64,000 bases of DNA, from positions 172,744-236,743 of the forward strand of contig HF991826.1 in the NCBI GenBank assembly GCA_000431535.1, read 5' to 3'. Below the pieces are notes generated by a model. That model saw only the letters and a program-made list of their open reading frames with translations. It was not told where the DNA came from and did not search any database. The stretch comes from Clostridium sp. CAG:678 (lineage in GTDB: Bacteria; Bacillota; Clostridia; Oscillospirales; Acutalibacteraceae). Below, piece after piece: positions 1 through 64,000 of this stretch. A program made the translations under genes and the position numbers. Within the stretch, counting starts at the first letter, position 1, and each line of letters begins with the position of its first letter.

Positions 1-894
1 GCCATCCAGAGCCGGAATGGGAAACAGGTTGAAGAGCCCGACATTGACCGTGAGCAGCGCCATGATGCGCAGCATGGAGGTAACACTGGTTTTGACAGCG
101 GTGGAGACCACGGAGACTGTGCCGACCGGCCCGCTGAGATCGGAGAGTCCGTATCTGCCGGAAAGCAGATCCGCAACGGACAGAAAGATCATGCGCACAT
201 AGGAAACGAACATGCCGCAGCTGCTTTGCAAAACGCCGCCGACCGTTTTTTCCTTCCCAAGGAGCCAGAAATCCATATTGATAAACTGCCGGCCCTCATA
301 TTCCTGCATGGCAAAAGTAACATCCAGGGAGACATCCTCACCGTTTCGTTCGACCACCATTTGCACATTGCCGTCCGGCGAACGGCTGAGGCCCGTTTCC
401 ACATCTGTTGCGGTGTAGACGCGCATGCCGTCTATACTTTTGATCGTATCCCCCGCCTGCAGACCGCTTGCCGCGCTGACGGCATTTTCGTCAAATTTAG
501 CAACCGTGGGCGTGCCGATCAGATCGCCGCTTGAAACGATGCACACAATGATCAGAAAACCGAGGATCAGATTCATCACGGCGCCTGCCGCAACAACAAA
601 CAGCCTTGCCCCAACGCTTTTTTTAGAGAAAGAACCGCTTTCCTCGGAATCCTCATCCTCGCCCTCCATAGCGCAGTAACCGCCAAACAGGATCCAACGC
701 AGGGAATATTTCGTTGCGCCTTTTGTAAAGGAAAAGATCTTCGGCCCCATGCCGATCGAAAATTCGTTTACCTTGATCTTCATGAGCCGGGCGGCAACAA
801 AATGACCGCCCTCATGGATAATGATGATCAGTTCAAAAAACAAAATCGCAATCAGGATGGGATAGATGGTGTTCCAAATTGAACTTAAACTCAC
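1..894 (-). CDS. rseP: Site-2 intramembrane zinc protease RseP, C-terminus cut by window edge
   Basis: Membrane-embedded metalloprotease that cleaves transmembrane substrates such as anti-sigma factors. The frame opens with GTG at 894, preceded by GAGG seven bases upstream. It shows a first membrane helix carrying HEGGH (the HExxH zinc site), then the conserved FGGY loop, a PDZ domain in the middle, and NLFPIPALDG near the window edge, which holds the third zinc ligand in an LDG motif. The last transmembrane segment is outside the window. It is the last visible gene of the pyrH-frr-uppS-cdsA-dxr-rseP cluster, 9 bases after dxr, so it is probably co-transcribed. The family call is firm; its substrate here is unknown. 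Confidence 0.93.
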   Translation of the reverse strand, partial: MSLSSIWNTIYPILIAILFFELIIIIHEGGHFVAARLMKIKVNEFSIGMGPKIFSFTKGATKYSLRWILFGGYCAMEGEDEDSEESGSFSKKSVGARLFVVAAGAVMNLILGFLIIVCIVSSGDLIGTPTVAKFDENAVSAASGLQAGDTIKSIDGMRVYTATDVETGLSRSPDGNVQMVVERNGEDVSLDVTFAMQEYEGRQFINMDFWLLGKEKTVGGVLQSSCGMFVSYVRMIFLSVADLLSGRYGLSDLSGPVGTVSVVSTAVKTSVTSMLRIMALLTVNVGLFNLFPIPALDG

Positions 895-903
895 TTGACC
901 GCC

Positions 904-2049
904 TCACTGATAATTATGGATAACGAATTCGCGGGCAATTCTGTCCGCCTCAAGAACATCGCTTAACGTAAAATCGGTTTTATCCGGCGCATTAAGCATA
1001 GCCTCTTCATTAAGATATGCAATATCCGTGAATTTAATTTTACCGTTAAGGAAAAGTTTTACACTTTCTTCATTTGCGCCGTTTGCCGCCGCCGGGTGAA
1101 GCCCTCCGAGCGCAATGGCTTTTTTGCATACGTCTATACATTTAAAGGTTTTGTAATCCGGCTCAAAAAAGGTAAGTTTGCCGTAATCGGCAAGGGAAAG
1201 TTCCTGAACGGGGCTTTCCTCACGCGCCGGATACGTTAAGGCATACTGGATCGGTATGCGCATATCCGGCACACCAAGCTGGGCAATCACGGAATTATCC
1301 TTATACACGATTGCGGAGTGCACAACCGATTCACGGTGAACGACGATCTCAATCGCGTCGTTCGGCATATCAAACAGCCACTTTGCCTCAATAAATTCAA
1401 GGCCTTTATTCATCATGGTGGCGGAATCAATCGTGATCTTAGCGCCCATATTCCAGTTGGGGTGTTTTAATGCGTCGGCAGGGGTAACATCTTCCAGTTC
1501 GGAAAGTGTTTTTCCGAAAAACGGCCCGCCGGAGGCAGTAAGTATGATCTTTTTCACCGCGTCTTTGGACGGGCAGCCCTGCAATGCCTGAAAGATTGCG
1601 GAATGTTCACTGTCCACCGGGAGGATCGAAACGCCGTTTTCCTTAGCAAGCCGGATCACCAGGCTGCCGCCGGCAACCAGTGTTTCCTTATTGGCAAGGG
1701 CAATCGTTTTTTTCGCCTTGATCGCCTCAATCGTTGGCAAAAGGCCGATCATGCCCACAACGGAATTGAGAACGGTATCCGCGCCGGAATACGTTGCGCA
1801 CTCGATCAAGCCCTGCATGCCGCAGGTTACTTTCACGGGGAGATCGGCAACTCTTGTTTTCAGATCCTCCGCCGCGTCCTCATTCATCATACAAACCAGT
1901 TCCGGGTTAAATTCGCGGATCTGCGCTTCCATTTTTTTTACGTCTGTATTTGCCGTCAGGCATTTCACGCTGTAGGCATGCATCCGGCAGACATCCAGCG
2001 ACTGCGTGCCGATTGACCCCGTTGAACCGAGGATAGAAAGATTTTTCAT
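904..2049 (-). CDS. dxr: 1-deoxy-D-xylulose 5-phosphate reductoisomerase
   Basis: Second step of the MEP isoprenoid pathway: rearranges and reduces DXP to MEP with NADPH in the cytosol. The N-terminus has the NADPH-binding GSTGSIGTQ, followed by ANKETLV and LTASGGPF, the latter near the substrate and metal site. The length (381 residues) is normal. I chose the internal ATG at 2049 because the protein then begins MKNLSILGSTGSIG like the family; an upstream in-frame start adds nine unconserved residues. It lies between cdsA and rseP, the usual Firmicute arrangement, and supplies precursors for the undecaprenyl lipid made by the neighbouring uppS. Confidence 0.96.
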   Translation of the reverse strand: MKNLSILGSTGSIGTQSLDVCRMHAYSVKCLTANTDVKKMEAQIREFNPELVCMMNEDAAEDLKTRVADLPVKVTCGMQGLIECATYSGADTVLNSVVGMIGLLPTIEAIKAKKTIALANKETLVAGGSLVIRLAKENGVSILPVDSEHSAIFQALQGCPSKDAVKKIILTASGGPFFGKTLSELEDVTPADALKHPNWNMGAKITIDSATMMNKGLEFIEAKWLFDMPNDAIEIVVHRESVVHSAIVYKDNSVIAQLGVPDMRIPIQYALTYPAREESPVQELSLADYGKLTFFEPDYKTFKCIDVCKKAIALGGLHPAAANGANEESVKLFLNGKIKFTDIAYLNEEAMLNAPDKTDFTLSDVLEADRIAREFVIHNYQ

Positions 2050-2069
2050 AAGCAAACGCCTTTCCGCGC

Positions 2070-2936
2070 TCAGCAAAACGCAATGAGCGCCATGACATAT
2101 GTAAGAAGAAGTGTGAATAAAGAAGAATCAAATCTGTCCATAACACCGCCGTGGCCGGGAAAGATCTTGCCGAAATCCTTAACGCCGAAATTGCGTTTCA
2201 AAACGGAGGCGGTAAGATCGCCCATCATGCCCAGGAAGGACACCGGCACACAGCAAACCAGGATGACTGTGGCGCCGAACGTATCCAGCGGCGCATCCGC
2301 AAGGCGGTTATAAATGACGAACGCGACCGCGTTTAAAACAATGGAAACAACGATTCCGCACGCCGCGCCCTCTATTGTTTTTTTAGGGCTGATATTCGGG
2401 CTCATCTTATGCTTGCCGAACGCCATGCCGCCGAGCTGTGCGCCCACATCCGTGCCCAGAGCGCAGATCAGGGCGAAAAAGATAAGATAGATTCCGAACT
2501 GTTCATTAACGAACATATCCCTGAGTTTTACAAAAACGGAAAACGCATACGGCACACACACGCTGCCGAAAAACGCGATTGCCACATCCTCAAACTTTGT
2601 GTGGGAATATCCCCGGAGCATGGCAAGGCAGAAGATCAGCCCTGTTGCAATCACATAAACAGCGGAAGGCACCGCCGAGATCACGCCGCCCCATACTTTT
2701 GCCGAAACAAGCGGCTCCAGCACTTTGGGGCTGGCAAAAAACGGGAAAGCCGCCGCAACAGCCGTGCCGAACACAAGAATAAATTTGTTGGAGATCTTTG
2801 CGCAGCGCATAATCTCGTTGGCTGCAACCGCGCTCAAAAACGCGATCACGATCACAAACAGCGGAGTATTGATCTGCCACACAACCAGTGCCAGCACAAG
2901 CAGCAGAACGATCGCCGTAATCACTCTTTGTTTCAT
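2070..2936 (-). CDS. cdsA: Phosphatidate cytidylyltransferase (CDP-diglyceride synthase)
   Basis: Makes CDP-diacylglycerol from phosphatidic acid and CTP, the branch point of phospholipid synthesis, in the inner membrane. The protein has 288 residues and many hydrophobic helices from the very N-terminus. The C-terminal family signature is clear: SVLKR, then KDFGKIFPGHGGVMDRFDS. It sits 20 bases upstream of dxr in the same direction and 86 bases after uppS, consistent with one lipid and cell-envelope operon. Confidence 0.95.
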   Translation of the reverse strand: MKQRVITAIVLLLVLALVVWQINTPLFVIVIAFLSAVAANEIMRCAKISNKFILVFGTAVAAAFPFFASPKVLEPLVSAKVWGGVISAVPSAVYVIATGLIFCLAMLRGYSHTKFEDVAIAFFGSVCVPYAFSVFVKLRDMFVNEQFGIYLIFFALICALGTDVGAQLGGMAFGKHKMSPNISPKKTIEGAACGIVVSIVLNAVAFVIYNRLADAPLDTFGATVILVCCVPVSFLGMMGDLTASVLKRNFGVKDFGKIFPGHGGVMDRFDSSLFTLLLTYVMALIAFC

Positions 2937-3022
2937 AATTCAAACTCCATCGGCTCAGAAAAAGGAGAGCCGTATTTATATCATAAAATTTTGTTGTAAA
3001 GCAGGCTGTTTTGCCTAAATGA

Positions 3023-3739
3023 TCAGCCGCCGAATCTGCGGTTGCGTTTTTCAAACGCCGCAAGGGCAAGGTGAAGATCCTGCTCTGTAAAATCCGGCCA
3101 CAGCACATCGCTGGACCAAAATTCGCTGTAAGCGGACTGCCAAAGCAAAAAGTTTGAAAGCCGCTCTTCTCCGCTGGGGCGGATAATCAGATCGCAATCC
3201 GGCGCGGTATAAACATTTTCGCTTATATCCTGCTCGGTTATGCTTGTTTTTCCCTGCGCGATCAGCCGGTTTACGGCGGAAACAATCTCCTGCCTGCCGC
3301 CGTAGTTGATGGCAATATTGATCAGCGTGCCCGTTCTGGATGCAGTCTCTTTCTCAGCATCCCGCATCAGTTCAAGCAGTTTTGGGTGCATGCCCTCTTC
3401 CTCGCCGATAAACCTGACCCGAAGATTACCGCTTGTCTGCAGATCATTTTTGGCCTCTATAAGATAATCATAAAAGAGGTGCATCAGTGTTTCCACCTCT
3501 TCTTTGGGGCGTTTCCAGTTTTCGGTTGAAAAAGCATAAAACGTAACTTCTTCTATGCCGATTCTGCCGCATTCCTTAGAGATTTTTTTAAACACGTCCG
3601 CCCCTACTTTATGGCCGGCGGTTCGCGGCAAAGCTCTTTTTTTTGCCCATCTTCCGTTTCCGTCCATAATAATGCCAAGATGGCGCGGCAAAACGGAAAA
3701 TTCCGCCGTATTCGTTTCTTTTTTACCGAAAATTGCCAT
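3023..3739 (-). CDS. uppS: Undecaprenyl diphosphate synthase (cis-prenyltransferase)
   Basis: Condenses isopentenyl diphosphate onto farnesyl diphosphate to make the C55 lipid carrier of cell-wall synthesis. The sequence shows HLGIIMDGNGRWA (catalytic Asp and P-loop), FYAFSTENWKRP, and the C-terminal DLIIRPSGEERLSNFLLWQ with SEFWSSDVLWPDF. The start at 3739 gives 238 residues, normal for the family. The longer open frame upstream adds 51 residues with no family resemblance and is rejected. Between frr and cdsA, as in most Firmicutes. Confidence 0.96.
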   Translation of the reverse strand: MAIFGKKETNTAEFSVLPRHLGIIMDGNGRWAKKRALPRTAGHKVGADVFKKISKECGRIGIEEVTFYAFSTENWKRPKEEVETLMHLFYDYLIEAKNDLQTSGNLRVRFIGEEEGMHPKLLELMRDAEKETASRTGTLINIAINYGGRQEIVSAVNRLIAQGKTSITEQDISENVYTAPDCDLIIRPSGEERLSNFLLWQSAYSEFWSSDVLWPDFTEQDLHLALAAFEKRNRRFGG

Positions 3740-3922
3740 TAGAATCACACTGCCTTTCCCACAGCAAAGGGCGAACACCGCCCCATCCGTAAACGGAACA
3801 TTCTGCGCCGGCAGGCAAAAGCGCCGCGACGCCGGGCTGAAAATTCCTCTTAAAAAAACACAGAACGGCGGAGAGAGTTCCCCGCCTTTCATGCCCTGCT
3901 GCCGCCCGAAAGCGGCTCTTTG

Positions 3923-4477
3923 CTAAATGGAAAGAATCTCCTTTTCTTTTTTCTTTTCCATTTCCTCGATCTGCTTTACAAAATCATCTGTGATATCCTG
4001 CAATTTCTTTTCGCCGTCTTTCAGATCATCCTCTGTGATCTCGTTATTTTTCTTGAGCTTTTTGATATCATCCATCGCATCGCGGCGGACATTGCGGATA
4101 GCCACTTTGCCCTCCTCGGCACGTTTGGAAATATCCTTAACCAGTTCCTTACGGCGCTCCTCGGTAAGCGGCGGGAAAACCAGGCGGATCACTTTGCCGT
4201 CATTATTCGGGTTGATCCCGATCTCAGACGTGTTGATTGCCTTTTCAATCTCTTTGATTATGGAAGCGTCCCACGGCTGGATCATCAGCATTCTCGGTTC
4301 CGGAACGCTGATCGCGGCAACCTGATTGATCGGCGTTGCCGTGCCGTAGTAATCCACGGTAACCCTGTCCAGCACGGCAGGATTTGCCCTTCCGGCACGA
4401 ACAGCTTTATAATCCCTTTCCAAAGCGTCCAGACATTTATTCATTTTTTCTTTTGTTTTACTGAATACAGTTTCCAT
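3923..4477 (-). CDS. frr: Ribosome recycling factor
   Basis: Splits post-termination ribosomes together with EF-G. The 184-residue length, the METVFSKTKEKMNKCLDAL start, AVRAGRANPAVLDRV, and PPLTEERRKELVK are characteristic. The ATG at 4477 is preferred over one three codons upstream: that one sits almost on top of the GGAAAGG ribosome-binding site, while the chosen one has normal spacing. It lies 36 bases downstream of pyrH on the same strand, the standard pyrH-frr pairing. Confidence 0.96.
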   Translation of the reverse strand: METVFSKTKEKMNKCLDALERDYKAVRAGRANPAVLDRVTVDYYGTATPINQVAAISVPEPRMLMIQPWDASIIKEIEKAINTSEIGINPNNDGKVIRLVFPPLTEERRKELVKDISKRAEEGKVAIRNVRRDAMDDIKKLKKNNEITEDDLKDGEKKLQDITDDFVKQIEEMEKKKEKEILSI

Positions 4478-4513
4478 AACATTCACCTTTCCTGCGGTTT
4501 TTATAGTTTAAAT

Positions 4514-5221
4514 TCAATTTGTAACGGTAGTGCCGATATTTTTGCCTAACACAACATCAACAAGATGATTCGGATCATCCAGATTGAAAACAATAATGGT
4601 CATATCATTATCCTTGCACAAAGAAAACGCCGTTGAATCCATCACTTTCAGATCTCTGTTGATCACTTCACGGAAAGAAACGGTATCATATTTTACAGCA
4701 TCCGGGTATTTATTCGGATCCATATCGAAAACGCCGTCCACATTCGTGGCTTTCAGGAGCGCGTCCGCATTCATCTCTACACTTCTGAGCGCGGCCGCCG
4801 TATCCGTTGAGAAGAACGGTGAACCCGTGCCGCATCCGAAAATAACGATTCTGCCTTTTTCAAGATGGCGGATCGCCCTGTTTCTGATATAAGGCTCTGC
4901 GATCTGCCGCATTTCTATAGCGGTCTGCACGCGCACATCCGCGCCGAGTTGTTCAAGCGCGTCGCAAAGCGCCAGCGCGTTCATTGCCGTTGCCAGCATA
5001 CCGATATGATCGGCTCTTGCTCTGTCCATTCCGTCGCTGGATCTTCCGCGCCAGAAATTGCCGCCGCCGACAACGATTGCAACCTCTACCCCAAGATCCG
5101 CAACCGCTTTGATTGATTTGCATATCGTAACAACGGTATCGTTATCTATACCTGTTGTTTTCGGGCCGGCAAGCACCTCGCCGGAAAGTTTAAGAAGAAT
5201 TCTTTTATAAACAGCGCCCAT
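4514..5221 (-). CDS. pyrH: UMP kinase
   Basis: Hexameric amino-acid-kinase-fold enzyme that phosphorylates UMP to UDP. It has [10 protein letters not shown] at the N-terminus, [11 protein letters not shown], a [15 protein letters not shown] helix, [20 protein letters not shown], and [12 protein letters not shown], all conserved. The start ATG at 5221 follows GGAGG by six bases. It is the first gene of the leftward cluster in this window; rpsB and tsf, which often precede it, are absent here, replaced upstream by an unrelated surface protein gene. Confidence 0.96.
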
Positions 5222-5296
5222 AATCAACCTCCGTTTTTCTTTGGCTCTTTAAGTAATATATTAATATATTTTAAAAATAAAGTAAATAGATAAAAT

Positions 5297-5326
5297 AAAA
5301 AAGGCAGTAAAAATTTACCGCCTTTT
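5297..5326 (-). terminator. Rho-independent terminator after the LRR surface protein
   Basis: On the minus strand, GGCGGTAAA pairs with TTTACTGCC (one G-T pair), followed by TTTTTTATTTT. It lies directly after the stop of the 5333-7774 gene and separates it from pyrH. Confidence 0.85.
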
Positions 5327-5332
5327 CATAAT

Positions 5333-7774
5333 TTATTTACCGCCGGTATTGTATTCCTGAATAATAGAATAATCCCGCGCGTTGATATAGCCGTCAAAAT
5401 TCACATCATAAAGGTAACCGTTTAAAACATCTTCGCGCTTATCATTGTAGTAAAGCATGAATCCGGCGGAAACGGTTGTTTTCAGTTCGTCATGCTCGTC
5501 CGAACATTCCGTGCAAACATATGCCAGATATGTTCCCACGGTGCCGACATAGTGATGGGAATAACGGTAATCATGCCCCTTGGCAGGCAGTGTTACCTCC
5601 TGCTGCGCGCCGCAGACTTTGCACGTTTCAACCGCCGTGCCCTCTGCTTCACAGGTAGGCTCTTTGGTTACCACCGCGTTTTCGTGATCAAAATCGTGGC
5701 CGCCGGACGGCAGTTCCACCTCCACATATTCGCCGCAGCTGGCACACGTGCCCGCCGCCACGCCGGAACGGATACAGGTTGGCTCGGTGATCACTGTATA
5801 ATCCTGCGCATCCGTTATATTATGACCGAGCGCCGGAATCTCATAGGTTGTGGCAGAGTCACATCTGGAACATTTTCTCTGACCGGTGCCCGCCTGTGTA
5901 CAGGTGGGTTCCTGTAAAACGGATTCCACACTGTAATCATGACCGAGCGCAAGCGGAAGCGACACATTCAGTTCATCGCCGCAGTTCAGGCAGGTATAGG
6001 TGGTTGTGCCGTTTTCCGTGCAGGTGGGTTCTTTGGTTACAACACCTTCATCCCGCTGATGACCGGTAGGCATGATGTTTGTGGTTTCTGTTTTTCCACA
6101 TACGGTGCACTTCTTTTCCGTAGTGCCCATAGAAGTGCAGGACGGTTCAGATACAACGCTTTCCGTATAATAGCCTTCCATCCACTCGTTATGGACGCAT
6201 TCCGTGCGCTCGCTGCCGCAGGTCTTGCAGCGGTATTCGTTATAGGTATGGCCGTTATCCGTGGTTTCGGTGCTTATCAACTCTTCATTGTGCCCCGTTG
6301 CCGGGATCGTAACCGTAACCGTTTCGCCGCAGTTGCTGCACACGCCGGTTTCGGAACCGTCCTGCGTGCAGGTAGGCGGCGTCTGCTGGGTATACTTCTC
6401 AATATGATGACCAAGAGCGGGAATGATTACGGCGTAATTCACCTGGGTGCATATTGTGCATCTTCTTATTGCCGTGCCGCCACTTGTGCAGGTGGGAGCA
6501 ATCGTATAGTCATCTGTATAATAGCCTTCTACCCAGCCCTGATGCGTATACACCGTATTTTTCTCACCGCATCTGGAACAGGTCTGATACGTATAAATAT
6601 GGCCGTCCTCAGCCGTTTTATCCTCCGTTGAATCGGTAATGAAATCATGGCCGAGCGCGTCTATGCTCTCCGTGCGGACTGTAATGCCGCAATCAGAGCA
6701 GATAATATCTTTTGAGCCGGGTTCGGTACAGGTAGGCTCAAGCGTAATATTTTCGTACATATTGAGATGCGCGCAGTCATCTATGGAAACGAAAGCATAG
6801 CCGCGTTCTTCCGCATACGTCTGCGCGGTAGACTGCGAATGGCCGTGGAAAACAACGCTCTGCTGGCTGCCGTTGAACGGATCACTGTCCAGCGCGCCGT
6901 TAAAAGCACATTCGCTGTTGTAAACATAAACGTCCGTAAGCGTGCCGATACTTGAAAACGCCAGTGTAGATACGGTTGTTACGTTTTCCGGCAGCACAAG
7001 CGTAGTAATAAACGTGCCGAGAAACGAGCTTTCGGAAATAGTTGTGATACTGCTGCCGAAATCTACGTGCCTGAGGTTGGAGCAGCCGTTGAAATTGTTG
7101 AGCCCTGTTGCAGTAAGACCTGCGCCAAATGTAACACTTTCCAGATTTTTGCAGTTAAAAAATACCGAGCCCACCTCGTATTCCACACCTAACAGACCCT
7201 TGCGCATGCCAAGGCTGGTCAGGCTGTCCGGAAAGACAATGCTTTCAATGCCGCTGCCGTAATACGCAAATTCTCTGATCGTGGTAAGCCCTTCGGAAAA
7301 ATCCACATCGGCAAGGCTTGTACAGTTTTGAAACGCATATCTTTCAATCGTTTTCAAATTAGCAGGCAATTTGCAGTCGGAAAGAGAAGAGGATTCGGCA
7401 AAAGCGTATTCGCCGATCTCAGTTAGGGTGGACGGCAGCGCGGCGCGTTCAAGCGCAGTCATCTTATAGAACGCCCGGTTGCCGATTCGGGTTACGCCCT
7501 CCCCAATAACCAACGAGGTGCATTCATCCCTGTAATCATACCACGGCACACGTGTAGAAATCGTGGAAACATCCGAATAGTCTTTGATTGCGCCGGTGCC
7601 GGTGATCGTGAGGGTTTTTGTGCTGCTGTCGTACGAATAGTTCACACTGCTGCCCGTTGCGCCGCAGCTGCCGCTGGAAGCCGCAAGCGCAGAAGTTGAA
7701 AACATGCTGAAAAATGACGTTGCACACAATAAAACTGACAAAAATAACGATAAAAATCTTTTCCTCGCCGTCAT
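5333..7774 (-). CDS. Secreted BspA-type leucine-rich-repeat protein with cysteine repeats and half dockerin-like end
   Basis: Large extracellular protein of 813 residues. A signal peptide (TARKRFLSLF then a hydrophobic core ending STSALAAS) starts at the ATG at 7774. Residues of roughly 60-320 form BspA-like LRR_5 repeats (IGNRAFYKM, IGEYAFAES, IERYAFQNC). Roughly 330-745 hold about nine tandem repeats built on a CT..G...xC..CG pattern ending in LGH, each with a likely structural Cys pair. The C-terminus (DVNFDGYINARDYSII) resembles a single dockerin or EF-hand calcium repeat; a true dockerin has two. Such proteins are common on gut Clostridia and are thought to bind host or plant surfaces; the ligand is unknown. 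Confidence 0.85.
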   Translation of the reverse strand: MTARKRFLSLFLSVLLCATSFFSMFSTSALAASSGSCGATGSSVNYSYDSSTKTLTITGTGAIKDYSDVSTISTRVPWYDYRDECTSLVIGEGVTRIGNRAFYKMTALERAALPSTLTEIGEYAFAESSSLSDCKLPANLKTIERYAFQNCTSLADVDFSEGLTTIREFAYYGSGIESIVFPDSLTSLGMRKGLLGVEYEVGSVFFNCKNLESVTFGAGLTATGLNNFNGCSNLRHVDFGSSITTISESSFLGTFITTLVLPENVTTVSTLAFSSIGTLTDVYVYNSECAFNGALDSDPFNGSQQSVVFHGHSQSTAQTYAEERGYAFVSIDDCAHLNMYENITLEPTCTEPGSKDIICSDCGITVRTESIDALGHDFITDSTEDKTAEDGHIYTYQTCSRCGEKNTVYTHQGWVEGYYTDDYTIAPTCTSGGTAIRRCTICTQVNYAVIIPALGHHIEKYTQQTPPTCTQDGSETGVCSNCGETVTVTIPATGHNEELISTETTDNGHTYNEYRCKTCGSERTECVHNEWMEGYYTESVVSEPSCTSMGTTEKKCTVCGKTETTNIMPTGHQRDEGVVTKEPTCTENGTTTYTCLNCGDELNVSLPLALGHDYSVESVLQEPTCTQAGTGQRKCSRCDSATTYEIPALGHNITDAQDYTVITEPTCIRSGVAAGTCASCGEYVEVELPSGGHDFDHENAVVTKEPTCEAEGTAVETCKVCGAQQEVTLPAKGHDYRYSHHYVGTVGTYLAYVCTECSDEHDELKTTVSAGFMLYYNDKREDVLNGYLYDVNFDGYINARDYSIIQEYNTGGK

Positions 7775-7887
7775 AAACTTTACCCTCTTTTCAGAATTTC
7801 CATCCATTTTCTGAGAAATGTATACAAATTTATTATACCATAATCAAGAATTTATGTAAATATCCAACAAGCAATTTCCGTGTAATT

Positions 7888-8694
7888 TTAAAGGTACCGA
7901 TCTATAAATTCCCGGCAGGCAGCCAACAAAAAGGAAACGGCAGTTTTGCTTACCTTGGCGTAAGGCGCCATCATATCAAACGCGTGATACGCGCCTTTTG
8001 CCGTAAACAGTTTCACTTCCGTTCCCGCTGATCTGACATTGCTGAAAAAAGTTATATCTTCAAAATAAAACGGATCTGCCGTGCCGACTGCGGAAATAAC
8101 CGGCGGCAGACCGGAAAGATCCGTTTCCCTTGCGGGCGCCGCATATACCGGCACGCTTTGATTCATAACGCGATCCCCAAGATAGATGCGCCAGGCGGAT
8201 CTGTTTTCCGCCGTGCCCCAGACAGGCGAGTCGTTATGTAAAGATGTTTTTGTAACACGGTCATCTAACATGGGATAAAGCGGTACCTGAAAGGCAAAAC
8301 AGTTTTTTCCCGTATCTCTTGCATAGATCGAAAGCGCGGCGGCAAGTCCGCCCCCTGCGCTCTCACCGCCAACGATGATCTTTTCACTTTCTATGCCGAG
8401 TTGTTTTCTATGCTCAAGCACCCAGTCCAGAGCCGTACAGGCATCCCGGAACGCGGCGGGATAAGGCGCCTTTGCGGAAAGCGTATAATCCGGTGAGACG
8501 ATCACGCAATTCATATTTTCCAACAGTTTTTTCGGAAAGGAAATGGCAGCCATCTCCGGCGCGCCGAGCGAATACCCGCCGCCGTGAAACCAGAGAACAC
8601 CCACGCGCCTGCCTGCATTTATATTGCTTTTCATAATACACACGCGCATTTGCGAGCCGTCTTTTCGGCTAATATTCAATTTATTACAGTTCAC
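7888..8694 (-). CDS. Alpha/beta hydrolase, hormone-sensitive-lipase-like esterase
   Basis: Cytoplasmic carboxylesterase-type protein of 268 residues. It has the oxyanion-hole motif HGGGYSLG, the nucleophile elbow GGESAGGG, an acid region (GTADPFYFED) and the catalytic His in AYHAFDM: the HSL / family IV esterase arrangement. No signal peptide is visible. It overlaps the small gene upstream by four bases. The substrate cannot be told from sequence. Confidence 0.88.
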   Translation of the reverse strand: MNCNKLNISRKDGSQMRVCIMKSNINAGRRVGVLWFHGGGYSLGAPEMAAISFPKKLLENMNCVIVSPDYTLSAKAPYPAAFRDACTALDWVLEHRKQLGIESEKIIVGGESAGGGLAAALSIYARDTGKNCFAFQVPLYPMLDDRVTKTSLHNDSPVWGTAENRSAWRIYLGDRVMNQSVPVYAAPARETDLSGLPPVISAVGTADPFYFEDITFFSNVRSAGTEVKLFTAKGAYHAFDMMAPYAKVSKTAVSFLLAACREFIDRYL

Positions 8695-8855
8695 TTTTTA
8701 AGGCGAAGCGCCGAAAGGAATGTATTTGATATCGGCGACAGCGCTCTCTGTACCCGCTCGCTGCCAAGCGGACTAATTATCCGAAGCGCCATACCTTCAA
8801 GGCGCATATCTTTATCAAGTTCATTGAGTTTCAATCGTTTTATCTCCTCCGGCAT
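8691..8855 (-). CDS. Small protein of unknown function upstream of the esterase
   Basis: About 54 residues beginning MPEEIKRLKLNELDKDMR and ending in a basic tail, overlapping the esterase start by four bases. A longer reading from a TTG at 8912 overlaps the acetyltransferase gene, so I prefer the ATG at 8855 although it lacks a clear ribosome-binding site. It is not recognised as a known family and could be a translation leader or a gene fragment. Confidence 0.4.
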   Translation of the reverse strand: MPEEIKRLKLNELDKDMRLEGMALRIISPLGSERVQRALSPISNTFLSALRLKK

Positions 8856-8886
8856 AAAATAAACTGTTTCATCACGCTTGCAGCGG

Positions 8887-9639
8887 CTATATATCTTTAA
8901 TAAAATGAACAAGCCTTGCGCTTTCCGAAAATTTATTTTTTAAATGCAGTGAAATACTTTTCGAATTTGTGATATCGCAATCGCTTGCAAACTGCTTGCA
9001 GCCATTTGATCTTGCCCAATTTTCACAATACTCTATTAAATGGCTTGCAATTCCCAACTGTCTGAAATTCTCCTCAACATAAATCGCTTCCAAATAGCCT
9101 ACATTATCGGAATTCGCGCCTTCCACATATTCATGTCTTATCGAACAATGCGCAAACGCGATCTGGTTTTTCCCATAGTAGGCGGTAAAAACGATATTGT
9201 TTTCCGACTGCACTGTTTTTTCAAAATCGTCTTTTAACTCATCATAATCTGCGTCTGCCCATAGTTTTACGCCAAGTTTTGCAACATGATAGGCATCCTG
9301 TTTTCTGCAATTATAAAAATCAATACAATTATAAATTACCCAATCCCTTGCGCTGATGCCGTTTATAGATGTAAAATAAATATCACGCCAAAGATCTTTT
9401 ATTGAACGGCCGTCAAACACTTTGGCGTTGAACATTTCCTCAGCAGTCTTAAAGTCATAGCCGTTTTTTCCGTCAGGCGTCAGCCCATACCAATAAGGCT
9501 CACTGAATTCCTTATTAAATCCCATCCAGCAATCACAATACTTATCACTGTTTTCAACATAAAAACTGTTTTCAAAAAAGTTTTTGCCCTCGCTAAACTT
9601 TTGGCTGAAAATTTCATAAGGTATTTTTTCTCCAAGCAT
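8887..9639 (-). CDS. AAC(6')-like GNAT acetyltransferase with an extra N-terminal domain
   Basis: GNAT enzymes transfer an acetyl group from acetyl-CoA. Residues of about 140-250 contain VGYLEAIYVEENFRQLGIAS (motif A, the acetyl-CoA loop is RQLGIAS) and KQFASDCDITNSKSISLHL, which closely resemble aminoglycoside 6'-N-acetyltransferases of the AAC(6')-I group. The first roughly 110 residues form a separate aromatic-rich region I do not recognise. The start ATG at 9639 follows GGAGG, whereas the one 21 bases upstream has no spacing. Whether it acts on aminoglycosides, a peptide or a metabolite is not shown by the sequence. Confidence 0.75.
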   Translation of the reverse strand: MLGEKIPYEIFSQKFSEGKNFFENSFYVENSDKYCDCWMGFNKEFSEPYWYGLTPDGKNGYDFKTAEEMFNAKVFDGRSIKDLWRDIYFTSINGISARDWVIYNCIDFYNCRKQDAYHVAKLGVKLWADADYDELKDDFEKTVQSENNIVFTAYYGKNQIAFAHCSIRHEYVEGANSDNVGYLEAIYVEENFRQLGIASHLIEYCENWARSNGCKQFASDCDITNSKSISLHLKNKFSESARLVHFIKDI

Positions 9640-9740
9640 ATCATCGCCTCCGCCCGGCATAACATAAAGAGAAAAATGCGCGAATAAAGAATAACCGTAG
9701 GATACGCGCCCCGGACCGTTCTAAGTGTGAAATCAGAAAA

Positions 9741-11297
9741 TCAGTTTTTCCATTCTGTGCTTTCATGCGCAACATTATTTCCTTCGTTATCCGCACAAAT
9801 TATCTCTATATGATCCGGAGAGAGTTTTATCAATGATGCGACATAAGTATTCGTTCCGTTTGCGTCCAATCCGCCGTCAACAAGTGTGGGAATGTTTCCC
9901 GATCGGTCAAATTCACAAATATGCTCATGACCGCTGATCAGTATGGAGGCGTTCAAAGAAATCAGTTTACTTAGAGCGGATTCCGACAAATCTTCTTCAA
10001 TGCAGATTTCTCTGGAATGCGAAAAAACAACAGTTCTGTTATCATCATGATTTTGAAGATCTTTAAGCCAATCCACCATTTCCGTACGGTACCGCTTGTA
10101 ATCGACCATACCGCCATATTCAGGATGTGCATCCTCTTTATCCTCACAGCTGTCCAAAACAATGATATCATAAGGGCCGAGCGCAGTGGTAAAATAAAAA
10201 CTATCCATGCCCAAATAATCAGAAAGACGGATCGCCTCTGAACCGCGCGTTTCGTGATTTCCGCGAGTATATATAACGGGTATCGTTCCGCCTGTAAGGC
10301 TGTACCCAAACGCAAGAATATACTCCGCGATATCTCTTTCGCTCATCAGGCCCGGAGCGCAATCGCCCAAAAGCACTACCGCCTGATAGTCTTCCTGCAA
10401 TGCCTTTACGGCTGTTTCCGCTTTCTTATTGAACGTATGCCAATCGGAAACAGACAACAAATTTATATTTTCTCCAAATGCATCATTGAAAGCATAAACA
10501 TCGCTTTCAATCGTTTTTCCCAGTCTGCCGCCATAGCTCAGTTCATCAATCACGCGCGTTGAACCAACTTTATATGTATTTCCTGAAAGATGCTCCTTCG
10601 GAACTTTAACAGTGTGAATAATGCTTTGCCCGTTTTTTCTTCCGTTTTTTTCATCAAATGCCCGAATTTCTTTGCCGTTATAAATGTAATCAACATAGCC
10701 TGTGCCTTTGTCGTTTGTAGAAAACACAACAGAATAAGCACCCTTTCCATCATCAAAGACCACCGGTCCGGAGGTAAAAGAATACGGTGAAACCGGAAAA
10801 AGAGAAGCATATGTTACAAAAACCAAAGCGCAAACAGAAACGACAGAAACCGCTTTTCTTACTTTCGCGTTTTTCAAATTCGGAAATATGAAGATAAAAA
10901 ACGCGCCCGCAACCGCAGCACACCATACAGGAAAGGCTTTTGCAAGTAAGGCTTCCAGAGTGGAAAAGCTCATGCCTCTGTCTACTATAACCGTTACAAA
11001 AGAATATACAATTAAAAAAATTCCGCATAGTTCGCTGAGAAATGCGCCAAACTTCATCCACTTACTGTTAACACAACTTTGGTTTTTCATTTTCATATAC
11101 AGCATTGCAAATAAATATGCCGTGGTGAAGATTGAAAAAATGAAAAAAACAAGTGAGGCGTTTTCAAAGATAACATTATCAACATATACATAACCGTATC
11201 TGACGGAATAACTCAAAAGCAATCCAACAGCGGACAGTACTGTGAAAACGAATATAGACTTTTTACTGAATAACAATGTTTCTATTTTTCCTTTCAT
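9741..11297 (-). CDS. Membrane-anchored calcineurin-like metallophosphoesterase
   Basis: 518 residues. The first roughly 175 form about five hydrophobic helices; the rest is an outward or periplasm-like phosphoesterase domain with SVSDWHTF (DxH), LLGDCAPG (GD), TRGNHETRG (GNHE), FSHSRE and ISGHEH, the ordered metal-binding motifs of the family. An ATG at 11297 fits an AAGGA site eight bases upstream better than the first ATG. It resembles cell-envelope phosphoesterases of Firmicutes; the substrate is unknown. Monocistronic by spacing. Confidence 0.85.
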   Translation of the reverse strand: MKGKIETLLFSKKSIFVFTVLSAVGLLLSYSVRYGYVYVDNVIFENASLVFFIFSIFTTAYLFAMLYMKMKNQSCVNSKWMKFGAFLSELCGIFLIVYSFVTVIVDRGMSFSTLEALLAKAFPVWCAAVAGAFFIFIFPNLKNAKVRKAVSVVSVCALVFVTYASLFPVSPYSFTSGPVVFDDGKGAYSVVFSTNDKGTGYVDYIYNGKEIRAFDEKNGRKNGQSIIHTVKVPKEHLSGNTYKVGSTRVIDELSYGGRLGKTIESDVYAFNDAFGENINLLSVSDWHTFNKKAETAVKALQEDYQAVVLLGDCAPGLMSERDIAEYILAFGYSLTGGTIPVIYTRGNHETRGSEAIRLSDYLGMDSFYFTTALGPYDIIVLDSCEDKEDAHPEYGGMVDYKRYRTEMVDWLKDLQNHDDNRTVVFSHSREICIEEDLSESALSKLISLNASILISGHEHICEFDRSGNIPTLVDGGLDANGTNTYVASLIKLSPDHIEIICADNEGNNVAHESTEWKN

Positions 11298-11606
11298 AAC
11301 ACTCATCCTTTTTCATATATCGAATTTAATATTATTATAAAGTAAAAAAAGAACTGAATCAATAAAAACGCAGTTATTCACCCCATAAAAATGCAGAACA
11401 AAGCCAGAAACAACGCTCACATAACTTAGAATGCGGCGATTTATTTTATTGCCGATCTTATAGACTTGCTTTTCTGTTCTGTAAAACGTGCTGTAACCGC
11501 CCAAAACGAAAAACGGTTAGGGATTAACATTCATTATTGAATACGCTTGCAACAATTCTGTATTGATCAAACACAAACCGTCTTTTAAAATCAATATAAC
11601 CGTTTA
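11298..11606. other. Intergenic stretch without a supported gene
   Basis: AT-rich DNA between the phosphoesterase and the acyltransferase. A 63-codon minus-strand open frame (11313-11504) has no ribosome-binding site and no recognisable motif, so I do not call it a gene. Confidence 0.5.
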
Positions 11607-11636
11607 ATAAAAAAAGAGCAGGTCATTGACCTGCTC
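11607..11636 (-). terminator. Rho-independent terminator after the acyltransferase
   Basis: Minus-strand hairpin GAGCAGGTCA / TGACCTGCTC with a tiny loop, followed by a run of six T then TATT. It lies 33 bases after the stop of the acyltransferase gene. Confidence 0.9.
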
Positions 11637-11668
11637 GCTGTATATCGAAAGCAAAGGGTTAAATCGCT

Positions 11669-12394
11669 TTATTGCTGGTCTTCACACCATTTTATAAACG
11701 CGTCATAGGATTCAAACCGGGGTTTTGAACGCATAAATTCATGTAAAGAAACATTATAATTATTCATCAGTTCCAGTCTGTACTTATATTTCTTCACACC
11801 GGCATTATTTCTTGGTGTAAACAGCCAAAAAAATTCATCAAGAAGATTCTCTTCAGGCATTCTGTTATACACTTTAAAATATTGAAGCACTAAATCTTTG
11901 GCTTCTTGAAGCTGCAAATCCTGCCTTTTTTTATAATAGTCCTCCAGTGAACAAATGACTTTTGCAGGATTACCGGCAATAACACTATTGGATGGAAAAC
12001 TGCCGCCGGAAACCACGCTGCCAGCGCCTACAATAACATTATCTCCTATCGTGGTACCTTTTAAAATAATTGCGCCGACCCCGATAAAACAATTGTTCCC
12101 GATTGACACTTTTCCGCAGCTGCCGGTAACAGCACCATAATACGCCTTCGCTGTGGAATAAGAATAATCATGCGTCAAAATCTTAACATCCCGTGCAATC
12201 TGTACATTTTTTCCGATTTCAATCATCCATGGGCGTGTAAGGTCAAGCAAAACAAAAGCAGGATTTGAAAAGATTACCGTTCCTTCACCTATTTTCATTC
12301 CTTGTTCTCTTAGATATTGGATCCATTTTTCTGAAGAGGTTCTGCAATATAATTTGTGCAATCGGTTCCGTGCATTTTTTAACTTTTCAAACAT
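11669..12394 (-). CDS. Hexapeptide-repeat acyltransferase (LacA/WcaF-like)
   Basis: Left-handed beta-helix acyltransferase, 241 residues. The repeats are clear: FSNPAFVLLDL, IEIGKNVQIARDVKI, then VSIGNNCFIGVGAIILKGTTIG and NVIVGAGSVVSGGSFPSNSVIAGNPAKVI, the usual C-terminal hexapeptide signature. Such enzymes O-acetylate sugars in capsule or wall polymers. The start at 12394 has GAGG upstream; the open frame runs on to 12475 but that extension is hydrophobic and unlike the family. It is the last host gene before the integrated element. Confidence 0.85.
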   Translation of the reverse strand: MFEKLKNARNRLHKLYCRTSSEKWIQYLREQGMKIGEGTVIFSNPAFVLLDLTRPWMIEIGKNVQIARDVKILTHDYSYSTAKAYYGAVTGSCGKVSIGNNCFIGVGAIILKGTTIGDNVIVGAGSVVSGGSFPSNSVIAGNPAKVICSLEDYYKKRQDLQLQEAKDLVLQYFKVYNRMPEENLLDEFFWLFTPRNNAGVKKYKYRLELMNNYNVSLHEFMRSKPRFESYDAFIKWCEDQQ

Positions 12395-12547
12395 TTTAAT
12401 CCTCTGAAACAGGTAATAAATCAAATTAAATAAATAAACAGCAAAGACTGCAAAAGCAATCCTTGCTGTTCTCAATAATTTTAGCCGTTGATCTGCTTTG
12501 CGAAGATTACATAAATATTAGGCTATACCTAACTTTATATAAACTTG

Positions 12548-12628
12548 TACGCAAAAATGTACGCAAATTTATCTGATTACAAAATCATTTAAGGAATAAA
12601 ACATACGCAAATTTGCAAGTACGCAAAA
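12548..12628. repeat. Four direct copies of TACGCAAA next to the integrase: probable arm-type att sites
   Basis: TACGCAAA occurs at 12548, 12560, 12604 and 12620, all in the same direction, within 81 bases of the integrase stop codon. Lambda- and Tn916-type integrases bind short direct repeats of this sort at the ends of their element. The core crossover should lie just left of here, about 12480-12545. A further TACGCAAAA occurs at 63.71 kb. Confidence 0.6.
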
Positions 12629-13825
12629 TCAATTAAGGAATGTATCAATTTTTGCTATTTCTCTTTTGCGTAGATCCTCTAATATATGTGTATACGAGAG
12701 AGTAGTTGAATAATTTGCATGACCCATTATATTCTGAACAAAAACGGAATCAAGTCCCTTTTCAAAACATCTTGTTGCAAATGTATGTCGAAATGCATGT
12801 GGATGCAAATGTTTAAATTCTATTGGCTCCCTACCCTCTTTTTGAGCTATTGCAGTCTCTTTTAAATTTATATCGTTTACGATTTTATTTATATCATTAC
12901 TTAATACATATCTCGTTACTGGAGAACCGTATAAACTTGTCCATACTAAATCTCCAAGTTCAGGGGATGCCCGCCATCGACTACCGAGTCTTTCCTTACA
13001 AGATTCCTGTTTCTTTTTCCATGCTATCAGACATTCTTCCGTTTCTGGGAAAAACGGGATTTTTCGATAAGAATTTTGGGTCTTTGGGGTAGTTAATTCT
13101 TCTGTTTTCTTACCATTATAATATGCTGTTTGTAGAGACCGTCTGATATTGATTACTTTATTGGTAAAATCAATATCTCCCCATTGTAGACCAGAAAATT
13201 CTCCGATTCGCATACCCGTCAAAAGAAGAAACTGATATGCCTCATAATAATATCTATTCTGAGCCTCTTGTAAAAAAATCTTTTGCTCGGAGACCGTCAT
13301 TACTCTGCGCTCGTTTATAATATTAGTTTCTTTTATCTTAATACCAATAGCGGGATTAACTAAAATTATTTGATTAGCTACTGCTGCATCAAGGCATTCC
13401 CTAACTATTCCCAACGCTTCCTTAATAGTTCTATCAACATAACCCTTATCTGTGAGTTCAAATGTGGCTTGTTGCAAATTAATTTGAGAAATATATTTTA
13501 ATTCTTTATCAAACAATAATTTCCCATAAGTGTTTTTTATTCTTCTATTATAGGTTCTCTTGCTCACATCAGATTTAAGTTGGGGTGATTTGCATTTTTC
13601 AAACCATTCCGTATACCATTCCCCAAATTTTATTTTTGGACGAATATTCTTTTCATCACGCAACAGTCTGCTTTTTTCTATTTCAAATGCCTTTTTTAAT
13701 TTCGATAAATTCATATCATATAAATCTATCTTTTTGCCACTGACCATGGCTCTTGCTTCATATAAACCACCTTTCCGTTGACTAAAACCTTTACCGAGTT
13801 CTTTACCCTGTAAATCTTTTCCCAT
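12629..13825 (-). CDS. int: Tyrosine recombinase (integrase) of the element
   Basis: 398-residue site-specific recombinase that inserts and, with an excisionase, excises the element. The N-terminal region (KGFSQRKGGLYEAR) resembles the arm-binding domain of Tn916-like integrases, followed by a core-binding SAM-like domain. The catalytic set is visible: Arg in LLTGMRIGEFSGLQW, HPHAFRHTFATR (His-x-x-Arg), MGHANYSTTLSYTHI (His and Tyr nucleophile). It lies at the left end of the element beside putative arm sites and just downstream of an excisionase, which together mark the boundary. Confidence 0.95.
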   Translation of the reverse strand: MGKDLQGKELGKGFSQRKGGLYEARAMVSGKKIDLYDMNLSKLKKAFEIEKSRLLRDEKNIRPKIKFGEWYTEWFEKCKSPQLKSDVSKRTYNRRIKNTYGKLLFDKELKYISQINLQQATFELTDKGYVDRTIKEALGIVRECLDAAVANQIILVNPAIGIKIKETNIINERRVMTVSEQKIFLQEAQNRYYYEAYQFLLLTGMRIGEFSGLQWGDIDFTNKVINIRRSLQTAYYNGKKTEELTTPKTQNSYRKIPFFPETEECLIAWKKKQESCKERLGSRWRASPELGDLVWTSLYGSPVTRYVLSNDINKIVNDINLKETAIAQKEGREPIEFKHLHPHAFRHTFATRCFEKGLDSVFVQNIMGHANYSTTLSYTHILEDLRKREIAKIDTFLN

Positions 13826-13909
13826 ATAATCAATACCTTTCCATACTGACTACAATATAGATTTACACATATATACTATACTATTCCTTGCAAAAAGTCA
13901 AACTGACAT

Positions 13910-14098
13910 TCATATCTTAATATTGTATTTTGCACATCTATCTAAATATTCGTCAAACAATTTTTTGTTGACATACAGCCTATTCCCTAGGGTTACTGTG
14001 AATGTGCTTGTAGGCCGTTTTAAAATTTCTCTTACTTTTGTTTTTCCCCATCCAGTATACACACACACTTCTTTTAGACTCATTAATACTTTTTCCAT
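13910..14098 (-). CDS. xis: Excisionase / MerR-type helix-turn-helix protein
   Basis: 62-residue winged-helix protein: MSLKEVCVYTGWGKTKVREIL is the HTH, then RLYVNKKLFDEYL, as in Tn916-type Xis proteins. It lies 84 bases upstream of the integrase in the same direction, the usual order. It probably bends DNA at the att sites and directs excision. GGGAG precedes the ATG. Confidence 0.8.
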   Translation of the reverse strand: MEKVLMSLKEVCVYTGWGKTKVREILKRPTSTFTVTLGNRLYVNKKLFDEYLDRCAKYNIKI

Positions 14099-14113
14099 TA
14101 GTTCACTCCCTTA

Positions 14114-14152
14114 ACAGGAATCAGATTTACGAAACTGATTCCTGTTTTTTTT
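14114..14152 (+). terminator. Plus-strand terminator between xis and the next gene
   Basis: CAGGAATCAG pairs with CTGATTCCTG across a short loop, followed by eight T on the plus strand. No plus-strand gene lies to its left, so it may block antisense transcription entering from the host side. The U-run is on the plus strand only. Confidence 0.7.
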
Positions 14153-14230
14153 ATTTACGATTCTATATAACCTCTATATATTTAAAACATTTATATATAT
14201 TAATAATATCAAAACTTATAATAAACGCTT

Positions 14231-14566
14231 TTAATCACTTCGCTTATGTACCTTGAAAGGTTGATCACGACCACCATAACATATCTCCTGATAAAGTTTA
14301 TTATATCTATCTTCTGCGGTTTTACAGTTATCTTGCCAAAATTCAATCTCATTTTGAAGGTCTCGAATTATGTTCGTGTAATATTCTGTCGGGGTTCCGT
14401 CATCACAGATCTTGCGTGTACTGCCACGCATATTCTTCTGTTCTCTGAGTGGTAACACACCAAAAATATAAGTTATAAATGCACCGATCGCCATGCAGAT
14501 AGCCACAATACATGCCACAGCCCCGAGTTGAAGCTCTGGGTTTTCTGCTAATTTTTCAAAAAACAA
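14231..14566 (-). CDS. Small membrane protein with coiled tail
   Basis: 111 residues with one transmembrane helix (about 16-38) and a charged, partly helical C-terminal half. The start is a TTG at 14566 with AGGAGG seven bases upstream. Size and layout resemble holin-like or membrane-tether proteins of phages, but no signature is present, so function is open. Confidence 0.6.
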   Translation of the reverse strand: MFFEKLAENPELQLGAVACIVAICMAIGAFITYIFGVLPLREQKNMRGSTRKICDDGTPTEYYTNIIRDLQNEIEFWQDNCKTAEDRYNKLYQEICYGGRDQPFKVHKRSD

Positions 14567-14622
14567 ATGAATACCTCCTAACTAAAATTCGCATCATCGT
14601 TATATTATTCGATGGCCATAGT

Positions 14623-15246
14623 TTAACAAGAAATCAAAATAATTCTTGTTGGATACTGAACATCGTCCATCATAAAATTTTGCTCTTTAAACGAGTTTAA
14701 TTCTTTAACCACATTTCTGTAAACTTGCTTAAAAACTCTATTATATCCGAACGAATCATCCCACTCATAATACTGGTACTGTTTCTTCTCCTCATCTGTC
14801 ATCTGCTGATATTCATCGTGATCTACTGGATAGAGATCATCAATATCGTCGTTTTCCCATTCAAAAATCTGATCTTTGTGAATTACTCCATGTCGGTCGA
14901 ACTTATTGACATCCACATACTTTTCAAAATCCGAGAACGCAACCGCAATTGGTGAATACCAGTTTTCTCCTTTTTCCTCTGCTTTGACTGAACTCTTCCA
15001 AGATTCTTTAACTGCATCAGAACAATCTGCGAATTTTATTGTTTGCCCGATTTGCTCTAATTTGTCGTATGCCTCATGGAAATAAGATCGAGAACCGTTA
15101 TAATATGTTTCACCGAGTTTATATGTGTATCGATCTAAATATTTATTGTTCTGACTATCCCATTTAAACGACGGTACTAAAGCGTTTACTGCTACCCACC
15201 TGCCATTAATTTGTATTTCTGTATAGATAAAATAACTTGTAGACAT
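14623..15246 (-). CDS. Unrecognised phage protein, 207 residues
   Basis: Soluble, acidic and aromatic-rich protein with no motif I recognise. It contains a strongly acidic stretch around WENDDIDDLYPVDHDEY. It lies in the same leftward run as the nucleotide-metabolism genes, 28 bases after the methyltransferase. Confidence 0.6.
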   Translation of the reverse strand: MSTSYFIYTEIQINGRWVAVNALVPSFKWDSQNNKYLDRYTYKLGETYYNGSRSYFHEAYDKLEQIGQTIKFADCSDAVKESWKSSVKAEEKGENWYSPIAVAFSDFEKYVDVNKFDRHGVIHKDQIFEWENDDIDDLYPVDHDEYQQMTDEEKKQYQYYEWDDSFGYNRVFKQVYRNVVKELNSFKEQNFMMDDVQYPTRIILISC

Positions 15247-15274
15247 TTACTACCTCCTAAGTTTGAATCTTGTC

Positions 15275-15991
15275 TTATACATACTTGACCGTTCGATTTG
15301 ATTTTTGAAACACCCAAAAATATGAATGGAATTTTCTTGCGTTTTTTTGATTCTTAACTTGCCAATCCGCAACTATTCTTTGTTTGGATAACAAAATAAA
15401 TAAATCTTTTGGATAAAATCCTATCTTAACAGCCTCATTCATAATAAAACAATGGGACATATATTGTTTATTTGAACTAACTTTATCTTGACATTTGAAA
15501 ATTAAAATCCCATTAGGTCTCAGTATTCTGTATGCTTCTTTCATGCTATCGATATAAAATTGATGTAGGAGTGATTCGCTTGGATAAACGCCGAATCTTT
15601 TATTTATTCTATTGCTATTATCATCTATCTCAAGAGATTTTCCTGTTGTTGCTAAAAACGGCGGATCAAACATCTCTACATCTACACTACCGTTTTCCAA
15701 AGGGATATGTCTGCTATCAGCATATTTTACATCTTCACAAACAGGATTTATGTCAAATTTATATGTAGGCTCGTCTATTCCAGTATTCTTATAAAATATT
15801 CCTTTACTGTATGTTGGGTCTATATCAATATGACCGCTTGTAGAATGAAGTGTTAAGATATTTTTTATTATCTCTGACTGATCATACGATACACTTTTAA
15901 TCAAACTAAAATTAGTCTCCAGTATTATCCGTGCTTCCAAAACCACCGATTCTATCGCCTTGTTCTTGCTTGTCATCTTTTTGAATACCAT
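15275..15991 (-). CDS. DNA methyltransferase, DPPF class
   Basis: SAM-dependent amino-methyltransferase. It has VEMFDPPFLATTG (catalytic DPPF), upstream DSRHIPLENGSVD (acidic SAM-binding loop) and the conserved tail AYRILRPNGILIFKCQD. This is the permuted order seen in N4-cytosine or N6-adenine enzymes. The start is uncertain: ATG at 15991 has AAGGA about 11 bases upstream, 15976 is an alternative, and either overlaps the dUTPase gene by 65-80 bases. It probably protects phage DNA from restriction. Confidence 0.75.
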   Translation of the reverse strand: MVFKKMTSKNKAIESVVLEARIILETNFSLIKSVSYDQSEIIKNILTLHSTSGHIDIDPTYSKGIFYKNTGIDEPTYKFDINPVCEDVKYADSRHIPLENGSVDVEMFDPPFLATTGKSLEIDDNSNRINKRFGVYPSESLLHQFYIDSMKEAYRILRPNGILIFKCQDKVSSNKQYMSHCFIMNEAVKIGFYPKDLFILLSKQRIVADWQVKNQKNARKFHSYFWVFQKSNRTVKYV

Positions 15992-16388
15992 ACGGTAGAA
16001 ATATTCCTTGACAAAAGGCAGTACCTTTATTAACACTAAAGGTTTTTTGTGTGGTGATATCCTTATTAACTATCTTAACAAAGATCTCGCCTTCGTTATT
16101 TGGATTATTATAATAGTCGCTATCAATCACCCCAAAGGTGTTAGCAATTTCTATACCATATTTAAATCCCTGCCCACTTCTCGGCACAATCGCTAAAAAC
16201 CATCCGTTATCGATCCGAACCTTTATTCCAGTTGGTATTATTACTGATGATCCGTAAGGTACAGAAAAGTCAAATGGTGCTATAAAATCATATCCCGCAC
16301 TACCTTTTGTACCTCTTTTGGGTATAGTAATGTCTTTTTGAGATATTTCACTCATACTACATTTTTCAAACTGTGCAACTCTATTCAA
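15912..16388 (-). CDS. dut: dUTP diphosphatase (dUTPase)
   Basis: Trimeric enzyme that hydrolyses dUTP to dUMP and keeps uracil out of DNA. All five family motifs are present in order: AGYDF, PRSGQG, GVIDSDYY with NEGEI, GTAFCQGIFLPYG, and RIGGFGSTD. The length of 158 residues is normal. It directly follows nrdD in the nucleotide block. Confidence 0.95.
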   Translation of the reverse strand: MNRVAQFEKCSMSEISQKDITIPKRGTKGSAGYDFIAPFDFSVPYGSSVIIPTGIKVRIDNGWFLAIVPRSGQGFKYGIEIANTFGVIDSDYYNNPNNEGEIFVKIVNKDITTQKTFSVNKGTAFCQGIFLPYGIQKDDKQEQGDRIGGFGSTDNTGD

Positions 16389-16412
16389 TTATCATTCTCC
16401 TTTCGGAGGGTA

Positions 16413-18638
16413 TTACAGATGTAATACCCTCTCTTTAATTTCTTGAGTTCTGCCTTGATTCCAAAACTGTGTGCCTATGTATCCACATGTACGTCTTGCA
16501 ACATTCATCTTGTTTTGATCTTCATTGCCGCAGTTTGGACATCTCCAAACAAGTTTATCATTATCGTCTTCTATAATTTCGATTTCTCCGTCATAGCCAC
16601 ATACTTGACAATAATCACTCTTTGTGTTAAGTTCCGCATACATAATATGGTCATATATGTACTGTATGACTGAAAGTACTGCTGGAATGTTGTTCTGCAT
16701 ATTGGGAACCTCAACATAGCTGATTGCACCCCCGGGAGAAAGATTCTGGAATTCACTCTCAAGGCTAAGCTTTGTAAATGCATCGATTGGTTCTCTAACA
16801 TTTACATGGTAACTATTCGTTATGTAATTATGGTCTGTCACATCCTCTATAATTCCAAACCGTTTTTGCAAACACTTTGCAAACTTATAGGTCGTTGATT
16901 CTATAGGAGTCCCGTAAACAGAATAATCTATGTTTTCTTCCGTCTTCCATTTGCTACACGCATCATTTAGATGTTGCATTACTTGTAACGCGAACTCTTT
17001 ACCCTCGGCATTATCAGTATGGGATTTTCCTGTCATGTATTTAGTACATTCATACAAACCCGCATATCCAAGCGAAATAGTGGAGTAGCCATTATATAAT
17101 AATTTATCGATAGTTTCGCCTTTCTTAAGGCGAGCAATCGCCCCATACTGCCAAAGAATCGGTGCTACATCACTTGGTGTTCCAAGAAGTCGTTCGTGCC
17201 TACATCTTAATGCCCTGTGACAAAGAGCCAATCTTTCATCAAATATCTTCCAGAACTTTTTAAAATCGCGTTTTGATGAGCAGGCAATATCAACAAGGTT
17301 AATGGTAACAACGCCTTGATTGAACCTCCCGTAATATTTATGTTCGTCTTTTTCATAATTCTGTGCGTTGGCTATATTTCCTATTCCTACATCAGTAAAT
17401 CTGTCTGGCGTAAGAAATGAACGGCAGCCCATACAAGTGTACACATCGCCTTTTTCACGCAACATAATTTTTTCGCTTATATAATCAGGAACCATTCTTT
17501 TTGCAGTACATCTGGCGGCAAGTTCCGTTAGATAGTAATAAGGCGTGTTTTCTTGTATATTATCCTCTTCGAGAACATATATAAGTTTAGGGAAGGCTGG
17601 AGTTATCCATACACCCTTTTCGTTTTTGACACCTTGCATCCTTTGCCGAATTACCTCTTCTATTATCATAGCGAGATCGGCTTTTTCTTTTTCATCCTTT
17701 GCTTCGTTCAAATACATGAATATCGTCAAGAACGGTGCTTGACCATTTGTTGTAAGTAAGGTAACTACTTGATATTGAATTGTTTGTATTCCCTTTCTAA
17801 TTTCTTTCTTAAGGCGCTTTTCGACAATTTCAGCCTTTCGTTCCTCGCTTACATCCATATCGTGCAATTCATCTTCCACTTCTTTGCGAATGTTTTGTCT
17901 GCTTATATCCACAAATGGTGCAAGATGAGTAAGAGTTATACTTTGCCCGCCGTATTGGTTGGACGATACCTGCGCAATGATTTGTGTGGTAATTGTACAT
18001 GCCGTGGAAAAACTGTGCGGCTTTTCAATAAGTGTATCACTGATGCAAGTACCGTTTTGTAGCATATCATCGAGATTACTCAGACAACAGTTATACATGT
18101 GTTGTGCAAAATAATCCGCATCGTGAAAATGTATGATACCTTTATTATGTGCATCAACAATGTCTGGTGGAAGTAGATACCTATATGTAATGTCTTTTGA
18201 CACCTCTCCAGCCATATAATCCCGTTGAACACTATTGATTGTTGGGTTTTTATTTGAATTTTCTTGTTTGATTTCCTCGTTGTTATGCTCTATTAGGGTT
18301 AGGATGGCGGCATCAGTTGTATTGGCCTGTCTAAGATGTTCTTTGTCTCTACGATATTTTATATAAGCCTTTGCGACCTCAAAATACCCGCCCCTCATCA
18401 GTTCCGTTTCAACATCATCTTGTATGTCTTCAACATTTGCAGCGTGAGCCCTTTTTCTATAGCGCTGATATAATCTTTCAGCAATAGTATTTATGGTATC
18501 ACTTGGAACTATATACTTCTCATTTTCGTATCCAACTTGTTTGGATGCTTTCGAAATAGCGTTTATAATTCGATTTCTATCAAATTTAACTTCTCTTCCA
18601 TCTCTTTTAATAACATTCAATAGTTTATCACCCCTCAT
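16413..18638 (-). CDS. nrdD: Anaerobic ribonucleoside-triphosphate reductase (class III)
   Basis: Reduces ribonucleoside triphosphates to deoxy forms with a glycyl radical, in anaerobes. The N-terminal ATP-cone (VIKRDGREVKFDRNRI) gives allosteric control. The C-terminus has two zinc-binding CxxC pairs (CQVCGYDG, CPNCG) and the glycyl-radical loop RRTCGYIGTQ. 741 residues is typical. The activating enzyme NrdG is not in this window. A TTG at 18620 with GGGG upstream is an alternative start. It overlaps the deoxyribonucleotidase by 11 bases. Confidence 0.95.
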   Translation of the reverse strand: MRGDKLLNVIKRDGREVKFDRNRIINAISKASKQVGYENEKYIVPSDTINTIAERLYQRYRKRAHAANVEDIQDDVETELMRGGYFEVAKAYIKYRRDKEHLRQANTTDAAILTLIEHNNEEIKQENSNKNPTINSVQRDYMAGEVSKDITYRYLLPPDIVDAHNKGIIHFHDADYFAQHMYNCCLSNLDDMLQNGTCISDTLIEKPHSFSTACTITTQIIAQVSSNQYGGQSITLTHLAPFVDISRQNIRKEVEDELHDMDVSEERKAEIVEKRLKKEIRKGIQTIQYQVVTLLTTNGQAPFLTIFMYLNEAKDEKEKADLAMIIEEVIRQRMQGVKNEKGVWITPAFPKLIYVLEEDNIQENTPYYYLTELAARCTAKRMVPDYISEKIMLREKGDVYTCMGCRSFLTPDRFTDVGIGNIANAQNYEKDEHKYYGRFNQGVVTINLVDIACSSKRDFKKFWKIFDERLALCHRALRCRHERLLGTPSDVAPILWQYGAIARLKKGETIDKLLYNGYSTISLGYAGLYECTKYMTGKSHTDNAEGKEFALQVMQHLNDACSKWKTEENIDYSVYGTPIESTTYKFAKCLQKRFGIIEDVTDHNYITNSYHVNVREPIDAFTKLSLESEFQNLSPGGAISYVEVPNMQNNIPAVLSVIQYIYDHIMYAELNTKSDYCQVCGYDGEIEIIEDDNDKLVWRCPNCGNEDQNKMNVARRTCGYIGTQFWNQGRTQEIKERVLHL

Positions 18639-19188
18639 CCGTAATTTTTTTTACTGCTTCATAAATTTCGTTCCAGTTATGAACTCTAACAAAGCCCTTT
18701 GCTTTCTCATCGTAACTTCTATTATACGGCATGTCCATCAAGATGCCTTTATACTCGCCACCCTCTAAGTTGTGAGGTGCATCATCTATTAACACATCAC
18801 CTCTAACCATTTGTTTTCTGGATGTGACTATGACATCTTCAAATGGTATAAATGGAAAATATTTATCTAAAAAATTGAACTTATAAAGCACCGTCTGTGG
18901 ATGAGATGCTGTTACAAGAATTATCTTATGTCCTTCATTGATTAGCCTTTTTATCATATCTTGAGATCCGGGCATTACCTCTAAATGATCCCAAGTTTGT
19001 TTTTTATGTAGAGGAGAAAAGACTTGACTTTTTGATAATCCCGGGAAGAATTTTGTAATATCCCAATCCGTAATATCTTCCGTTTTTACATCAGTGCCAT
19101 ATTTTTTGTTTAACCCCTGTACCCAAACCGTATTTAAGTTTTCGAGTACATTATCGACATCTACTAAAATCGTTAAATTACCAGCCAT
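18628..19188 (-). CDS. 5'(3')-deoxyribonucleotidase-like HAD phosphatase
   Basis: HAD-fold phosphatase that dephosphorylates deoxynucleoside monophosphates. It has LVDVDNVLENL (DxD nucleophile motif), ILVTASHP (motif II Thr/Ser), and VLIDDAPHNLEGG (motif IV). 186 residues matches the NT5C family found in phages. It overlaps both the kinase upstream and nrdD downstream, so the three genes are translationally linked. Confidence 0.85.
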   Translation of the reverse strand: MAGNLTILVDVDNVLENLNTVWVQGLNKKYGTDVKTEDITDWDITKFFPGLSKSQVFSPLHKKQTWDHLEVMPGSQDMIKRLINEGHKIILVTASHPQTVLYKFNFLDKYFPFIPFEDVIVTSRKQMVRGDVLIDDAPHNLEGGEYKGILMDMPYNRSYDEKAKGFVRVHNWNEIYEAVKKITDEG

Positions 19189-19717
19189 AGAGATTACCCT
19201 CTGCCCATTCCTCTATCCAAGTCTTAAGAGCGTCAAGTGTTGAGGTATTCGGTACAAAATAGTCGGGGGTACAACAGTCATCAAGCGCTGTTTCAGAGGG
19301 GTGTTTCTGCTGTTCCTCACTAAGTGGGCTAACAAAATTCGTTCTTATAACCCGAAGATGAATCGCATCGAATCCCATATTTTTTATAGTATTTATTTCA
19401 TTAGGAAACCTACAATCAGGTATAATTACATAATCCCAATTCTCATAAAAATATTTAAGCAAGGTGACTACATGGTTGACCCACATTGAGGGGTTCTTTT
19501 TCCGAATAATATCAGTTCCTATATACTGTAATAGTTTCCTACCAGCCTTGTCTTTTTTACCGTCCCATCCGAAATAGTCTTTACAGATATGCTTTAATAA
19601 ATCCGCGTAATGAATAATCACAACTCTGTGTCCGTCTGATGATAATTTCTCTTTTAGAAAATTCGCTGTAGTATCTTTACCATGCTGTGCTTTACCTGAG
19701 ATCAATATAACCTTCAT
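19178..19717 (-). CDS. Deoxynucleoside monophosphate kinase (phage type)
   Basis: P-loop kinase that phosphorylates dNMPs during phage replication. The Walker A loop is GKAQHGKDT; PDCRFPNEIN is the conserved DxRFPNE motif of the phage dNMP kinase family. 179 residues. It forms a short operon with the HAD phosphatase and NrdD. Confidence 0.85.
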   Translation of the reverse strand: MKVILISGKAQHGKDTTANFLKEKLSSDGHRVVIIHYADLLKHICKDYFGWDGKKDKAGRKLLQYIGTDIIRKKNPSMWVNHVVTLLKYFYENWDYVIIPDCRFPNEINTIKNMGFDAIHLRVIRTNFVSPLSEEQQKHPSETALDDCCTPDYFVPNTSTLDALKTWIEEWAEGNLYGW

Positions 19718-19733
19718 AAATCCTCCTTATGTA

Positions 19734-19922
19734 TCAGTACTCATAAATAACCGGGTTTACAGCACATTTTTCTATCAGCTTTTCTACACACTCGCAACAT
19801 AAATGCAAGTCCAAAGTACCGCCGTCATATTTAGTGCCGTACCCTAAGTGTTTGACCCAACTAAAGTCTTCGTTTTCATCCCAAAAATCTAAACTCTTAC
19901 CACACAAATTACACTTGTTAAT
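19734..19922 (-). CDS. Small zinc-ribbon protein with an ATT start codon
   Basis: A 62-codon frame not started by ATG, GTG or TTG. It reads NKCNLCGKSLDFWDENEDF, then GYGTKYDGGTLDLHLCCECV, with two CxxC pairs; I recall similar small zinc-ribbon proteins in Clostridia phages. An in-frame stop lies five codons upstream and the only near-cognate start is ATT at 19922, seven bases after GGGGG. The coding sense is strong; the ATT start is inferred. Confidence 0.7.
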   Translation of the reverse strand: MNKCNLCGKSLDFWDENEDFSWVKHLGYGTKYDGGTLDLHLCCECVEKLIEKCAVNPVIYEY

Positions 19923-19961
19923 ACTCCCACCCCCTTAATTTTGGTTAATAAAAGACTGGTT

Positions 19962-20354
19962 TTATGTTGATTTTAAAACACTATCATCAATGACAACGAA
20001 TGAATCAAGAAATTTGTCTAGTTCGTCATTTTCCTCCATAGCATCATCGGTTTGATTTTTGTCTTCTGAATCTAAACTTTGATCTAATTCAAATGAAAAC
20101 GGGGTCATGTTCTGTGTCGGAAAGGTTGCTACCTCGGCAAGATGTCTTATTCCGTCCATGAATGCCTGTGCGGTGTCAGAGGTCGTTTGCACTTCAAATT
20201 CCATCCTATTTTCTAAACCAAATAAAAAAGAAGTCCCGTCTGAACTAATATTTGTTCCTTTAAATCTTGCATTTTCAAACTTATATATCTCTTCGGTAGG
20301 AGTACTATATGTAATTCCGCTTAGAGGATTGTAAACCCAGTTAATGTAAACCAC
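19962..20354 (-). CDS. Unrecognised phage protein, acidic C-terminus
   Basis: 130 residues with a beta-rich N-terminal half and a very acidic tail (about residues 92-122). Overlaps the end of the polymerase gene by 34 bases, suggesting translational coupling. No family recognised; an accessory replication role is only guilt by position. Confidence 0.6.
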   Translation of the reverse strand: MVYINWVYNPLSGITYSTPTEEIYKFENARFKGTNISSDGTSFLFGLENRMEFEVQTTSDTAQAFMDGIRHLAEVATFPTQNMTPFSFELDQSLDSEDKNQTDDAMEENDELDKFLDSFVVIDDSVLKST

Positions 20355-23300
20355 TTCCCATCTTTTTGATATGAATTACAAAATATCAGATCATATTTAT
20401 GAATCGGAGTTGCATTGAATACACCATTCCATACAGTGAATCTGCTCTCTTTCCCACTTCCTATTGACTTGGTAAACACAGAATATCCTATTTGCTTATG
20501 GTCTTTGTGTTTGTATATGGGACGTATATCTAAAACATAAAGTTTTCTGCGGTCTTCTTCACGTCCGGTAATATACCCCATATATCCCAAAGCATTAATG
20601 GTGTTTTGCACTTTTAACTTATCGTCTAAGTCGGGCAGATTTAAGTTATTTATAATTTCTTCTACACCTCGAAGGATAGAGCGTATGTCTAATAGCGTAT
20701 AACTTTTTGCAATACCTCCAGATTTTGTTTCACCAATTGAGTATTTTCGAACAATAGGTTCTACCAAACTACCATCAACTTTTGACTTAGCGATTTTCTT
20801 AGCCCTGCCCTTGTTGAATACATCATAAAACATTTCTGTTATGCGCAATAATTCTCTTTGATTTCCGAACTCTGAAAAATAATCAATTTTAATAAGGATA
20901 TTAAGTTGTCTGGAATCTAAAGAGGTTTTCTCGTCAAGATCATATAGTAAGTCAACGAATTTGCTATAATGATTGTTCTGAGCGAGTTCATATAATTCTA
21001 CTGCTGTATTTTTACTCATAAACTTGACAGAAGATAAGCCCTTTGCAATTATGTTTTTATCCTTGTCATAAAAGTAATTACTTTTTGAAAGACCGAACTT
21101 CGGCATTGTTACCTTTATTCCGACACGATTAGCATAAGCTGTACCGTTAGCGATGTCTTCATCATTCGCGGCATTATTAAGAAATGAGGTAAGGAATTCC
21201 AGCGGATAATAATACCTGTAGTATGCACACAGATACCCTAATAGGCAGTACGCGATGCTATGGTTAAAACCAAATTGATACGAAGCACTATCCTCAATAA
21301 CTTGTAAAAATTCTTTTGCTTCTGTTTCCGCTACTTCTCTTGGCTTGTCTGATTTTCCACAATACCCCTCAAGAATTGATGGCATTGCGGCATCCAATCT
21401 GTCTTTTTGCTTGCGTCCGATGGCACGCCTTATGTTATCGGCCTCACTTCCTGAAAGGCCGCATATTTGTTGTAGAAATTTAATTGTATCTTCTTGGTAT
21501 ATTAAATATCCTAAATTGTCTTTTAGAAGATTATCAATTATTTCTGAGGGATTTCTATGTATCTTTCTCGCTAATAAATCATTACGATATGATGTTCCAG
21601 ACGGTCTTATACAAGCCGTAACGATGGACATGTCAAAAATACTGTGCGGTTTAAATTTTTTTAAACAGTCAAATGCAAATGGACTTTCAAACTGAAATAT
21701 TCCTACTGGACTTGTTATTAAACTATCCCAAACTTTATCATCATTCCAATTTATCTCATGTGTTTTTGGATAATTTTCACCAATATAATTACAAGTGTCT
21801 CGTATTACTTGAACCGTTTTCAAAATCAGGAAATCGTATTTAGCAAGACCTGTATAGTCGTGAATATTATCCATATCCAACATAAGGCAAGTCTCCCCGT
21901 CCTTGTCAAACACACCGTAATTATCTGCCAGTGTCACGGGACTAATCACGATCCCAGCAGGGTGAACCGATTGAGAAATCTTTGTATCTAACAGTCCATT
22001 GAAATAGTAAAACAATTCAGGATATTTTGCCTTTGTACCATCTGGATCTTGATCAAAATCATCCTTTATCTTCGCTATATTTTTGAGATTCCAAGGGTTT
22101 TCAACTAAACTTCCATGTTCTTTTTCGTAGGTTATAGCTAAATGCCTTCCAACATCATCTATAACCCCTTTTGCTTGCATTGTTCCGAAAGATGCCACTC
22201 TTGCTGTTTTATCCGTGCCGAACCTATCAGTTATGTATTTGAAAATTGCTGGTCTGTCAGACTCAACAACATCAGTATCTATATCCCCAATCTCTTTTCG
22301 GTCTTCATTACAAAATCGAGAAAATACCGTGTGCCATGTTTCTGGGTTTAAATCGATAATATCAGTTACATATGCTACTCTGGAACCCCCAACCGAACCT
22401 CTTGCAGTGCCGATAGCCATTCCCTGCTCTCTGCACCATCTAACGATTTCTGATTGTCCCAGCATAAACCCGTCCATTTTCAGTTTTTTAAACACTCGCA
22501 TTTCTTCATCAATTGCTTTGCGAAATGACTGCTCCTGTTCTTTGGGAATAATTCCATTATCAAGTTTTTCTTGAAACATAGTTTCAACTGTCTCAGAAAA
22601 TTTTTTTGAATCCGCTTCTCTTGACCCATATAAAATCGGATATTTGATCGAAGTGTCAAGATCGATATCCTCTGTCATATCATAAAGGAGATTTGTATTT
22701 TCGATGGCAGACATATATTCGTCTTCATTCAAAGCTCCCTGCTCTTTAAATAATTCGACCAATTCATCATATGTCTTATACGAAAGATCAAAAGCATCCT
22801 CGTCTCCATATGACTTATGTTTGGCTGATAGAAGAACAGATCTACATTCTGCTTTATACTTACTTGAACTATGAGTATCCGTACCCGCAATTAATGGAGT
22901 CCCTAATTTCTTAGATAATTCCGCAAGTCGTTTATTGAAGTCTTTTTGATCAGGATGCAAATGAGGTTGTACCTCAAAAAAATCATACTTTTCCGCAAGC
23001 TCCATATATCTTGGATGGGATACTGGAAGTTTATTCAACGGTGATGCCAAACAAGCACTTGTCGAGATAATGTTGTCAGATATACTTAAAAACTCGTCAA
23101 AACTGATTCGATTTGTGTAATAAAAATGTTCACTATCTCCAGAAACACTAACAAGTTTATTTAATTCTTTTACACCATCTATATTCTTAGCCATGAGAAC
23201 AGTATGATAGTTGTCCCTAATTTTCTCATCAAGGGTCTCAGTAAGATAGATCTCAACAGAATGAATGTATCTAATTCCAGCGGCTTTGCAAGCCGCCCAC

Positions 23301-23437
23301 TTTTCCGTCCAATTCAACGGCTTACCATGCTCAGATATCGACAAAGCCTTTGCACCATTAGCGACTGATAAATCTATATAATCTTGATACTTAGTGCAAC
23401 TGTCTAACAAACTATACTCAGAGTGGCAGTGATACAT
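20321..23437 (-). CDS. DNA polymerase III alpha subunit (DnaE-type, phage)
   Basis: Replicative C-family polymerase, 1038 residues. The N-terminal PHP domain begins HCHSEYSLLDS; the palm has GTARGSVGGSRVAYVTDI and the catalytic GDIDTDVV; FGFNHSIAYCLLGYL and QFESPFAF are further conserved segments. It is shorter than typical host DnaE. Phages of the SPbeta group carry a similar DnaE-like gene with their own DnaB helicase and primase, as here, so this is probably the element's own replicase. Confidence 0.93.
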   Translation of the reverse strand: MYHCHSEYSLLDSCTKYQDYIDLSVANGAKALSISEHGKPLNWTEKWAACKAAGIRYIHSVEIYLTETLDEKIRDNYHTVLMAKNIDGVKELNKLVSVSGDSEHFYYTNRISFDEFLSISDNIISTSACLASPLNKLPVSHPRYMELAEKYDFFEVQPHLHPDQKDFNKRLAELSKKLGTPLIAGTDTHSSSKYKAECRSVLLSAKHKSYGDEDAFDLSYKTYDELVELFKEQGALNEDEYMSAIENTNLLYDMTEDIDLDTSIKYPILYGSREADSKKFSETVETMFQEKLDNGIIPKEQEQSFRKAIDEEMRVFKKLKMDGFMLGQSEIVRWCREQGMAIGTARGSVGGSRVAYVTDIIDLNPETWHTVFSRFCNEDRKEIGDIDTDVVESDRPAIFKYITDRFGTDKTARVASFGTMQAKGVIDDVGRHLAITYEKEHGSLVENPWNLKNIAKIKDDFDQDPDGTKAKYPELFYYFNGLLDTKISQSVHPAGIVISPVTLADNYGVFDKDGETCLMLDMDNIHDYTGLAKYDFLILKTVQVIRDTCNYIGENYPKTHEINWNDDKVWDSLITSPVGIFQFESPFAFDCLKKFKPHSIFDMSIVTACIRPSGTSYRNDLLARKIHRNPSEIIDNLLKDNLGYLIYQEDTIKFLQQICGLSGSEADNIRRAIGRKQKDRLDAAMPSILEGYCGKSDKPREVAETEAKEFLQVIEDSASYQFGFNHSIAYCLLGYLCAYYRYYYPLEFLTSFLNNAANDEDIANGTAYANRVGIKVTMPKFGLSKSNYFYDKDKNIIAKGLSSVKFMSKNTAVELYELAQNNHYSKFVDLLYDLDEKTSLDSRQLNILIKIDYFSEFGNQRELLRITEMFYDVFNKGRAKKIAKSKVDGSLVEPIVRKYSIGETKSGGIAKSYTLLDIRSILRGVEEIINNLNLPDLDDKLKVQNTINALGYMGYITGREEDRRKLYVLDIRPIYKHKDHKQIGYSVFTKSIGSGKESRFTVWNGVFNATPIHKYDLIFCNSYQKDGKWFTLTGFTIL

Positions 23438-23453
23438 AATATAACTCTTGATA

Positions 23454-23771
23454 TTATTGCCTCCTCTTGCAAAGCGGTTTTAGATATCTTGCACTCACAT
23501 TCATTTCTCCTCCACTTGATACCATATAATTAAAAAAGCCATTTCCAGTATCATCTCGTATGGTGTCAATAAAAATCACTCGCCTGACTTCGGGATTTAT
23601 GACCTTAACAACTTTAACAATTGCGCAAGAATCGTTGTCGGTGTCCTCATCAAAACTATACTCGCATATATCTCCGACAGTGGGACTTTTGTGATTTATA
23701 CAGTATTCATATCCTTTATTTTTTATCTTACGAATATTTGCTTGAGTATATATTTGTTTTTTGATAGTCAT
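23454..23771 (-). CDS. Unrecognised phage protein, SH3-like
   Basis: 105-residue basic protein. It has a central VGDICEYSFDEDTDNDS segment and a VIFIDTIRDDTGNG segment reminiscent of small SH3-like barrels, but no firm family. It lies between the polymerase and the MT-A70 methyltransferase. Confidence 0.55.
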   Translation of the reverse strand: MTIKKQIYTQANIRKIKNKGYEYCINHKSPTVGDICEYSFDEDTDNDSCAIVKVVKVINPEVRRVIFIDTIRDDTGNGFFNYMVSSGGEMNVSARYLKPLCKRRQ

Positions 23772-23780
23772 TGATACCTC

Positions 23781-24344
23781 CTATTGAACCGGAACTTCAT
23801 CACCCCATACATCGAATCCGGCTCTTTCTTGTCGCGCGTACATCTCAAGTTTTGAAAGATTTGGGTAGAGTTTATTTATAATTTCATATGAAATTTCAGG
23901 TTTCTGACTGTGTTTCTTAACTTTCTCTGTAAATACGGTATGTATTTTCCCTCTCATTTCTTTACTTACAGGGGTTAATTTGCCTCTATACATATATAGT
24001 AAGTATTCGTGACCATATCTGACCGTAAAGGCCGCAGGGATACCTGTTACCTTATTCCATATCATTCTCGCATGTAATTTATATCCAAGTTCCTCAGCTA
24101 TCTTTTGTGCATCAAAAAGATACTTATCTATCGTCCACAAAAATAAAATACTGTCATTGGTACAAAGATTTGCCGCTTGCTCTAAATGCTCTTTTATTAC
24201 TTCCAAAGAGCAAGTTGAATAATCTAATTTTGTACCACTACTGTTAGGGCGAGCAGACTTTCTGCCACCCTTTGTCTGTTTCCAAGGTGGATCTGCAAGA
24301 ATCAAATTATATGTATTATTCGTATTAAAAATATCTACTCTCAT
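23781..24344 (-). CDS. MT-A70-family adenine methyltransferase
   Basis: SAM-dependent N6-adenine methyltransferase of the MT-A70 type. It has LILADPPWKQ (catalytic DPPW), FLWTIDKYL, and MIWNKVTGIPAAFTVRYGHEYLLYMYRG, the conserved order of this family. 187 residues. Phage versions are thought to modify their DNA against restriction. Confidence 0.88.
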   Translation of the reverse strand: MRVDIFNTNNTYNLILADPPWKQTKGGRKSARPNSSGTKLDYSTCSLEVIKEHLEQAANLCTNDSILFLWTIDKYLFDAQKIAEELGYKLHARMIWNKVTGIPAAFTVRYGHEYLLYMYRGKLTPVSKEMRGKIHTVFTEKVKKHSQKPEISYEIINKLYPNLSKLEMYARQERAGFDVWGDEVPVQ

Positions 24345-24347
24345 AAA

Positions 24348-24560
24348 TCACCAGCCTAAATTTTCTACATTGTGACGATATAATTCATCCACACAATCCT
24401 CGCACAATTCTTCTCCGTCTATCTCATAATAATAATCATAACAATCGCAACCGCATTGATCGCAATACACATGAGTATCGCATGAACCAGATTGAGTGCA
24501 ATTGTCACAATCTAAGGCTCCATTACACCCCTTACCGTTGCAGTGGATCATAATGAACAT
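24348..24560 (-). CDS. Cysteine-rich small protein
   Basis: About 66-70 residues with twelve or more cysteines arranged as CxxC pairs (CDNC, CDQCGCDC, CEDC), likely to bind zinc. An ATG at 24551 is an alternative start. Overlaps the next upstream gene by 29 bases. Function unknown. Confidence 0.6.
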   Translation of the reverse strand: MFIMIHCNGKGCNGALDCDNCTQSGSCDTHVYCDQCGCDCYDYYYEIDGEELCEDCVDELYRHNVENLGW

Positions 24561-24765
24561 TCCTCACATGGAAAAAATCATCAAGAATCGTGTTAAGTTG
24601 TTTTTGACAATCCATACATAAATCCGGTTTCTGTCTAATATCGTATTTTTTTAGAAAAGGATCCTCTATTACAACCTGTCCCGCACTATCAACCACTTTG
24701 TTTAACATAACGAATCTATATGTCGTTCCGCATCTATCACATACCTTTGCGTCTATTTTAACCAC
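24532..24765 (-). CDS. Zinc-ribbon small protein
   Basis: 77 residues with CDRCGTTY at the N-terminus and CMDCQKQL near the middle, a split four-cysteine zinc ribbon. Similar proteins are common in Firmicute phages; the role is unknown. Confidence 0.6.
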   Translation of the reverse strand: MVKIDAKVCDRCGTTYRFVMLNKVVDSAGQVVIEDPFLKKYDIRQKPDLCMDCQKQLNTILDDFFHVRNVHYDPLQR

Positions 24766-24768
24766 CTC

Positions 24769-24891
24769 TTATTCCATATTTTCGAATTCACAATAATAGT
24801 GTGCATCATCATAATACGGACAAAAATCAGCACAATAAGAACTATCAGCATTAACACATATGCCTGTATATTCATCTAACCGTTTACACAT
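24769..24891 (-). CDS. 40-residue cysteine-rich protein
   Basis: Short frame from ATG at 24891: MCKRLDEYTGICVNADSSYC, then DFCPYYDD and a last Cys. The cysteine spacing resembles small proteins I know from Clostridia phages. GGGGTGA lies upstream of the start. It ends four bases before the neighbouring gene begins. Confidence 0.6.
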   Translation of the reverse strand: MCKRLDEYTGICVNADSSYCADFCPYYDDAHYYCEFENME

Positions 24892-24907
24892 CTTGATTCA
24901 CCCCATT

Positions 24908-25102
24908 TTATTGAGCCTCCTTGATTTTCTGTTTGATCTCTTCATAAGATTCTCTGCATTGAATATAATCTTGTATAATACATCCGCAAGGATTAAATGC
25001 AATATATATATTGTCATCATATACTTCTTCTATCCAATCAATGTTTATCAAATTGGGTCTATCCGTTTTGATGTTCGTGACTTCTATAAATCCCTTAATC
25101 AT
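24908..25102 (-). CDS. Unrecognised small phage protein
   Basis: 64 residues with a beta-strand-rich start and a helical acidic end (ESYEEIKQKIKEAQ). Overlaps the truncated PP-loop gene by eight bases. No family recognised. Confidence 0.5.
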   Translation of the reverse strand: MIKGFIEVTNIKTDRPNLINIDWIEEVYDDNIYIAFNPCGCIIQDYIQCRESYEEIKQKIKEAQ

Positions 25103-25301
25103 TATTTATCCTCCTTTCTTCGCACTGAGGTTTTAATGTGTTATTTATAAAGTCTATATGCTCCGGAAGTTCACCGCTTATATTTTCATCAAACATCACT
25201 TCCGAAAAAATCACCTCATCAAGCGGATAACCTTTCTCATGAGCGAGAATAATCGTTGCCACGCTGTCTTTCCCGCCGGAGCAACTGCATATGTATTTCA
25301 T
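25095..25301 (-). pseudogene. Truncated PAPS-reductase-like PP-loop protein
   Basis: Only 68 residues: the PP-loop SGGKDSVATI and VIFSEVMFD match the start of phage PAPS-reductase/sulfurtransferase-like proteins, which are usually well over 200 residues. The frame stops after HIDFINNTLKPQCEE. A standalone 68-residue protein would lack the rest of the nucleotide-binding fold, so decay is more likely than function. Confidence 0.65.
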
Positions 25302-25362
25302 TTGTCACCCCATTCAATTTAATCATCTATAGTTTCAATTTATTCATTTAACAATTTTATGA

Positions 25363-25959
25363 TTAAATTAACCAGTGTATGGTTGGGCTACCTTTGAAGC
25401 CTTTTCTCCAAACAAACCATGCGTAACATACAGCGCTTGATTTGTATTTATCAAACTCTCCGTTTTTTGCACAATTTACTCTTTGCGAAAATACATAAAC
25501 TTTTTCTGGTGGGTATGTTTTAAAAAGTTCGTTTCTTGACTTACCCTCAAGAAATTGTATTTTTAAAAGCATGGCAACCTTGCATCCTTCTTGAACTAAC
25601 TCCATTGCGTGCTCAACAAATTCCTGAGCATATTTATACGGCGGATTAGTAATTATATCGATCTTGTCTTTGAGCTGAGCGTTGAATGAAAAGAAATCCT
25701 TGACACCTCCGTAACCTCGGTCGATAAGATCGGTTGACCAAACATTATATCCGTTTTTTTTCAGTTCTTCTGATATGTGCCCTTCTCCACAAGCACACTC
25801 CCATATGTATGAGTGAAATTTTTCAACCGATAAAAGCATACTTACTGCTTTAGGATCAGTTGCATAATAATCATTTTCTTCTCTTTCACCTTTAGAATGA
25901 TTACTTGCAGCTAATGTAACAAAAGTTGCAGCTTTATTTCCTGTCCAATCTTTAGTCAT
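25363..25959 (-). CDS. DNA methyltransferase, NPPY class
   Basis: 198-residue SAM-dependent N6-adenine-type methyltransferase. It has a degenerate motif I (WECACGEGHISEEL), STDLIDRGYG (acidic loop) and the catalytic DIITNPPYKYAQEF. The C-terminal target-recognition part is short. Such solitary phage enzymes modify phage DNA. Third putative DNA methyltransferase of the element. Confidence 0.8.
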   Translation of the reverse strand: MTKDWTGNKAATFVTLAASNHSKGEREENDYYATDPKAVSMLLSVEKFHSYIWECACGEGHISEELKKNGYNVWSTDLIDRGYGGVKDFFSFNAQLKDKIDIITNPPYKYAQEFVEHAMELVQEGCKVAMLLKIQFLEGKSRNELFKTYPPEKVYVFSQRVNCAKNGEFDKYKSSAVCYAWFVWRKGFKGSPTIHWLI

Positions 25960-26041
25960 ATGTCACCTCTCAATTTAAAGCTATCATTTCTAACTTGATA
26001 AGCATCTCTGTGATAAATAATATCTGGATAGTTGCTTTGTG

Positions 26042-26128
26042 CTATCTGAATTCTGTTTCTCTGTTTTTTGTTTGAGCAACATTCCAATATGTACAGGGAG
26101 AACCGCCTAAAAGAATTTTTATTGGCAT
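26042..26128 (-). pseudogene. Remnant of a phage C5-cytosine methyltransferase
   Basis: A 28-codon frame reading MPIKILLGGSPCTYWNVAQT, then KNRETEFR and a stop. GGSPCTxW-AQTKNRE is the start of a phage cytosine-5 methyltransferase family (PC catalytic motif). No continuation of the enzyme is present in the 180-base gap, so this is a truncated leftover. Confidence 0.55.
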
Positions 26129-26147
26129 AAATTTCTAATAAATCACC

Positions 26148-27131
26148 TTACCTTAATACTAATCTTTTGTCGTATAGATGCTCGAAAACTTTTTGACCTT
26201 GATCGACAGGCGCATCCTTTTCATTTAATAAGTCTTCATAATCCCATAAGAATTCGACATTCACATATTGTTTAAGTTTCTGGATATGCTTGTCCTCTCT
26301 GATTCTTACATCTTTATCCAGAGCGAAAACCACACGACACCCGAGTTTTATTAAGATGCGCAACTGATTTGGATTAAGATGAGAGGTTAGGATTGCGCCG
26401 CAATTATGAATTCCCCACGTATCAGCAAGTAAAACGCTTTTGCAACCTTCAAAAAGAATGATCTCTTTTTTGTCCTGAATACTATCCATATTCTCGGACA
26501 AGCCGTATATGGTGTTCATAGTACCCCAAGAAAAGAAATAACAATATTTCCGAAGTTTTTTCTCTTTCCAATTTGGGTCAAGAGTTCGACCGCCTATATT
26601 TACTATCTTCCCGTTTACATTTCGTATTGGGTAAACAATTCTATCTGAAAATGCATCATATTTAACTTGAAACTTATCTATTGATTCTTTTGAAATTCCC
26701 TCTTTTAACCAAACTGATAGTTTGTCTAAAGAATACTCATACCTTTCCATGTAGTTATCTGGAAGAGGTTTTGATGAGTTCTGTTTTACACCCTTTATTT
26801 TTTTGGAAAATTTTTTGCAAGTAACTGTCGCAGCCATCTTTTCACGCCGAACGAAAACTTCTCCGTCTACACCGGCGTATTTTTTAATAATGTTAACGGC
26901 TTCCTTGTTTGAACAATTGTAGTAATGTTTAACAAATGTGTATAGATTGCCGCCGATCCCTGAACTATAGTCATAGAAAAGTGGGGGGTCTCTCCGAACG
27001 GAGAACGATGGAGTCTTTTCATCTTTAAAACAACTAAGCCCCCAATATTCTCCGTTCTTTTCCTCGAGATCGACAAACTGCGAAATAAACTCTACGATAT
27101 CAACCGATTGAATTAAGTCGTTTAATTCCAT
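26148..27131 (-). CDS. DnaG-type primase
   Basis: 327 residues. The N-terminal part (WGLSCFKDEKTPSFSVRR, then YDYSSGIGGNLYTFV) is the CHC2-like zinc domain, though only one of the usual ligands is obvious. A TOPRIM core follows: ILFEGCKSVLLADTWG, then RVVFALDKDVR for the DxD site. It lies next to the DnaB helicase gene, its usual partner in making Okazaki primers. Shorter than host DnaG and without a helicase-binding tail. Confidence 0.85.
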   Translation of the reverse strand: MELNDLIQSVDIVEFISQFVDLEEKNGEYWGLSCFKDEKTPSFSVRRDPPLFYDYSSGIGGNLYTFVKHYYNCSNKEAVNIIKKYAGVDGEVFVRREKMAATVTCKKFSKKIKGVKQNSSKPLPDNYMERYEYSLDKLSVWLKEGISKESIDKFQVKYDAFSDRIVYPIRNVNGKIVNIGGRTLDPNWKEKKLRKYCYFFSWGTMNTIYGLSENMDSIQDKKEIILFEGCKSVLLADTWGIHNCGAILTSHLNPNQLRILIKLGCRVVFALDKDVRIREDKHIQKLKQYVNVEFLWDYEDLLNEKDAPVDQGQKVFEHLYDKRLVLR

Positions 27132-27165
27132 GACAAATTATTTATTTAGCTTGATATTTCAATAT

Positions 27166-29440
27166 TTAATAAGGAGTTTCCGGAACGTGTTGTTTGGCTT
27201 CCTCATAAAGAATATGATTGCCATCAAAAAACAAGTCAATATATTCTCCTTTTGCCATTTGCATTCCGTTCCTGTTGTAAACAACTCTGAGTTTTTTATT
27301 TCCGCATTCTATACCGTCTGCTTCTATTTCTTCTGGTGTTTTTGACTGTATAATTGCCAGCGTACTTGCATTTCTAACAATTCTCACCGAGTCGGCTGCT
27401 TTCCCCGTTGCTGTTGTTTGGATTGCCCCTAATCCTGCTATCCCCATATCACCACACACTTGATTTTTGATCATATTAACTACGCCACCTAAATCGCGGT
27501 AAATATCAAAGGCGTCACCCTCATCACCACCTTTAAAATACCTTGTATTTGCAAATTCGAAATTATTGTGTTGTTAACGCTCTTTTTACATCCCAACCAA
27601 GTTTATTAATTCGATCTTTGAGTCTATGGTACGGGATTCCTGTGAGTTGTGACCACTCAGCCATAGTATGAGTTTCTCCATTATATTCTATAAGGTGATT
27701 GTTTCTTGTATTGTTAGCTTGAATTATTTTATCAGACCAACGACAATTGCTTGGCTCGTAATCTCCATTACAATCTATCCTATCGATGGTTAGGGATTCG
27801 TCGTATCCGTTATTTAATGCCCATTCTTTAAATTTAAGGAACTCATTCCAATCATTGCAAACCCTTATCCCTCTTCCACCGTACCATTGGTAGTTTTTAT
27901 TATTAGGGTTATTACATCGCCTATTTGGATGTACTGTTTTTTTCACAGCCGCAACTTTGCGAAGCACCACTTTTTAAATTACAGCCTCTAATGCTCCGCA
28001 TTCCTTTCCATATTTCATAAATGCGTGTTCCTTTATATCCATGGCATATTATTGTTAGATTGCCACAGTCGCATTTACATAACCAATTAACCGCAACATA
28101 TCCTTTAGGCGATACATAGTCGCTTTCCCTTTTAATAACAGTTAATTTTCCGAATCTCCGTCCAGTTAAATCCTTAAATACCCCATCTATCTTCCTCAAT
28201 AATTTCTCGGGTCGCTAACCCGTTTGCCTGTGACTGGCACAGCTCCAGCTTTCACTAGAGAGTAGACTATATCTTCACCAATTATCTCGGTGCATACCAC
28301 TGTCCTTGCTTAAGGCACTTAGTCGTTGAACCTTCCTCTGTTCGAGGCTTGGCTGCTGATTGCCCAATCCTTATCATTTTCAAACATTCACACTTGTCTC
28401 TGTTCGAGACTATGTTGTAGTTGATAAGGCTCTAAGGGGTTTCCAGCAATTCAATATGTTTAATGTGAACTATTCCATTAATCCACAATCAAGACATCAA
28501 GTCCCTGTGTGTGATAAACCTTTTTAATTGCAGTATAAATACTTTGCTTGTCAAAAAGCGGGATATAAATATGTGTGAATTTTCTCGTTTTAATCCACTG
28601 AATACTATCGTTTATTTTTTTTGCATCTTCGTCTGTGTAATTTCCACAAGTTAAGTCTCTATACTTTACTCCAGAGAGATGTGCTATCAGTCTCGCTGTA
28701 AACAATCTCGTACTCAATTCACTGTCCAGATACAATACAGCTTTGTCTTTCTTCAGAAGATCTACAGCGCAATTTAATAACATCATAGATTTTCCTTCTT
28801 TGGGTTCCGCCCCAAATAATAACAACTCTCCCTGCTCCAAAGTAACATACTCGTTTAATGTTGGAAATTTAGTTGGTATTCCAGAGTATCCATCTTTCTG
28901 ACGATCTACGAGTTCCTGCCAACATTCATCAACAACATCCCGATACGGTGGGATTTCCTCGGTTGTCGAAAACTCTGTCATAACATTATCAATTATAGAA
29001 TAGATTTTCTGCTCAATGTCCTGCTCTGACCTGTCACAACAAAGTGACTGGCACTCTTTTAATTTTTCATACGTGTCTCTTCTGAAGGCAGAATCCATAA
29101 CATTTTTTACGAGTAGTTTATATTCCTCGACAGTGGATCTGGCTATAATATCACTGACATCCATAAGTTCTTGTAACTTCTCGATTGAAAGTTCATCTGC
29201 ATACTTTCTAGTTGCTTCGGACGAGTTCAAATCCTCAATGATGTTATACGGGTCTATAGTTGTTATTCCTTTTTGCGCCAGATCGCATATCGCTGTATAT
29301 ACGCAGCGATTCTCTTTGTTTACGAAATGATTCGGAAGTAGATTTTCTGAATAGAACGAGAACTCGGGATTATGTATTAGGGTGGCAATGATTCCAGACT
29401 CACTATCAATACTGTTTATATCGTCAGGTCGCATATACAT
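27166..29440 (-). CDS. dnaB: DnaB-type replicative helicase, split by a group I intron
   Basis: Exon 1 is 28481-29440 and exon 2 is 27166-27540 on the minus strand; spliced they give about 444 residues, normal for DnaB. Exon 1 has the N-terminal domain and Walker A (FGAEPKEGKSMM) and ends in the Walker B strand LDVLIVD. Exon 2 continues YFKGGDEGDAFDIYRDLGG, VVNMIKNQVCG and GLGAIQTTATG, the expected downstream part. The junction after ...GTGGAT restores D-Y-F. Without splicing the helicase stops immediately after Walker B. It probably loads with the nearby primase for element replication. Confidence 0.88.
27541..28480 (-). ncRNA. Group I intron in dnaB
   Basis: Conserved core elements on the minus strand: AATCAGCAGCCAAGCC (P4-P6 side), GGTTCAACGACTA (P7 5' strand) and AAGATATAGTC (P7 3' strand), in the right order and pairing GACTA with TAGTC. 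The 5' exon ends in T and the intron ends in G, the group I rule. The core spans about 28262-28440, and a decayed HNH gene fills the 3' part. It interrupts dnaB at the Walker B codon, a conserved target typical of phage introns. Confidence 0.88.
27563..28199 (-). pseudogene. Scrambled HNH homing endonuclease inside the intron
   Basis: Two overlapping frames (27921-28199 and 27563-27970) together contain the parts of a phage HNH endonuclease: LTGRRFGKLTVIKR, LCKCDCGN, SGASQSCGC, then WYGGRGIRVC, LTIDRIDCNGDYEPSNCRW. But the segment HGYKGTRIYEIWKGMR, which should follow SGASQSCGC, lies before it, and the frame then breaks. This order suggests a duplication followed by deletions. The intron is therefore probably no longer mobile by its own enzyme. 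Confidence 0.7.
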
Positions 29441-29443
29441 CGC

Positions 29444-30190
29444 CTACCTTTCCTGCCAATAACAGCACTCTTCGTTTACATCACAGATGTATTTACATTT
29501 AAAATAATCTACACTTGGAGCAAAGTAGTCTGTGTTTTTGATTCTTTCTATCGTGTCAATTGCCCATTTTTTTGCATCCTCACATTTTTGTGCATCAAAC
29601 GGCTCTTTTATAAAGTTCTGATTCCTATAGCAGTTAAAGCATAGTTGGTGCGGATACTCACCATATTTTAGGTTTACTCCTTCAGAATAGATATATAGTT
29701 GTTTATACATATCATCTATTGTTTTATCGTTTACGGTTGGAGTCTTTCTGTTACTTTTCGGCTTAAGTTTGCGAGATTTATGATCTACAATCACAAAACC
29801 ATCAGCATCTCTTCCAAGATAGTCAATAAAGCCTACGAATTTATACTTGTCTATCTTAAATCTGATTTCGTCCTCAATTTCCTTGGTGTTAAAATCTGGA
29901 AACCCATCGAATCTTTCCAGAAAGTTTAGTGTATCATTAAAATAATTTTTAACTATCGATATATCCGGTCTTTCACCAGCAACCTCTTGATAATAGCGAG
30001 TTAGAAATCCTATCTTTGATTCCTCCTTAGAGGTCTTCCCGGAAAGAAAATCCGCAAGAATTTTATGTACCAAGCTTCCGAAAGAAGCATAAAACTGTTT
30101 CGGTGAATCAGAGTATAATTTGATATATTTTAAAAACCATTGATATTGGCAGTTTTCAAAACACTTAATGCGACTATAACTCCAAGTCAT
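29444..30190 (-). CDS. PD-(D/E)XK nuclease, RecB/Cas4-like
   Basis: 248 residues. WSYSRIKCFENCQYQWFLKY is the typical entry of the family, FGSLVHKILADFL the QhxxY-region helix, and FVGFIDYLGRD plus FVIVDHKSRK the catalytic D...E/D-x-K site. Cysteines in the C-terminal CKYICDVNEECC with one N-terminal Cys could hold an iron-sulfur cluster as in Cas4. Next to SSB and ERF, it probably makes single-stranded ends for recombination. Confidence 0.85.
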   Translation of the reverse strand: MTWSYSRIKCFENCQYQWFLKYIKLYSDSPKQFYASFGSLVHKILADFLSGKTSKEESKIGFLTRYYQEVAGERPDISIVKNYFNDTLNFLERFDGFPDFNTKEIEDEIRFKIDKYKFVGFIDYLGRDADGFVIVDHKSRKLKPKSNRKTPTVNDKTIDDMYKQLYIYSEGVNLKYGEYPHQLCFNCYRNQNFIKEPFDAQKCEDAKKWAIDTIERIKNTDYFAPSVDYFKCKYICDVNEECCYWQER

Positions 30191-30270
30191 TTCATTTATA
30201 TAATCTTTATATATTGGATTTTTGCTAATAACATCACCAGCCTATATTATGTTCAAATTAGATCAGTAAC

Positions 30271-30636
30271 CTAGAATGGTAAATCAGGTTCACCGTTATC
30301 TACATCTTCGACAACATCAGCATCTTTTGTAGTCTTTTCTGAGTTATTCAAATTTTCAAACGAAAACAATTTGAAATTGTAATAGGTCTTCTTTTTCTCA
30401 GCATCGTAATAAGTAGAAACATCGGTATCCCCTAATTTTATTCTGTCCTTTTCTTTTAATAATGCTGCTTTCTTAGCCGCAGCAGTACCAATACAAGCTA
30501 TAAATCCAGAAAAATCCTGTTCGTATTCACCAGTGTTCTTATTTTTCCGCGATATAGATATTCTGATTTTTGTATTTACATCTGAAATTGGTTCAGAAGA
30601 CCAAACAGTTGCATATGCACCATTCCTAAAACCCAT
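30271..30636 (-). CDS. ssb: Single-stranded DNA-binding protein, phage type
   Basis: 121 residues with a beta-rich OB-like body and the diagnostic acidic tail VDNGEPDLPF, the SSB C-terminal tip that recruits partner proteins. It shares a stop/start base with the ERF gene upstream. The body is divergent from host SSB, so the tail and context carry the call. Confidence 0.78.
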   Translation of the reverse strand: MGFRNGAYATVWSSEPISDVNTKIRISISRKNKNTGEYEQDFSGFIACIGTAAAKKAALLKEKDRIKLGDTDVSTYYDAEKKKTYYNFKLFSFENLNNSEKTTKDADVVEDVDNGEPDLPF

Positions 30637-31355
30637 TATTTAGACTCCTTTTCACTTTTGAGATATTTCTCGCTAAATCCGTTAAGCAATGCGCCTGCAA
30701 TAGTAGGATCTTTAATAGATAAATAATTTGACTTTGGCGCGTACTTAGCAATAAATTTTTTCACATCGTCCTTTTTATCAGGATTATCAATCAGGTATTG
30801 TTTTACAACTTTATCTAACTCACCTACTATCGACTCGGCTACTTCTAAGTCCTCCGATTGTTCAGCTTCTTTCTGCTTCTTTCTATAAGCGTCCACATCT
30901 CCGTCTACTTGTGCAGACTGGAAATAGTTCGTTAGAAAATACCTCGTGCAATATGTAAGTCCCGACCCAAAGGCTTGTGATGGATCACTTTGTGATCCAG
31001 TAATCGTCCACGGTACTTCGATAATGTCGTCTGTATTATCATCGTTCACCCATTTAAAAATAGCGTCAGCTTGAAACAGCATCTCCGTCTCGGTTTTGTC
31101 ATAAGGCTTACCCTGCTTATCCATTTTAGTATTTACAATAGTGCATTGCGTAATGATAGATGTCCCCGGTACAATACTGGGGATTAAGGAAACATGATAC
31201 TTTTCCATACCAGCAGTTATCTTTGCCGATATCTGAACTATATCAGCATATGTATAGTTGTAGCCTTTCTTATCCTTAGTTACAACACCCGCTATTTTTC
31301 TTATTTTGGATAATTTTTGAACTAAGTTTAAATCTTTAATCTCAGTATTATTCAT
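30636..31355 (-). CDS. erf: ERF-family single-strand annealing protein
   Basis: Anneals complementary single strands in phage recombination. The 239-residue protein has YNYTYADIVQISAKI and the conserved GSGLTYCTRYFLTNYF near residue 130-150, typical of ERF. The C-terminal third is charged. It forms a recombination module with SSB and the PD-(D/E)XK nuclease. Confidence 0.85.
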   Translation of the reverse strand: MNNTEIKDLNLVQKLSKIRKIAGVVTKDKKGYNYTYADIVQISAKITAGMEKYHVSLIPSIVPGTSIITQCTIVNTKMDKQGKPYDKTETEMLFQADAIFKWVNDDNTDDIIEVPWTITGSQSDPSQAFGSGLTYCTRYFLTNYFQSAQVDGDVDAYRKKQKEAEQSEDLEVAESIVGELDKVVKQYLIDNPDKKDDVKKFIAKYAPKSNYLSIKDPTIAGALLNGFSEKYLKSEKESK

Positions 31356-31502
31356 AGATTCATCCTTTCAATCTTTAATTAATGTTCACATTAATAGTGA
31401 ATTCATGCTCACCACCTTTTTCTTAGCGAGATCTAATCACATTCCATATCTAATCACCACCTAATCAACATTAAATTATATGTAAAACGGCTATAGCCGT
31501 AT

Positions 31503-31577
31503 TGGCAGAGATGGTTGGATTTGAACCAACGCATGAGGGAGTCAAAGTCCCTTGCCTTACCACTTGGCTACATCTCT
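31503..31577 (-). tRNA. tRNA-Gln (TTG)
   Basis: Complete 75-nt cloverleaf with encoded CCA: acceptor AGAGATG/CATCTCT, anticodon stem AGGGA/TCCCT with loop CTTTGAC (anticodon TTG), T-arm GTTGG-TTCAAAT-CCAAC. A second, nearly identical copy is at 55067-55141. Phage-borne tRNA. Confidence 0.93.
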
Positions 31578-31648
31578 ATATATGCAAATTTTTTATTTAG
31601 CGTGATATATGTATTGAAATGCCCGCTCTACGCAGGCAAATCATAATC

Positions 31649-32608
31649 TCAAAGATTAAACGCTAATTTCCAGCGCAAATAATCAATCATATAGTCTTTT
31701 GCTACTTGTCGAATTTTAGCTTCAATTTTATTTCTTCCTTTGTCGAGCTTATATTCCTTACCTTTAGTAAATTCTAAGGCCTCATCTACAAAGTCTACTT
31801 CATAACCAGCCATTTCTAATTGGTATTTTTTATAGAACATTCCAGATAACAGGGCATGTTTATAACTCAATCTTTTTGTCAATAGTCCTTTGTCGATTCT
31901 CGATTTAGCTCTTCTAGATAACTCTACACTCATAGTCGAAATACTTGGTGTATTTCTGATACCGCGTATCAGAGTATCCCCGTTAGCTCTATCCATATAG
32001 ACCGTTGTTGAGCTTGCATAATTCGGATGTTTATACACAAATTGTGAAAGAGTGGCACAATTTTTAAAGGCTGGTATAGATTCAAAATATAGAGGGATAT
32101 TAAGACCATTATAATGAATTACCATATTCTCAAAATCGACATCAGAGCACTTAATTCTTAGGCTGTCCTCTTCTGAGACTCCCGAAAATGCCAACCAATA
32201 ATAACATCTATATATATTATCAGTTGTTTTTTCAGTCTCTGGTTCGCAAATGATATTTAGATAATCTTGTAGCATTAACGGGTTGGCAACCATATATTTT
32301 TTAACTTTGTCTGTTCCTATTGTTTTGATTTGCAACATACCATCGCTAACATTTGGATATTTGGTCTGTATACACCATTTAACATAGTCTCTAAGCAATA
32401 AAACTATACCATGAGAACTTCTAGACCTAACACAAACTATCTTGTCAATCATTTCCTGTAGTGTATCTTTGCCTTGTGTGCATAAGTCTGACTGCCACTG
32501 TTCTTCAAACGGCTCACACTTATTAAATATTCTCTCACAATGTTTTTGCGTAGCGATATTATTAGTATAATGCTGAATAAATTTTATCTTATTTCCACTG
32601 TTAAACAT
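31649..32608 (-). CDS. Tyrosine-recombinase-fold protein, MrpR-like phage repressor
   Basis: 319 residues. The protein has the helical architecture of a tyrosine recombinase (core-binding domain, then YRCYYWLAFSGVSEEDSLRIKCSDVD), but the catalytic His-x-x-Arg and Tyr are not evident. This matches MrpR/YopR, the SPbeta master repressor, which is a recombinase fold turned DNA-binding regulator. The position between the replication block and the immunity region fits. Call by fold and context; moderate certainty. Confidence 0.65.
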   Translation of the reverse strand: MFNSGNKIKFIQHYTNNIATQKHCERIFNKCEPFEEQWQSDLCTQGKDTLQEMIDKIVCVRSRSSHGIVLLLRDYVKWCIQTKYPNVSDGMLQIKTIGTDKVKKYMVANPLMLQDYLNIICEPETEKTTDNIYRCYYWLAFSGVSEEDSLRIKCSDVDFENMVIHYNGLNIPLYFESIPAFKNCATLSQFVYKHPNYASSTTVYMDRANGDTLIRGIRNTPSISTMSVELSRRAKSRIDKGLLTKRLSYKHALLSGMFYKKYQLEMAGYEVDFVDEALEFTKGKEYKLDKGRNKIEAKIRQVAKDYMIDYLRWKLAFNL

Positions 32609-32624
32609 ATGACTTCTTATCCTC

Positions 32625-33071
32625 TCAAAAGCTTACACTATTTAGCACAAGAGACTTTTCCCAAGTTGTAATCAATTCTTCTGGATTGATAAAAGATATT
32701 GATGATGTAGCTAAAAGGTTTGCGATCGTAACTTGAGACATATATTGATCTGGTAATGTTGTAATATAACTACCAATTCTATCTTTCGAAATGCACTCCG
32801 GATTTTCACACAAAACCATACTATCTTTTTTTAACTTTGTGTCATCATTAGCTGGTATAAACACATGCGTAGGTTGAGATCGTTTTTTTAATGAACTTGT
32901 AAGTGGCAGAGCAATAATGTTAGGGCTATATTGGTTTCCCGTATTATTTTGAAATACAAGTCCCGGTCGCCAGCCCTGCTGTTCATGCGCTCTTCCGTTG
33001 AATTTCATTAAATAAATTTCTCCTATTCGGAAACACCTCGCTTTATTCTGCGAGTTAAGCACACTATACAT
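32625..33071 (-). CDS. MazF/PemK-like protein
   Basis: 148 residues. GEIYLMKFNGRAHEQQGWRP with GLVFQNNTGN, then IALPLTSSLKKRSQPTHVFI is the conserved start of MazF/PemK endoribonucleases. No antitoxin-like gene is immediately adjacent upstream; the 103-residue gene at 33161 is a possible partner only by position. It is driven by a consensus promoter at 33106-33134. Confidence 0.78.
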   Translation of the reverse strand: MYSVLNSQNKARCFRIGEIYLMKFNGRAHEQQGWRPGLVFQNNTGNQYSPNIIALPLTSSLKKRSQPTHVFIPANDDTKLKKDSMVLCENPECISKDRIGSYITTLPDQYMSQVTIANLLATSSISFINPEELITTWEKSLVLNSVSF

Positions 33072-33105
33072 CCTTTCTTTCGTATTATTTTTAGACTGCG
33101 GTATA

Positions 33106-33134
33106 AGTATAGCATACTTTTTTTAGTTTGTCAA
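33106..33134 (-). promoter_or_regulatory. Consensus sigma-A promoter for the MazF-like gene
   Basis: On the minus strand TTGACA, a 17-base spacer, then TATACT, 35 bases before the start codon. A perfect -35 and near-perfect -10. Confidence 0.85.
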
Positions 33135-33160
33135 GCTAATAATATTATTTGCTATATTTG

Positions 33161-33472
33161 TTATTTTGCCACAAAAGTACAAAGTGGTAAATTCCAAATA
33201 GGAAGGGATTGTTTGCGATATTTTATTGTGAAACTTGTTGTCCCCATATGTTCGTCCACACTAATCCTTTCTACATTATTAAATTGAATCCAAGAGCCAT
33301 CTCCTCTTTTTAAATTTATGATATTTTGGTTTTCAATACCAGAAATATTATTAAACTCAATAACAAAAGACGGTCGGATTAAGGATTCTTGGTTTTCAGA
33401 TGACAATATATATTTTGTGAATCCTTGATGAGTGCAGAAATCAACAAATTCTTTAATGGATAGATTTTTCAT
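33161..33472 (-). CDS. Unrecognised phage protein, 103 residues
   Basis: Mixed alpha/beta protein opening MKNLSIKEFVDFC. No family recognised. It lies between the MazF-like gene and the divergent control region. Confidence 0.5.
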   Translation of the reverse strand: MKNLSIKEFVDFCTHQGFTKYILSSENQESLIRPSFVIEFNNISGIENQNIINLKRGDGSWIQFNNVERISVDEHMGTTSFTIKYRKQSLPIWNLPLCTFVAK

Positions 33473-33493
33473 TTGCAGTAATCTCCTTGATTT

Positions 33494-33772
33494 TTAATTT
33501 AAATTATGATATACTGCATGTGTGGGCAGTATTATAAGGTCTGCGTCTAATGACTTATCTACTATATCAATAACATAATTACCTTCATTATCTATACTAA
33601 CTTCTAAGTTAGTATCTGTTATGTTATCTATAGCATTAAGTCTATGTATCTCACTTATAAAATCATTCTTTGTTTTAATAATATATGGGTCTGCTGTTGC
33701 TTTTTGATTCCATATTTTAAAACTAAGAACATAAGACCTTTTGTATTCCCACATGCAGTATTGCGACCCCAT
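33494..33772 (-). CDS. Unrecognised protein with a partial second copy at 57.3 kb
   Basis: About 86-92 residues; the start at 33772 or the ATG at 33754 is undecided. The C-terminal half (DFISEIHRLNAIDNITDTN, then LEVSIDNEGNYVIDI) is repeated in a fragment at 57317-57458, so the family exists twice in the element. First gene on the left of the divergent control region. Confidence 0.5.
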   Translation of the reverse strand: MGSQYCMWEYKRSYVLSFKIWNQKATADPYIIKTKNDFISEIHRLNAIDNITDTNLEVSIDNEGNYVIDIVDKSLDADLIILPTHAVYHNLN

Positions 33773-33783
33773 TGCAGTATTGC
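33754..33783. repeat. Direct repeat TGCAGTATTGC, two copies 19 bases apart
   Basis: TGCAGTATTGC occurs at 33754-33764 and 33773-33783, over the start region of the leftward gene. Nearly two helical turns apart, so it could be an operator bound by the divergent repressor. Confidence 0.5.
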
Positions 33784-33794
33784 TTAAATTATCT

Positions 33795-33822
33795 GGAGTT
33801 GTTTGTGTGAACGGGCAACTCC
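33795..33822. promoter_or_regulatory. Inverted repeat in the divergent control region
   Basis: GGAGTTG and CAACTCC form a perfect 7-base dyad around 14 bases, between the leftward gene and the LexA-like repressor promoter. A possible repressor site or small hairpin. Confidence 0.4.
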
Positions 33823-33836
33823 AACTTTTAAATCAC

Positions 33837-33865
33837 TTGACATATACTTTTGTTTATGTTATTCT
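33837..33865 (+). promoter_or_regulatory. Promoter of the LexA-like repressor
   Basis: TTGACA, a 17-base spacer, TATTCT on the plus strand, about 80 bases before the repressor start codon. Confidence 0.7.
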
Positions 33866-33945
33866 ATACACTGTAATCATTGTTACTATATCATAACACT
33901 TTATCAGCAATATGTCAATACGTCATTTGCAATGGGGGAATAATT

Positions 33946-34731
33946 TTGGACATTGGAAAAAAAATTAAATTATTGAGGATTTCGAATGGGTTGACACAAG
34001 AGGAATTAAGTGAAAAAGTAGATGTGTCAACTACCAGTGTGAGACACTGGGAGTACGGTATTAAACTTCCGTCAGCGAACGCACTTGGTGCTTTATCAAA
34101 AGTGTTTAATACATCGGTCGATGAATTATTAGGATTAACTTATTCTAATTACCATAACGAGTCGCTTGATATTAGCGATCATGAAGCTTCATTGATCAGG
34201 GATTATCGCAGCCTTGATGAATACGGTAAGGAAGCGGTCGAGAAAATTTGTGCAATTGAGAAAGAAAGAGTTATATCCAATAACCAAAGTGTCAATCCAG
34301 ATCACTCTAATATCCGACAAATACCGAAATTTTTGCTCCCATCTGCTGCTGGATATGCTTTTCCGTTTTCTGACGAATCTGAATTTGATATGATAACAGT
34401 CGATGAGTCAGTTCCTGTGAACGCTGATTTTGCCGTCAAAATACAAGGAAATAGTATGTATCCGTATATATGCGATGGCGATATTGTATATGTTTCCAAA
34501 GACAGCGAGTTATCAAACGGAGATGTTGGAATATTTTCCGTTGATGGAGCAATGTATTGTAAGCAATTATACAAAAAAGAAAACGGTGATGTTATTTTAG
34601 TCTCTGCGAACGAAGATTTAAAAGATAGTAACGTAATACTATCTAACGATTCATCGGCGCAATTTCAGTGCCACGGAAAGGTACTATTAAATCGAAGATT
34701 AAAATTACCTAATTACTTATTCCAAAAATGA
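33946..34731 (+). CDS. LexA/CI-like autocleaving repressor
   Basis: The only clear plus-strand gene of the element. N-terminal HTH_3: IGKKIKLLRISNGLTQEELS and VDVSTTSVRHWEYG. C-terminal S24 peptidase: cleavage site in SAAGYAFPF (Ala-Gly), catalytic Ser in GNSMYPYICDGD, Lys in AMYCKQLY. Cleavage on DNA damage would induce the element. The natural start is TTG at 33946, seven bases after GGGGG; the open frame upstream (from 33880) lacks a site and does not resemble the family. 261 residues. Confidence 0.9.
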   Translation: MDIGKKIKLLRISNGLTQEELSEKVDVSTTSVRHWEYGIKLPSANALGALSKVFNTSVDELLGLTYSNYHNESLDISDHEASLIRDYRSLDEYGKEAVEKICAIEKERVISNNQSVNPDHSNIRQIPKFLLPSAAGYAFPFSDESEFDMITVDESVPVNADFAVKIQGNSMYPYICDGDIVYVSKDSELSNGDVGIFSVDGAMYCKQLYKKENGDVILVSANEDLKDSNVILSNDSSAQFQCHGKVLLNRRLKLPNYLFQK

Positions 34732-34737
34732 CAGTTT

Positions 34738-34779
34738 AAAAAAAAGTATGTAAGTTGCAAAAACTTACATACTTTTTTG
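34738..34779. terminator. Bidirectional terminator between convergent genes
   Basis: AAAAAAGTATGTAAGT and ACTTACATACTTTTTT form a long stem around a short loop, with A and T runs on both sides, between the plus-strand repressor and the leftward gene ending at 34787. Confidence 0.92.
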
Positions 34780-34786
34780 TTTGAAT

Positions 34787-35167
34787 TTAAATTCTTCTTA
34801 CTAATCTGTTATAAGACTCATCCTTAGACGGATCATATCCATAACAATTGTCTGGCAAATGATTGCTAGCACCCGGTTTTTTGGAATATACCCATCCTTC
34901 TTTCTGTGCAATTTTCCACACAGCATACTCTCTTTCGCTAAGAGACGCATTCTCAAATGCGAAATCGTCTCTGCCTAATAATTCAGCAAATCTCTTCCTA
35001 TCATATTCAGTATTTCCCCAAGAAAGATGTTCTAATTCTCTTTGACGATTCATATCTGTATGAACTCGAGAATCTCGTGCTTTCACCGCCGCTTGTGCAG
35101 TTTCAGAACTTATATATCTTGCTCCAAGATAAGCTGCACTAAATAAAAATCCTACTAATCCGAACAT
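34787..35167 (-). CDS. Membrane-anchored phage protein, 126 residues
   Basis: One N-terminal hydrophobic helix (FGLVGFLFSAAYLGARYI) followed by a soluble charged domain. No recognised family. It lies at the end of a leftward run of small genes and is followed by the shared terminator. Confidence 0.55.
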   Translation of the reverse strand: MFGLVGFLFSAAYLGARYISSETAQAAVKARDSRVHTDMNRQRELEHLSWGNTEYDRKRFAELLGRDDFAFENASLSEREYAVWKIAQKEGWVYSKKPGASNHLPDNCYGYDPSKDESYNRLVRRI

Positions 35168-35190
35168 TTACTCACCTTCCGTCATTATAA

Positions 35191-35421
35191 TTAATACAAA
35201 GCATTTTCTATATTTTCTATCGCATTATCAAGATGCGTAGTTGTATCTTCTAAGCACTCTATAGCATACAACATTTTTTCATATTTGTCACCGGTCTGAA
35301 GATTTTCCGGCATATTATCTGCGGAATCGGTTTCTTCATCGGTAATAATTTCAACTATATCGCGAGCAGAATTTATTAAATTTACTGCTCTTCGCAACTG
35401 TTCCCTTCGTTTTACATTCAT
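35191..35421 (-). CDS. Small helical protein
   Basis: 76 residues, predicted to be nearly all helix with heptad-like hydrophobics (NLINSARDIVEIITDEE). No family recognised. Confidence 0.5.
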   Translation of the reverse strand: MNVKRREQLRRAVNLINSARDIVEIITDEETDSADNMPENLQTGDKYEKMLYAIECLEDTTTHLDNAIENIENALY

Positions 35422-35441
35422 AAAACCTCTGCTTATTCCTC

Positions 35442-35777
35442 CTAATTACTTGGCAACACAAAACATATGCGCAGTTTTTCAGATTCCTCTGCGTTAATGG
35501 TCACTTGCTCCGAACATAACATCATTAAATTAAAAGCACTGATAACCTCACTTGTTTGCTGATCTTCTGTAAGTTCAAGCCCGGGACAAATAATGGTTAG
35601 TATAAGCTGGTTAGACTGATTTACTCTCGCCTCAATCTCAACATCATCTTGATACAACGAGGTGAAATATGCTTGATCGACAAAAATATCACATAAAGAA
35701 CAAAAAAATTCAATCACCTTATTAGATTGAATCGTGTCTTCCGAAACTACTTGAGAGACAATATCAAGACTCTCCAT
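35442..35777 (-). CDS. Unrecognised acidic protein, 111 residues
   Basis: Acidic alpha/beta protein overlapping the gene upstream by 14 bases. No motif recognised. Confidence 0.5.
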   Translation of the reverse strand: MESLDIVSQVVSEDTIQSNKVIEFFCSLCDIFVDQAYFTSLYQDDVEIEARVNQSNQLILTIICPGLELTEDQQTSEVISAFNLMMLCSEQVTINAEESEKLRICFVLPSN

Positions 35778-36201
35778 TCACTTCGCCTCCTTGTATTTTC
35801 TTAGCAATATCTCCGAATATAAAGTCTAAGTGTACGACTTCATCTAAATCAGAATAAACATCAAACCCGTCAGTTGATGCGCATATCTTCACAAACTCTC
35901 TAGGTTTATCTATCACTAATTGATTGCCATACACAGAAACAGACCCGACATTGGGTGTAATTTTTGAACCAGTGCTACATTTAATTTCAACTGGTTGATT
36001 TTTAAAAAACTCAGAAATTTTTATCAACGACTCGCCCATATTTCTAACCCCGGCAGGGTTGATAATATAAGTTCCACCCGCGCGTTTCGCAAGTTCAAAA
36101 GCCATTTCTCTTGCAGACTCAATATCCAAGATACTGTCAAGTTCTTCATCGGTTAGCATATCAAAATCAATTTTATCAAGCCAGTATTGTAAATCATCCA
36201 T
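35764..36201 (-). CDS. Unrecognised phage protein, 145 residues
   Basis: Acidic N-terminal helices (DMLTDEELDSILDIESA), then a beta-rich part. Overlaps the next gene. No family recognised. Confidence 0.5.
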   Translation of the reverse strand: MDDLQYWLDKIDFDMLTDEELDSILDIESAREMAFELAKRAGGTYIINPAGVRNMGESLIKISEFFKNQPVEIKCSTGSKITPNVGSVSVYGNQLVIDKPREFVKICASTDGFDVYSDLDEVVHLDFIFGDIAKKIQGGEVNGES

Positions 36202-36259
36202 TTTACCCCTCCTAATTATTCTTACGTCTTGAACACATTGTTCTACATTATTATGATAA

Positions 36260-37435
36260 TTATAACATACTTAATTGTTTCGCACAAGTTATGATTTCTC
36301 GCGCTGCGTCAACCGCCTCTGCCTGTGTATTATGTATGGAAAAGCTGATACGTATAGTACTCCTTGCCTCATCGCCTGATAATCCCATTGCCGTTAAAAC
36401 ACGACTCGGCTCATTCAAGCTACTTCGGCAAGCCGAACCCGCCGAAACACAAACTCCGAGATTGTCCAGCATTAATACTAATGTTTGCGCATCGCAGTCT
36501 TTTATTAACAAACTTAGAGTTTTAGTTTGATTTTCAATCAAATTAAATCTAATATTTTCACTTAAATCTACCTCTTCGGCATAGTAATATATAGCATTAA
36601 TAAACTTTGACACTATATTATGAATCAAAACCTGATTGAATTTAAGGTTATCTTGTGCTATTTCGCAGGCTTTTCCAAATCCCACGATATTCGGAACATT
36701 CTCTGTTCCACCTCTTAGTCCAAATTCTTGTGACAATCCTCCGTATATTATTGGGTCTATGATACTCTTATCGCGTATATATAAAGCACCTATACCTTTC
36801 GGGCCGTGAATTTTGTGTGAAGAAATTGACAGAAAATCGCAATTAATTTTATTTACATCAATATCTTGAAGCCCTGCTGCTTGTACGCAATCCGTATGAA
36901 AAAGCACTCCATTTTGCTTACATAGTTTACCAATATCTTCAACCGGATTTCGAGCACCAGTCTCGTTATTTACGAACATAACTGATACCAACCCTGTTTT
37001 GTCTGAAATGATTTTTTTCAATTCTTCTATTTGGACTCTACAATCATTATTCACCCCTAAAAAACGCACATCAAACACGGGTTTTATTAACATTTCATTT
37101 TCACGGGATAAAGCCTCTAAAGCATGTATAATTGAATCGTGCTCGACTTTACTTGAAATTATTTGTGTTTTCCCTTGCTCCATCAAATGTCGTCTTAACC
37201 CGAATATAACTGTGTTGTTCGACTCAGTGCCGCCAGATGTGAATATAATATTTTCGGGTGAACATTTAAGCAAACTTGCTACTTGGCATCGCGCTTTATC
37301 CATCGCTTCTCTTGATTCTCGACCTAATGCATATAGTGTTCCGGCATTACCATATTGTTTTCCCATATACGGCTTCATAGCGTTAAGCACCTCGGGATAC
37401 ATCATTGTTGTCGCTGCATTATCTAAATATATCAC
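36260..37435 (-). CDS. NifS/IscS-type cysteine desulfurase
   Basis: PLP enzyme that takes sulfur from cysteine. IYLDNAATTMMYPEVL, SGGTESNN, HTDCVQAAG, the Lys Schiff base in SISSHKIHGPKG, and the persulfide Cys in SAGSACRSSLNEPS are all intact. 391 residues with a GTG start that overlaps the stop of the gene remnant upstream. No iron-sulfur scaffold or dnd genes are nearby, so the sulfur acceptor is unknown; tRNA thiolation or DNA phosphorothioation are possibilities only. Confidence 0.92.
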   Translation of the reverse strand: MIYLDNAATTMMYPEVLNAMKPYMGKQYGNAGTLYALGRESREAMDKARCQVASLLKCSPENIIFTSGGTESNNTVIFGLRRHLMEQGKTQIISSKVEHDSIIHALEALSRENEMLIKPVFDVRFLGVNNDCRVQIEELKKIISDKTGLVSVMFVNNETGARNPVEDIGKLCKQNGVLFHTDCVQAAGLQDIDVNKINCDFLSISSHKIHGPKGIGALYIRDKSIIDPIIYGGLSQEFGLRGGTENVPNIVGFGKACEIAQDNLKFNQVLIHNIVSKFINAIYYYAEEVDLSENIRFNLIENQTKTLSLLIKDCDAQTLVLMLDNLGVCVSAGSACRSSLNEPSRVLTAMGLSGDEARSTIRISFSIHNTQAEAVDAAREIITCAKQLSML

Positions 37436-37615
37436 TTTGCATCTATACCTCTTTTACTTATTATTTCTTGAATTGTTCGAGGCCGATAGTTCATATAGTC
37501 CATCATGCATCCTACATTGAACATCTCACATGGCTTTTCATATATTAAAAGGTCTATTATCGTAGGCTAAACAGTTACTATGTCCTAAGTGCAAATCTGA
37601 AATAAAATACACCAT
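37432..37615 (-). pseudogene. Internally deleted metallophosphoesterase
   Basis: The 5' part (from 37615) reads MVYFISDLHLGHSNCLAYDN then RPFNI and a stop: the first metal motif (DLHLGH) of a phage calcineurin-like phosphoesterase. The 3' part in another frame reads MFNVGCMMDYMNYRPRTIQE then IISKRG, which resembles the C-terminal end of the same family. The central roughly 100 codons are missing. It begins at the stop codon of the ClpP-like gene. Confidence 0.65.
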
Positions 37616-38209
37616 TTATTGATCCTCTCTTGTATAATAGTGATTAGCTAACCCCAATTCAATGGCTTCATCGGCAGGGATATACCAGTCAGTTCTGCTT
37701 TTAATAACCTCATCGAGCATTTCGCGCGTTACTTTTGTGGATTTTTCTATTATTTCACCTATGAATATTTCTCGTAGCCTTTCACATTCTTTTAGGTTTT
37801 GTCTTATATCCTCAGTTTTACAAGTACATCCGCCGCTTGATATATCATGGAAGAGTAAGGTGGAGTTTTTGCTAACAAACCTTTTATGTCCCGCGAGCCA
37901 TATTTGAAGCGCAGCACTCATACAAGCACCTATAGCAATTGTATATATTGGAGTCTTACTATTTTTAATTATATTCACAAGTGCTAACCCCGAATATACA
38001 TCTCCACCGTAGCTATTTATGTATAATTTAATTGGTTCCCTATGATATATGATTTCATTATGCAAAATAGTTGAATCCATAGACTCAAACCATTGGTCTT
38101 CTTTTAAATCATCGTCAGAGTTAATTTCTATTATATCATTAATTATTTTTTCCACTGACTCGTAATCGATATCATTATTTAATAGAATACTCCTATTACT
38201 TTTGCTCAT
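37616..38209 (-). CDS. ClpP-like serine protease
   Basis: 197 residues. GDVYSGLALVNIIKNSKTPI, catalytic Ser in IGACMSAALQIWLAG and catalytic His in LLFHDISSG, then an Asp in SRTDWYIPADEAIELGL, as in ClpP. Phages use ClpP-like proteases for capsid or regulator processing; the position here in the regulatory block suggests regulated proteolysis, but that is inference. No Clp ATPase is nearby. Preceded by a paired palindrome. Confidence 0.88.
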   Translation of the reverse strand: MSKSNRSILLNNDIDYESVEKIINDIIEINSDDDLKEDQWFESMDSTILHNEIIYHREPIKLYINSYGGDVYSGLALVNIIKNSKTPIYTIAIGACMSAALQIWLAGHKRFVSKNSTLLFHDISSGGCTCKTEDIRQNLKECERLREIFIGEIIEKSTKVTREMLDEVIKSRTDWYIPADEAIELGLANHYYTREDQ

Positions 38210-38266
38210 CCTATTTTCCCCTATCTAACCGTTTGATTACAGCACAAATTATAGTACAAGTATAAA

Positions 38267-38315
38267 TGTTTAAGATTATAAACACAAACCGTATTTTTGT
38301 TTATAATATTAAACA
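38267..38315. promoter_or_regulatory. Paired operator: two TGTTTA-N6-TAAACA palindromes
   Basis: Two palindromes, 38267-38284 and 38298-38315, centres 31 bases apart (about three helical turns), in the leader of the ClpP-like gene. They also pair with each other as a long inverted repeat. The layout is typical of a dimeric repressor binding side by side. Confidence 0.65.
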
Positions 38316-38321
38316 TCATAT

Positions 38322-38705
38322 TTATATACTGTTGCACTGACTTGGGAACTGTCGCTTGTTCTTCAATGAGATTTGGTCTCCACTCTCATAAGCTTTCACG
38401 AGGTTATATTCCCAATGCGGACATAGCGAAACCGCCCTCATTCGTACCTTTTTATCTCCAGTGGTGTTTCTAAGAACTACTCCTATATTGTCCAATGAAT
38501 TTAGAGCGGCAGTGATCTGAGTATAACAAATCTTTAACTTTTTAGATAAATCCCGAGGATCACCAATGAATGTACCGTTATTAGCTAAGAGGTCTATTAT
38601 AGATACTTCTGTTGTACTTAAATTATAAAAAGCTCTGCACGCTTGATAGACTGTGACATAATCCATCGGAACAAGTTCTGTCACTACACTAATCCTCCTT
38701 GTCAA
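38322..38705 (-). CDS. Winged-helix regulator
   Basis: 127 residues with a helix-turn-helix-like stretch (DPRDLSKKLKICYTQITAALNSLDNIGVV), a MarR/replication-initiator-like winged helix that ends in a basic wing (TTGDKKVRMRAVSL). Lies directly upstream of the paired palindromes, so it is a candidate to bind them. Overlaps the gene upstream by 17 bases. Confidence 0.6.
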   Translation of the reverse strand: MTRRISVVTELVPMDYVTVYQACRAFYNLSTTEVSIIDLLANNGTFIGDPRDLSKKLKICYTQITAALNSLDNIGVVLRNTTGDKKVRMRAVSLCPHWEYNLVKAYESGDQISLKNKRQFPSQCNSI

Positions 38706-39075
38706 TAATTTTGTTTATGTATATTCTATTTCGATGACTTTTCTCTAACTTTCTAACTTGTCCTAATACCTCTTTTAATTTTCCTATAAACTTTTGGTTG
38801 TTGCCATTGTGTATAAATTCTTCTAAGGGCTCACAAATCTCTATATAATCTTTCGCCTTCCGCCTTTCTCTCCTAACATTTCTTAGCTTTGTAGCTATCT
38901 TCTCTCGCTCAGCATAATTCAAATTAGACAGCTCTAGTTCATGTAAATAATCCTGTGTCATTAGATTGCACTCTCTAAGTTTGTCTGCACTATCGTCGTA
39001 ACTTTTATCTATTGAATTTAAAGCTGACAGAAAGGTACATATTGCCTCAGATATTTCGGTTTGATTTTTACTAAT
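38689..39075 (-). CDS. Helical phage protein with an ATT start codon
   Basis: The ATG-started frame begins at 38961, but the reading frame continues upstream with sensible coding (KNQTEISEAICTFLSALNSI, then DDSADKLRECNLMTQDYLHE) to an ATT at 39075. An in-frame stop sits four codons further up. GGGGG lies seven bases before the ATT. The longer protein (about 128 residues) resembles a helical family of Clostridia mobile elements with a basic QVRKLEKSHRNRIYI tail. Function unknown. Confidence 0.65.
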   Translation of the reverse strand: MSKNQTEISEAICTFLSALNSIDKSYDDSADKLRECNLMTQDYLHELELSNLNYAEREKIATKLRNVRRERRKAKDYIEICEPLEEFIHNGNNQKFIGKLKEVLGQVRKLEKSHRNRIYINKIIDKED

Positions 39076-39130
39076 TAGATTGACCCCCTATTTTGATTTA
39101 GACGATATGATTAATATTGGGCAATATTTC

Positions 39131-39532
39131 TTAATCGTCTGATGTTATAGTAAAAGGCTGTACCATTTCTGGAAGATAATTAAGTTCATAATGGTATTTA
39201 CTTACTTCAGCGCCACTAAGATCCTCAATAACATATGTAGTCCACTCGTTTAAATTTATATAATCAATTTTGTATTGACCATCAGCAACTTCACTTGTGA
39301 CCTCGAGTTGATTATCGGCGCTATCAACATATATAGAACTATTGCCAATTAATTCTAATATTACTTTATCGCTACGTGAATTAATAACCGTAACGCGTCT
39401 TGTTACATTGAAATTGTCTGCATCTTGTTTAACATTGTGTTTTACTCGACCCGCTTCTGTGCAACCTACAAACATTGTAAGTATTAATATTACACAAACA
39501 AGTACGCTTCCTATTTTCTTAAAATGTTTCAT
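39131..39532 (-). CDS. Lipoprotein
   Basis: 133 residues; KHFKKIGSVLVCVILILTMFVGC is a signal peptide with lipobox (FVGC), so the protein is exported and lipid-anchored by the lysogen. The mature domain is beta-rich and unrecognised. A lysogenic-conversion or superinfection-exclusion role is possible but only inferred from the location. Confidence 0.75.
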   Translation of the reverse strand: MKHFKKIGSVLVCVILILTMFVGCTEAGRVKHNVKQDADNFNVTRRVTVINSRSDKVILELIGNSSIYVDSADNQLEVTSEVADGQYKIDYINLNEWTTYVIEDLSGAEVSKYHYELNYLPEMVQPFTITSDD

Positions 39533-39544
39533 AGATAATCTCCT

Positions 39545-40516
39545 TTACTTCCTTGATTTTAAAGTATGAATAATAGCATTACCGCAAGTAATTCTATCGG
39601 AATCTTCCTCTTTACTCGGAACAAACACAATAACATCCCAGTCTTCAGCAAGAAGTGGTTGTTCAAAATCTCGATATACATTGTAATCCTCATAAGTAGT
39701 GCTCACATCATAGCCGTTTGAAACAGCGGCATTTGTTTGATGAATCGGCGTGATTTTAACAATGAATTTTTCTTTATCAAACAATTCTGATAATACTCTT
39801 GCATCTAAAATCGTATCTTTAGTTACTGCAAAATTAAGTGTGTATTTTCTTCCGAGAGGTGTTGGGAGTTGCCTTCCTATATCTGATATCTCGGATAATG
39901 ATAGGCTCAGGTTATTAAATTGTTTATTCCTCTGATCATCATTCGTGGAATTAATACTGAATTGTAGCCCAGCTTCGCCATTATAATAGTTATTCTTTAT
40001 TTCACACCATTCCATAAGAAATTGTTTTAAATTCGGATTGTTTTTGGGCAACATAGTAGAAACTACTGGATGAATTGTGTCAGCAACAATATAACTTTGT
40101 ACTAAGTCTTTCAAATGATTTTTTGTAAAATCCAGTACATTTTTATTGAATGTGGGTTCTCCCATACGTGCAAAATGCACATTAAACCTTTCTGTATAGT
40201 TAATAACTTGTTCAGACTGGAGTATTGTTTCAATTTGATAGATTAATTCATCTAAGGAAACATTACCTTTAAATCCAACCTTTGGGCAATCGCAAAAGGC
40301 ACAGTTCATTAAGCATCCCTTTTGAGTGCTAATGGTTGCAACCCACTTTTTACTCAAATCTACTGCTGTGTTTTTAACGCCGTTTATTTCTTTATGTAAA
40401 CCGAGGAAATCAGCTTTTATATTATTCTCTTTTCCATAATCTCCGACGGTCAGAAATTCCAACATGCGCTCTATGTCAACAAATATTTTTCCTGTATGTG
40501 TATTAATGATTTTCAT
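39545..40516 (-). CDS. RlmN/Cfr-like radical SAM protein
   Basis: 323 residues. The iron-sulfur motif is GCLMNCAFCDC (CX3CX2C) and HFARMGEPTFN is the RlmN/Cfr GEP segment. DRITCGNAIIH near the C-terminus corresponds to the second catalytic Cys region (ACGQ in RlmN). Those enzymes methylate adenine in 23S rRNA and tRNA; this divergent one may modify a phage-relevant RNA. The start ATG at 40516 follows GGAGG. Confidence 0.8.
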   Translation of the reverse strand: MKIINTHTGKIFVDIERMLEFLTVGDYGKENNIKADFLGLHKEINGVKNTAVDLSKKWVATISTQKGCLMNCAFCDCPKVGFKGNVSLDELIYQIETILQSEQVINYTERFNVHFARMGEPTFNKNVLDFTKNHLKDLVQSYIVADTIHPVVSTMLPKNNPNLKQFLMEWCEIKNNYYNGEAGLQFSINSTNDDQRNKQFNNLSLSLSEISDIGRQLPTPLGRKYTLNFAVTKDTILDARVLSELFDKEKFIVKITPIHQTNAAVSNGYDVSTTYEDYNVYRDFEQPLLAEDWDVIVFVPSKEEDSDRITCGNAIIHTLKSRK

Positions 40517-40710
40517 TCGTCTTCCTCCTGAATCATTCTTGCCCCACATCGCGGGCGAAACAAATAATAGCTCTCCGTTACATCAATTATATCTCTTGCA
40601 GGCGAAAGGTTGAATCTTGAACGACAATTTGAACATATCAAAACTCGTCTATGATTTATCATATTGTCAAAATAAGACCAACGAATTGTACTGCAATCTT
40701 CGCTTATCAT
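40513..40710 (-). CDS. Zinc-ribbon small protein
   Basis: 65 residues with CSNCRSRF and a second pair RPRCGARM (one Cys replaced), overlapping the radical SAM start by four bases. Possibly a partner of that protein by coupling; function unknown. Confidence 0.5.
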   Translation of the reverse strand: MISEDCSTIRWSYFDNMINHRRVLICSNCRSRFNLSPARDIIDVTESYYLFRPRCGARMIQEEDE

Positions 40711-40802
40711 TATGCGCTACCTTTTTCTTGACTATACTGTCTGGTATATCATTATGTAGTCTTCATATTTTCCAAATTTAATATAATCTTTTAAAATTGT
40801 TA

Positions 40803-41828
40803 TCACTCCTCTGACAATATAATATCTATTTCATTTTGAAAATTCTCTATCAATTCATTACAATTTCCAAATAATGCATGAGATTTCCAAGATCGAAAGC
40901 ACTCTATAAATTTTTCTTCGGATAACGAACCAGTTTTCACAAGCTTTGCCATACGTCTGTACCTTCTTAAAGCGTTGTTTTTATTTTTATTATTTAAACG
41001 GCATTCGATATTTCCAGCTGCCGTTACATAAGTGTGAAATCCGAGAAATTTTATTCCTTGTCTGAATGGGATTATTTCTGTTTTTTCATTCAAGGATAAT
41101 CCTAATGAATTCAAAATACTTTTTATATCACACAAGCACTTTTTCAAATACTTTTTATTCTTATGAATTAAATAAAAATCATCCATGTATCTGCCATAAA
41201 ATTCGATTTTCAAATCATTCACTATATAGTGGTCTAAATCACTGAGATATAGTAAAGCAAATACTTGACTTGTTTGGTTTCCTAATGGCAGGCCTTTTCC
41301 TTGAGTACTGTCTATAATCAAGTCGCAAAGCCATAAAATATTTTCATCTGAAAAATATTTGCGTATGATTTGTTTTAAAATTTGATGATCAATAGAATAA
41401 AAGAATTTGGAAATGTCCCCTTTTAAAATAAAGCCACCACCATACTGTTGATAAAAGCTAATCATATTATCTTTTAAAGTGTTTAATCCGAAAAGAGTAC
41501 CTTTACCCTTTTGGCCAGCAAAATTGTTTCTTATAAACACATCTTTCAGCGTTGGCAATAATACATTATCACAAAGACTGTGCTGAACAATTTTATCCTT
41601 AAATGTAGAAGCTGCTATTAATCTCTTTTTTGGCTCATATACATAAAATTCTTGATATTCATCAACGCGATACTGCTTATGTTCAAGTTGTTCTTTTAAG
41701 ATATTTATCCCATCTAATGCATTGATTTCAAATTTCGCTGAACTATTTTTAAAACCCTTACCGGATTTTGCTTTTTTATATGCTTGATACAAATTTTTAA
41801 AATCAATAACTTTTTCAAAATCAGTCAT
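40803..41828 (-). CDS. Reverse transcriptase of the diversity-generating retroelement
   Basis: Copies the template repeat with errors at adenine. It has LGNQTSQ in RT domain 4, where ordinary RTs have QGxxxSP and DGR enzymes have (I/L)GNxxSQ, and the active site YGRYMDDFYLIH. IEFYGRYMDD and KFLGFHTYV are further DGR-typical segments. The true start is probably the ATG at 41828 (MTDFEKVIDFKNLYQAYKKA), because the longer frame begins inside the template repeat. The template, Avd and variable protein lie directly upstream. About 341 residues. Confidence 0.93.
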   Translation of the reverse strand: MTDFEKVIDFKNLYQAYKKAKSGKGFKNSSAKFEINALDGINILKEQLEHKQYRVDEYQEFYVYEPKKRLIAASTFKDKIVQHSLCDNVLLPTLKDVFIRNNFAGQKGKGTLFGLNTLKDNMISFYQQYGGGFILKGDISKFFYSIDHQILKQIIRKYFSDENILWLCDLIIDSTQGKGLPLGNQTSQVFALLYLSDLDHYIVNDLKIEFYGRYMDDFYLIHKNKKYLKKCLCDIKSILNSLGLSLNEKTEIIPFRQGIKFLGFHTYVTAAGNIECRLNNKNKNNALRRYRRMAKLVKTGSLSEEKFIECFRSWKSHALFGNCNELIENFQNEIDIILSEE

Positions 41829-41915
41829 AATATTATTGCAAAGGAAGGGTAATAAACTCTTTTGTGAGAGGCGTACTGATTTCAATTTAAATTTACTCTT
41901 TCTGACTTTCTCCCT

Positions 41916-41993
41916 AAACGGACGCACACCGTTGTCGTAGTTACAGTTGTTGTTGTTGAGTGTGCCATCGTTGTTAACACAACGAACGGTGTA
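41916..41993 (-). repeat. DGR template repeat (TR)
   Basis: 78 bases upstream of the RT matching the 3' ends of both variable genes. In coding sense it would read YTVRCVNNDGTLNNNNCNYD then NGVRPF: a run of AAC codons, the classic DGR design since AAC can mutate widely at its adenines without giving stops. The last 16 or so bases (CGGTGTGCGTCCGTTT in coding sense) are identical in all three copies, marking the initiation of mutagenic homing end. Confidence 0.92.
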
Positions 41994-42007
41994 AAACGAA
42001 TAGTTTA

Positions 42008-42394
42008 TTACCCGTGCCGATATCTTTCTTTATCCTTTGCCCTCCATGCAATCGTCATATGTTTAATATCAGAAACAAGTTTTGACCAATACTCGGCACT
42101 GTTCGGTTGAATGATTAAAAGTTCAAGACACATTTCAATATAAAACAATAACTCGTCACAACATAAAATTGCCTTGGTTTGTAAATCATTTCTTTTTATA
42201 AGGTCTTTCAATAATATCCTGTTTGCTTCTAATAAAGACTCATAAATGTCCATTGCTTTGCGTTGCATTCTATCACAAACAGTGAAACGATATTTTTTAG
42301 GAAATTTTTTACAGTTGGAAGTTATTTTAATTGTGTGTAATGTTAATTCTTTAGCTTTAACTATCACTTTTAAATCATTACTTTTTTGTTTCAC
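42008..42394 (-). CDS. avd: Avd, accessory variability determinant of the DGR
   Basis: 128-residue basic, all-helical protein (AKELTLHTIKITSNCKKFPK, then KYRFTVCDRMQRKAMDIYES), matching the four-helix bundle of Avd proteins that bind the RT and template RNA. It sits between the variable gene and the template repeat, the usual DGR order. 15 bases after the variable protein gene. Confidence 0.85.
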   Translation of the reverse strand: MKQKSNDLKVIVKAKELTLHTIKITSNCKKFPKKYRFTVCDRMQRKAMDIYESLLEANRILLKDLIKRNDLQTKAILCCDELLFYIEMCLELLIIQPNSAEYWSKLVSDIKHMTIAWRAKDKERYRHG

Positions 42395-42408
42395 GATATT
42401 CTCCTATA

Positions 42409-42948
42409 TTAAGATACAAAGATGCCAGATTTAAAGATACAAAACGGACGCACACCGTTGTCGTAGTTACAGTCGTTGTCGTTGAGCGTGCCATCGAGGT
42501 CAGCACAACGAACGGTGTAGTCATATCCATTACTACCCGTGGAGTACGGTGTGGCAAGCCACCACCAATTGCTCGTTATCCTGTATTTGTCTACAATATC
42601 TACATATTTTCTGTACTGTTCACAAGTAAGCAGACTAACACAATCATCACATATACCGTAATCCTTTCTACCATCATCTGCTGTAAGATTTACGGTATGC
42701 GGTATGATATTTATCGTGCCCACTTCGTTTACAAGTTCATCATAGAAGTCGCTGTTCAATTTCTTGCGAATACTACTGTTTTTATAGTTGTTTGTACTAT
42801 CATCAAATTTTGTGGTTTTCCAGAAATCTATTAATAGTACTTCTGTCGTACCAAGCACGTGATTTTGTGCAAGTACAATAAACTCAAAGTTACCTACTTT
42901 GAATGTATCACCTGACGCAATTTGAAATAAAACTTTTTTACCGTTCAT
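42409..42948 (-). CDS. DGR variable protein 1 (C-type-lectin-like, DUF6273-type)
   Basis: 179 residues. The body reads FKVGNFEFIVLAQ, then FDDSTNNYKNSSIRKKLNSD and WWWLATPYSTGSNGYDYTVRC, a lectin-like FGE/DUF6273 fold whose last roughly 25 residues are encoded by variable repeat 1. Diversity falls in the predicted ligand-binding face (CADLDGTLNDNDCNYDNGVR). No signal peptide, so it is cytoplasmic in the lysogen or part of a virion. It is paralogous to the second target at 61692-62282. Confidence 0.88.
   Translation of the reverse strand: MNGKKVLFQIASGDTFKVGNFEFIVLAQNHVLGTTEVLLIDFWKTTKFDDSTNNYKNSSIRKKLNSDFYDELVNEVGTINIIPHTVNLTADDGRKDYGICDDCVSLLTCEQYRKYVDIVDKYRITSNWWWLATPYSTGSNGYDYTVRCADLDGTLNDNDCNYDNGVRPFCIFKSGIFVS
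42442..42519 (-). repeat. DGR variable repeat 1 (VR1)
   Basis: Aligned base by base with the template repeat, VR1 differs at 7 of 78 positions; six are at template adenines (coding sense) and one is not. The invariant 3' end is shared. It forms the end of variable protein 1. Confidence 0.92.
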
Positions 42949-43070
42949 TAGTTTTCATCCTTTCTATCATCCAAGTGGCATTCCCTCAAATTGGTTGTAT
43001 AAATTCGGTATTTATACGTTTTGTTCCTCAGCCCATATCATCCCTTTTTAATCCTCTTTCTTAAAAATCA

Positions 43071-43409
43071 TTAGTTTCTTTTTCTTCTGAGCCTGTCTTC
43101 CACATCGCTTAAAGTTTCATTCAAATTATGAATATCTGCATAAAACTGACCGAGCGTTGAATATTCATCGATATCATCCAGCTCGTTTGCCATGATATCG
43201 TTGATTACAAAGCGCAAAACAGCAAACTGTTTCTCGTCATAGGTTTCCGCATCATATGCGTTTGCATTAAAGAAGGAACTGAAATACCAATCAGTACTTG
43301 GATCACCGACAATATAGTCGAGATGATGATCTACAACTCTTTTGATTTCCTCTACATCATCTGTATCACATTTAAAATATATGGCGACAGTTTTATTTTC
43401 ATTTTTCAT
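43071..43409 (-). CDS. Unrecognised acidic protein, 112 residues
   Basis: Acidic alpha/beta protein ending in a basic helix (DVEDRLRRKRN). One of a run of small genes (43.1-46.8 kb) typical of large phages and plasmids of Clostridia. No family recognised. Confidence 0.5.
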   Translation of the reverse strand: MKNENKTVAIYFKCDTDDVEEIKRVVDHHLDYIVGDPSTDWYFSSFFNANAYDAETYDEKQFAVLRFVINDIMANELDDIDEYSTLGQFYADIHNLNETLSDVEDRLRRKRN

Positions 43410-43432
43410 AATTCGAAACCCTTTCTTTCGGC

Positions 43433-43765
43433 TTATATCTTTCTGCTATCACAAACACAAACGCCTCTTTGATTGGCAAATGCTTTGAACTGTTTATATA
43501 AATCTTTATCCATTCCCGAGATTCCATCATCTGTGAATACCAGAACTTCATCTATCAACCACTGATAGAATGCTTTGGCATTCCATGTTTCGCTGTCATC
43601 CAGATCTTGAGCAATAAAATTACCGTCAGAAGACTTAAAATCAAGCACGATATATTCAATGCCGGGTACTTCTAATACTTTATAAAGCATTTTTTTCTTC
43701 TTCATTTGATGAATCGACGAACAGAATGCTGGGTATGTCTTGCCGTTTACAAGCAGGCGTAGCAT
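43433..43765 (-). CDS. Unrecognised protein, 110 residues
   Basis: Starts LRLLVNGKTYPAFCSSIHQM, alpha/beta; no motif recognised. Possibly co-transcribed with its neighbours. Confidence 0.45.
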   Translation of the reverse strand: MLRLLVNGKTYPAFCSSIHQMKKKKMLYKVLEVPGIEYIVLDFKSSDGNFIAQDLDDSETWNAKAFYQWLIDEVLVFTDDGISGMDKDLYKQFKAFANQRGVCVCDSRKI

Positions 43766-43814
43766 ATATCACAGTTTCTTTCTTGTTCACAAACATTCCT
43801 CCGTTATAGATAGA

Positions 43815-44021
43815 TCAAAGATTGCAAAAGAAATCTTCTTTTCCAAACTCAACACCAGCATAATAATCCTCAATAACTTGTCTGTCTACCAATTCATCAG
43901 CTACAGCCAATTCATTGGCGGACGGAGAAGTCGTTCCGTTTTCGCTGTCGCTCCAAAATCTTGAGATGTAATTCTGACATAATTCCAGATATTCATTTTC
44001 AGTGAGATCTTTAATTTTCAT
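43815..44021 (-). CDS. Unrecognised acidic protein, 68 residues
   Basis: Start ATG at 44021 preceded by GAGAGGTG; the longer frame to 44090 lies inside the upstream gene. MKIKDLTENEYLELCQNYIS, acidic; no family. Confidence 0.5.
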   Translation of the reverse strand: MKIKDLTENEYLELCQNYISRFWSDSENGTTSPSANELAVADELVDRQVIEDYYAGVEFGKEDFFCNL

Positions 44022-44760
44022 GACGCACACCTCTCTTTTCTGCAAATCTGATAACCGCATTGTACAGTTCCTCATTGTTAAGCGTTTCACGCAGATTGCA
44101 CTTTTCGGGGTTTAAAATGAATTTATAAAATTCATCATCCTCCAAATTATTAGCACCTGAATAAGGATCAGAAACAAGAATGTGTTTTTGATCTTCACTG
44201 ATAAAGATATCCCACTCTTTGTTGAGCACTTTAATTACTTTTTCAGCGACGAACTGTTCATCGCAGGTCCGAATGTTATACATTTCATCGAAAACACCCT
44301 GTGCAATATCACAATCTTGCGATTTTTTGAGCCAATGCACCAGAGTATCAAAGTCATCCTCACTGATGAAATCTTTGTACCGATCTTTGTGTTCATCATA
44401 GAAATTAGAAATATCATCCATCAAACAATCATGATCGAGTTCTCTATAGATATCTCCTTTTTCCGTAGAAGTTAACGGAATATCAGTGGCTTTGATAAAC
44501 CAATCACAAATAATTTCATCATCAATAGTAAGTGTAACATTGTGCTCTGAATATTTGATAACAGATACATCTTCATCGGTTTTTGCATCGGCAGATGGTG
44601 CTGCATTATACTCGTCATCAAGATAATAACCGTGATTTGATAATAACTGGTTAATATCTGCCGCCATTGCCATCTGTGCTTCCTCAAAAGATTCACAGAT
44701 GGCACCTATATTAACAATAGCATCCGGGTGATAATAATCACACACTATGTGTCTTTCCAT
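44011..44760 (-). CDS. Unrecognised acidic protein, 249 residues
   Basis: Start ATG at 44760 with GGAG upstream. Highly acidic, mixed alpha/beta, with paired Trp-containing segments. It overlaps the next gene by 11 bases. No recognised domain. Confidence 0.5.
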   Translation of the reverse strand: MERHIVCDYYHPDAIVNIGAICESFEEAQMAMAADINQLLSNHGYYLDDEYNAAPSADAKTDEDVSVIKYSEHNVTLTIDDEIICDWFIKATDIPLTSTEKGDIYRELDHDCLMDDISNFYDEHKDRYKDFISEDDFDTLVHWLKKSQDCDIAQGVFDEMYNIRTCDEQFVAEKVIKVLNKEWDIFISEDQKHILVSDPYSGANNLEDDEFYKFILNPEKCNLRETLNNEELYNAVIRFAEKRGVRHEN

Positions 44761-44776
44761 TATAACTCCTCTCCTC

Positions 44777-45349
44777 TCAATCTCCATTCCAAATACAGTC
44801 TTTGTCCTCTAAGTTTACTGCAAAAATTAACATTGTTTGAAGTGGAATAATAGAATTTGCGGCAGTTTCTTCCCAGTAATCTGAAGTATCACCTTCTGAT
44901 ACTTGATAGTGCTCCTCAACAGGAGTTAATCCTTGTAACATTATTTCATACAAATCAATAATCTTTTCGCCCTTTGCATTGATTGCGAATTGTCTTGTGC
45001 GATTTCCTAATTTCCAAGAGCCATCGGCGTTTTGATATCTTTTCTTGATGCGCTCGATCATATCTATTAGCATTGGGATAGATTCTTTGGCTGTTCTGCC
45101 ATATATAGCACGAATGCCAAGATTTTTACCGTCATTATAAAAACGCTGATCACCATCACAAGCTTCATAGTAATAACCTGCATAGTTGTATGTAATATTA
45201 ACAGATGCTTCTTTTTGTGGAACTTGATAGAAGTCCCCTGTTATTTCGTCAATTTCTGCGCAAATATTCCCGCTTCGTACAAACATGCCCGCTGGCAATT
45301 CCATCACCATATGTGATTTGCTATCAATTAGTTCAATGTCATAACTCAC
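44777..45349 (-). CDS. Unrecognised protein, 190 residues
   Basis: Beta-rich protein with NITYNYAGYYYEACDGDQRF and a helical middle (LIDMIERIKKRY). The LRT-like text GIRAIYGRTAKESIPMLIDM recalls proteins found on clostridial mobile elements. Function unknown. Confidence 0.5.
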   Translation of the reverse strand: MSYDIELIDSKSHMVMELPAGMFVRSGNICAEIDEITGDFYQVPQKEASVNITYNYAGYYYEACDGDQRFYNDGKNLGIRAIYGRTAKESIPMLIDMIERIKKRYQNADGSWKLGNRTRQFAINAKGEKIIDLYEIMLQGLTPVEEHYQVSEGDTSDYWEETAANSIIPLQTMLIFAVNLEDKDCIWNGD

Positions 45350-45351
45350 GC

Positions 45352-45783
45352 TTAAAATTCAACCTCAAATCCTGTGCCGTCCGCGAAGTCAGCGAGCGCC
45401 TCTGATAAATATGACTTATAAATACCCTTGTGGTTTACGCAAGTGACATGCGTATCAAGGTAATTGTGATACTCCTCAAGGTCTTCGTAAGGATTCAGCT
45501 CTTTGAGTGCATTCAGCTCATCTCTTTGCTCATCTGAAATACCGTATGTTCTTTCGGTATCTTCAAGATAGTCAATTCTTTTGTCAATAGCTTCTGCTAA
45601 GTTATCTTTACCGAGACTGAACACCGCAGACATTATAGCGGGTAGCTTTCGTTCTCCACAATAATTCAAATCAAGATATGCAAAAACATCACCCCAATTG
45701 TACTGTACATCATCTATTAGCTTCAAGTCGTATAATCCACAGCCAATAAAAATCATTAGAAAATCTTCCCTGCTTGTCATCAT
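45352..45783 (-). CDS. Unrecognised acidic protein, 143 residues
   Basis: Acidic helical protein starting TSREDFLMIFIGCGLYDLKL. It ends two bases before the start of the gene downstream. No family recognised. Confidence 0.5.
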   Translation of the reverse strand: MMTSREDFLMIFIGCGLYDLKLIDDVQYNWGDVFAYLDLNYCGERKLPAIMSAVFSLGKDNLAEAIDKRIDYLEDTERTYGISDEQRDELNALKELNPYEDLEEYHNYLDTHVTCVNHKGIYKSYLSEALADFADGTGFEVEF

Positions 45784-45824
45784 TTTACAACCTCTCTATG
45801 TATGGGTACACTCCGTTTGCAAAT

Positions 45825-46007
45825 TTATTCTTCTTTAGCTATTTTTACTAATTGTCTAAGTGAAACGGTTTTCCCATCGACCTTAAATTTGTATCCGTTA
45901 TCCTTCATTGCTTGTAAATTTCCTTTTTCATAGTCATCTAAAACAGATATCCCCGAATGAGTGATTAAGGTTCTTTGCCTATCGCGATTAAAATACTCAA
46001 ACTTCAT
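45825..46007 (-). CDS. Small protein, 60 residues
   Basis: Short basic protein, FEYFNRDRQRTLITHSGISV then DGKTVSLRQLVKIAKEE. No family recognised. Confidence 0.4.
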   Translation of the reverse strand: MKFEYFNRDRQRTLITHSGISVLDDYEKGNLQAMKDNGYKFKVDGKTVSLRQLVKIAKEE

Positions 46008-46016
46008 ACCAACAAT

Positions 46017-46181
46017 CTACACCCTAACCCGTTTTATGCGATGAGGAACTCCACATTCGTTTTCATCGTAGCACTGTTTTTGAAAAACCGCCTCATCTTT
46101 TGTATCTTCTGTTGTTAAGCATTCCCAATATCCAGCGTAGAAACCCTGAACCTCCCACTCATATGATATCTCGTTACTCAT
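46017..46181 (-). CDS. Small protein, 54 residues
   Basis: ATG at 46181 with AAGG directly before it; overlaps the stop of the upstream gene. Aromatic-rich: EWEVQGFYAGYWECLTTEDT. The overlap and composition support real coding. No family recognised. Confidence 0.5.
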   Translation of the reverse strand: MSNEISYEWEVQGFYAGYWECLTTEDTKDEAVFQKQCYDENECGVPHRIKRVRV

Positions 46182-46797
46182 CCTTAATTACCCCCTCTAT
46201 CACCTTATCACCGTCCATCCAGTATTCAGATGCACCGATTTTCCTAATAGTATATCCTTTGCATTCCATTTGGTACTTTTGCTCAGCCGCCTCACTATGC
46301 CACTTTAGCCCTCTTGCCTTATAAAGCGGAATCCAATAGGCTTCATAAAAATCAAAACCTGCGCCATCTATACCAAAGAAATAGCCAAACTCCTCGGAAC
46401 ACCAAACCTTAAACCCAAGTTCAGACATAGCCTCAACACCATCGCCCTCTTCCATCCACCAGTTATCGCACGAATCGCTAAATTGCCACATTGTTCCCCA
46501 CATTGGCAACGAACCGTAATCTTCCATTTCAAGTTCATCAAATTTGCATTTTATTTTTCTCCCGGTGTCAAGTTCGACCTCATAAGTTTTGGTTTCGTCT
46601 TCATCTTCCAGAATATTAGTAATTTCTCCAGAATCGTTTGCGTTAAAGCAATATACTCTGACACCTACTGACGGCATGGTTACATCCCGCCATTCATCTG
46701 GATCAGCAGAAATTAATTTTTTGATCATTCCATCCGGAAATGCGTTGAATTCATTTACAAATGCGTAAGTTGCATCCTTAATTGTCTCGTGTTTCAT
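46174..46797 (-). CDS. Unrecognised acidic aromatic protein, 207 residues
   Basis: Start ATG at 46797 (KHETIKDATYAFVNEFNAFP); the frame continues into the IscB element but that part is unlike it. Trp-rich centre (LPMWGTMWQF, WWMEEGDG). The IscB element ends 11 bases upstream, so its own promoter may have been displaced. Function unknown. Confidence 0.5.
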   Translation of the reverse strand: MKHETIKDATYAFVNEFNAFPDGMIKKLISADPDEWRDVTMPSVGVRVYCFNANDSGEITNILEDEDETKTYEVELDTGRKIKCKFDELEMEDYGSLPMWGTMWQFSDSCDNWWMEEGDGVEAMSELGFKVWCSEEFGYFFGIDGAGFDFYEAYWIPLYKARGLKWHSEAAEQKYQMECKGYTIRKIGASEYWMDGDKVIEGVIKDE

Positions 46798-46808
46798 TAT
46801 AATAAGCC

Positions 46809-46842
46809 AATGAGGCTCGGCATTAAAATGCCGAGCCTCATT
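46809..46842. terminator. 34-nt near-perfect palindrome at the 3' end of IscB element 1
   Basis: AATGAGGCTCGGCATT and AATGCCGAGCCTCATT pair fully around two bases. The end of IS200/IS605-type elements often carries such hairpins; it may also act as a terminator for iscB. Confidence 0.7.
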
Positions 46843-46864
46843 GCTCCTCCTTTTAATATTTTTG

Positions 46865-48130
46865 TTATGTAGCAAAGTCCTCTACTTGCTGCATTAATAT
46901 TGTCTTTCTTCGTTCGAGCAACTTTAATTTTTTGTACGATACACCAGCGGAAAGTTTCGTTCCGTCCAGCATACGAATATCAAAGTATCCGGTTGCTCTT
47001 CTTCCGAAAATAAAGCATTCCTTGTTATCATAAAACACTTTATCGAAAAGTTGGAAACCATACACATATTTCGGTGACTGGTTGCTCTTGCGTATTCCGC
47101 CTTTGTTTATCGTTGCTTTATGTAGTTGACGGTTTCTCTTACGAACGGCTTTTTGCAAATATAGATTCTCCGTTGGTAAAGCGTTCGGATGTCCGCTTAT
47201 GCATCTGGCGTCGATATAGTGCTTCTTTTCAAGTTGATGTTTTATTCTCGTGTGCTTTGTGATATATCCAAACGTCATGGAGACATTCGGATATATTTGT
47301 TTAAGCCTGTCGTAAAACGCCCAACGCATAACACCCATAAACGCGGCATCACGGTAGGATGCACCTCGTTTTACCCTGAGTTCTTTAATCAGTCCAGCGT
47401 GATATTTCGCATGACAGGTCTTGCATAAAGTAATCAGGTTATTTGGTGCGTCCCCACCTATTTTACGACTTTCAATATGGTGTACCTGTAAAACAGGGTC
47501 TTTTGATTTTCCTTTGCAATGTTGGCAAGTGTGATTATCTCTGAACAGAACATACTCTCTCACATTATACGAATAGATCTGCTCACCCTGCTGATAATCT
47601 ACGCCTTTGGGCAACGGAAGACCTAATTCTTTGGCTCTGAGCATTTGAGTATCAAATGCTGCCGTTTCGACTACAATGTTTGTAATCGGAAGTATTTTGT
47701 ATACATTTTTGACCGTTTTTAAGTGAGTATCTATTTTATTTTCAATAGACGGTGCCAACCAGCCTTTGTTTTTGCTGTGAACACGATTGTCGAACCTCGG
47801 TGATCGATAGCGCTTTTTCCTATTTCGTCTTGCCCTCCGAAATTCCCTGCGTGTAGATAACAACTTTACTATATCGTTACGCAAAATAACCTCTGAAGCA
47901 AATAATTCTTTCTTTTCTGTCGTTGCCGATAAACCAATAACTTTACTTCCAGCGTCTACACCCAAAGATATAGGTTGCTTATATTCGTGTGTATAATGTA
48001 GAAGTTTTATGGTAAACGGCGTTCTTTGGAGAACCTTGGCTTTGTGCTGTTTAAGAAGAATACGTACTTTGCGATAATCTTCCGTTGGCATCAGCGGTTG
48101 CCCTGTATGACTGAGAACATAGACCATCAT
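46865..48130 (-). CDS. iscB: IscB nuclease, copy 1
   Basis: RNA-guided nuclease ancestral to Cas9. PLMPT near the N-terminus is the PLMP domain, SLGVDAGSKVIGLS is RuvC-I, RREFRRARRNRKKRY the arginine-rich bridge helix, NIVVETAAFD is RuvC-II, CQHCKGKSKDP with VLQVHHIESR and LCKTCHAKYH the HNH, and HYIDARCISGHP RuvC-III. 421 residues. The start at 48130 is set by copy 2; a longer frame extends into the omega-RNA. All catalytic residues look intact. No TnpA transposase is present. Confidence 0.92.
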   Translation of the reverse strand: MMVYVLSHTGQPLMPTEDYRKVRILLKQHKAKVLQRTPFTIKLLHYTHEYKQPISLGVDAGSKVIGLSATTEKKELFASEVILRNDIVKLLSTRREFRRARRNRKKRYRSPRFDNRVHSKNKGWLAPSIENKIDTHLKTVKNVYKILPITNIVVETAAFDTQMLRAKELGLPLPKGVDYQQGEQIYSYNVREYVLFRDNHTCQHCKGKSKDPVLQVHHIESRKIGGDAPNNLITLCKTCHAKYHAGLIKELRVKRGASYRDAAFMGVMRWAFYDRLKQIYPNVSMTFGYITKHTRIKHQLEKKHYIDARCISGHPNALPTENLYLQKAVRKRNRQLHKATINKGGIRKSNQSPKYVYGFQLFDKVFYDNKECFIFGRRATGYFDIRMLDGTKLSAGVSYKKLKLLERRKTILMQQVEDFAT

Positions 48131-48435
48131 ACGTTTCTCCTTTCGTGAAATTAAACGTCTGCTAACAAATGACAGCAGACCTCTGCAAATACAGAGTAAG
48201 GTGCCCTTCCCCAATGTTATACAAGGTTTATTTGTATACAGCACTATTCCTACTCTACAGAATTGTTTAACCATATACCTCAGAGCGGCAGGTTAGGGCA
48301 AATGCCCACCGGTGACTATATATTCTTGTATAACGTAGCCTCTGTTTCAAGACTTAGGGTAGTCAACTTGTTCAAACGAACGCACCATTGTTACTGAGAT
48401 AGGCTCAATTATTTAGTACTGAGTAGTTGATAATA
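48131..48435 (-). ncRNA. Omega-RNA region of IscB copy 1
   Basis: About 300 bases upstream of iscB, largely the same as 59513-59812 upstream of copy 2, with hairpins such as CTGCTGTCATTTGTTAGCAG on the minus strand. IscB guides are encoded here, with the guide at the outer end. The sequence outside the conserved part (after GTAGTTGA) differs between the two copies. Confidence 0.75.
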
Positions 48436-48438
48436 CCC

Positions 48439-48702
48439 CTAGGTTTCTAAAAGAAAATGTTCTAATTCTTTTGCAGTCGCAACTTGATAGTTATTAGACA
48501 CCAAATTAAAATACCTGCCATTATTCAAAACACTCCAACGTGTACCGATTCTATCAGGATTTTTATGTACGGCAACCAGAATCTCGATATAACCATCATC
48601 TGTTTTACTCTCAACATAACCCAGATACATATCCTCATTAGTTATGCCATACATATCGTTAGAATCATTAGTTCCCCTTATCCAATCACCTTTCTTAAAC
48701 AA
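48439..48702 (-). CDS. SH3-like small protein
   Basis: 87 residues, FKKGDWIRGTNDSNDMYGIT. A small beta-barrel-type protein followed by a helix (TAKELEHFLLET); the 104-residue gene at 53164 has the same layout, so the two may be relatives. Lies just downstream of the retron-like RT. Confidence 0.5.
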   Translation of the reverse strand: MFKKGDWIRGTNDSNDMYGITNEDMYLGYVESKTDDGYIEILVAVHKNPDRIGTRWSVLNNGRYFNLVSNNYQVATAKELEHFLLET

Positions 48703-48713
48703 ATGATCATCCC

Positions 48714-49880
48714 CTATCTCAAATCTTCCAAAACCAGTTTCAAGTTTGACCCATTGCAGCGATGAATTATTTCTTCACCAAACTTCTTTGCAATATGCTC
48801 TACCATTCTGTCGATAACTTCGCCTTCAATCATTCGGTAATAATTTCGATATCCTTCCATAACTTGAACATCGTTTTTATCCCATTCCTTTCCGTTGTGC
48901 TTGTCCATAATATACGAAGCCAGCATATTTTGGAACTGCTTTTTCTTTTTGTACCCAACCGTTAAATTGTTATCTTTATTAACCATTATTCCTAAGTTCC
49001 AGTTTCTTCCTGCTCGAGATCCATATCTGCTCTTTTTAGAATTTAAAGTGAATGGAGCGTCAAATTCAGATAACGTATCTACTATAAACTTTTCAATTTC
49101 CTTGATATCAAATTCATACTTCGACGAAATTAAAAAATCATCAGCGTATCTTGTATAGATAAATCGCTGATAATTCTCTGTTTCGCCCAAATTATTTGGT
49201 TGTGAGCAAGGAAATGATCTCAATGTATTTGATAATTTGAAGTCAATTGGGATCATCATCACATTTGTAATTAATGGTGAAATCGGCGTACCTTGCGGTA
49301 GACCACCATTAAGAAATGCTAAATCCAATGCATGTTCCAATGCATCTTTCCCGTGTTTCGTTTTTACAACTTCTGAAAACGGAAATATCATAGATAACAT
49401 GTTCATGACAAACTCAATCGTGGTACTTCCAAAGAAATTCGACAAATCAAACTTACCATACCAGTTACTTCCATTCTGTTGATGACGTTTTACTGCGTCA
49501 ATCGTACTTCTTTTCTTAACATAAGCAAAGGCAGAAGTATGATATAATGCGTGAAAATCTTCTTCAAAAATCGCTTTTAGTCTTCTTAGAGCATTCATCA
49601 GTTCGGCATTAGGCGCGTCTATTCTTCTTAATCCGCCACTGTGCTTTGGTATAAAAAATGTATTATACAAATTTTCTCTTGAAATGCCTCTCAATGATTT
49701 ATAGTCGGAGTTGAACTTGTCCAATTCTAATATTAGGTCTTCTACTCTACACAAATCTTGAAGTTTTTCATTAATATATTTCAATTTGTAGGTGTGTGTA
49801 TTGGATGAATTTTGAGTTATGACCTTGTTGGTAATATTGTCATTAAATAAAAATTCTTCTATAGAAATTTGCTCGTACAT
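48714..49880 (-). CDS. Retron-like reverse transcriptase next to the ubiquitin-like operon
   Basis: 388 residues. HSGGLRRIDAP opens RT domain 1; KFDLSNFFGS (RT3), GGLPQGTPISPLITN (RT4) and TRYADDFLISS (active site YADD) follow. Downstream LGIMVNKDNNLTVGYKKKKQF resembles the retron VTG region. The QGTPISP motif separates it from the DGR RT. There is no maturase or endonuclease domain, so it is not a group II intron protein. It is preceded by a structured noncoding stretch and lies directly after the E1 gene. Confidence 0.8.
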   Translation of the reverse strand: MYEQISIEEFLFNDNITNKVITQNSSNTHTYKLKYINEKLQDLCRVEDLILELDKFNSDYKSLRGISRENLYNTFFIPKHSGGLRRIDAPNAELMNALRRLKAIFEEDFHALYHTSAFAYVKKRSTIDAVKRHQQNGSNWYGKFDLSNFFGSTTIEFVMNMLSMIFPFSEVVKTKHGKDALEHALDLAFLNGGLPQGTPISPLITNVMMIPIDFKLSNTLRSFPCSQPNNLGETENYQRFIYTRYADDFLISSKYEFDIKEIEKFIVDTLSEFDAPFTLNSKKSRYGSRAGRNWNLGIMVNKDNNLTVGYKKKKQFQNMLASYIMDKHNGKEWDKNDVQVMEGYRNYYRMIEGEVIDRMVEHIAKKFGEEIIHRCNGSNLKLVLEDLR

Positions 49881-49889
49881 TTCTTTTAT

Positions 49890-50203
49890 AATCTGTAATC
49901 TAAATAGTATTTATTTGGGCGACGCAAGCTTGTAAAGACGACTCCGACCTGCTCGGTTCGAGATTTCGTAAACTCCTATGTCGTTTCGAAGAGCATAAGG
50001 AGGCGGTGGTTAAGTTTAAAAATAACCCGTTTATTTCTTTGAAGGTTTTTTTTTTTTTTGCTTCGTCAGTTGGCGTGAATTGGTCTGATGGCAGGCGCCA
50101 CTGGCTATATGCTGCTCTGCTGTCTCCTTCCTTTTCCCCACATCTTGTTACTCCTGCTATCGGCGAGGAGCACTTTCGTTCAGAAAGTAATGCATTACAG
50201 ATT
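49890..50203 (-). ncRNA. Structured noncoding stretch upstream of the RT: candidate msr-msd
   Basis: The 345 bases between the E1 gene and the RT have no coding sense. AATCTGTAAT (49890-49899) and ATTACAGATT (50194-50203) are perfect 10-nt inverted repeats at its two ends, like retron a1/a2. Inside are a strong hairpin at 50066-50107 (one bulge), one at about 49973-50004, and smaller ones near 49942-49962 and 50171-50190. A run of 14 A on the minus strand (50046-50059) is unusual. No TTAGC branch guanosine motif is obvious. RNA function inferred. Confidence 0.55.
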
Positions 50204-50225
50204 TCGTTTATCTTCTTAGCAAATA

Positions 50226-50903
50226 TTAGAAAGCATCTATCAAAAATTTGAACGCATCTACAATAATTAATTTTTTAATTTTACCATTCTTTATAAAATT
50301 GATGAAGTTATTAACTGCAATCGCTGAGATAATTCGTACAGTTGTTGCGACTCCCAAAGTAACACCACAAGCAGATACTGGTGTCTCATCTGCGGCTTCT
50401 TCATGCGAAAATTGCATTGAATTTATCAGATCTTCTTTCATTTTCGTGTCTGACCAGTCTGCGGCGAAATGCTGGGCGCTTTCAAGCAATGTCCGAACAT
50501 CAAACACCGCTTTTATAAACGTATTATCCATATGCTGCTCAACGATTTTTCGACGCAGTTCAATACTGTCAACACATAGAAAAATATATCCAGACAAAAT
50601 TTTTCCTTGCCAACCTTCAGGTTTAATACTGATTGAATCCCCAATATCTGGATCTATATCTAATAAAATATCTCGCAACGCTTCAACTTTTAACTTGTCT
50701 ATATCCTCATGCCTATAGATTTGATTTACAAGATTGTGGGACTCTACCTTGTCAAAATCCCATAACACCAAATTTCTTACTCCACATCTTACAAGATTTT
50801 CTGCTATTGTGGCACCGACAGATCCACATCCAATAATATGTATCTTTGTTTTTCCGCATTTCTCAGGCTGGAAAAACTCATACGATTTGCTTAAATTAAT
50901 CAT
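50226..50903 (-). CDS. E1-like ThiF/UBA adenylating enzyme
   Basis: 225 residues. IHIIGCGSVGATIAENLVRCGVRNLVLWD is the ATP-binding Rossmann fold; DKVESHNLVNQIYR is the conserved acidic and Arg-finger segment; PVSACGVTLG holds a candidate catalytic Cys. It adenylates the C-terminus of a ubiquitin-like partner. It overlaps the JAB gene by four bases, so the two are translated together. The family is clear; whether it forms a thioester is inferred. Confidence 0.88.
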   Translation of the reverse strand: MINLSKSYEFFQPEKCGKTKIHIIGCGSVGATIAENLVRCGVRNLVLWDFDKVESHNLVNQIYRHEDIDKLKVEALRDILLDIDPDIGDSISIKPEGWQGKILSGYIFLCVDSIELRRKIVEQHMDNTFIKAVFDVRTLLESAQHFAADWSDTKMKEDLINSMQFSHEEAADETPVSACGVTLGVATTVRIISAIAVNNFINFIKNGKIKKLIIVDAFKFLIDAF

Positions 50904-51742
50904 TTAGACCTATTCCTCCTCTTACCTTTCTTTTTATTTTTGACGCTGTTTTTCGAACTGTATGGAATTATGATATCGCCTGTATCATCATCGGATTTAT
51001 CATCGTATGGATAATTATATGATGAAAAACCATCATACCCTCTTGCACCGTAGCCATAATAATTACCACCATAATTGTTCCAAGACTTATAAGAGTATGT
51101 TTTTTCTGTAACCATACTCTTTGCACTACTGATAAATTCACGCAATCTCAATCCATCATCTATAAATTGAATTGTTACATCCTCTGTCTCAAACAACATA
51201 TTCTTTGCAAGATCATAGATTTTGATTGTTTTATCGTGTTTTTTATTCATAATAATAAATATATAAAACATATCATCGTTTAATTGCTCTAAGATACTAT
51301 TTTGGTGTGTTAAATCCACTGCGGATGGCGTTGTCCCCATATTAACATGGGAATGCCCTTGAAATCTGATATTGTTAAATGTATCATCATCGAATGAGTA
51401 TAGCCAATCTTGATATTTTAATTGATCCGTGTTGACAGTTGCACCAGTCACCTCTTGCGGATATACCATAATATCGCTTACTATGTATTCGTTCTTGCTC
51501 TTATCGTCTCCCCGCTTCGCAATTCCATGCCAAGCAACCTCTTTATCAAACTCACTGACTAAAGTTGCCATTTTAATCCAAGCAGTTTCTGTAAAATATA
51601 ATGTTGCTTTTTCATCGTAGTTCTGAAATGATTTCGTATATGTAACCTTACCGTCCGACATTTTTGAAGAAGTTAGAGAGTCTCTAAAATCTTTACACAA
51701 ATCTTCTATCATATTATCCGTAAGTTTTATAATTTTACTCAT
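50900..51742 (-). CDS. JAB/MPN metalloprotease (deubiquitinase-like)
   Basis: About 280 residues. The MPN domain has the zinc motif intact: Glu in DKEVAWHGIA and HSHVNMGTTPSAVDL (H-x-H-x7-S-x2-D). Such enzymes trim or remove ubiquitin-like proteins. The C-terminal roughly 60 residues are Gly/Tyr and Asp-rich and end in a basic tail (KNKKKGKRRNRSK), possibly nucleic-acid-binding. The start at 51742 overlaps the E2-like gene by eight bases; an ATG at 51754 is possible. Confidence 0.9.
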   Translation of the reverse strand: MSKIIKLTDNMIEDLCKDFRDSLTSSKMSDGKVTYTKSFQNYDEKATLYFTETAWIKMATLVSEFDKEVAWHGIAKRGDDKSKNEYIVSDIMVYPQEVTGATVNTDQLKYQDWLYSFDDDTFNNIRFQGHSHVNMGTTPSAVDLTHQNSILEQLNDDMFYIFIIMNKKHDKTIKIYDLAKNMLFETEDVTIQFIDDGLRLREFISSAKSMVTEKTYSYKSWNNYGGNYYGYGARGYDGFSSYNYPYDDKSDDDTGDIIIPYSSKNSVKNKKKGKRRNRSK

Positions 51743-53144
51743 GATCACTATCATCCTTCCTATTCAAAAATTCTATAGCCTCACCCACAGACGCCATTGC
51801 CCCATCAGGGAGTTCCAAAAACTGACCTTTACTTGAGAAAAATATCTCAGCAAATTTATCCATTACAGCGCTATCCGCAAAATTCAGACTCTTGCATGAA
51901 GCTATGCACTGTGCAATCGCCCCTATGTAATCATTGTTTACTAAACAATCATTAATTGCCATATTATACTGACCCAAGCAAGCATACTCATCAATGTGTG
52001 GATTTGGCATATAATGTTCGCATTGTTTAGAAAAGTCCCAACCTTTTAGTCCAGACACTCCAGCCTCTGTATGAAGCCTGTATGCCGCACAGAATCTTAT
52101 ATGTATCTTTTGATCAATAAAGATAGCCTTTAATAATGCCTTAGCATCAGCAACATCCCAATCATAATCTGCGGCATAATCATAGATATCAGCATATTTA
52201 TTATTAATCATAGATGTAGCGACGTCTTCATCGTAATATTCGCAATATCCTTTAGCGATAAAATATATTGACTGACCTTCGACATCCTCCAGAAGTAAAT
52301 TATCATTATGTAGAAAATATTCCATAATTTCTGATTCGCTACCGTCTTTTAACTTCAAATTAATACCAGACAATGTTTCATTTAAAGTGTTGTTAGTAGA
52401 AATAATGGACATAATCTCGTGATTATATCTTGTAATCCGTGAATTATTGTCCTTAATTTGGACTATTAAATTCTCCTTTCTTCGATTTAAAATATCACTT
52501 TCAAAATTCGATAAAAGAGATCTAGTCCAAATTTCATTTACATTCATATCTTCTGCAATTTTAGTCAAATATGTCTCGTATTTCTTAGCCGACTTTAATC
52601 TCAGAGCCTTAATTAACTCTATTTCGTCTTCTGTTAACCCTTTCTTATCATCATTTGGTTGGAAAAACCAAGGTAGAAATGCGACAATTGCACATTGTAA
52701 ATAATGCCATTTTGGCAGATCTAAATCTTCCACGAATAAGATTACAGAATGTTTATCTTCACATATAAAACATAATACTTTAAACGACTTTTGATAGAAT
52801 GCACTAATTTTATTTACTAGTTGAAATTGGGAATACCGCGCGGAAAATACATTCTCAATCTCATCAAATAATTCAGGATGCCTATTAACGGATATAATTC
52901 GAATGCAGTTGTCGGGTTTTATGTCTTCGACAAATTGACATACATCATCCGCTGACTCTAAATATGGTGATGCAAATGAATCCACATAAATATTATCATC
53001 TTTATTCAATCTCTTAAATAATAAAGCACGCAGAGTGGACACAAAAGTTACATCTCCTGCGAAACAATCTCCTTTTATCTGCGAAAAATACCTGTTTACG
53101 GTATTATTCGAGAATTCAGTTTGAGTTATTAGTTTTTCAAACAT
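51735..53144 (-). CDS. E2-like protein with a large N-terminal region
   Basis: 469 residues. The C-terminal part has HYMPNPHIDEYACLGQYNMA, close to the HPN...CL motif of E2 conjugating enzymes, with the candidate catalytic Cys at residue 389 followed by the G-D/N and helix pattern (NDYIGAIAQCIASCKSL) of bacterial E2-like proteins. Residues 1-300 are unrecognised and partly coiled. In bacterial E1-E2-JAB operons an E2-like gene is expected at this position. The E2 call is inference from motif and context. Confidence 0.7.
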   Translation of the reverse strand: MFEKLITQTEFSNNTVNRYFSQIKGDCFAGDVTFVSTLRALLFKRLNKDDNIYVDSFASPYLESADDVCQFVEDIKPDNCIRIISVNRHPELFDEIENVFSARYSQFQLVNKISAFYQKSFKVLCFICEDKHSVILFVEDLDLPKWHYLQCAIVAFLPWFFQPNDDKKGLTEDEIELIKALRLKSAKKYETYLTKIAEDMNVNEIWTRSLLSNFESDILNRRKENLIVQIKDNNSRITRYNHEIMSIISTNNTLNETLSGINLKLKDGSESEIMEYFLHNDNLLLEDVEGQSIYFIAKGYCEYYDEDVATSMINNKYADIYDYAADYDWDVADAKALLKAIFIDQKIHIRFCAAYRLHTEAGVSGLKGWDFSKQCEHYMPNPHIDEYACLGQYNMAINDCLVNNDYIGAIAQCIASCKSLNFADSAVMDKFAEIFFSSKGQFLELPDGAMASVGEAIEFLNRKDDSDHE

Positions 53145-53163
53145 ATATCATTTATCCTTTCTA

Positions 53164-53478
53164 TTATTTTGAAAATATAAAATTTATAAGTTCTTTCTCT
53201 GATGATACTTTATATGCTGGTTTGGGCGCTGGAACAGGTTCCAACATATCACTGGATATTATGAAATCCATTGATGACTCCTCTTCACTTTTATATTCTG
53301 ATCGATCGAAAGACTTCCTAATCGACGATACGGTAAATGGCTGTCCACAAAGTATCTTCATTTGTTTTGTGAACACAAAAGTACACAATATATTTCCATT
53401 TTTATCAATTCCAAACTCTTTTACCATATCGTCCCATTGGCGTATTCTCAATTTATCACCGATTTGAAACTTAGACAT
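53164..53478 (-). CDS. SH3-like protein, 104 residues
   Basis: FQIGDKLRIRQWDDMVKEFG opens a small beta barrel; a Pro-rich linker (EPVPAPKPAYKV) and a helix follow. Same layout as the 48439-48702 protein. Lies 19 bases upstream of the E2-like gene in the same direction. Confidence 0.5.
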   Translation of the reverse strand: MSKFQIGDKLRIRQWDDMVKEFGIDKNGNILCTFVFTKQMKILCGQPFTVSSIRKSFDRSEYKSEEESSMDFIISSDMLEPVPAPKPAYKVSSEKELINFIFSK

Positions 53479-53704
53479 CTATATCACCCTGTTTTTTAAT
53501 AATAAAATTAATTGCATCTATTCTTGACTGGCTGTCCTTTATAACCGATAAAGCACCGAGCGGGCCTAGAAATGTATTACAAGCTGCGTTAATATATTTA
53601 TGGCACGCATCTATTGACTCGTTTAACTTCAAAAGTTCTGTTTCGAGTTGTGGCTTTGAAAAGTTTTTATACTTTTCGATGTATTTTTGGATTCTTCTAT
53701 TCAT
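53471..53704 (-). CDS. Small helical protein
   Basis: 77 residues, helical with basic N-terminus and overlapping the next gene by eight bases. No family recognised; probably part of the E2-JAB-E1 transcription unit. Confidence 0.5.
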   Translation of the reverse strand: MNRRIQKYIEKYKNFSKPQLETELLKLNESIDACHKYINAACNTFLGPLGALSVIKDSQSRIDAINFIIKKQGDIDV

Positions 53705-53799
53705 AACAATGACTCCTTTATCTTCTTATAATACTCATAAAGCTTGGTTATCTCCAAATATACTAAGGACTTAAGGACATTATTGAAATCAGCCTTAAT

Positions 53800-54507
53800 C
53801 TAGCCGCGAAATGATGTTTTTAAATCAAATCCGTGATTTAAAATTTTTTCTTTATCTGTGATTCCTTTGGAATATATTCGTTCTGTTGCAGTCTTTTCAA
53901 GGGAAAAATACTCTTCAAACGCAAGATATATATCCAAAGGATTAATAATCTGTGCCAAACCACTGGCTTTTAACAACGGAATGTCTTTTTCGACTTTCTT
54001 ACCGCCATAAGAAACATAACAACTATTAAGAGTCCGAAACCCAGTTACATCATAATCGGACTGGTTTACAGCTTCTACTATATCATTAATTCTGTTAAGG
54101 ATTTTGTCTCGATTATATAACCAATTTTTCCATCCACCGTACCTCCATCTAAGCCCCGGGAAAGTAATGATATTAAGTTTTATAAGGACTCTTTCCTTAT
54201 CATAATTTTTCCAACTATATAGCAGTTCTGCCGCAAAATTAGTTGGTCTTCCAGATTCTGATAATTTTGTTACCTCGATAAGAAATAACCAAAAGGTATT
54301 ACAAACTTGAAGTAAGAGAAAATTATAGTCGTGATATTTCTCTTTATCCCACCAAAAGTAATGGTGTCTTGAATGGACTTCTAAACTATCACAAACCATT
54401 TCTTTCGAAAGTATAAAAGAATTTGTTCTGTCAAAAGTTAATGAACCATCTCGATATACATTTTGGAGATAATCATAAAAATCTGTATTTTTATCTATAA
54501 TTCTCAT
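53800..54507 (-). CDS. Unrecognised protein, 235 residues
   Basis: Trp- and Tyr-rich protein (RHHYFWWDKEKYHDYNFLLL, WRYGGWKNWLYNRDK) with no motif I recognise. The start at 54507 follows AAGGTGA. First gene of the leftward run that contains the E2-like, JAB and E1 genes, so it may be part of that system or a separate accessory gene. Confidence 0.55.
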   Translation of the reverse strand: MRIIDKNTDFYDYLQNVYRDGSLTFDRTNSFILSKEMVCDSLEVHSRHHYFWWDKEKYHDYNFLLLQVCNTFWLFLIEVTKLSESGRPTNFAAELLYSWKNYDKERVLIKLNIITFPGLRWRYGGWKNWLYNRDKILNRINDIVEAVNQSDYDVTGFRTLNSCYVSYGGKKVEKDIPLLKASGLAQIINPLDIYLAFEEYFSLEKTATERIYSKGITDKEKILNHGFDLKTSFRG

Positions 54508-54558
54508 TGTCACCTTCCCTTTTCTTATGAAAGTTGTCAGCCTTCTTATTTAAATCGG

Positions 54559-54631
54559 TGCTGAAAGTAAGACTCGAACTTACAACCTATTGCCCACAGG
54601 GCGATTGCACTGCCAATTGTGCTATTCCAGC
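54559..54631 (-). tRNA. tRNA with unusual anticodon arm, probably Thr (TGT)
   Basis: 73-nt cloverleaf: acceptor GCTGGAA/TTTCAGC, D-arm GCAC/GTGC with GG, T-arm GTAAG-TTCGAGT-CTTAC. The anticodon stem is ATCGC/GCAAT (one C-A mismatch) and the loop CCTGTGG puts C at position 33, where T is nearly universal; the loop could further pair to leave a 3-base loop. CCA is not encoded (CCG). By position the anticodon is TGT. Confidence 0.6.
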
Positions 54632-54944
54632 ATATCTTGAATACTTCCTTGTAGACTTTTGAAGATTGTCTTCTGTCTACTTTCTGAATATTGTCTCGAG
54701 CTATTCAGTTCACATTGGAAGTATTCAATTTAATTTAAAGACTCACTGGGACACATTGTTAAGAGGTGCGGGGTCTCTAATCCTTAACAATGTATCAGCT
54801 TTGCGCTCTGGGTACTGATACTGGTTACTGACGCCATAACACCTGGGAAATTTATAACGATAACAAATCCCTAAAACGATTTCATATCTATGTCGGATTT
54901 CGATATGAACTATTAATCTGGCATAGCAATCAAACCGACGCCTG

Positions 54945-55001
54945 TGGTAGAGTGCACAGGATTTGAACCTGCAAACAATACCGGTCCGACACTTTCACTC
55001 T
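54945..55001 (-). pseudogene. tRNA remnant lacking about 20 bases
   Basis: The acceptor (AGAGTG...GCACTCT), discriminator, encoded CCA and T-arm GCAGG-TTCAAAT-CCTGT are intact, but only 22 bases lie between the 5' acceptor and the T-arm, about 20 fewer than a D-arm plus anticodon arm need. A deleted tRNA. Confidence 0.6.
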
Positions 55002-55066
55002 AGAAATTACTTATGCCTTTTCGAATATTGTCCCTGAGCCATCTGTTTTGGTACACTCCATATAAA

Positions 55067-55141
55067 TGGCAGAGATGGTTGGATTTGAACCAACGAATAA
55101 AGGAGTCAAAGTCCTTTGCCTTACCGCTTGGCTACATCTCT
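55067..55141 (-). tRNA. tRNA-Gln (TTG), second copy
   Basis: 75 nt with encoded CCA; the anticodon loop is CTTTGAC. It differs from the copy at 31503-31577 at only a few bases in the stems and variable loop. Confidence 0.93.
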
Positions 55142-55306
55142 ATATGGTACCCCTCGTCTTTCCGAGGTGTCAGCAACATTTTTACTCAGAAGGTTGCCAA
55201 ACTGTCTGTGGAATGGACACAGCCGCCACCGTGCCTCTCTTAACCCTTTATCACGGAAAAATGGGAACAAGTAAATTATTGCGCAAAAGGAGATTGATAG
55301 CTCCTA

Positions 55307-55380
55307 TGGTGTAGCATAACGGATTTGAACCATTAATATCACCTTGTGAAGTTGTTGTGTTACCATTACACTAATGCTAC
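55307..55380 (-). tRNA. Divergent tRNA, anticodon CAC (Val) by position
   Basis: 74 nt with a perfect acceptor GTAGCAT/ATGCTAC, encoded CCA, D-arm GTGT/ACAC and T-arm AATGG-TTCAAAT-CCGTT. The loop TTCACAA gives anticodon CAC, but the anticodon stem ACAAC/GGTGA has two mismatches, so function is uncertain. Confidence 0.55.
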
Positions 55381-55390
55381 ATATAATTTC

Positions 55391-55460
55391 GGTCTCTAAT
55401 ATTTCATAATTGATATGTACACTTTCAAATGCAAAATACTAGAGATTAAAAGAACTAAGA
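55391..55460 (-). repeat. Noncoding repeat element, copy 1 (copy 2 at 57118-57187)
   Basis: About 65-70 bases containing ATATGTACACT, AAATAC or AAATAT, GAGATTA and AGAACT in the same order recur at 57118-57187 with differences. Both lie in noncoding DNA around the tRNA cluster. Confidence 0.5.
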
Positions 55461-56271
55461 TAACGTAATAATATTGTGATTTGGTTGAGCCTATCTCTGC
55501 CGTCCTTTACTATTTCATATCACGCCTATTTCACTTAAAGGATGTCAACACTGTTTAACGGGAGATTAATCACATTTACACTTGAGAAATACTTACGCTA
55601 ACTTCACAAGAACTCCTAAGTTACTTTGATGCTTTAATTGTGCAGGCAACCTCCTATTCTCAAAGGGCAATCGCCAACTAACTTATTATTGAACATTGTA
55701 ATCCTGCACGGTTCCTAAGTATGCCATCAGTCGTTGTCCTACGCTTGGCTGATAACTAAAACTTTACAGAACCTTTAACCCCGGTAGTAGGAATAGTTAA
55801 ACATCCGGATTGTAAGGTTAATGTTCATATCTCCCCGTCGAATATGAACACATTGAGTACCCGACGATAAACGCTCAACTCCCAAATGGTTCGTAGCCAC
55901 CATCTCTAAGCAAGCCCTCCTTCTTTGCTCATGCGAAAAGTCCAAATAATGCTACTCTTCAGTTCGCTCCTCCGTTGATTCTTCCGCAACAGGAAACGGG
56001 TTCCAAGCTTGGAGTATTGGTTTTTATGTCTTTCCCTTGACAGAAGATTAGCCACCTACCTCAACTAATCTTCATGCGGAGGCATTCCTATGTAAATCGC
56101 TATCTAAACAACAAAACAAAAAGGCAAAGAAAGAGTACTCACACAACACAAATCATTTAAATAGCTTATCTTCAACCGCAAACCCTTGTCATAACAAAGT
56201 GCGACAAGTATACACTTGACAGCATACACGACCTATGGCGTCGCCGGTTTGTGCACCACCACGAGCTGTCA
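55461..56271. other. Noncoding stretch in the tRNA cluster
   Basis: 810 bases with no open frame of coding character on either strand and no further cloverleaf I can draw. It has scattered short palindromes. It may be a long untranslated RNA spacer between tRNAs or decayed tRNA genes; I see no definable feature. Confidence 0.5.
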
Positions 56272-56358
56272 TGGTGCTGATGACCAGACTTGAACTGGTA
56301 CGGTATTGCTACCGAGGGATTTTAAGTCCCTTGCGTCTGCCGATTTCGCCACATCAGC
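56272..56358 (-). tRNA. tRNA-Leu (TAA)
   Basis: 87 nt with a long variable arm (CTCGGTAGCAATACCG), acceptor GCTGATG/CATCAGC, encoded CCA, anticodon loop CTTAAAA giving TAA. A typical class II tRNA. Confidence 0.93.
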
Positions 56359-56392
56359 ATGTATGAGCCCGTTTCCGGGCTCAACAGGAAAT

Positions 56393-56635
56393 TTAAGCGT
56401 TATCAGCCTTTACCACATTCAGCAGGAATGTTCTTCCAGTAATGCCGAGTTCAGCATATGTTTTATCCATGTCTCCAGCCTTCAGGGAGCTGCCGTCGAG
56501 TGTGGTAATGCCCCTTGTGTAGTCAATATTGGCATTTTCGAGTGTCGTGCGCAGTGTCTCTGTTGACGGCACATCCTTGGTCTCCTTCTGAACATTATTT
56601 CCTACTGTAACTCTTACTACATATACTTCTGCCAT
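56393..56635 (-). CDS. Candidate ubiquitin-like (beta-grasp) protein
   Basis: 80 residues. VYVVRVTVGNNVQKETKDV is a beta hairpin, STETLRTTLENANI the helix, and GRTFLLNVVKADNA a final strand, the beta-grasp order of ubiquitin. The C-terminus (VVKADNA) has no Gly-Gly; many bacterial ubiquitin-like proteins are trimmed by a JAB enzyme first. It lies about 3.2 kb upstream of the E2-JAB-E1 genes, beyond the tRNA cluster, in the same direction. Fold call from pattern only. Confidence 0.6.
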   Translation of the reverse strand: MAEVYVVRVTVGNNVQKETKDVPSTETLRTTLENANIDYTRGITTLDGSSLKAGDMDKTYAELGITGRTFLLNVVKADNA

Positions 56636-56677
56636 AATTTAAGCTCCTTTAATTCCAAAATATCGTAAATAGTAAAC

Positions 56678-57073
56678 TTACTGAGCGATCTCTATAGAGT
56701 CAAGTATAGACGCTCTCTCAGCCTTGATTTCTTCAATAACCGACGGAAGTGTTTCCTCGAGTTTGGAAAGATTAATCAGAGCGGAACCGAGTTCATCCGC
56801 TACATACTCTTTGATATCGCCGTTCGGCTTAACAACCATAGTCATCGTGGCGAGTTTGGCGTCATCGCGTGTCTCCTCACCGAATACGGCACCGACACTG
56901 TTAATGCTACCATTACCATCGGCAACAAAGATTGAGAATACCGGCTCATCTTTATTTTCGCCGCCCATAAGCGTTAAGGCATCCGGGCGATACTTTGCGA
57001 TCATTTTTAAATCGTCAAGCTTCATACTTGAATTGATTACTACTGCATTTCCTGCAATAATTACTTTTGCCAT
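56678..57073 (-). CDS. Partner gene of the ubiquitin-like protein, unknown function
   Basis: 131 residues; MAKVIIAGNAVVINSSMKLD, then a beta-rich middle and a helical C-terminus (LEETLPSVIEEIKAERASIL). 42 bases upstream of the ubiquitin-like gene, in the same direction, so probably co-transcribed. No family recognised. Confidence 0.55.
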   Translation of the reverse strand: MAKVIIAGNAVVINSSMKLDDLKMIAKYRPDALTLMGGENKDEPVFSIFVADGNGSINSVGAVFGEETRDDAKLATMTMVVKPNGDIKEYVADELGSALINLSKLEETLPSVIEEIKAERASILDSIEIAQ

Positions 57074-57117
57074 ATGTAATATGACCTCCTTAAATTCTTT
57101 AAAATTTTCTTACACAC

Positions 57118-57187
57118 GGTCTCTTATATCAAGTATCTAATATGTACACTCTTAGATACAAAATATTTGAGATTAGAAGAACTTAGG
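57118..57187 (-). repeat. Noncoding repeat element, copy 2
   Basis: Diverged copy of the 55391-55460 element, just upstream of the 56678-57073 gene. Shares TATGTACACT, ATACAAAATA and GAGATTA-GAAGAACTTA in order. Confidence 0.5.
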
Positions 57188-57316
57188 CATCAGATTATAA
57201 TGCTTGAGAAATACCCGTTCTGCCTTTACAATAACCCGTACTTTATCAGGCTTGAATTTTCCGTGTGCACGGTATATATATAAACATCTTTACTCTTTAC
57301 TGTTGAATAAAGATGA

Positions 57317-57458
57317 TTATAAATTATTGATATAATGGTTATCTTCCACATCCATAACATAATTACCTTCTTCGTCTATACTAACTTCTAAATTAGTATC
57401 TGTTATGTTATCTATTGCACTTAGTCTATGTATGTCTTGTATAAAGTCATTCTTTGTC
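57317..57458 (-). pseudogene. Fragment of the 33494-33772 gene
   Basis: Reads KTKNDFIQDIHRLSAIDNIT, then DTNLEVSIDEEGNYVMDVED and a stop: the C-terminal half of the gene at 33494-33772. There is no start. The 57447-58028 gene ends inside it in another frame, so a recombination joined the two. Confidence 0.75.
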
Positions 57459-58028
57459 TTCCAACTCTAATTGAGAATATGGATATTTGAGAAATTCTTC
57501 TGTTCCATCTTCATATTCAACAATCATTGGTCGATATATTTCAAAACCCCATTTTAGATATAAATACTCGCATATGTGGTCTTTAACATCTTCGGTAATT
57601 TCATCTTGAGAATCTAAATAGTTGATATTTTCATCTAAAATAATATCCAACATTTTATTAATTGCATCGGATAATTCTTGTTCTCTTTCATCTATTTGTT
57701 TTTCAGAGGATGATTTCTTTTCGCGTTCAATTTGATCATCTGACTCAAGTCCGGAAATCACCGAAATTACACTGTCAGATAAATATGTTTCATAAATATT
57801 TTTGACAATCTGAGTACAGTCCTCTTCGTCTACATCATATTCTGTATAAATCGTCACATCATCAGACCTAACTTCAAATACTGGGCATCCAAGATCTTCA
57901 GTGATGTAGATTGATATGCCATATTCTTCTCTTTCTGCGATCTTGTGCATTCTTATACCAATCTCTTCTTTGTGCTCACAAAAATATTTCCAGACTTTAT
58001 TCGGCTCAATAATTATGTTTTCTCGCAC
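57447..58028 (-). CDS. Unrecognised acidic protein, 193 residues, 3' end in a recombined fragment
   Basis: GTG start at 58028 with AAAGGAG upstream. Acidic helical protein with a charged centre (DDQIEREKKSSSEKQIDERE). The last few residues are read from the fragment of the 33.5-kb gene, so the native C-terminus may be lost. Function unknown. Confidence 0.5.
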   Translation of the reverse strand: MRENIIIEPNKVWKYFCEHKEEIGIRMHKIAEREEYGISIYITEDLGCPVFEVRSDDVTIYTEYDVDEEDCTQIVKNIYETYLSDSVISVISGLESDDQIEREKKSSSEKQIDEREQELSDAINKMLDIILDENINYLDSQDEITEDVKDHICEYLYLKWGFEIYRPMIVEYEDGTEEFLKYPYSQLELEDKE

Positions 58029-58168
58029 TGAAAAGACTCCTTTCGCAAAAAAATTTCTATATCTCTTTTTGCCTCATTATATGAATCAGCAGTTTCCCAA
58101 AACTTCCCATTGAAAAGAACTACGACGCCAAACCGAAATGGAGTTATAGAAAAGTTAGATATGTTCAT
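58013..58168 (-). CDS. Small protein, 51 residues, between IscB element 2 and its neighbour
   Basis: ATG at 58168: MNISNFSITPFRFGVVVLFN, then GKFWETADSYNEAKRDIEIF. It overlaps the start of the downstream gene by 16 bases. The IscB element's end lies immediately upstream, so an N-terminal part may have been cut off. Confidence 0.45.
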   Translation of the reverse strand: MNISNFSITPFRFGVVVLFNGKFWETADSYNEAKRDIEIFLRKESFQCEKT

Positions 58169-58176
58169 GAAAATAA

Positions 58177-58226
58177 ACGCAAGGAGACTCGGTATTTTAA
58201 TACCGAGAGGAATTGCGTCTCCTTAC
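58177..58226. terminator. Compound hairpin at the 3' end of IscB element 2
   Basis: AAGGAGAC pairs with GTCTCCTT around an inner hairpin TCGGTATT/AATACCGA. Same place as the palindrome of element 1 but a different sequence. Confidence 0.65.
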
Positions 58227-58246
58227 TCCTCCTTTAATATTTTTTG

Positions 58247-59512
58247 TTATGCAGCGAAGTCCTCTACTTGCTGCATTAATATTGTTTTTCTTCTTTCGAG
58301 CAGCTTTAACTTTTTGTACGATACGCTTGCGGAAAGTTTTGTACCGTCCAGCATACGTATATCAAAGTAGCCTGATGCTCTTCTTCCGAAAATAAAGCAT
58401 TCCTTGTTGTCATAAAGCACCTTATCAAAAAGCTGGAAACCATACACATATTTCGGTGACTGGTTGCTCTTGCGGATACCGCCTTTGTTTATCGTTGCTT
58501 TATGCAATTGACGATTTTTTTTACGGACGGCTTTTTGCAGATAAAAATTCTCTGTCGGCAAAGCGTCCGGATGTCCGCTGATACATCTTGCATCGACACA
58601 GTGCTTCTTTTCTAAGTTGTGTTCTATTCTCGTGTGCTTTGTGATATATCCAAACGTCATGGAGACGTTCGGATATATTGTTTTAAGTCTGTCGTAAAAC
58701 GCCCAGCGCATGATACCCATAAAAGCAGCGTCGCGGAAGGAAGCGCCTCGTTTAACCTTGAGGTCTTTAATCAAGCCCGCGTGATATTTTGCATGACAAG
58801 TCTTACATAAAGCAATCAGATTATTTGGCGCGTTTCCGCCAACTTCACGGCTTTCAATGTGATGTACTTGCAAAACAGGATCCTTCGATTTTCCTTTGCA
58901 GTGCTGGCAGGTGTGGTTATCTCTGAAGAGAACATATTCTCTTACGTTATACGCATAGAGCTGTTCTCCCTGCTGATAATCGACGCCTTCCGGTAAAGGA
59001 AGACTAAGTTCCTTTGCTCTGAGCATTTGCGTATCAAATGCTGCGACTTCCGCTACAATATTTGTAATGGGAAGTATTCTGCATACATTTCTGACCGTTT
59101 TTAAATGAACACTGATTTTGTTTTCAATGGATGGAGCTAACCATCCTTTGTTTTTGCTGTGAACGCGGTTGTTGAATCGTGGCGCTCTGTAACGTGTTTT
59201 TCTGTTACGTCTTGCTCTTCTGAATTCCCTGCGTACAGATAACAGTTTAACAATATCGTCCCGCAGGATCACTTCAGAAGCAAACAATTCTTTCTGTTCT
59301 GTCGTTGCCGATAAACCAATGACTTTACTTCCGGCGTCTACACCCAAGGACACGGGTTGTTTGTATTCGTGTGTATAATGTAGAAGTTTTATGGTAAACG
59401 GCGTTCTTTGGAGAACCTTGGCTTTGTGCTGTTTAAGAAGAATACGTACTTTGCGATAATCTTCCGTTGGCATCAGCGGTTGCCCTGTATGACTGAGAAC
59501 ATAGACCATCAT
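58247..59512 (-). CDS. iscB: IscB nuclease, copy 2
   Basis: 421 residues, about nine in ten the same as copy 1 at 46865-48130, with no indels. PLMPT, LGVDAGSKVIGLS (RuvC-I), a bridge helix, NIVAEVAAFD (RuvC-II), VLQVHHIESR with LCKTCHAKYH (HNH) and HCVDARCISGHP (RuvC-III) are all intact. No TnpA nearby. The two copies 11 kb apart show recent transposition within the element. Confidence 0.92.
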   Translation of the reverse strand: MMVYVLSHTGQPLMPTEDYRKVRILLKQHKAKVLQRTPFTIKLLHYTHEYKQPVSLGVDAGSKVIGLSATTEQKELFASEVILRDDIVKLLSVRREFRRARRNRKTRYRAPRFNNRVHSKNKGWLAPSIENKISVHLKTVRNVCRILPITNIVAEVAAFDTQMLRAKELSLPLPEGVDYQQGEQLYAYNVREYVLFRDNHTCQHCKGKSKDPVLQVHHIESREVGGNAPNNLIALCKTCHAKYHAGLIKDLKVKRGASFRDAAFMGIMRWAFYDRLKTIYPNVSMTFGYITKHTRIEHNLEKKHCVDARCISGHPDALPTENFYLQKAVRKKNRQLHKATINKGGIRKSNQSPKYVYGFQLFDKVLYDNKECFIFGRRASGYFDIRMLDGTKLSASVSYKKLKLLERRKTILMQQVEDFAA

Positions 59513-59812
59513 ACGTTTCTCCTTTCGTGGAATGAATGTCTGCTAACAAATGACAGCAGACCTCTGTAAAACAGAGTAAGATGCCCTTCCCCAAAGTTAT
59601 ACAAGGTTTTACATATGCAGCACGATTCCTACCCGACAGAATGGTTTAACCACATACCTCAGAGCAGCAGGTTAGAGCAAACGCCCACCGGTGACTATAT
59701 ATTCTTGTATAACGTAGCCTCTGTTTCAAGACTTAGGGTAGTCAACTTGTTCAAAGGAACGCACTTCTGTTATCGAGACAAGCTCGGTACTTCAGTGCCG
59801 AGTAGTTGACTA
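59513..59812 (-). ncRNA. Omega-RNA region of IscB copy 2
   Basis: Conserved with the region upstream of copy 1. It ends at GTAGTTGA, after which the sequences part; the guide should be read from there. A TnpB element abuts it, so the present guide would derive from that element's end. Confidence 0.7.
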
Positions 59813-59829
59813 TTGTATACTGTGACATC

Positions 59830-59965
59830 CTCCCCCACTTCAAGTGGGGGCTTCCCTCAAAAGAGAGAGTGGTTCCTGCTTCATGGAGCACAGCGTCTGT
59901 TCCTTAATGGAATTGACGTCTTACACGCTCTCCACAGGCTTAGAATTCCGTGTGTCCCACGGTAT
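59830..59965 (-). ncRNA. Omega-RNA scaffold of the TnpB element
   Basis: On the minus strand the sequence after the tnpB stop (GTGGGACACACGGAATTC, then CCTGTGGAGAGCGTGTAAGA) ends in the CCCCCACTTGAAGTGGGGG hairpin; this is the conserved region where TnpB omega-RNA is made. The guide follows the left end. Confidence 0.7.
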
Positions 59966-61072
59966 TTAGGATATGGCTTTTAAGCCTTCGTTTAATATAT
60001 TAATTGCGGCGTTGATATCTCTGTCATGTGCAGTACCGCAGTTGGGGCAGATCCAATGCCGTATTGTTAAATCTTTTACTTCGGGATTCTGGTATCCGCA
60101 CACATGGCAGAGTTGGGAACTCGCGTAAAAACGTCCGACTTTTTGTATGGTTCTTCCATACCACAAAGCCTTATATTCCAGTTGTCGTTTGATTTCTCCC
60201 CATGCTGCGTCACTGACAGATAAAGCAAGACGATGATTTTTGAGCATACCTTTAATATTCAGGTCTTCGATACAGATCACTTGGTTTTCGTGTATCAATT
60301 TCGAAGTTGCCTTATGTATCAAATCGTTTCTCTGCCGTGTGACTTTCTCATGCAGTCTTGCTGCTTTGAGCCGTTGCTTGTTGTAGTTTGCGGAACCCTT
60401 AGTCTTTCTGCTGAGACTTTGCTGCTGACGTTTTAATCGTTTCAGCGTGTTTCGCAAATAGGCAGGATTTTCTATTACCGTACCGTCGCTCAAAGCGCAA
60501 AGTTCATGGATTCCCATATCTACGCCGACAACAGAAGAAACTTCCTTGAGTGGCTCAATATCGGTCTCACAGGAAAAAGATACATAATATTTGCCGGATG
60601 CGTTTCTGGAAACAGTTGCATTCAAGATACGTCCCTCTATCGGTCGGTGCAGTTTGATTTTAACTGCGCCAAGTTTTGGAAGAATGACTGTATTGCCGGA
60701 TATGCGTATACCGTTATTCTGGTTCCGCGTCCTGTAACTGTGTTTCGGAAACTTCCTGCTTTTGAATTTTGGATACCTCGTATGCTTTTGAAAGAAATGC
60801 TGAAACGCGTTATCCAGATCCCGCAGGCTTTCCTGTAGCGCCATAGCGTCCGCTTCACGCAGAAAGGACCGTTCCTCTGTTTTCTTCAACGCCGTTAACA
60901 TAGAAGACGTCTCTTTGTACGAAACGCTTTTGCCTTCCTCAGCATACGCTTTGCTCCGTACATCCAGAAACGTGTTGTAGACAAGGCGGCAGCAGCCGAA
61001 CATTTTGTTGATTAAAACTTCCTGTTCACCGGTAGGATAAATACGATATTTGAACGCTTTATTCCTCAGCAT
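59966..61072 (-). CDS. tnpB: TnpB RNA-guided nuclease
   Basis: Programmable nuclease ancestral to Cas12. [20 protein letters not shown] opens the protein at the ATG at 61072, with AGGAGG upstream; a longer frame is noncoding. RuvC-I is [17 protein letters not shown], Ruv[15 protein letters not shown], the zinc finger [14 protein letters not shown] with CPNCG, and Ruv[14 protein letters not shown], all intact. 368 residues. Confidence 0.93.
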
Positions 61073-61145
61073 CCTGCTGCCTCCTTTCATGGGAATCTTT
61101 GTATGAATATATATGATAAATACAAAAATATCAAGTATATTTGCA

Positions 61146-61361
61146 CTACAAATATTCCGGTGTATCCACCACTTCAAGTGGTGGTTTTACCGGTGAGATT
61201 TTCAATAATAATCCATTCATAAATTTTTTATAGTTGCATTGAGCGCAGTACTCTTTAAAATTAGATCGATTACGGATCACACTCTGAAGAAGTTCTCTGA
61301 TTTTCTGCATTAATTCTGAATTTCTTATGTATGAATGACATAAAAGATATGTTTTATTCAC
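61146..61361 (-). CDS. Small protein truncated by the TnpB element
   Basis: 71-residue frame from ATG at 61361, helical and basic ([20 protein letters not shown]). Its last roughly 15 residues ([14 protein letters not shown]) come from the TnpB element end, so the gene has lost its original C-terminus. Confidence 0.5.
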
Positions 61362-61680
61362 CTAAGATTTTTTGAATTTTACACTTCAACGCAATATGAT
61401 AGCACTCATCGAAGTCCTCCGGTGTACTTTCTTGCTTAGTTGGATAATTTCGGGATTTTTTTGGCATTTCGTTTTCCGCAATTTTTTCCTTACAATTATG
61501 TAAAAAATAGTCCTCGAGTTGGTTTTTAAACCCAACTACAAGAACTATCCACAAAATAGCCGTAAAAATCCATAACCCAAGCAGAACCCATAAAGATCCT
61601 TCAGCGCAAAAGGATATTAATGTAAAGAGAATTGCCATACCTAAAAATAAGTAAAAAATCGCATTTTTAATGATTTTCAT
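61354..61680 (-). CDS. Two-helix membrane protein
   Basis: 108 residues; start ATG at 61680 after GAGG. Two transmembrane helices (about 5-27 and 31-50) and a charged soluble tail. It directly follows variable protein 2 and overlaps the next gene by eight bases. A membrane partner of the variable protein is possible but only from position. Confidence 0.55.
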   Translation of the reverse strand: MKIIKNAIFYLFLGMAILFTLISFCAEGSLWVLLGLWIFTAILWIVLVVGFKNQLEDYFLHNCKEKIAENEMPKKSRNYPTKQESTPEDFDECYHIALKCKIQKILGE

Positions 61681-61691
61681 AACTAACCTCA

Positions 61692-62282
61692 TTAAGATAC
61701 AAAGATATTAGATTTAAAGATACAAAACGGACGCACACCGCAGCCGAAGTAACAGCTGTAGCTGATGAGTGTGCCATCGTTGAAAACACAACGAACGGTG
61801 AAATTATAACCGTTGATACTCGTAGAATATGGTGTCGCAAGCCACCACCAATCGCTCGTTATCCTATATTTGTCAATAATATACACATAATTTCTATAAT
61901 CATCATAAGTGAGCAGGCTTACATAATCTTCACATACATTATAGTCTATTCTTCCGTCATCTGCTATAAGGTCTACCCAGTGAGGAATAATATTGTTTAT
62001 ACCCACTTCGTTTGCAATCTTATTTAGAAATTCATCGTTTAGTTTATAACGAATACTGCTATTTTTGTAATTGTTTGTACTGTCATCAAATTTTGCAGTT
62101 TTCCAGAAATCTTTTAGTAATACCGCTGTTTCCTCGTTCTTTTCATCTTGATCAAGAACGATAAATTCAAATTTACCTACTTTGAAAGTATCGCCCACTT
62201 TAACTTCTGAAAGTCGCTTTTTCGTTTCCTCAACTACCTTGATTTTATAGCCGAGTATTTCCTGAATTTCCTTGATTGTCAT
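61692..62282 (-). CDS. DGR variable protein 2, remote target
   Basis: 196 residues (or 207 from a GTG at 62315 inside the inserted element). Paralog of variable protein 1: FKVGKFEFIVLDQDE, DDSTNNYKNSSIRYKLNDEF, WWWLATPYSTSINGYNFTVRC. The N-terminal roughly 45 residues are extra and helical. Its 3' end is variable repeat 2. It has no RT, Avd or template next to it, so it must use the cassette 19 kb away. The inserted TnpB remnant ends at its start and may have replaced its promoter. Confidence 0.88.
   Translation of the reverse strand: MTIKEIQEILGYKIKVVEETKKRLSEVKVGDTFKVGKFEFIVLDQDEKNEETAVLLKDFWKTAKFDDSTNNYKNSSIRYKLNDEFLNKIANEVGINNIIPHWVDLIADDGRIDYNVCEDYVSLLTYDDYRNYVYIIDKYRITSDWWWLATPYSTSINGYNFTVRCVFNDGTLISYSCYFGCGVRPFCIFKSNIFVS
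61725..61802 (-). repeat. DGR variable repeat 2 (VR2)
   Basis: Aligned to the template repeat it differs at 12 of 78 positions, and all 12 are at template adenines in coding sense. The 3' end (CGGTGTGCGTCCGTTT) is identical. It therefore shows clear adenine-directed mutagenesis and is a real, used target. Confidence 0.95.
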
Positions 62283-62298
62283 TTCTTTAGTTTTACTC

Positions 62299-62526
62299 GT
62301 GACATCCACCCCCACTTCAAATGGTTCCTGCTTCGTTGAGCACAGCGTCCTTGTTTCCGGAGAAACGAACGTCTTACACGCTCTCCACAGGCTTAGATTC
62401 CCGTGTACCCCACGGTATTTTTTTAAACAGCATATACGATAAAAATATCAAGTATAACTGCATTACCAACATTCCGGTGTATCCACCACTTCAAGTGATG
62501 GTTTACCAGTGAAATTTCTAATAAAA
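62299..62526 (-). mobile_element. TnpB-less remnant of the same IS605 element
   Basis: Both ends of the 59820-61212 element are kept (CCCCCACTTCAA at the left; TCCACCACTTCAAGTGATGG at the right), with the omega-RNA scaffold (CACGCTCTCCACAGGCTTAG in plus sense), but all of tnpB is gone. It sits between a terminator and the start of variable protein 2. Confidence 0.8.
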
Positions 62527-62559
62527 ATCCGGGCGGATCTTAATCCGCCCGGATTTTTT
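62527..62559 (-). terminator. Terminator of the 62568-63514 genes
   Basis: ATCCGGGCGGAT and ATCCGCCCGGAT form a perfect 12-base stem with T or A runs on both sides. It follows the stop of the zinc-ribbon gene. Confidence 0.92.
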
Positions 62560-62567
62560 TGATTAAA

Positions 62568-62762
62568 TTATCTTCTTTTAAGCGCAAAGTTGTTACACCG
62601 CTCATTCTCACAAACATATATATTTGTGTTGTCTATACGTTTCATAATTGAACCGCAGGCTCTGCATTTTCTGACCTGATCTTTTTCTTTTGCGGATTCT
62701 TTTTTGGATGAACCGATTCTTAAATTTTGGGCAAGTTCTGAAAAACTACGAAAAAGTTTCAT
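62568..62762 (-). CDS. Zinc-ribbon protein, 64 residues
   Basis: Basic N-terminus, then CRACGSIMKRIDNTNIYVCE, then CNNFALKRR: a four-cysteine zinc ribbon. Twelve bases after the 246-residue gene. Function unknown. Confidence 0.55.
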   Translation of the reverse strand: MKLFRSFSELAQNLRIGSSKKESAKEKDQVRKCRACGSIMKRIDNTNIYVCENERCNNFALKRR

Positions 62763-62773
62763 CTAAATCCTCC

Positions 62774-63514
62774 TTATTTAATTTTTATTTCTCTCTGCTC
62801 AACATCATATCCCTTGCTATCAGTAAGAATTCTATAGCAAATCTTTTTAAGGTAATTTCTTAAAGTTTTGTGATTTGCTGCGGTAATTGATGTTTTGCTC
62901 TTTTTACTGTCATTTGAATAGCAATCAACAAGATAATTTACATCGTGGGAGGTTGCTTTATACCCATCACCAAGCATCATAGTTATAATTCCTTGGAGGG
63001 TTTTAAGCATCTGATTATTTGAGCACGGATTTTTACCCATATCAATTTGCTTTGCAATTTCATTCATTACAAAAGCATCGCTTTTCACTTTTGCACCAAC
63101 CCTTTGGGCTGCCCTTAATGTTAAATAATAATTGAGTTTTTCAGCGGCATAAATCCAATTTACATCCGCACCGATTCCCTTGAGTTTTTTATACATATCG
63201 CCAAGATCAATAGGCCTCATAGCATCAGCGATAAAACGCATTTTTGCGCCCGTTTCGTTGTCATCGCGTTCAACAATTCTGATAACCGGGAAAAAGAATT
63301 CTTTAATAGCAAACTTCATAGGATCACCAGATTCGCGGGCTTTTGTGTAACACTCATTTTTTGATGTAGCGGTGAAATATTTAATAACCGAGTCAAGGTC
63401 ATCCTCAATTTCGCGCTTTTCATCAAGTTTTTTGCAATTTTCGGATTTTTCAAGCAATTCTATTGCTTTTGCTTTGATTTCCTCAAGATTAGTTGTAGTA
63501 AGATTAATAGCCAT
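62774..63514 (-). CDS. Unrecognised helical protein, 246 residues
   Basis: Mostly helical, with basic C-terminal part. AIKEFFFPVIRIVERDDNET and LNYYLTLRAAQRVGAKVKSD are the most distinctive segments. This looks like an early or structural phage protein, but no family is recognised. First gene of the leftward run at the right edge. Confidence 0.5.
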   Translation of the reverse strand: MAINLTTTNLEEIKAKAIELLEKSENCKKLDEKREIEDDLDSVIKYFTATSKNECYTKARESGDPMKFAIKEFFFPVIRIVERDDNETGAKMRFIADAMRPIDLGDMYKKLKGIGADVNWIYAAEKLNYYLTLRAAQRVGAKVKSDAFVMNEIAKQIDMGKNPCSNNQMLKTLQGIITMMLGDGYKATSHDVNYLVDCYSNDSKKSKTSITAANHKTLRNYLKKICYRILTDSKGYDVEQREIKIK

Positions 63515-64000
63515 TTTAAAAGTCTCCCTTTATTAAAAATGTTTTTATGAGCAAAAGCCCATAGTAAAACACACCAACCACAATTTAATGTAATTGATGT
63601 GCTCTGTATGAGTTTTTACACACAAAGAAATATTTTTATATAATTTGTATTGTTCAATTTTTAATTCCTTGGAATATCCGCCCTTGGGCGTAAAATTTGA
63701 AATACGCATTTATACGCAAAAATTCCGTTGTGTGGTGCCGTATTACTCAAGCCGAGTTTAGGATTATAGGCATTTCCTGACCCGATTTTCACTATCTCGG
63801 TACAACAAGGGCTTAATTCCTCATGTTGTGGCTCTCAGCCGTCCGACGCTTCTAATAGTAGAAGTACTCACTTGTATATTCCTACAAGGTGGATTTTTTT
63901 GGCGGCTTGCTGTGCGGACGCTGTGCCGCCGCTTGCCGCTGGTGCGTGAGCGTTGCCGGTTGGCTTGCCCTGCACTCTATAGGGCGTACAGTCTAGCGCC
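63515..64000. other. Right-edge noncoding stretch with hairpins
   Basis: 486 bases without a supported gene. A hairpin GCTTCTA/TAGAAGT near 63849, then CACTTGTA/TACAAGGTG followed by seven T (plus-strand terminator-like), then a G+C-rich tail from about 63900 to the window end. One TACGCAAAA is at about 63712. The tail differs sharply in composition from the phage region. Confidence 0.5.

Follow-up and report, generated by a model that had tools for sequence, protein, structure and literature searches.

A single diversity-generating retroelement (DGR) very probably serves two paralogous target genes in the window, by which we mean the whole 64,000-nucleotide stretch of Clostridium sp. CAG:678 DNA that was analysed. 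One variable repeat (VR1) lies next to the cassette and the other (VR2) 19.8 kb off, and a tag that they share is proposed as the address.

The complete DGR, consisting of reverse transcriptase (RT), Avd, template repeat (TR) and target gene 1, occupies 40.8-42.9 kb of the window. The coordinates given for the DGR, its targets, repeats, stem arms and tags, and for the insertion sequence, all refer to the minus strand. Motifs, phrog profile matches and repeat coordinates confirmed the compact cassette of RT, Avd, 78-base TR and VR1 claimed in the preliminary description. The RT (40803..41828, 341 aa from the likely ATG) matched phrog_1423 'Reverse transcriptase' (1.2e-112) and, as its top solved structure, 8ub7 'Reverse transcriptase' (1.4e-35), and it contains LGNQTSQ and YMDD, the motifs that mark DGR-type RTs. 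Its open frame extends to 41927; since the listed GTG start sits within the TR, a start at ATG 41828 is more likely. The TR (41916..41993) is 78 nt long and has 23 adenines. The 128-aa Avd accessory protein (42008..42394) matched phrog_3206 'Avd protein of DGR' (2.6e-22) and reached 42.7 bits with NCBIfam DivGenRetAVD, below the model cut-off of 80. Target gene 1 (42409..42948, 179 aa) and target gene 2 (61692..62282, 196 aa from ATG 62282) both scored over the cut-off of PF19789 (DUF6273; 2.9e-10 and 2.7e-7) and matched phrog_9958 (1.1e-39 and 4.5e-43). VR1 (42442..42519) and VR2 (61725..61802) each end at most 36 nt from the stop-codon side of their own gene. Downstream of target gene 2 lies a TnpB insertion sequence (59822..61187; OrfB_IS605 1.1e-30, Cas12f1-like_TNB 2.5e-25), the ends of which were inferred from repeats common to 62299-62504, and upstream of the gene there is a remnant of this insertion sequence reduced to its ends (62299..62504, repeats 91-93% identical). 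Because the listed GTG 62315 falls in this remnant, ATG 62282 is the more likely start of target gene 2. For the gene at 62774-63514 no relative was found in a scan of viral contigs. The DGR and both targets are likely to lie in one integrated element, which is not closed and has its far boundary and most virion genes out of sight, because the contig terminates where the window does (64000).

VR2 differs from the 78-nt TR at 12 positions, all of them among the 23 adenines (hypergeometric P = 3.1e-8), and is identical to it at 55/55 non-A sites. In VR1 six of the seven mismatches are at A (hypergeometric P = 0.0022), the seventh being T to C. The counts agree with those previously reported for both repeats, and they were made without the adenine-tolerant pair score that we applied to relatives. 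Searching the 2,389,330-base genome with the TR DNA returned three places, the TR, VR1 and VR2 alone, and the DUF6273 model found two genes in the whole genome, target genes 1 and 2. No third target was detected in the 2.39-Mb genome by TR search, DUF6273 model or tag.

The second VR had been described as part of a paralogous gene without RT or TR of its own, and this was borne out: there is one RT/TR set for targets 19.8 kb apart. The two target proteins share 67% amino acid identity, are mutually the closest relatives found, and are sisters in a 60-row tree (support 100/99); they appear to be duplicates that originated within their own lineage. Outside the VRs 303/429 aligned bases are identical, and of 91 codons for the same residue 52 are identical and 39 differ. 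Between VR1 and VR2, 54/55 non-A sites and 13/13 same-residue codons are identical (inside versus outside, P = 8e-7 for bases and 0.0016 for same-residue codons), whereas the TR-A sites agree at 6/23 and differ at 17/23. The comparison places the homogenisation of the VRs after the divergence of the two genes. Because the non-A sites agree and the TR-A sites differ, we attribute it to repeated TR-templated rewriting of both VRs and not to VR-to-VR conversion. Plain gene conversion or a recent duplication, with no retrohoming to VR2, might be suggested by the fact that the genes are paralogues and sisters, but conversion would have evened out all sites, adenines included; this explanation is largely refuted and we consider it highly improbable.

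It could also be argued that VR2 is a fossil, diversified while its gene adjoined the cassette and subject since the separation to drift or selective upkeep only. The separation of target gene 2 from the cassette cannot be dated, the insertion-sequence copies that bracket the gene could have moved it recently, and in locus L118, which has the same phage backbone, a whole DGR occupies the slot where the window has target gene 2 alone. However, a fossil of any age should show silent changes at non-A sites, of which VR2 has none relative to the TR; its same-residue codons all match VR1 despite the many that differ outside; and second targets at a distance are seen again in five other phages. The non-A identity of VR2 limits how long ago the last homing can have taken place and gives no date for the separation. 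On balance the fossil explanation seems unlikely, and homing to VR2 would have continued past the 19-kb separation, not only past the duplication. The DGR in L118 is not a near relative of that in the window, and its target groups with L063 in the tree. We also considered target gene 2 as the ancestral distal member (A) of a tandem A-B pair from which the cassette had moved off. As stated, this split-cassette scenario was rejected, because the two window genes are sisters (100/99) and fall outside the A and B groups of the relatives.

A second RT (48714-49880), absent from the preliminary description and not of the DGR kind, sits between the two targets, and from its position it might be supposed to feed VR2 in place of the DGR RT. 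By its profile matches it looks like a retron-type RT (NCBIfam retron_St85_RT, 162 bits, short of the cut-off of 235; PADLOC RT_II-A), and it was found in 15/15 related phage loci (L240-L254), in the records of which target gene 2 had no match (0/15). The sole TR of the genome adjoins the DGR RT and not this one. The second RT was rejected as the source of VR2, a role to which we give practically no credence.

A total of 163 loci were scanned, of which 2 had no RT match and 27 no TR/VR pair. The pair score used for relatives accepts mismatches at A and no more than 3 elsewhere, so that the adenine bias of the relatives is there by construction. Later counts leave out up to 20 duplicate loci and three loci with doubtful pairs (L180, L181, and L185). 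Of the 134 scanned loci in which a TR/VR pair was identified, counting the window, 40 had two VRs upstream of the TR; in 14 scanned loci only a single nearby VR of that kind was found, some of these loci being cut by contig ends. The window does not have the tandem two-target layout, with both targets adjacent and upstream of Avd, its second target being at -19.8 kb. TR-matched distant second targets were present in phages Lelie (15.9 kb), nd4 (11.7 kb) and FP_Toutatis (37.1 kb, linear record), and in two IMG/VR contigs (22.1 and 20.6 kb). The earlier statement that a distant target inside one integrated element is less common was thus overstated: tandem pairs are many, and five other phages have a second target at 12-37 kb.

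The greater divergence of VR2 had been taken as a sign of recent retargeting, a claim that fails on the relatives. Among 32 distinct loci with two targets, the window being one of them, the share of changed adenines was larger in the distal VR in 16, larger in the proximal VR in 13 and equal in 3 (Wilcoxon P = 0.12). VR divergence gives no measure of recency, because the number of changed adenines reflects errors per event and selection, not time. The proposed check for the same pattern in related genomes gave a positive result, near-identical relatives differing at TR-A sites only. L055, L056 or L111 compared with L090 showed 12 differences in 2,701 sites, 12/12 at TR-A and all in the proximal VR, and for L029 vs. 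L058 12/12 differences were at TR-A sites. Many other near-identical pairs had zero VR differences, and several of these seem to be one genome in two collections.

Directly 3' of both VR1 and VR2 stands the DNA tag TTTTGTATCTTNAANTCTNNNATCTTTGTATCT, which is absent beside the TR. The two candidate target address tags (42412..42444 and 61695..61727) are exact matches. The window contains 2 matches against 0 expected; in the whole genome, with up to 3 mismatches allowed, there are likewise 2, and the reversed control gave 0. When a viral contig collection was scanned blind, 57/57 exact matches followed an RP-bearing, DGR-target-like end (some of them redundant), so that the tag allows targets to be listed from sequence alone. 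The tag core motif was found on the VR side in 73/93 and 25/38 cases and on the TR side in 0/61 and 0/38, with a background of 82/23,044 windows. A looser form of the tag led to the target 20.6 kb from its TR.

Codon comparisons show the tag to be constrained at the DNA level. Among genes that diverge elsewhere, the 9 columns of the tag had a codon homozygosity of 0.81 and the 58 columns preceding the VR one of 0.08 (P = 8e-7), and the synonymous codons of the tag are frozen (Ser TCT 56/57, Ile ATC 56/56, Val GTA 39/40), whereas conserved pre-VR residues use mixed codons. Tentaclin-type genes, in which the VR comes early, have the same tag nucleotides, with a frozenness of 0.64 in the tag vs. 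0.16 after it; between tag and VR codons frozenness did not differ clearly in the tentaclin (P = 0.23) or 256-aa groups (P = 0.20). The conserved sequence may nevertheless be merely a C-terminal motif of the protein or some other coding-level signal, a possibility that we regard as doubtful but real. The tag amino acids S-x-I-F-V-S are conserved as well, so part of the constraint may act on the protein, and the role of the tag in homing is so far a candidate one. Frozen synonymous codons, and the identical nucleotides in genes with an early VR, where the stretch past the tag is unfrozen, argue against this explanation, as does the absence of the core from 12/12 other DGRs, a comparison group drawn up after the flanks were seen.

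The tag alone was not borne out as a sufficient signal for a given TR. Of 13 tag matches without an RT in the stretch taken, 4 were in records with an RT elsewhere and 9 in records with none. In three of the 4 RT-bearing records the RT adjoins the tag by coordinates (one, L280, is the L090 locus); the fourth, G366 (137,999), is the sole record with an exact tag far from the RT. Because the VR there is mismatched to the TR of its own record, the tag by itself does not assign a place to a given TR. Among the 9 RT-less records the tag lay no more than 1.3 kb from the end of a contig in 6 and farther from it in 3 (G369, G372, and G374). We propose that tag and VR homology together would mark the recipient place.

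Neither VR of the window is followed by a hairpin of the Bordetella phage BPP-1 type (7-10 bp GC-rich stem with a loop of 4 nt, 4-34 bp beyond the VR), the best stem being 4 bp at both VR1 and VR2, and DNA folding z-scores at the two VRs were -0.09 and -0.41. A stem of at least 7 bp within 60 nt followed 0/92 near or tandem VRs vs. 4/12 in other DGRs. The TR itself is closed by an RNA stem, a 15-nt inverted repeat (93% complementary, perfect core of 12 bp) with its 5' arm at the 3' end of avd (41999..42013) and its 3' arm in the spacer before the RT (41847..41861). Such stems of at least 9 bp occurred in 37/72 loci vs. 9/360 shuffles, and in 32 aligned loci 12/16 predicted pairs stay paired through two-sided changes, the window row being out of register.

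In the mechanism that we propose, the RT-Avd complex would copy the TR transcript into cDNA with errors opposite adenines, and this cDNA would replace the VR of either target, VR1 next door or VR2 19.8 kb off. The tag 3' of the VR, with VR homology, would flag the recipient, so that a target would work wherever duplication takes it. The DGR is presumably active at present. We consider the odds about even that, in DUF6273-class phage DGRs generally, a portable tag of ~33 bp in the coding sequence 3' of the VR replaces the BPP-1 hairpin, and that copies of tag plus VR are rewritten in trans at any distance. If this is true, distance is irrelevant, and tagged targets can be found or predicted without a nearby RT or TR. 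Metagenome surveys restricted to RT neighbourhoods would overlook distant targets, as one survey concedes (PMC8144416). The targets are probably surface-exposed C-type-lectin-like binders by analogy with the model in PMC10743442, in which a C-type lectin fold displays the VR on a beta-hairpin at its surface; a profile search of solved structures with the window targets found no lectin at E values up to 1.

Known systems are compared here from the available sections of the cited papers. Gut phages nd4 and nd12 (PMC10743442), like the window, have one TR and two DUF6273 targets, and in nd4 the small target is likewise distant, 11.7 kb from the TR as measured here. Target 1 of these phages is a tentaclin with Ig-like domains beside the RT and it is the small target alone that is distant, whereas the two targets of the window are both small paralogues, the nearer of them lying upstream of Avd. 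A second variable region within the phage and two DUF6273 targets are also known from the Faecalibacterium prophages Lelie and CP11 (PMC11792537), but there one target is large and the other small; the 15.9 kb in Lelie was measured here, the available sections showing the distance on a map only. A single RT/TR set that serves remote targets is described in Treponema denticola (PMC4891356) and in cyanobacteria (PMC7517822), in the latter with IS200/IS605 elements noted near variable proteins (PMC7517822), and in Pseudogulbenkiania a target lies more than 370 kb from its cassette (PMC3521204). Unlike that of the window, the Treponema and cyanobacterial remote targets are reported as chromosomal genes (PMC4891356, PMC7517822), and all three systems have other target families (PMC4891356, PMC7517822, PMC3521204). 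A tag such as ours was not found in the open literature searched, including the available sections of PMC3240598, PMC12875486, PMC10743442, and PMC11792537, subscription papers and preprints being outside the search. BPP-1 (PMC3240598, PMC12875486) shares with the window the RT, Avd, TR, C-terminal VR and structured RNA around the TR. The element that BPP-1 requires immediately 3' of its VR is a GC-rich hairpin that follows the IMH (PMC3240598, PMC12875486), whereas the window has a conserved non-palindromic tag where the hairpin would be. Donor and recipient discrimination and distant reach in DGRs have been worked out mainly in BPP-1, via the hairpin, and a class that lacks the hairpin and has a conserved tag would offer a second, testable answer on how DGRs choose their targets.

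The DGR cassette lies on the minus strand and runs from target gene 1 with VR1 (42948-42409) through avd (42394-42008) and the TR (41993-41916) to the DGR reverse transcriptase gene (RT; 41828-40803). Target gene 2 with VR2 (62282-61692) is on the same strand, and each of the two target proteins matched both DUF6273 and phrog_9958. The whole 2.39-Mb genome contained three TR copies, each within the window. VR2 differed from the TR at 12 positions, all at A, and VR1 at 7 positions, six of them at A, as counted in the preliminary description. The target proteins were 67% identical and sisters in the tree. Outside the VR, 303 of 429 bases were identical and 39 of 91 codons encoding the same residue differed; inside the VR none of 13 such codons differed. 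Conversion of one VR by the other was rejected, since VR1 and VR2 agreed at 54 of 55 non-A sites, yet differed at 17 of 23 TR-A sites. Copying of both repeats from the TR accounts for the likeness as well as the differences. Read from the sequence, this pattern shows homing after the duplication; by itself it is no proof of homing after the 19-kb separation. The earlier observation was correct, and its reading as a single template serving both targets is well supported.

Directly 3' of both VRs we found TTTTGTATCTTTAAATCTNNNATCTTTGTATCT, which is absent from the TR flank and is a candidate target address (tag). A generalised tag pattern gave 2 matches in the window (0.00 expected), and a genome-wide scan allowing up to 3 mismatches also gave 2 (reversed control, 0). 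Exact scanning of the viral contig collection yielded 57 stretches (some redundant), all of them immediately following a target-like end that has RP upstream, and 44 with an RT match inside the stretch. In 57 dereplicated small targets, mean codon homozygosity was 0.81 in 9 scorable tag columns, versus 0.08 in 58 columns before the VR (P = 8e-7) and 0.41 in VR columns (P = 0.002). Values for 23 tentaclin-type genes were 0.64 in the tag, 0.20 before and 0.16 after (tag vs. before, P = 4e-6), and 9 genes of the 256-aa group gave 0.73 vs. 0.41 (P = 0.012); tag and VR did not differ significantly in these two groups. The core TCTNNNATCTT occurred at most 45 nt from the VR in 73/93 small and 25/38 tentaclin cases, in 0/12 other DGRs (a group chosen after the flanks had been viewed), and in none of the TR flanks (0/61, 0/38, and 0/12); the background was 82/23,044 windows. 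Viral contig record G366 has an exact tag at 137,999 to which its own TR offers no match, so a tag does not suffice.

Phage-type genes extend from approximately 12.6 kb up to the window end. They include a tyrosine integrase (12629-13825, phrog_1), NrdD-like reductase, DNA polymerase III alpha (phrog_405), primase, DnaB-like helicase, Erf-like annealing protein, repressor, MrpR-like core-binding domain, RDF (phrog_478), Clp-type head protease and five tRNA genes, four of which (Thr, Gln, Val, Leu) cluster at 54557-56358 (-). Because the contig stops at the window end, the element is cut short, and most of the structural region lies outside the sequence. Two RRXRR-plus-HNH proteins (46865-48274 and 58247-59512, both minus), which are IscB-like, are encoded in addition to the TnpB gene. 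A second, retron-like RT (48714-49880, minus) lies beside a ThiF/E1-like gene in a block that takes in 50226-50903, 50900-51754, 51735-53144 and 56393-56635. This block recurs in large phages, with homologues of both genes in L118 and all 15 loci L240-L254, of which 14 were retrieved by the ThiF query and one by the RT query. The block has the look of a core phage module that would join an RT to a ubiquitin-like system, and it may resemble PRTRC cassettes. The gene order 62774, 57447, 56678, 56393, 51735, 50900, 50226 (ThiF), 48714 (second RT) is common, partly or wholly, to L118 and these 15 IMG/VR loci, mostly contigs of 100-123 kb. The target gene 2 product had no match in the 15 records, in contrast to 46 of 50 DGR records, and the DGR RT query matched an RT in 4 of the 15. 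We infer that the DGR was acquired. In L118 the corresponding slot of the phage backbone is filled by a one-target DGR. Adjoining the DGR is a Radical-SAM-like protein (39545-40549, minus; related to phrog_24834, 5e-106), and phage locus L249 encodes a homologue of it with 73% identity.

On one side of target gene 2 lies a TnpB insertion sequence (59822 to ~61187), on the other a remnant of that element reduced to its ends (62299-62504). Among transposases located near variable proteins of cyanobacteria, IS200/IS605 elements are described as the most widespread (PMC7517822), which makes transposon-aided movement of target gene 2 a fair guess.

Distant targets inside one integrated element had been considered less common, which was an overstatement: TR-matched second targets lay 11.7 kb (nd4), 15.9 kb (Lelie), 20.6 kb (G366; 16 A and 1 non-A mismatches over 83 nt), 22.1 kb (IMGVR_UViG_3300029305_001531; 7 A and 1 non-A over 80 nt) and 37.1 kb away (FP_Toutatis, linear record). 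Lelie and Toutatis are reported as related phages (87.2%), and second variable regions were described for Lelie and CP11 (PMC11792537), two-target cassettes for nd4 and nd12 (PMC10743442), and remote targets for bacteria (PMC4891356, PMC7517822, PMC3521204). Distant DGR targets are a recurring pattern in phages. Tagged targets also occur on viral records of 174.7 kb (G374; L331, L332) and 34.7 kb (G369; L333), neither of which matched the DGR RT query; they are possibly orphans or served in trans. One VR in G374 matches the G366 TR, with 8 A and 1 non-A mismatches over 79 nt.

Among 163 scanned loci (RT relatives and L012-L014, window included), 2 had no RT match, 27 no TR/VR pair, and 134 a pair. 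Two VRs upstream of the TR were present in 40 of the 134 (32 distinct, window included), at about -1.04 to -1.43 kb and -0.51 to -0.89 kb from the TR except in the window. The share of changed adenines did not differ significantly between distal and proximal VRs of two-VR loci, and the larger divergence of VR2 can therefore no longer be taken as a sign of recent retargeting. When L055, L056 or L111 was compared to L090, all 12 differing sites in 2.7 kb were TR-A sites of the proximal VR; between L029 and L058, 12/12 differences fell at TR-A sites. By these alignments variation in the DGR class is live. Many further near-identical pairs displayed no VR change, several of them probably being one genome in two collections. 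The two contig ends of the L059 record (G322) overlap (140/141 bases identical) beside two differing VR versions. We interpret these as alleles of a single target; the assembly looks as though it had been interrupted by variation in the VR.

Complementary arms enclose the TR, with 12 perfect base pairs in the window; arms of at least 9 bp were found in 37 of 72 loci compared to 9 of 360 shuffles. An alignment of 32 loci, which has the window's row out of register, shows 12 of 16 predicted pairs staying paired through changes on both sides. This stem agrees with the RNA scaffold described around the TR of BPP-1 (PMC12875486). In the 60 nt 3' of the VR, stems of at least 7 bp were found in 0/92 near or tandem VRs, 2/39 tentaclin VRs and 4/12 other DGRs. 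Inverted repeats at this place are said to occur nearly always, and in BPP-1 a hairpin there is required for efficient homing (PMC3240598). Given the rarity of stems, the DGR class of the window seems to mark its targets otherwise than by a hairpin, and the new part of the finding is this putative hairpin-less address tag.
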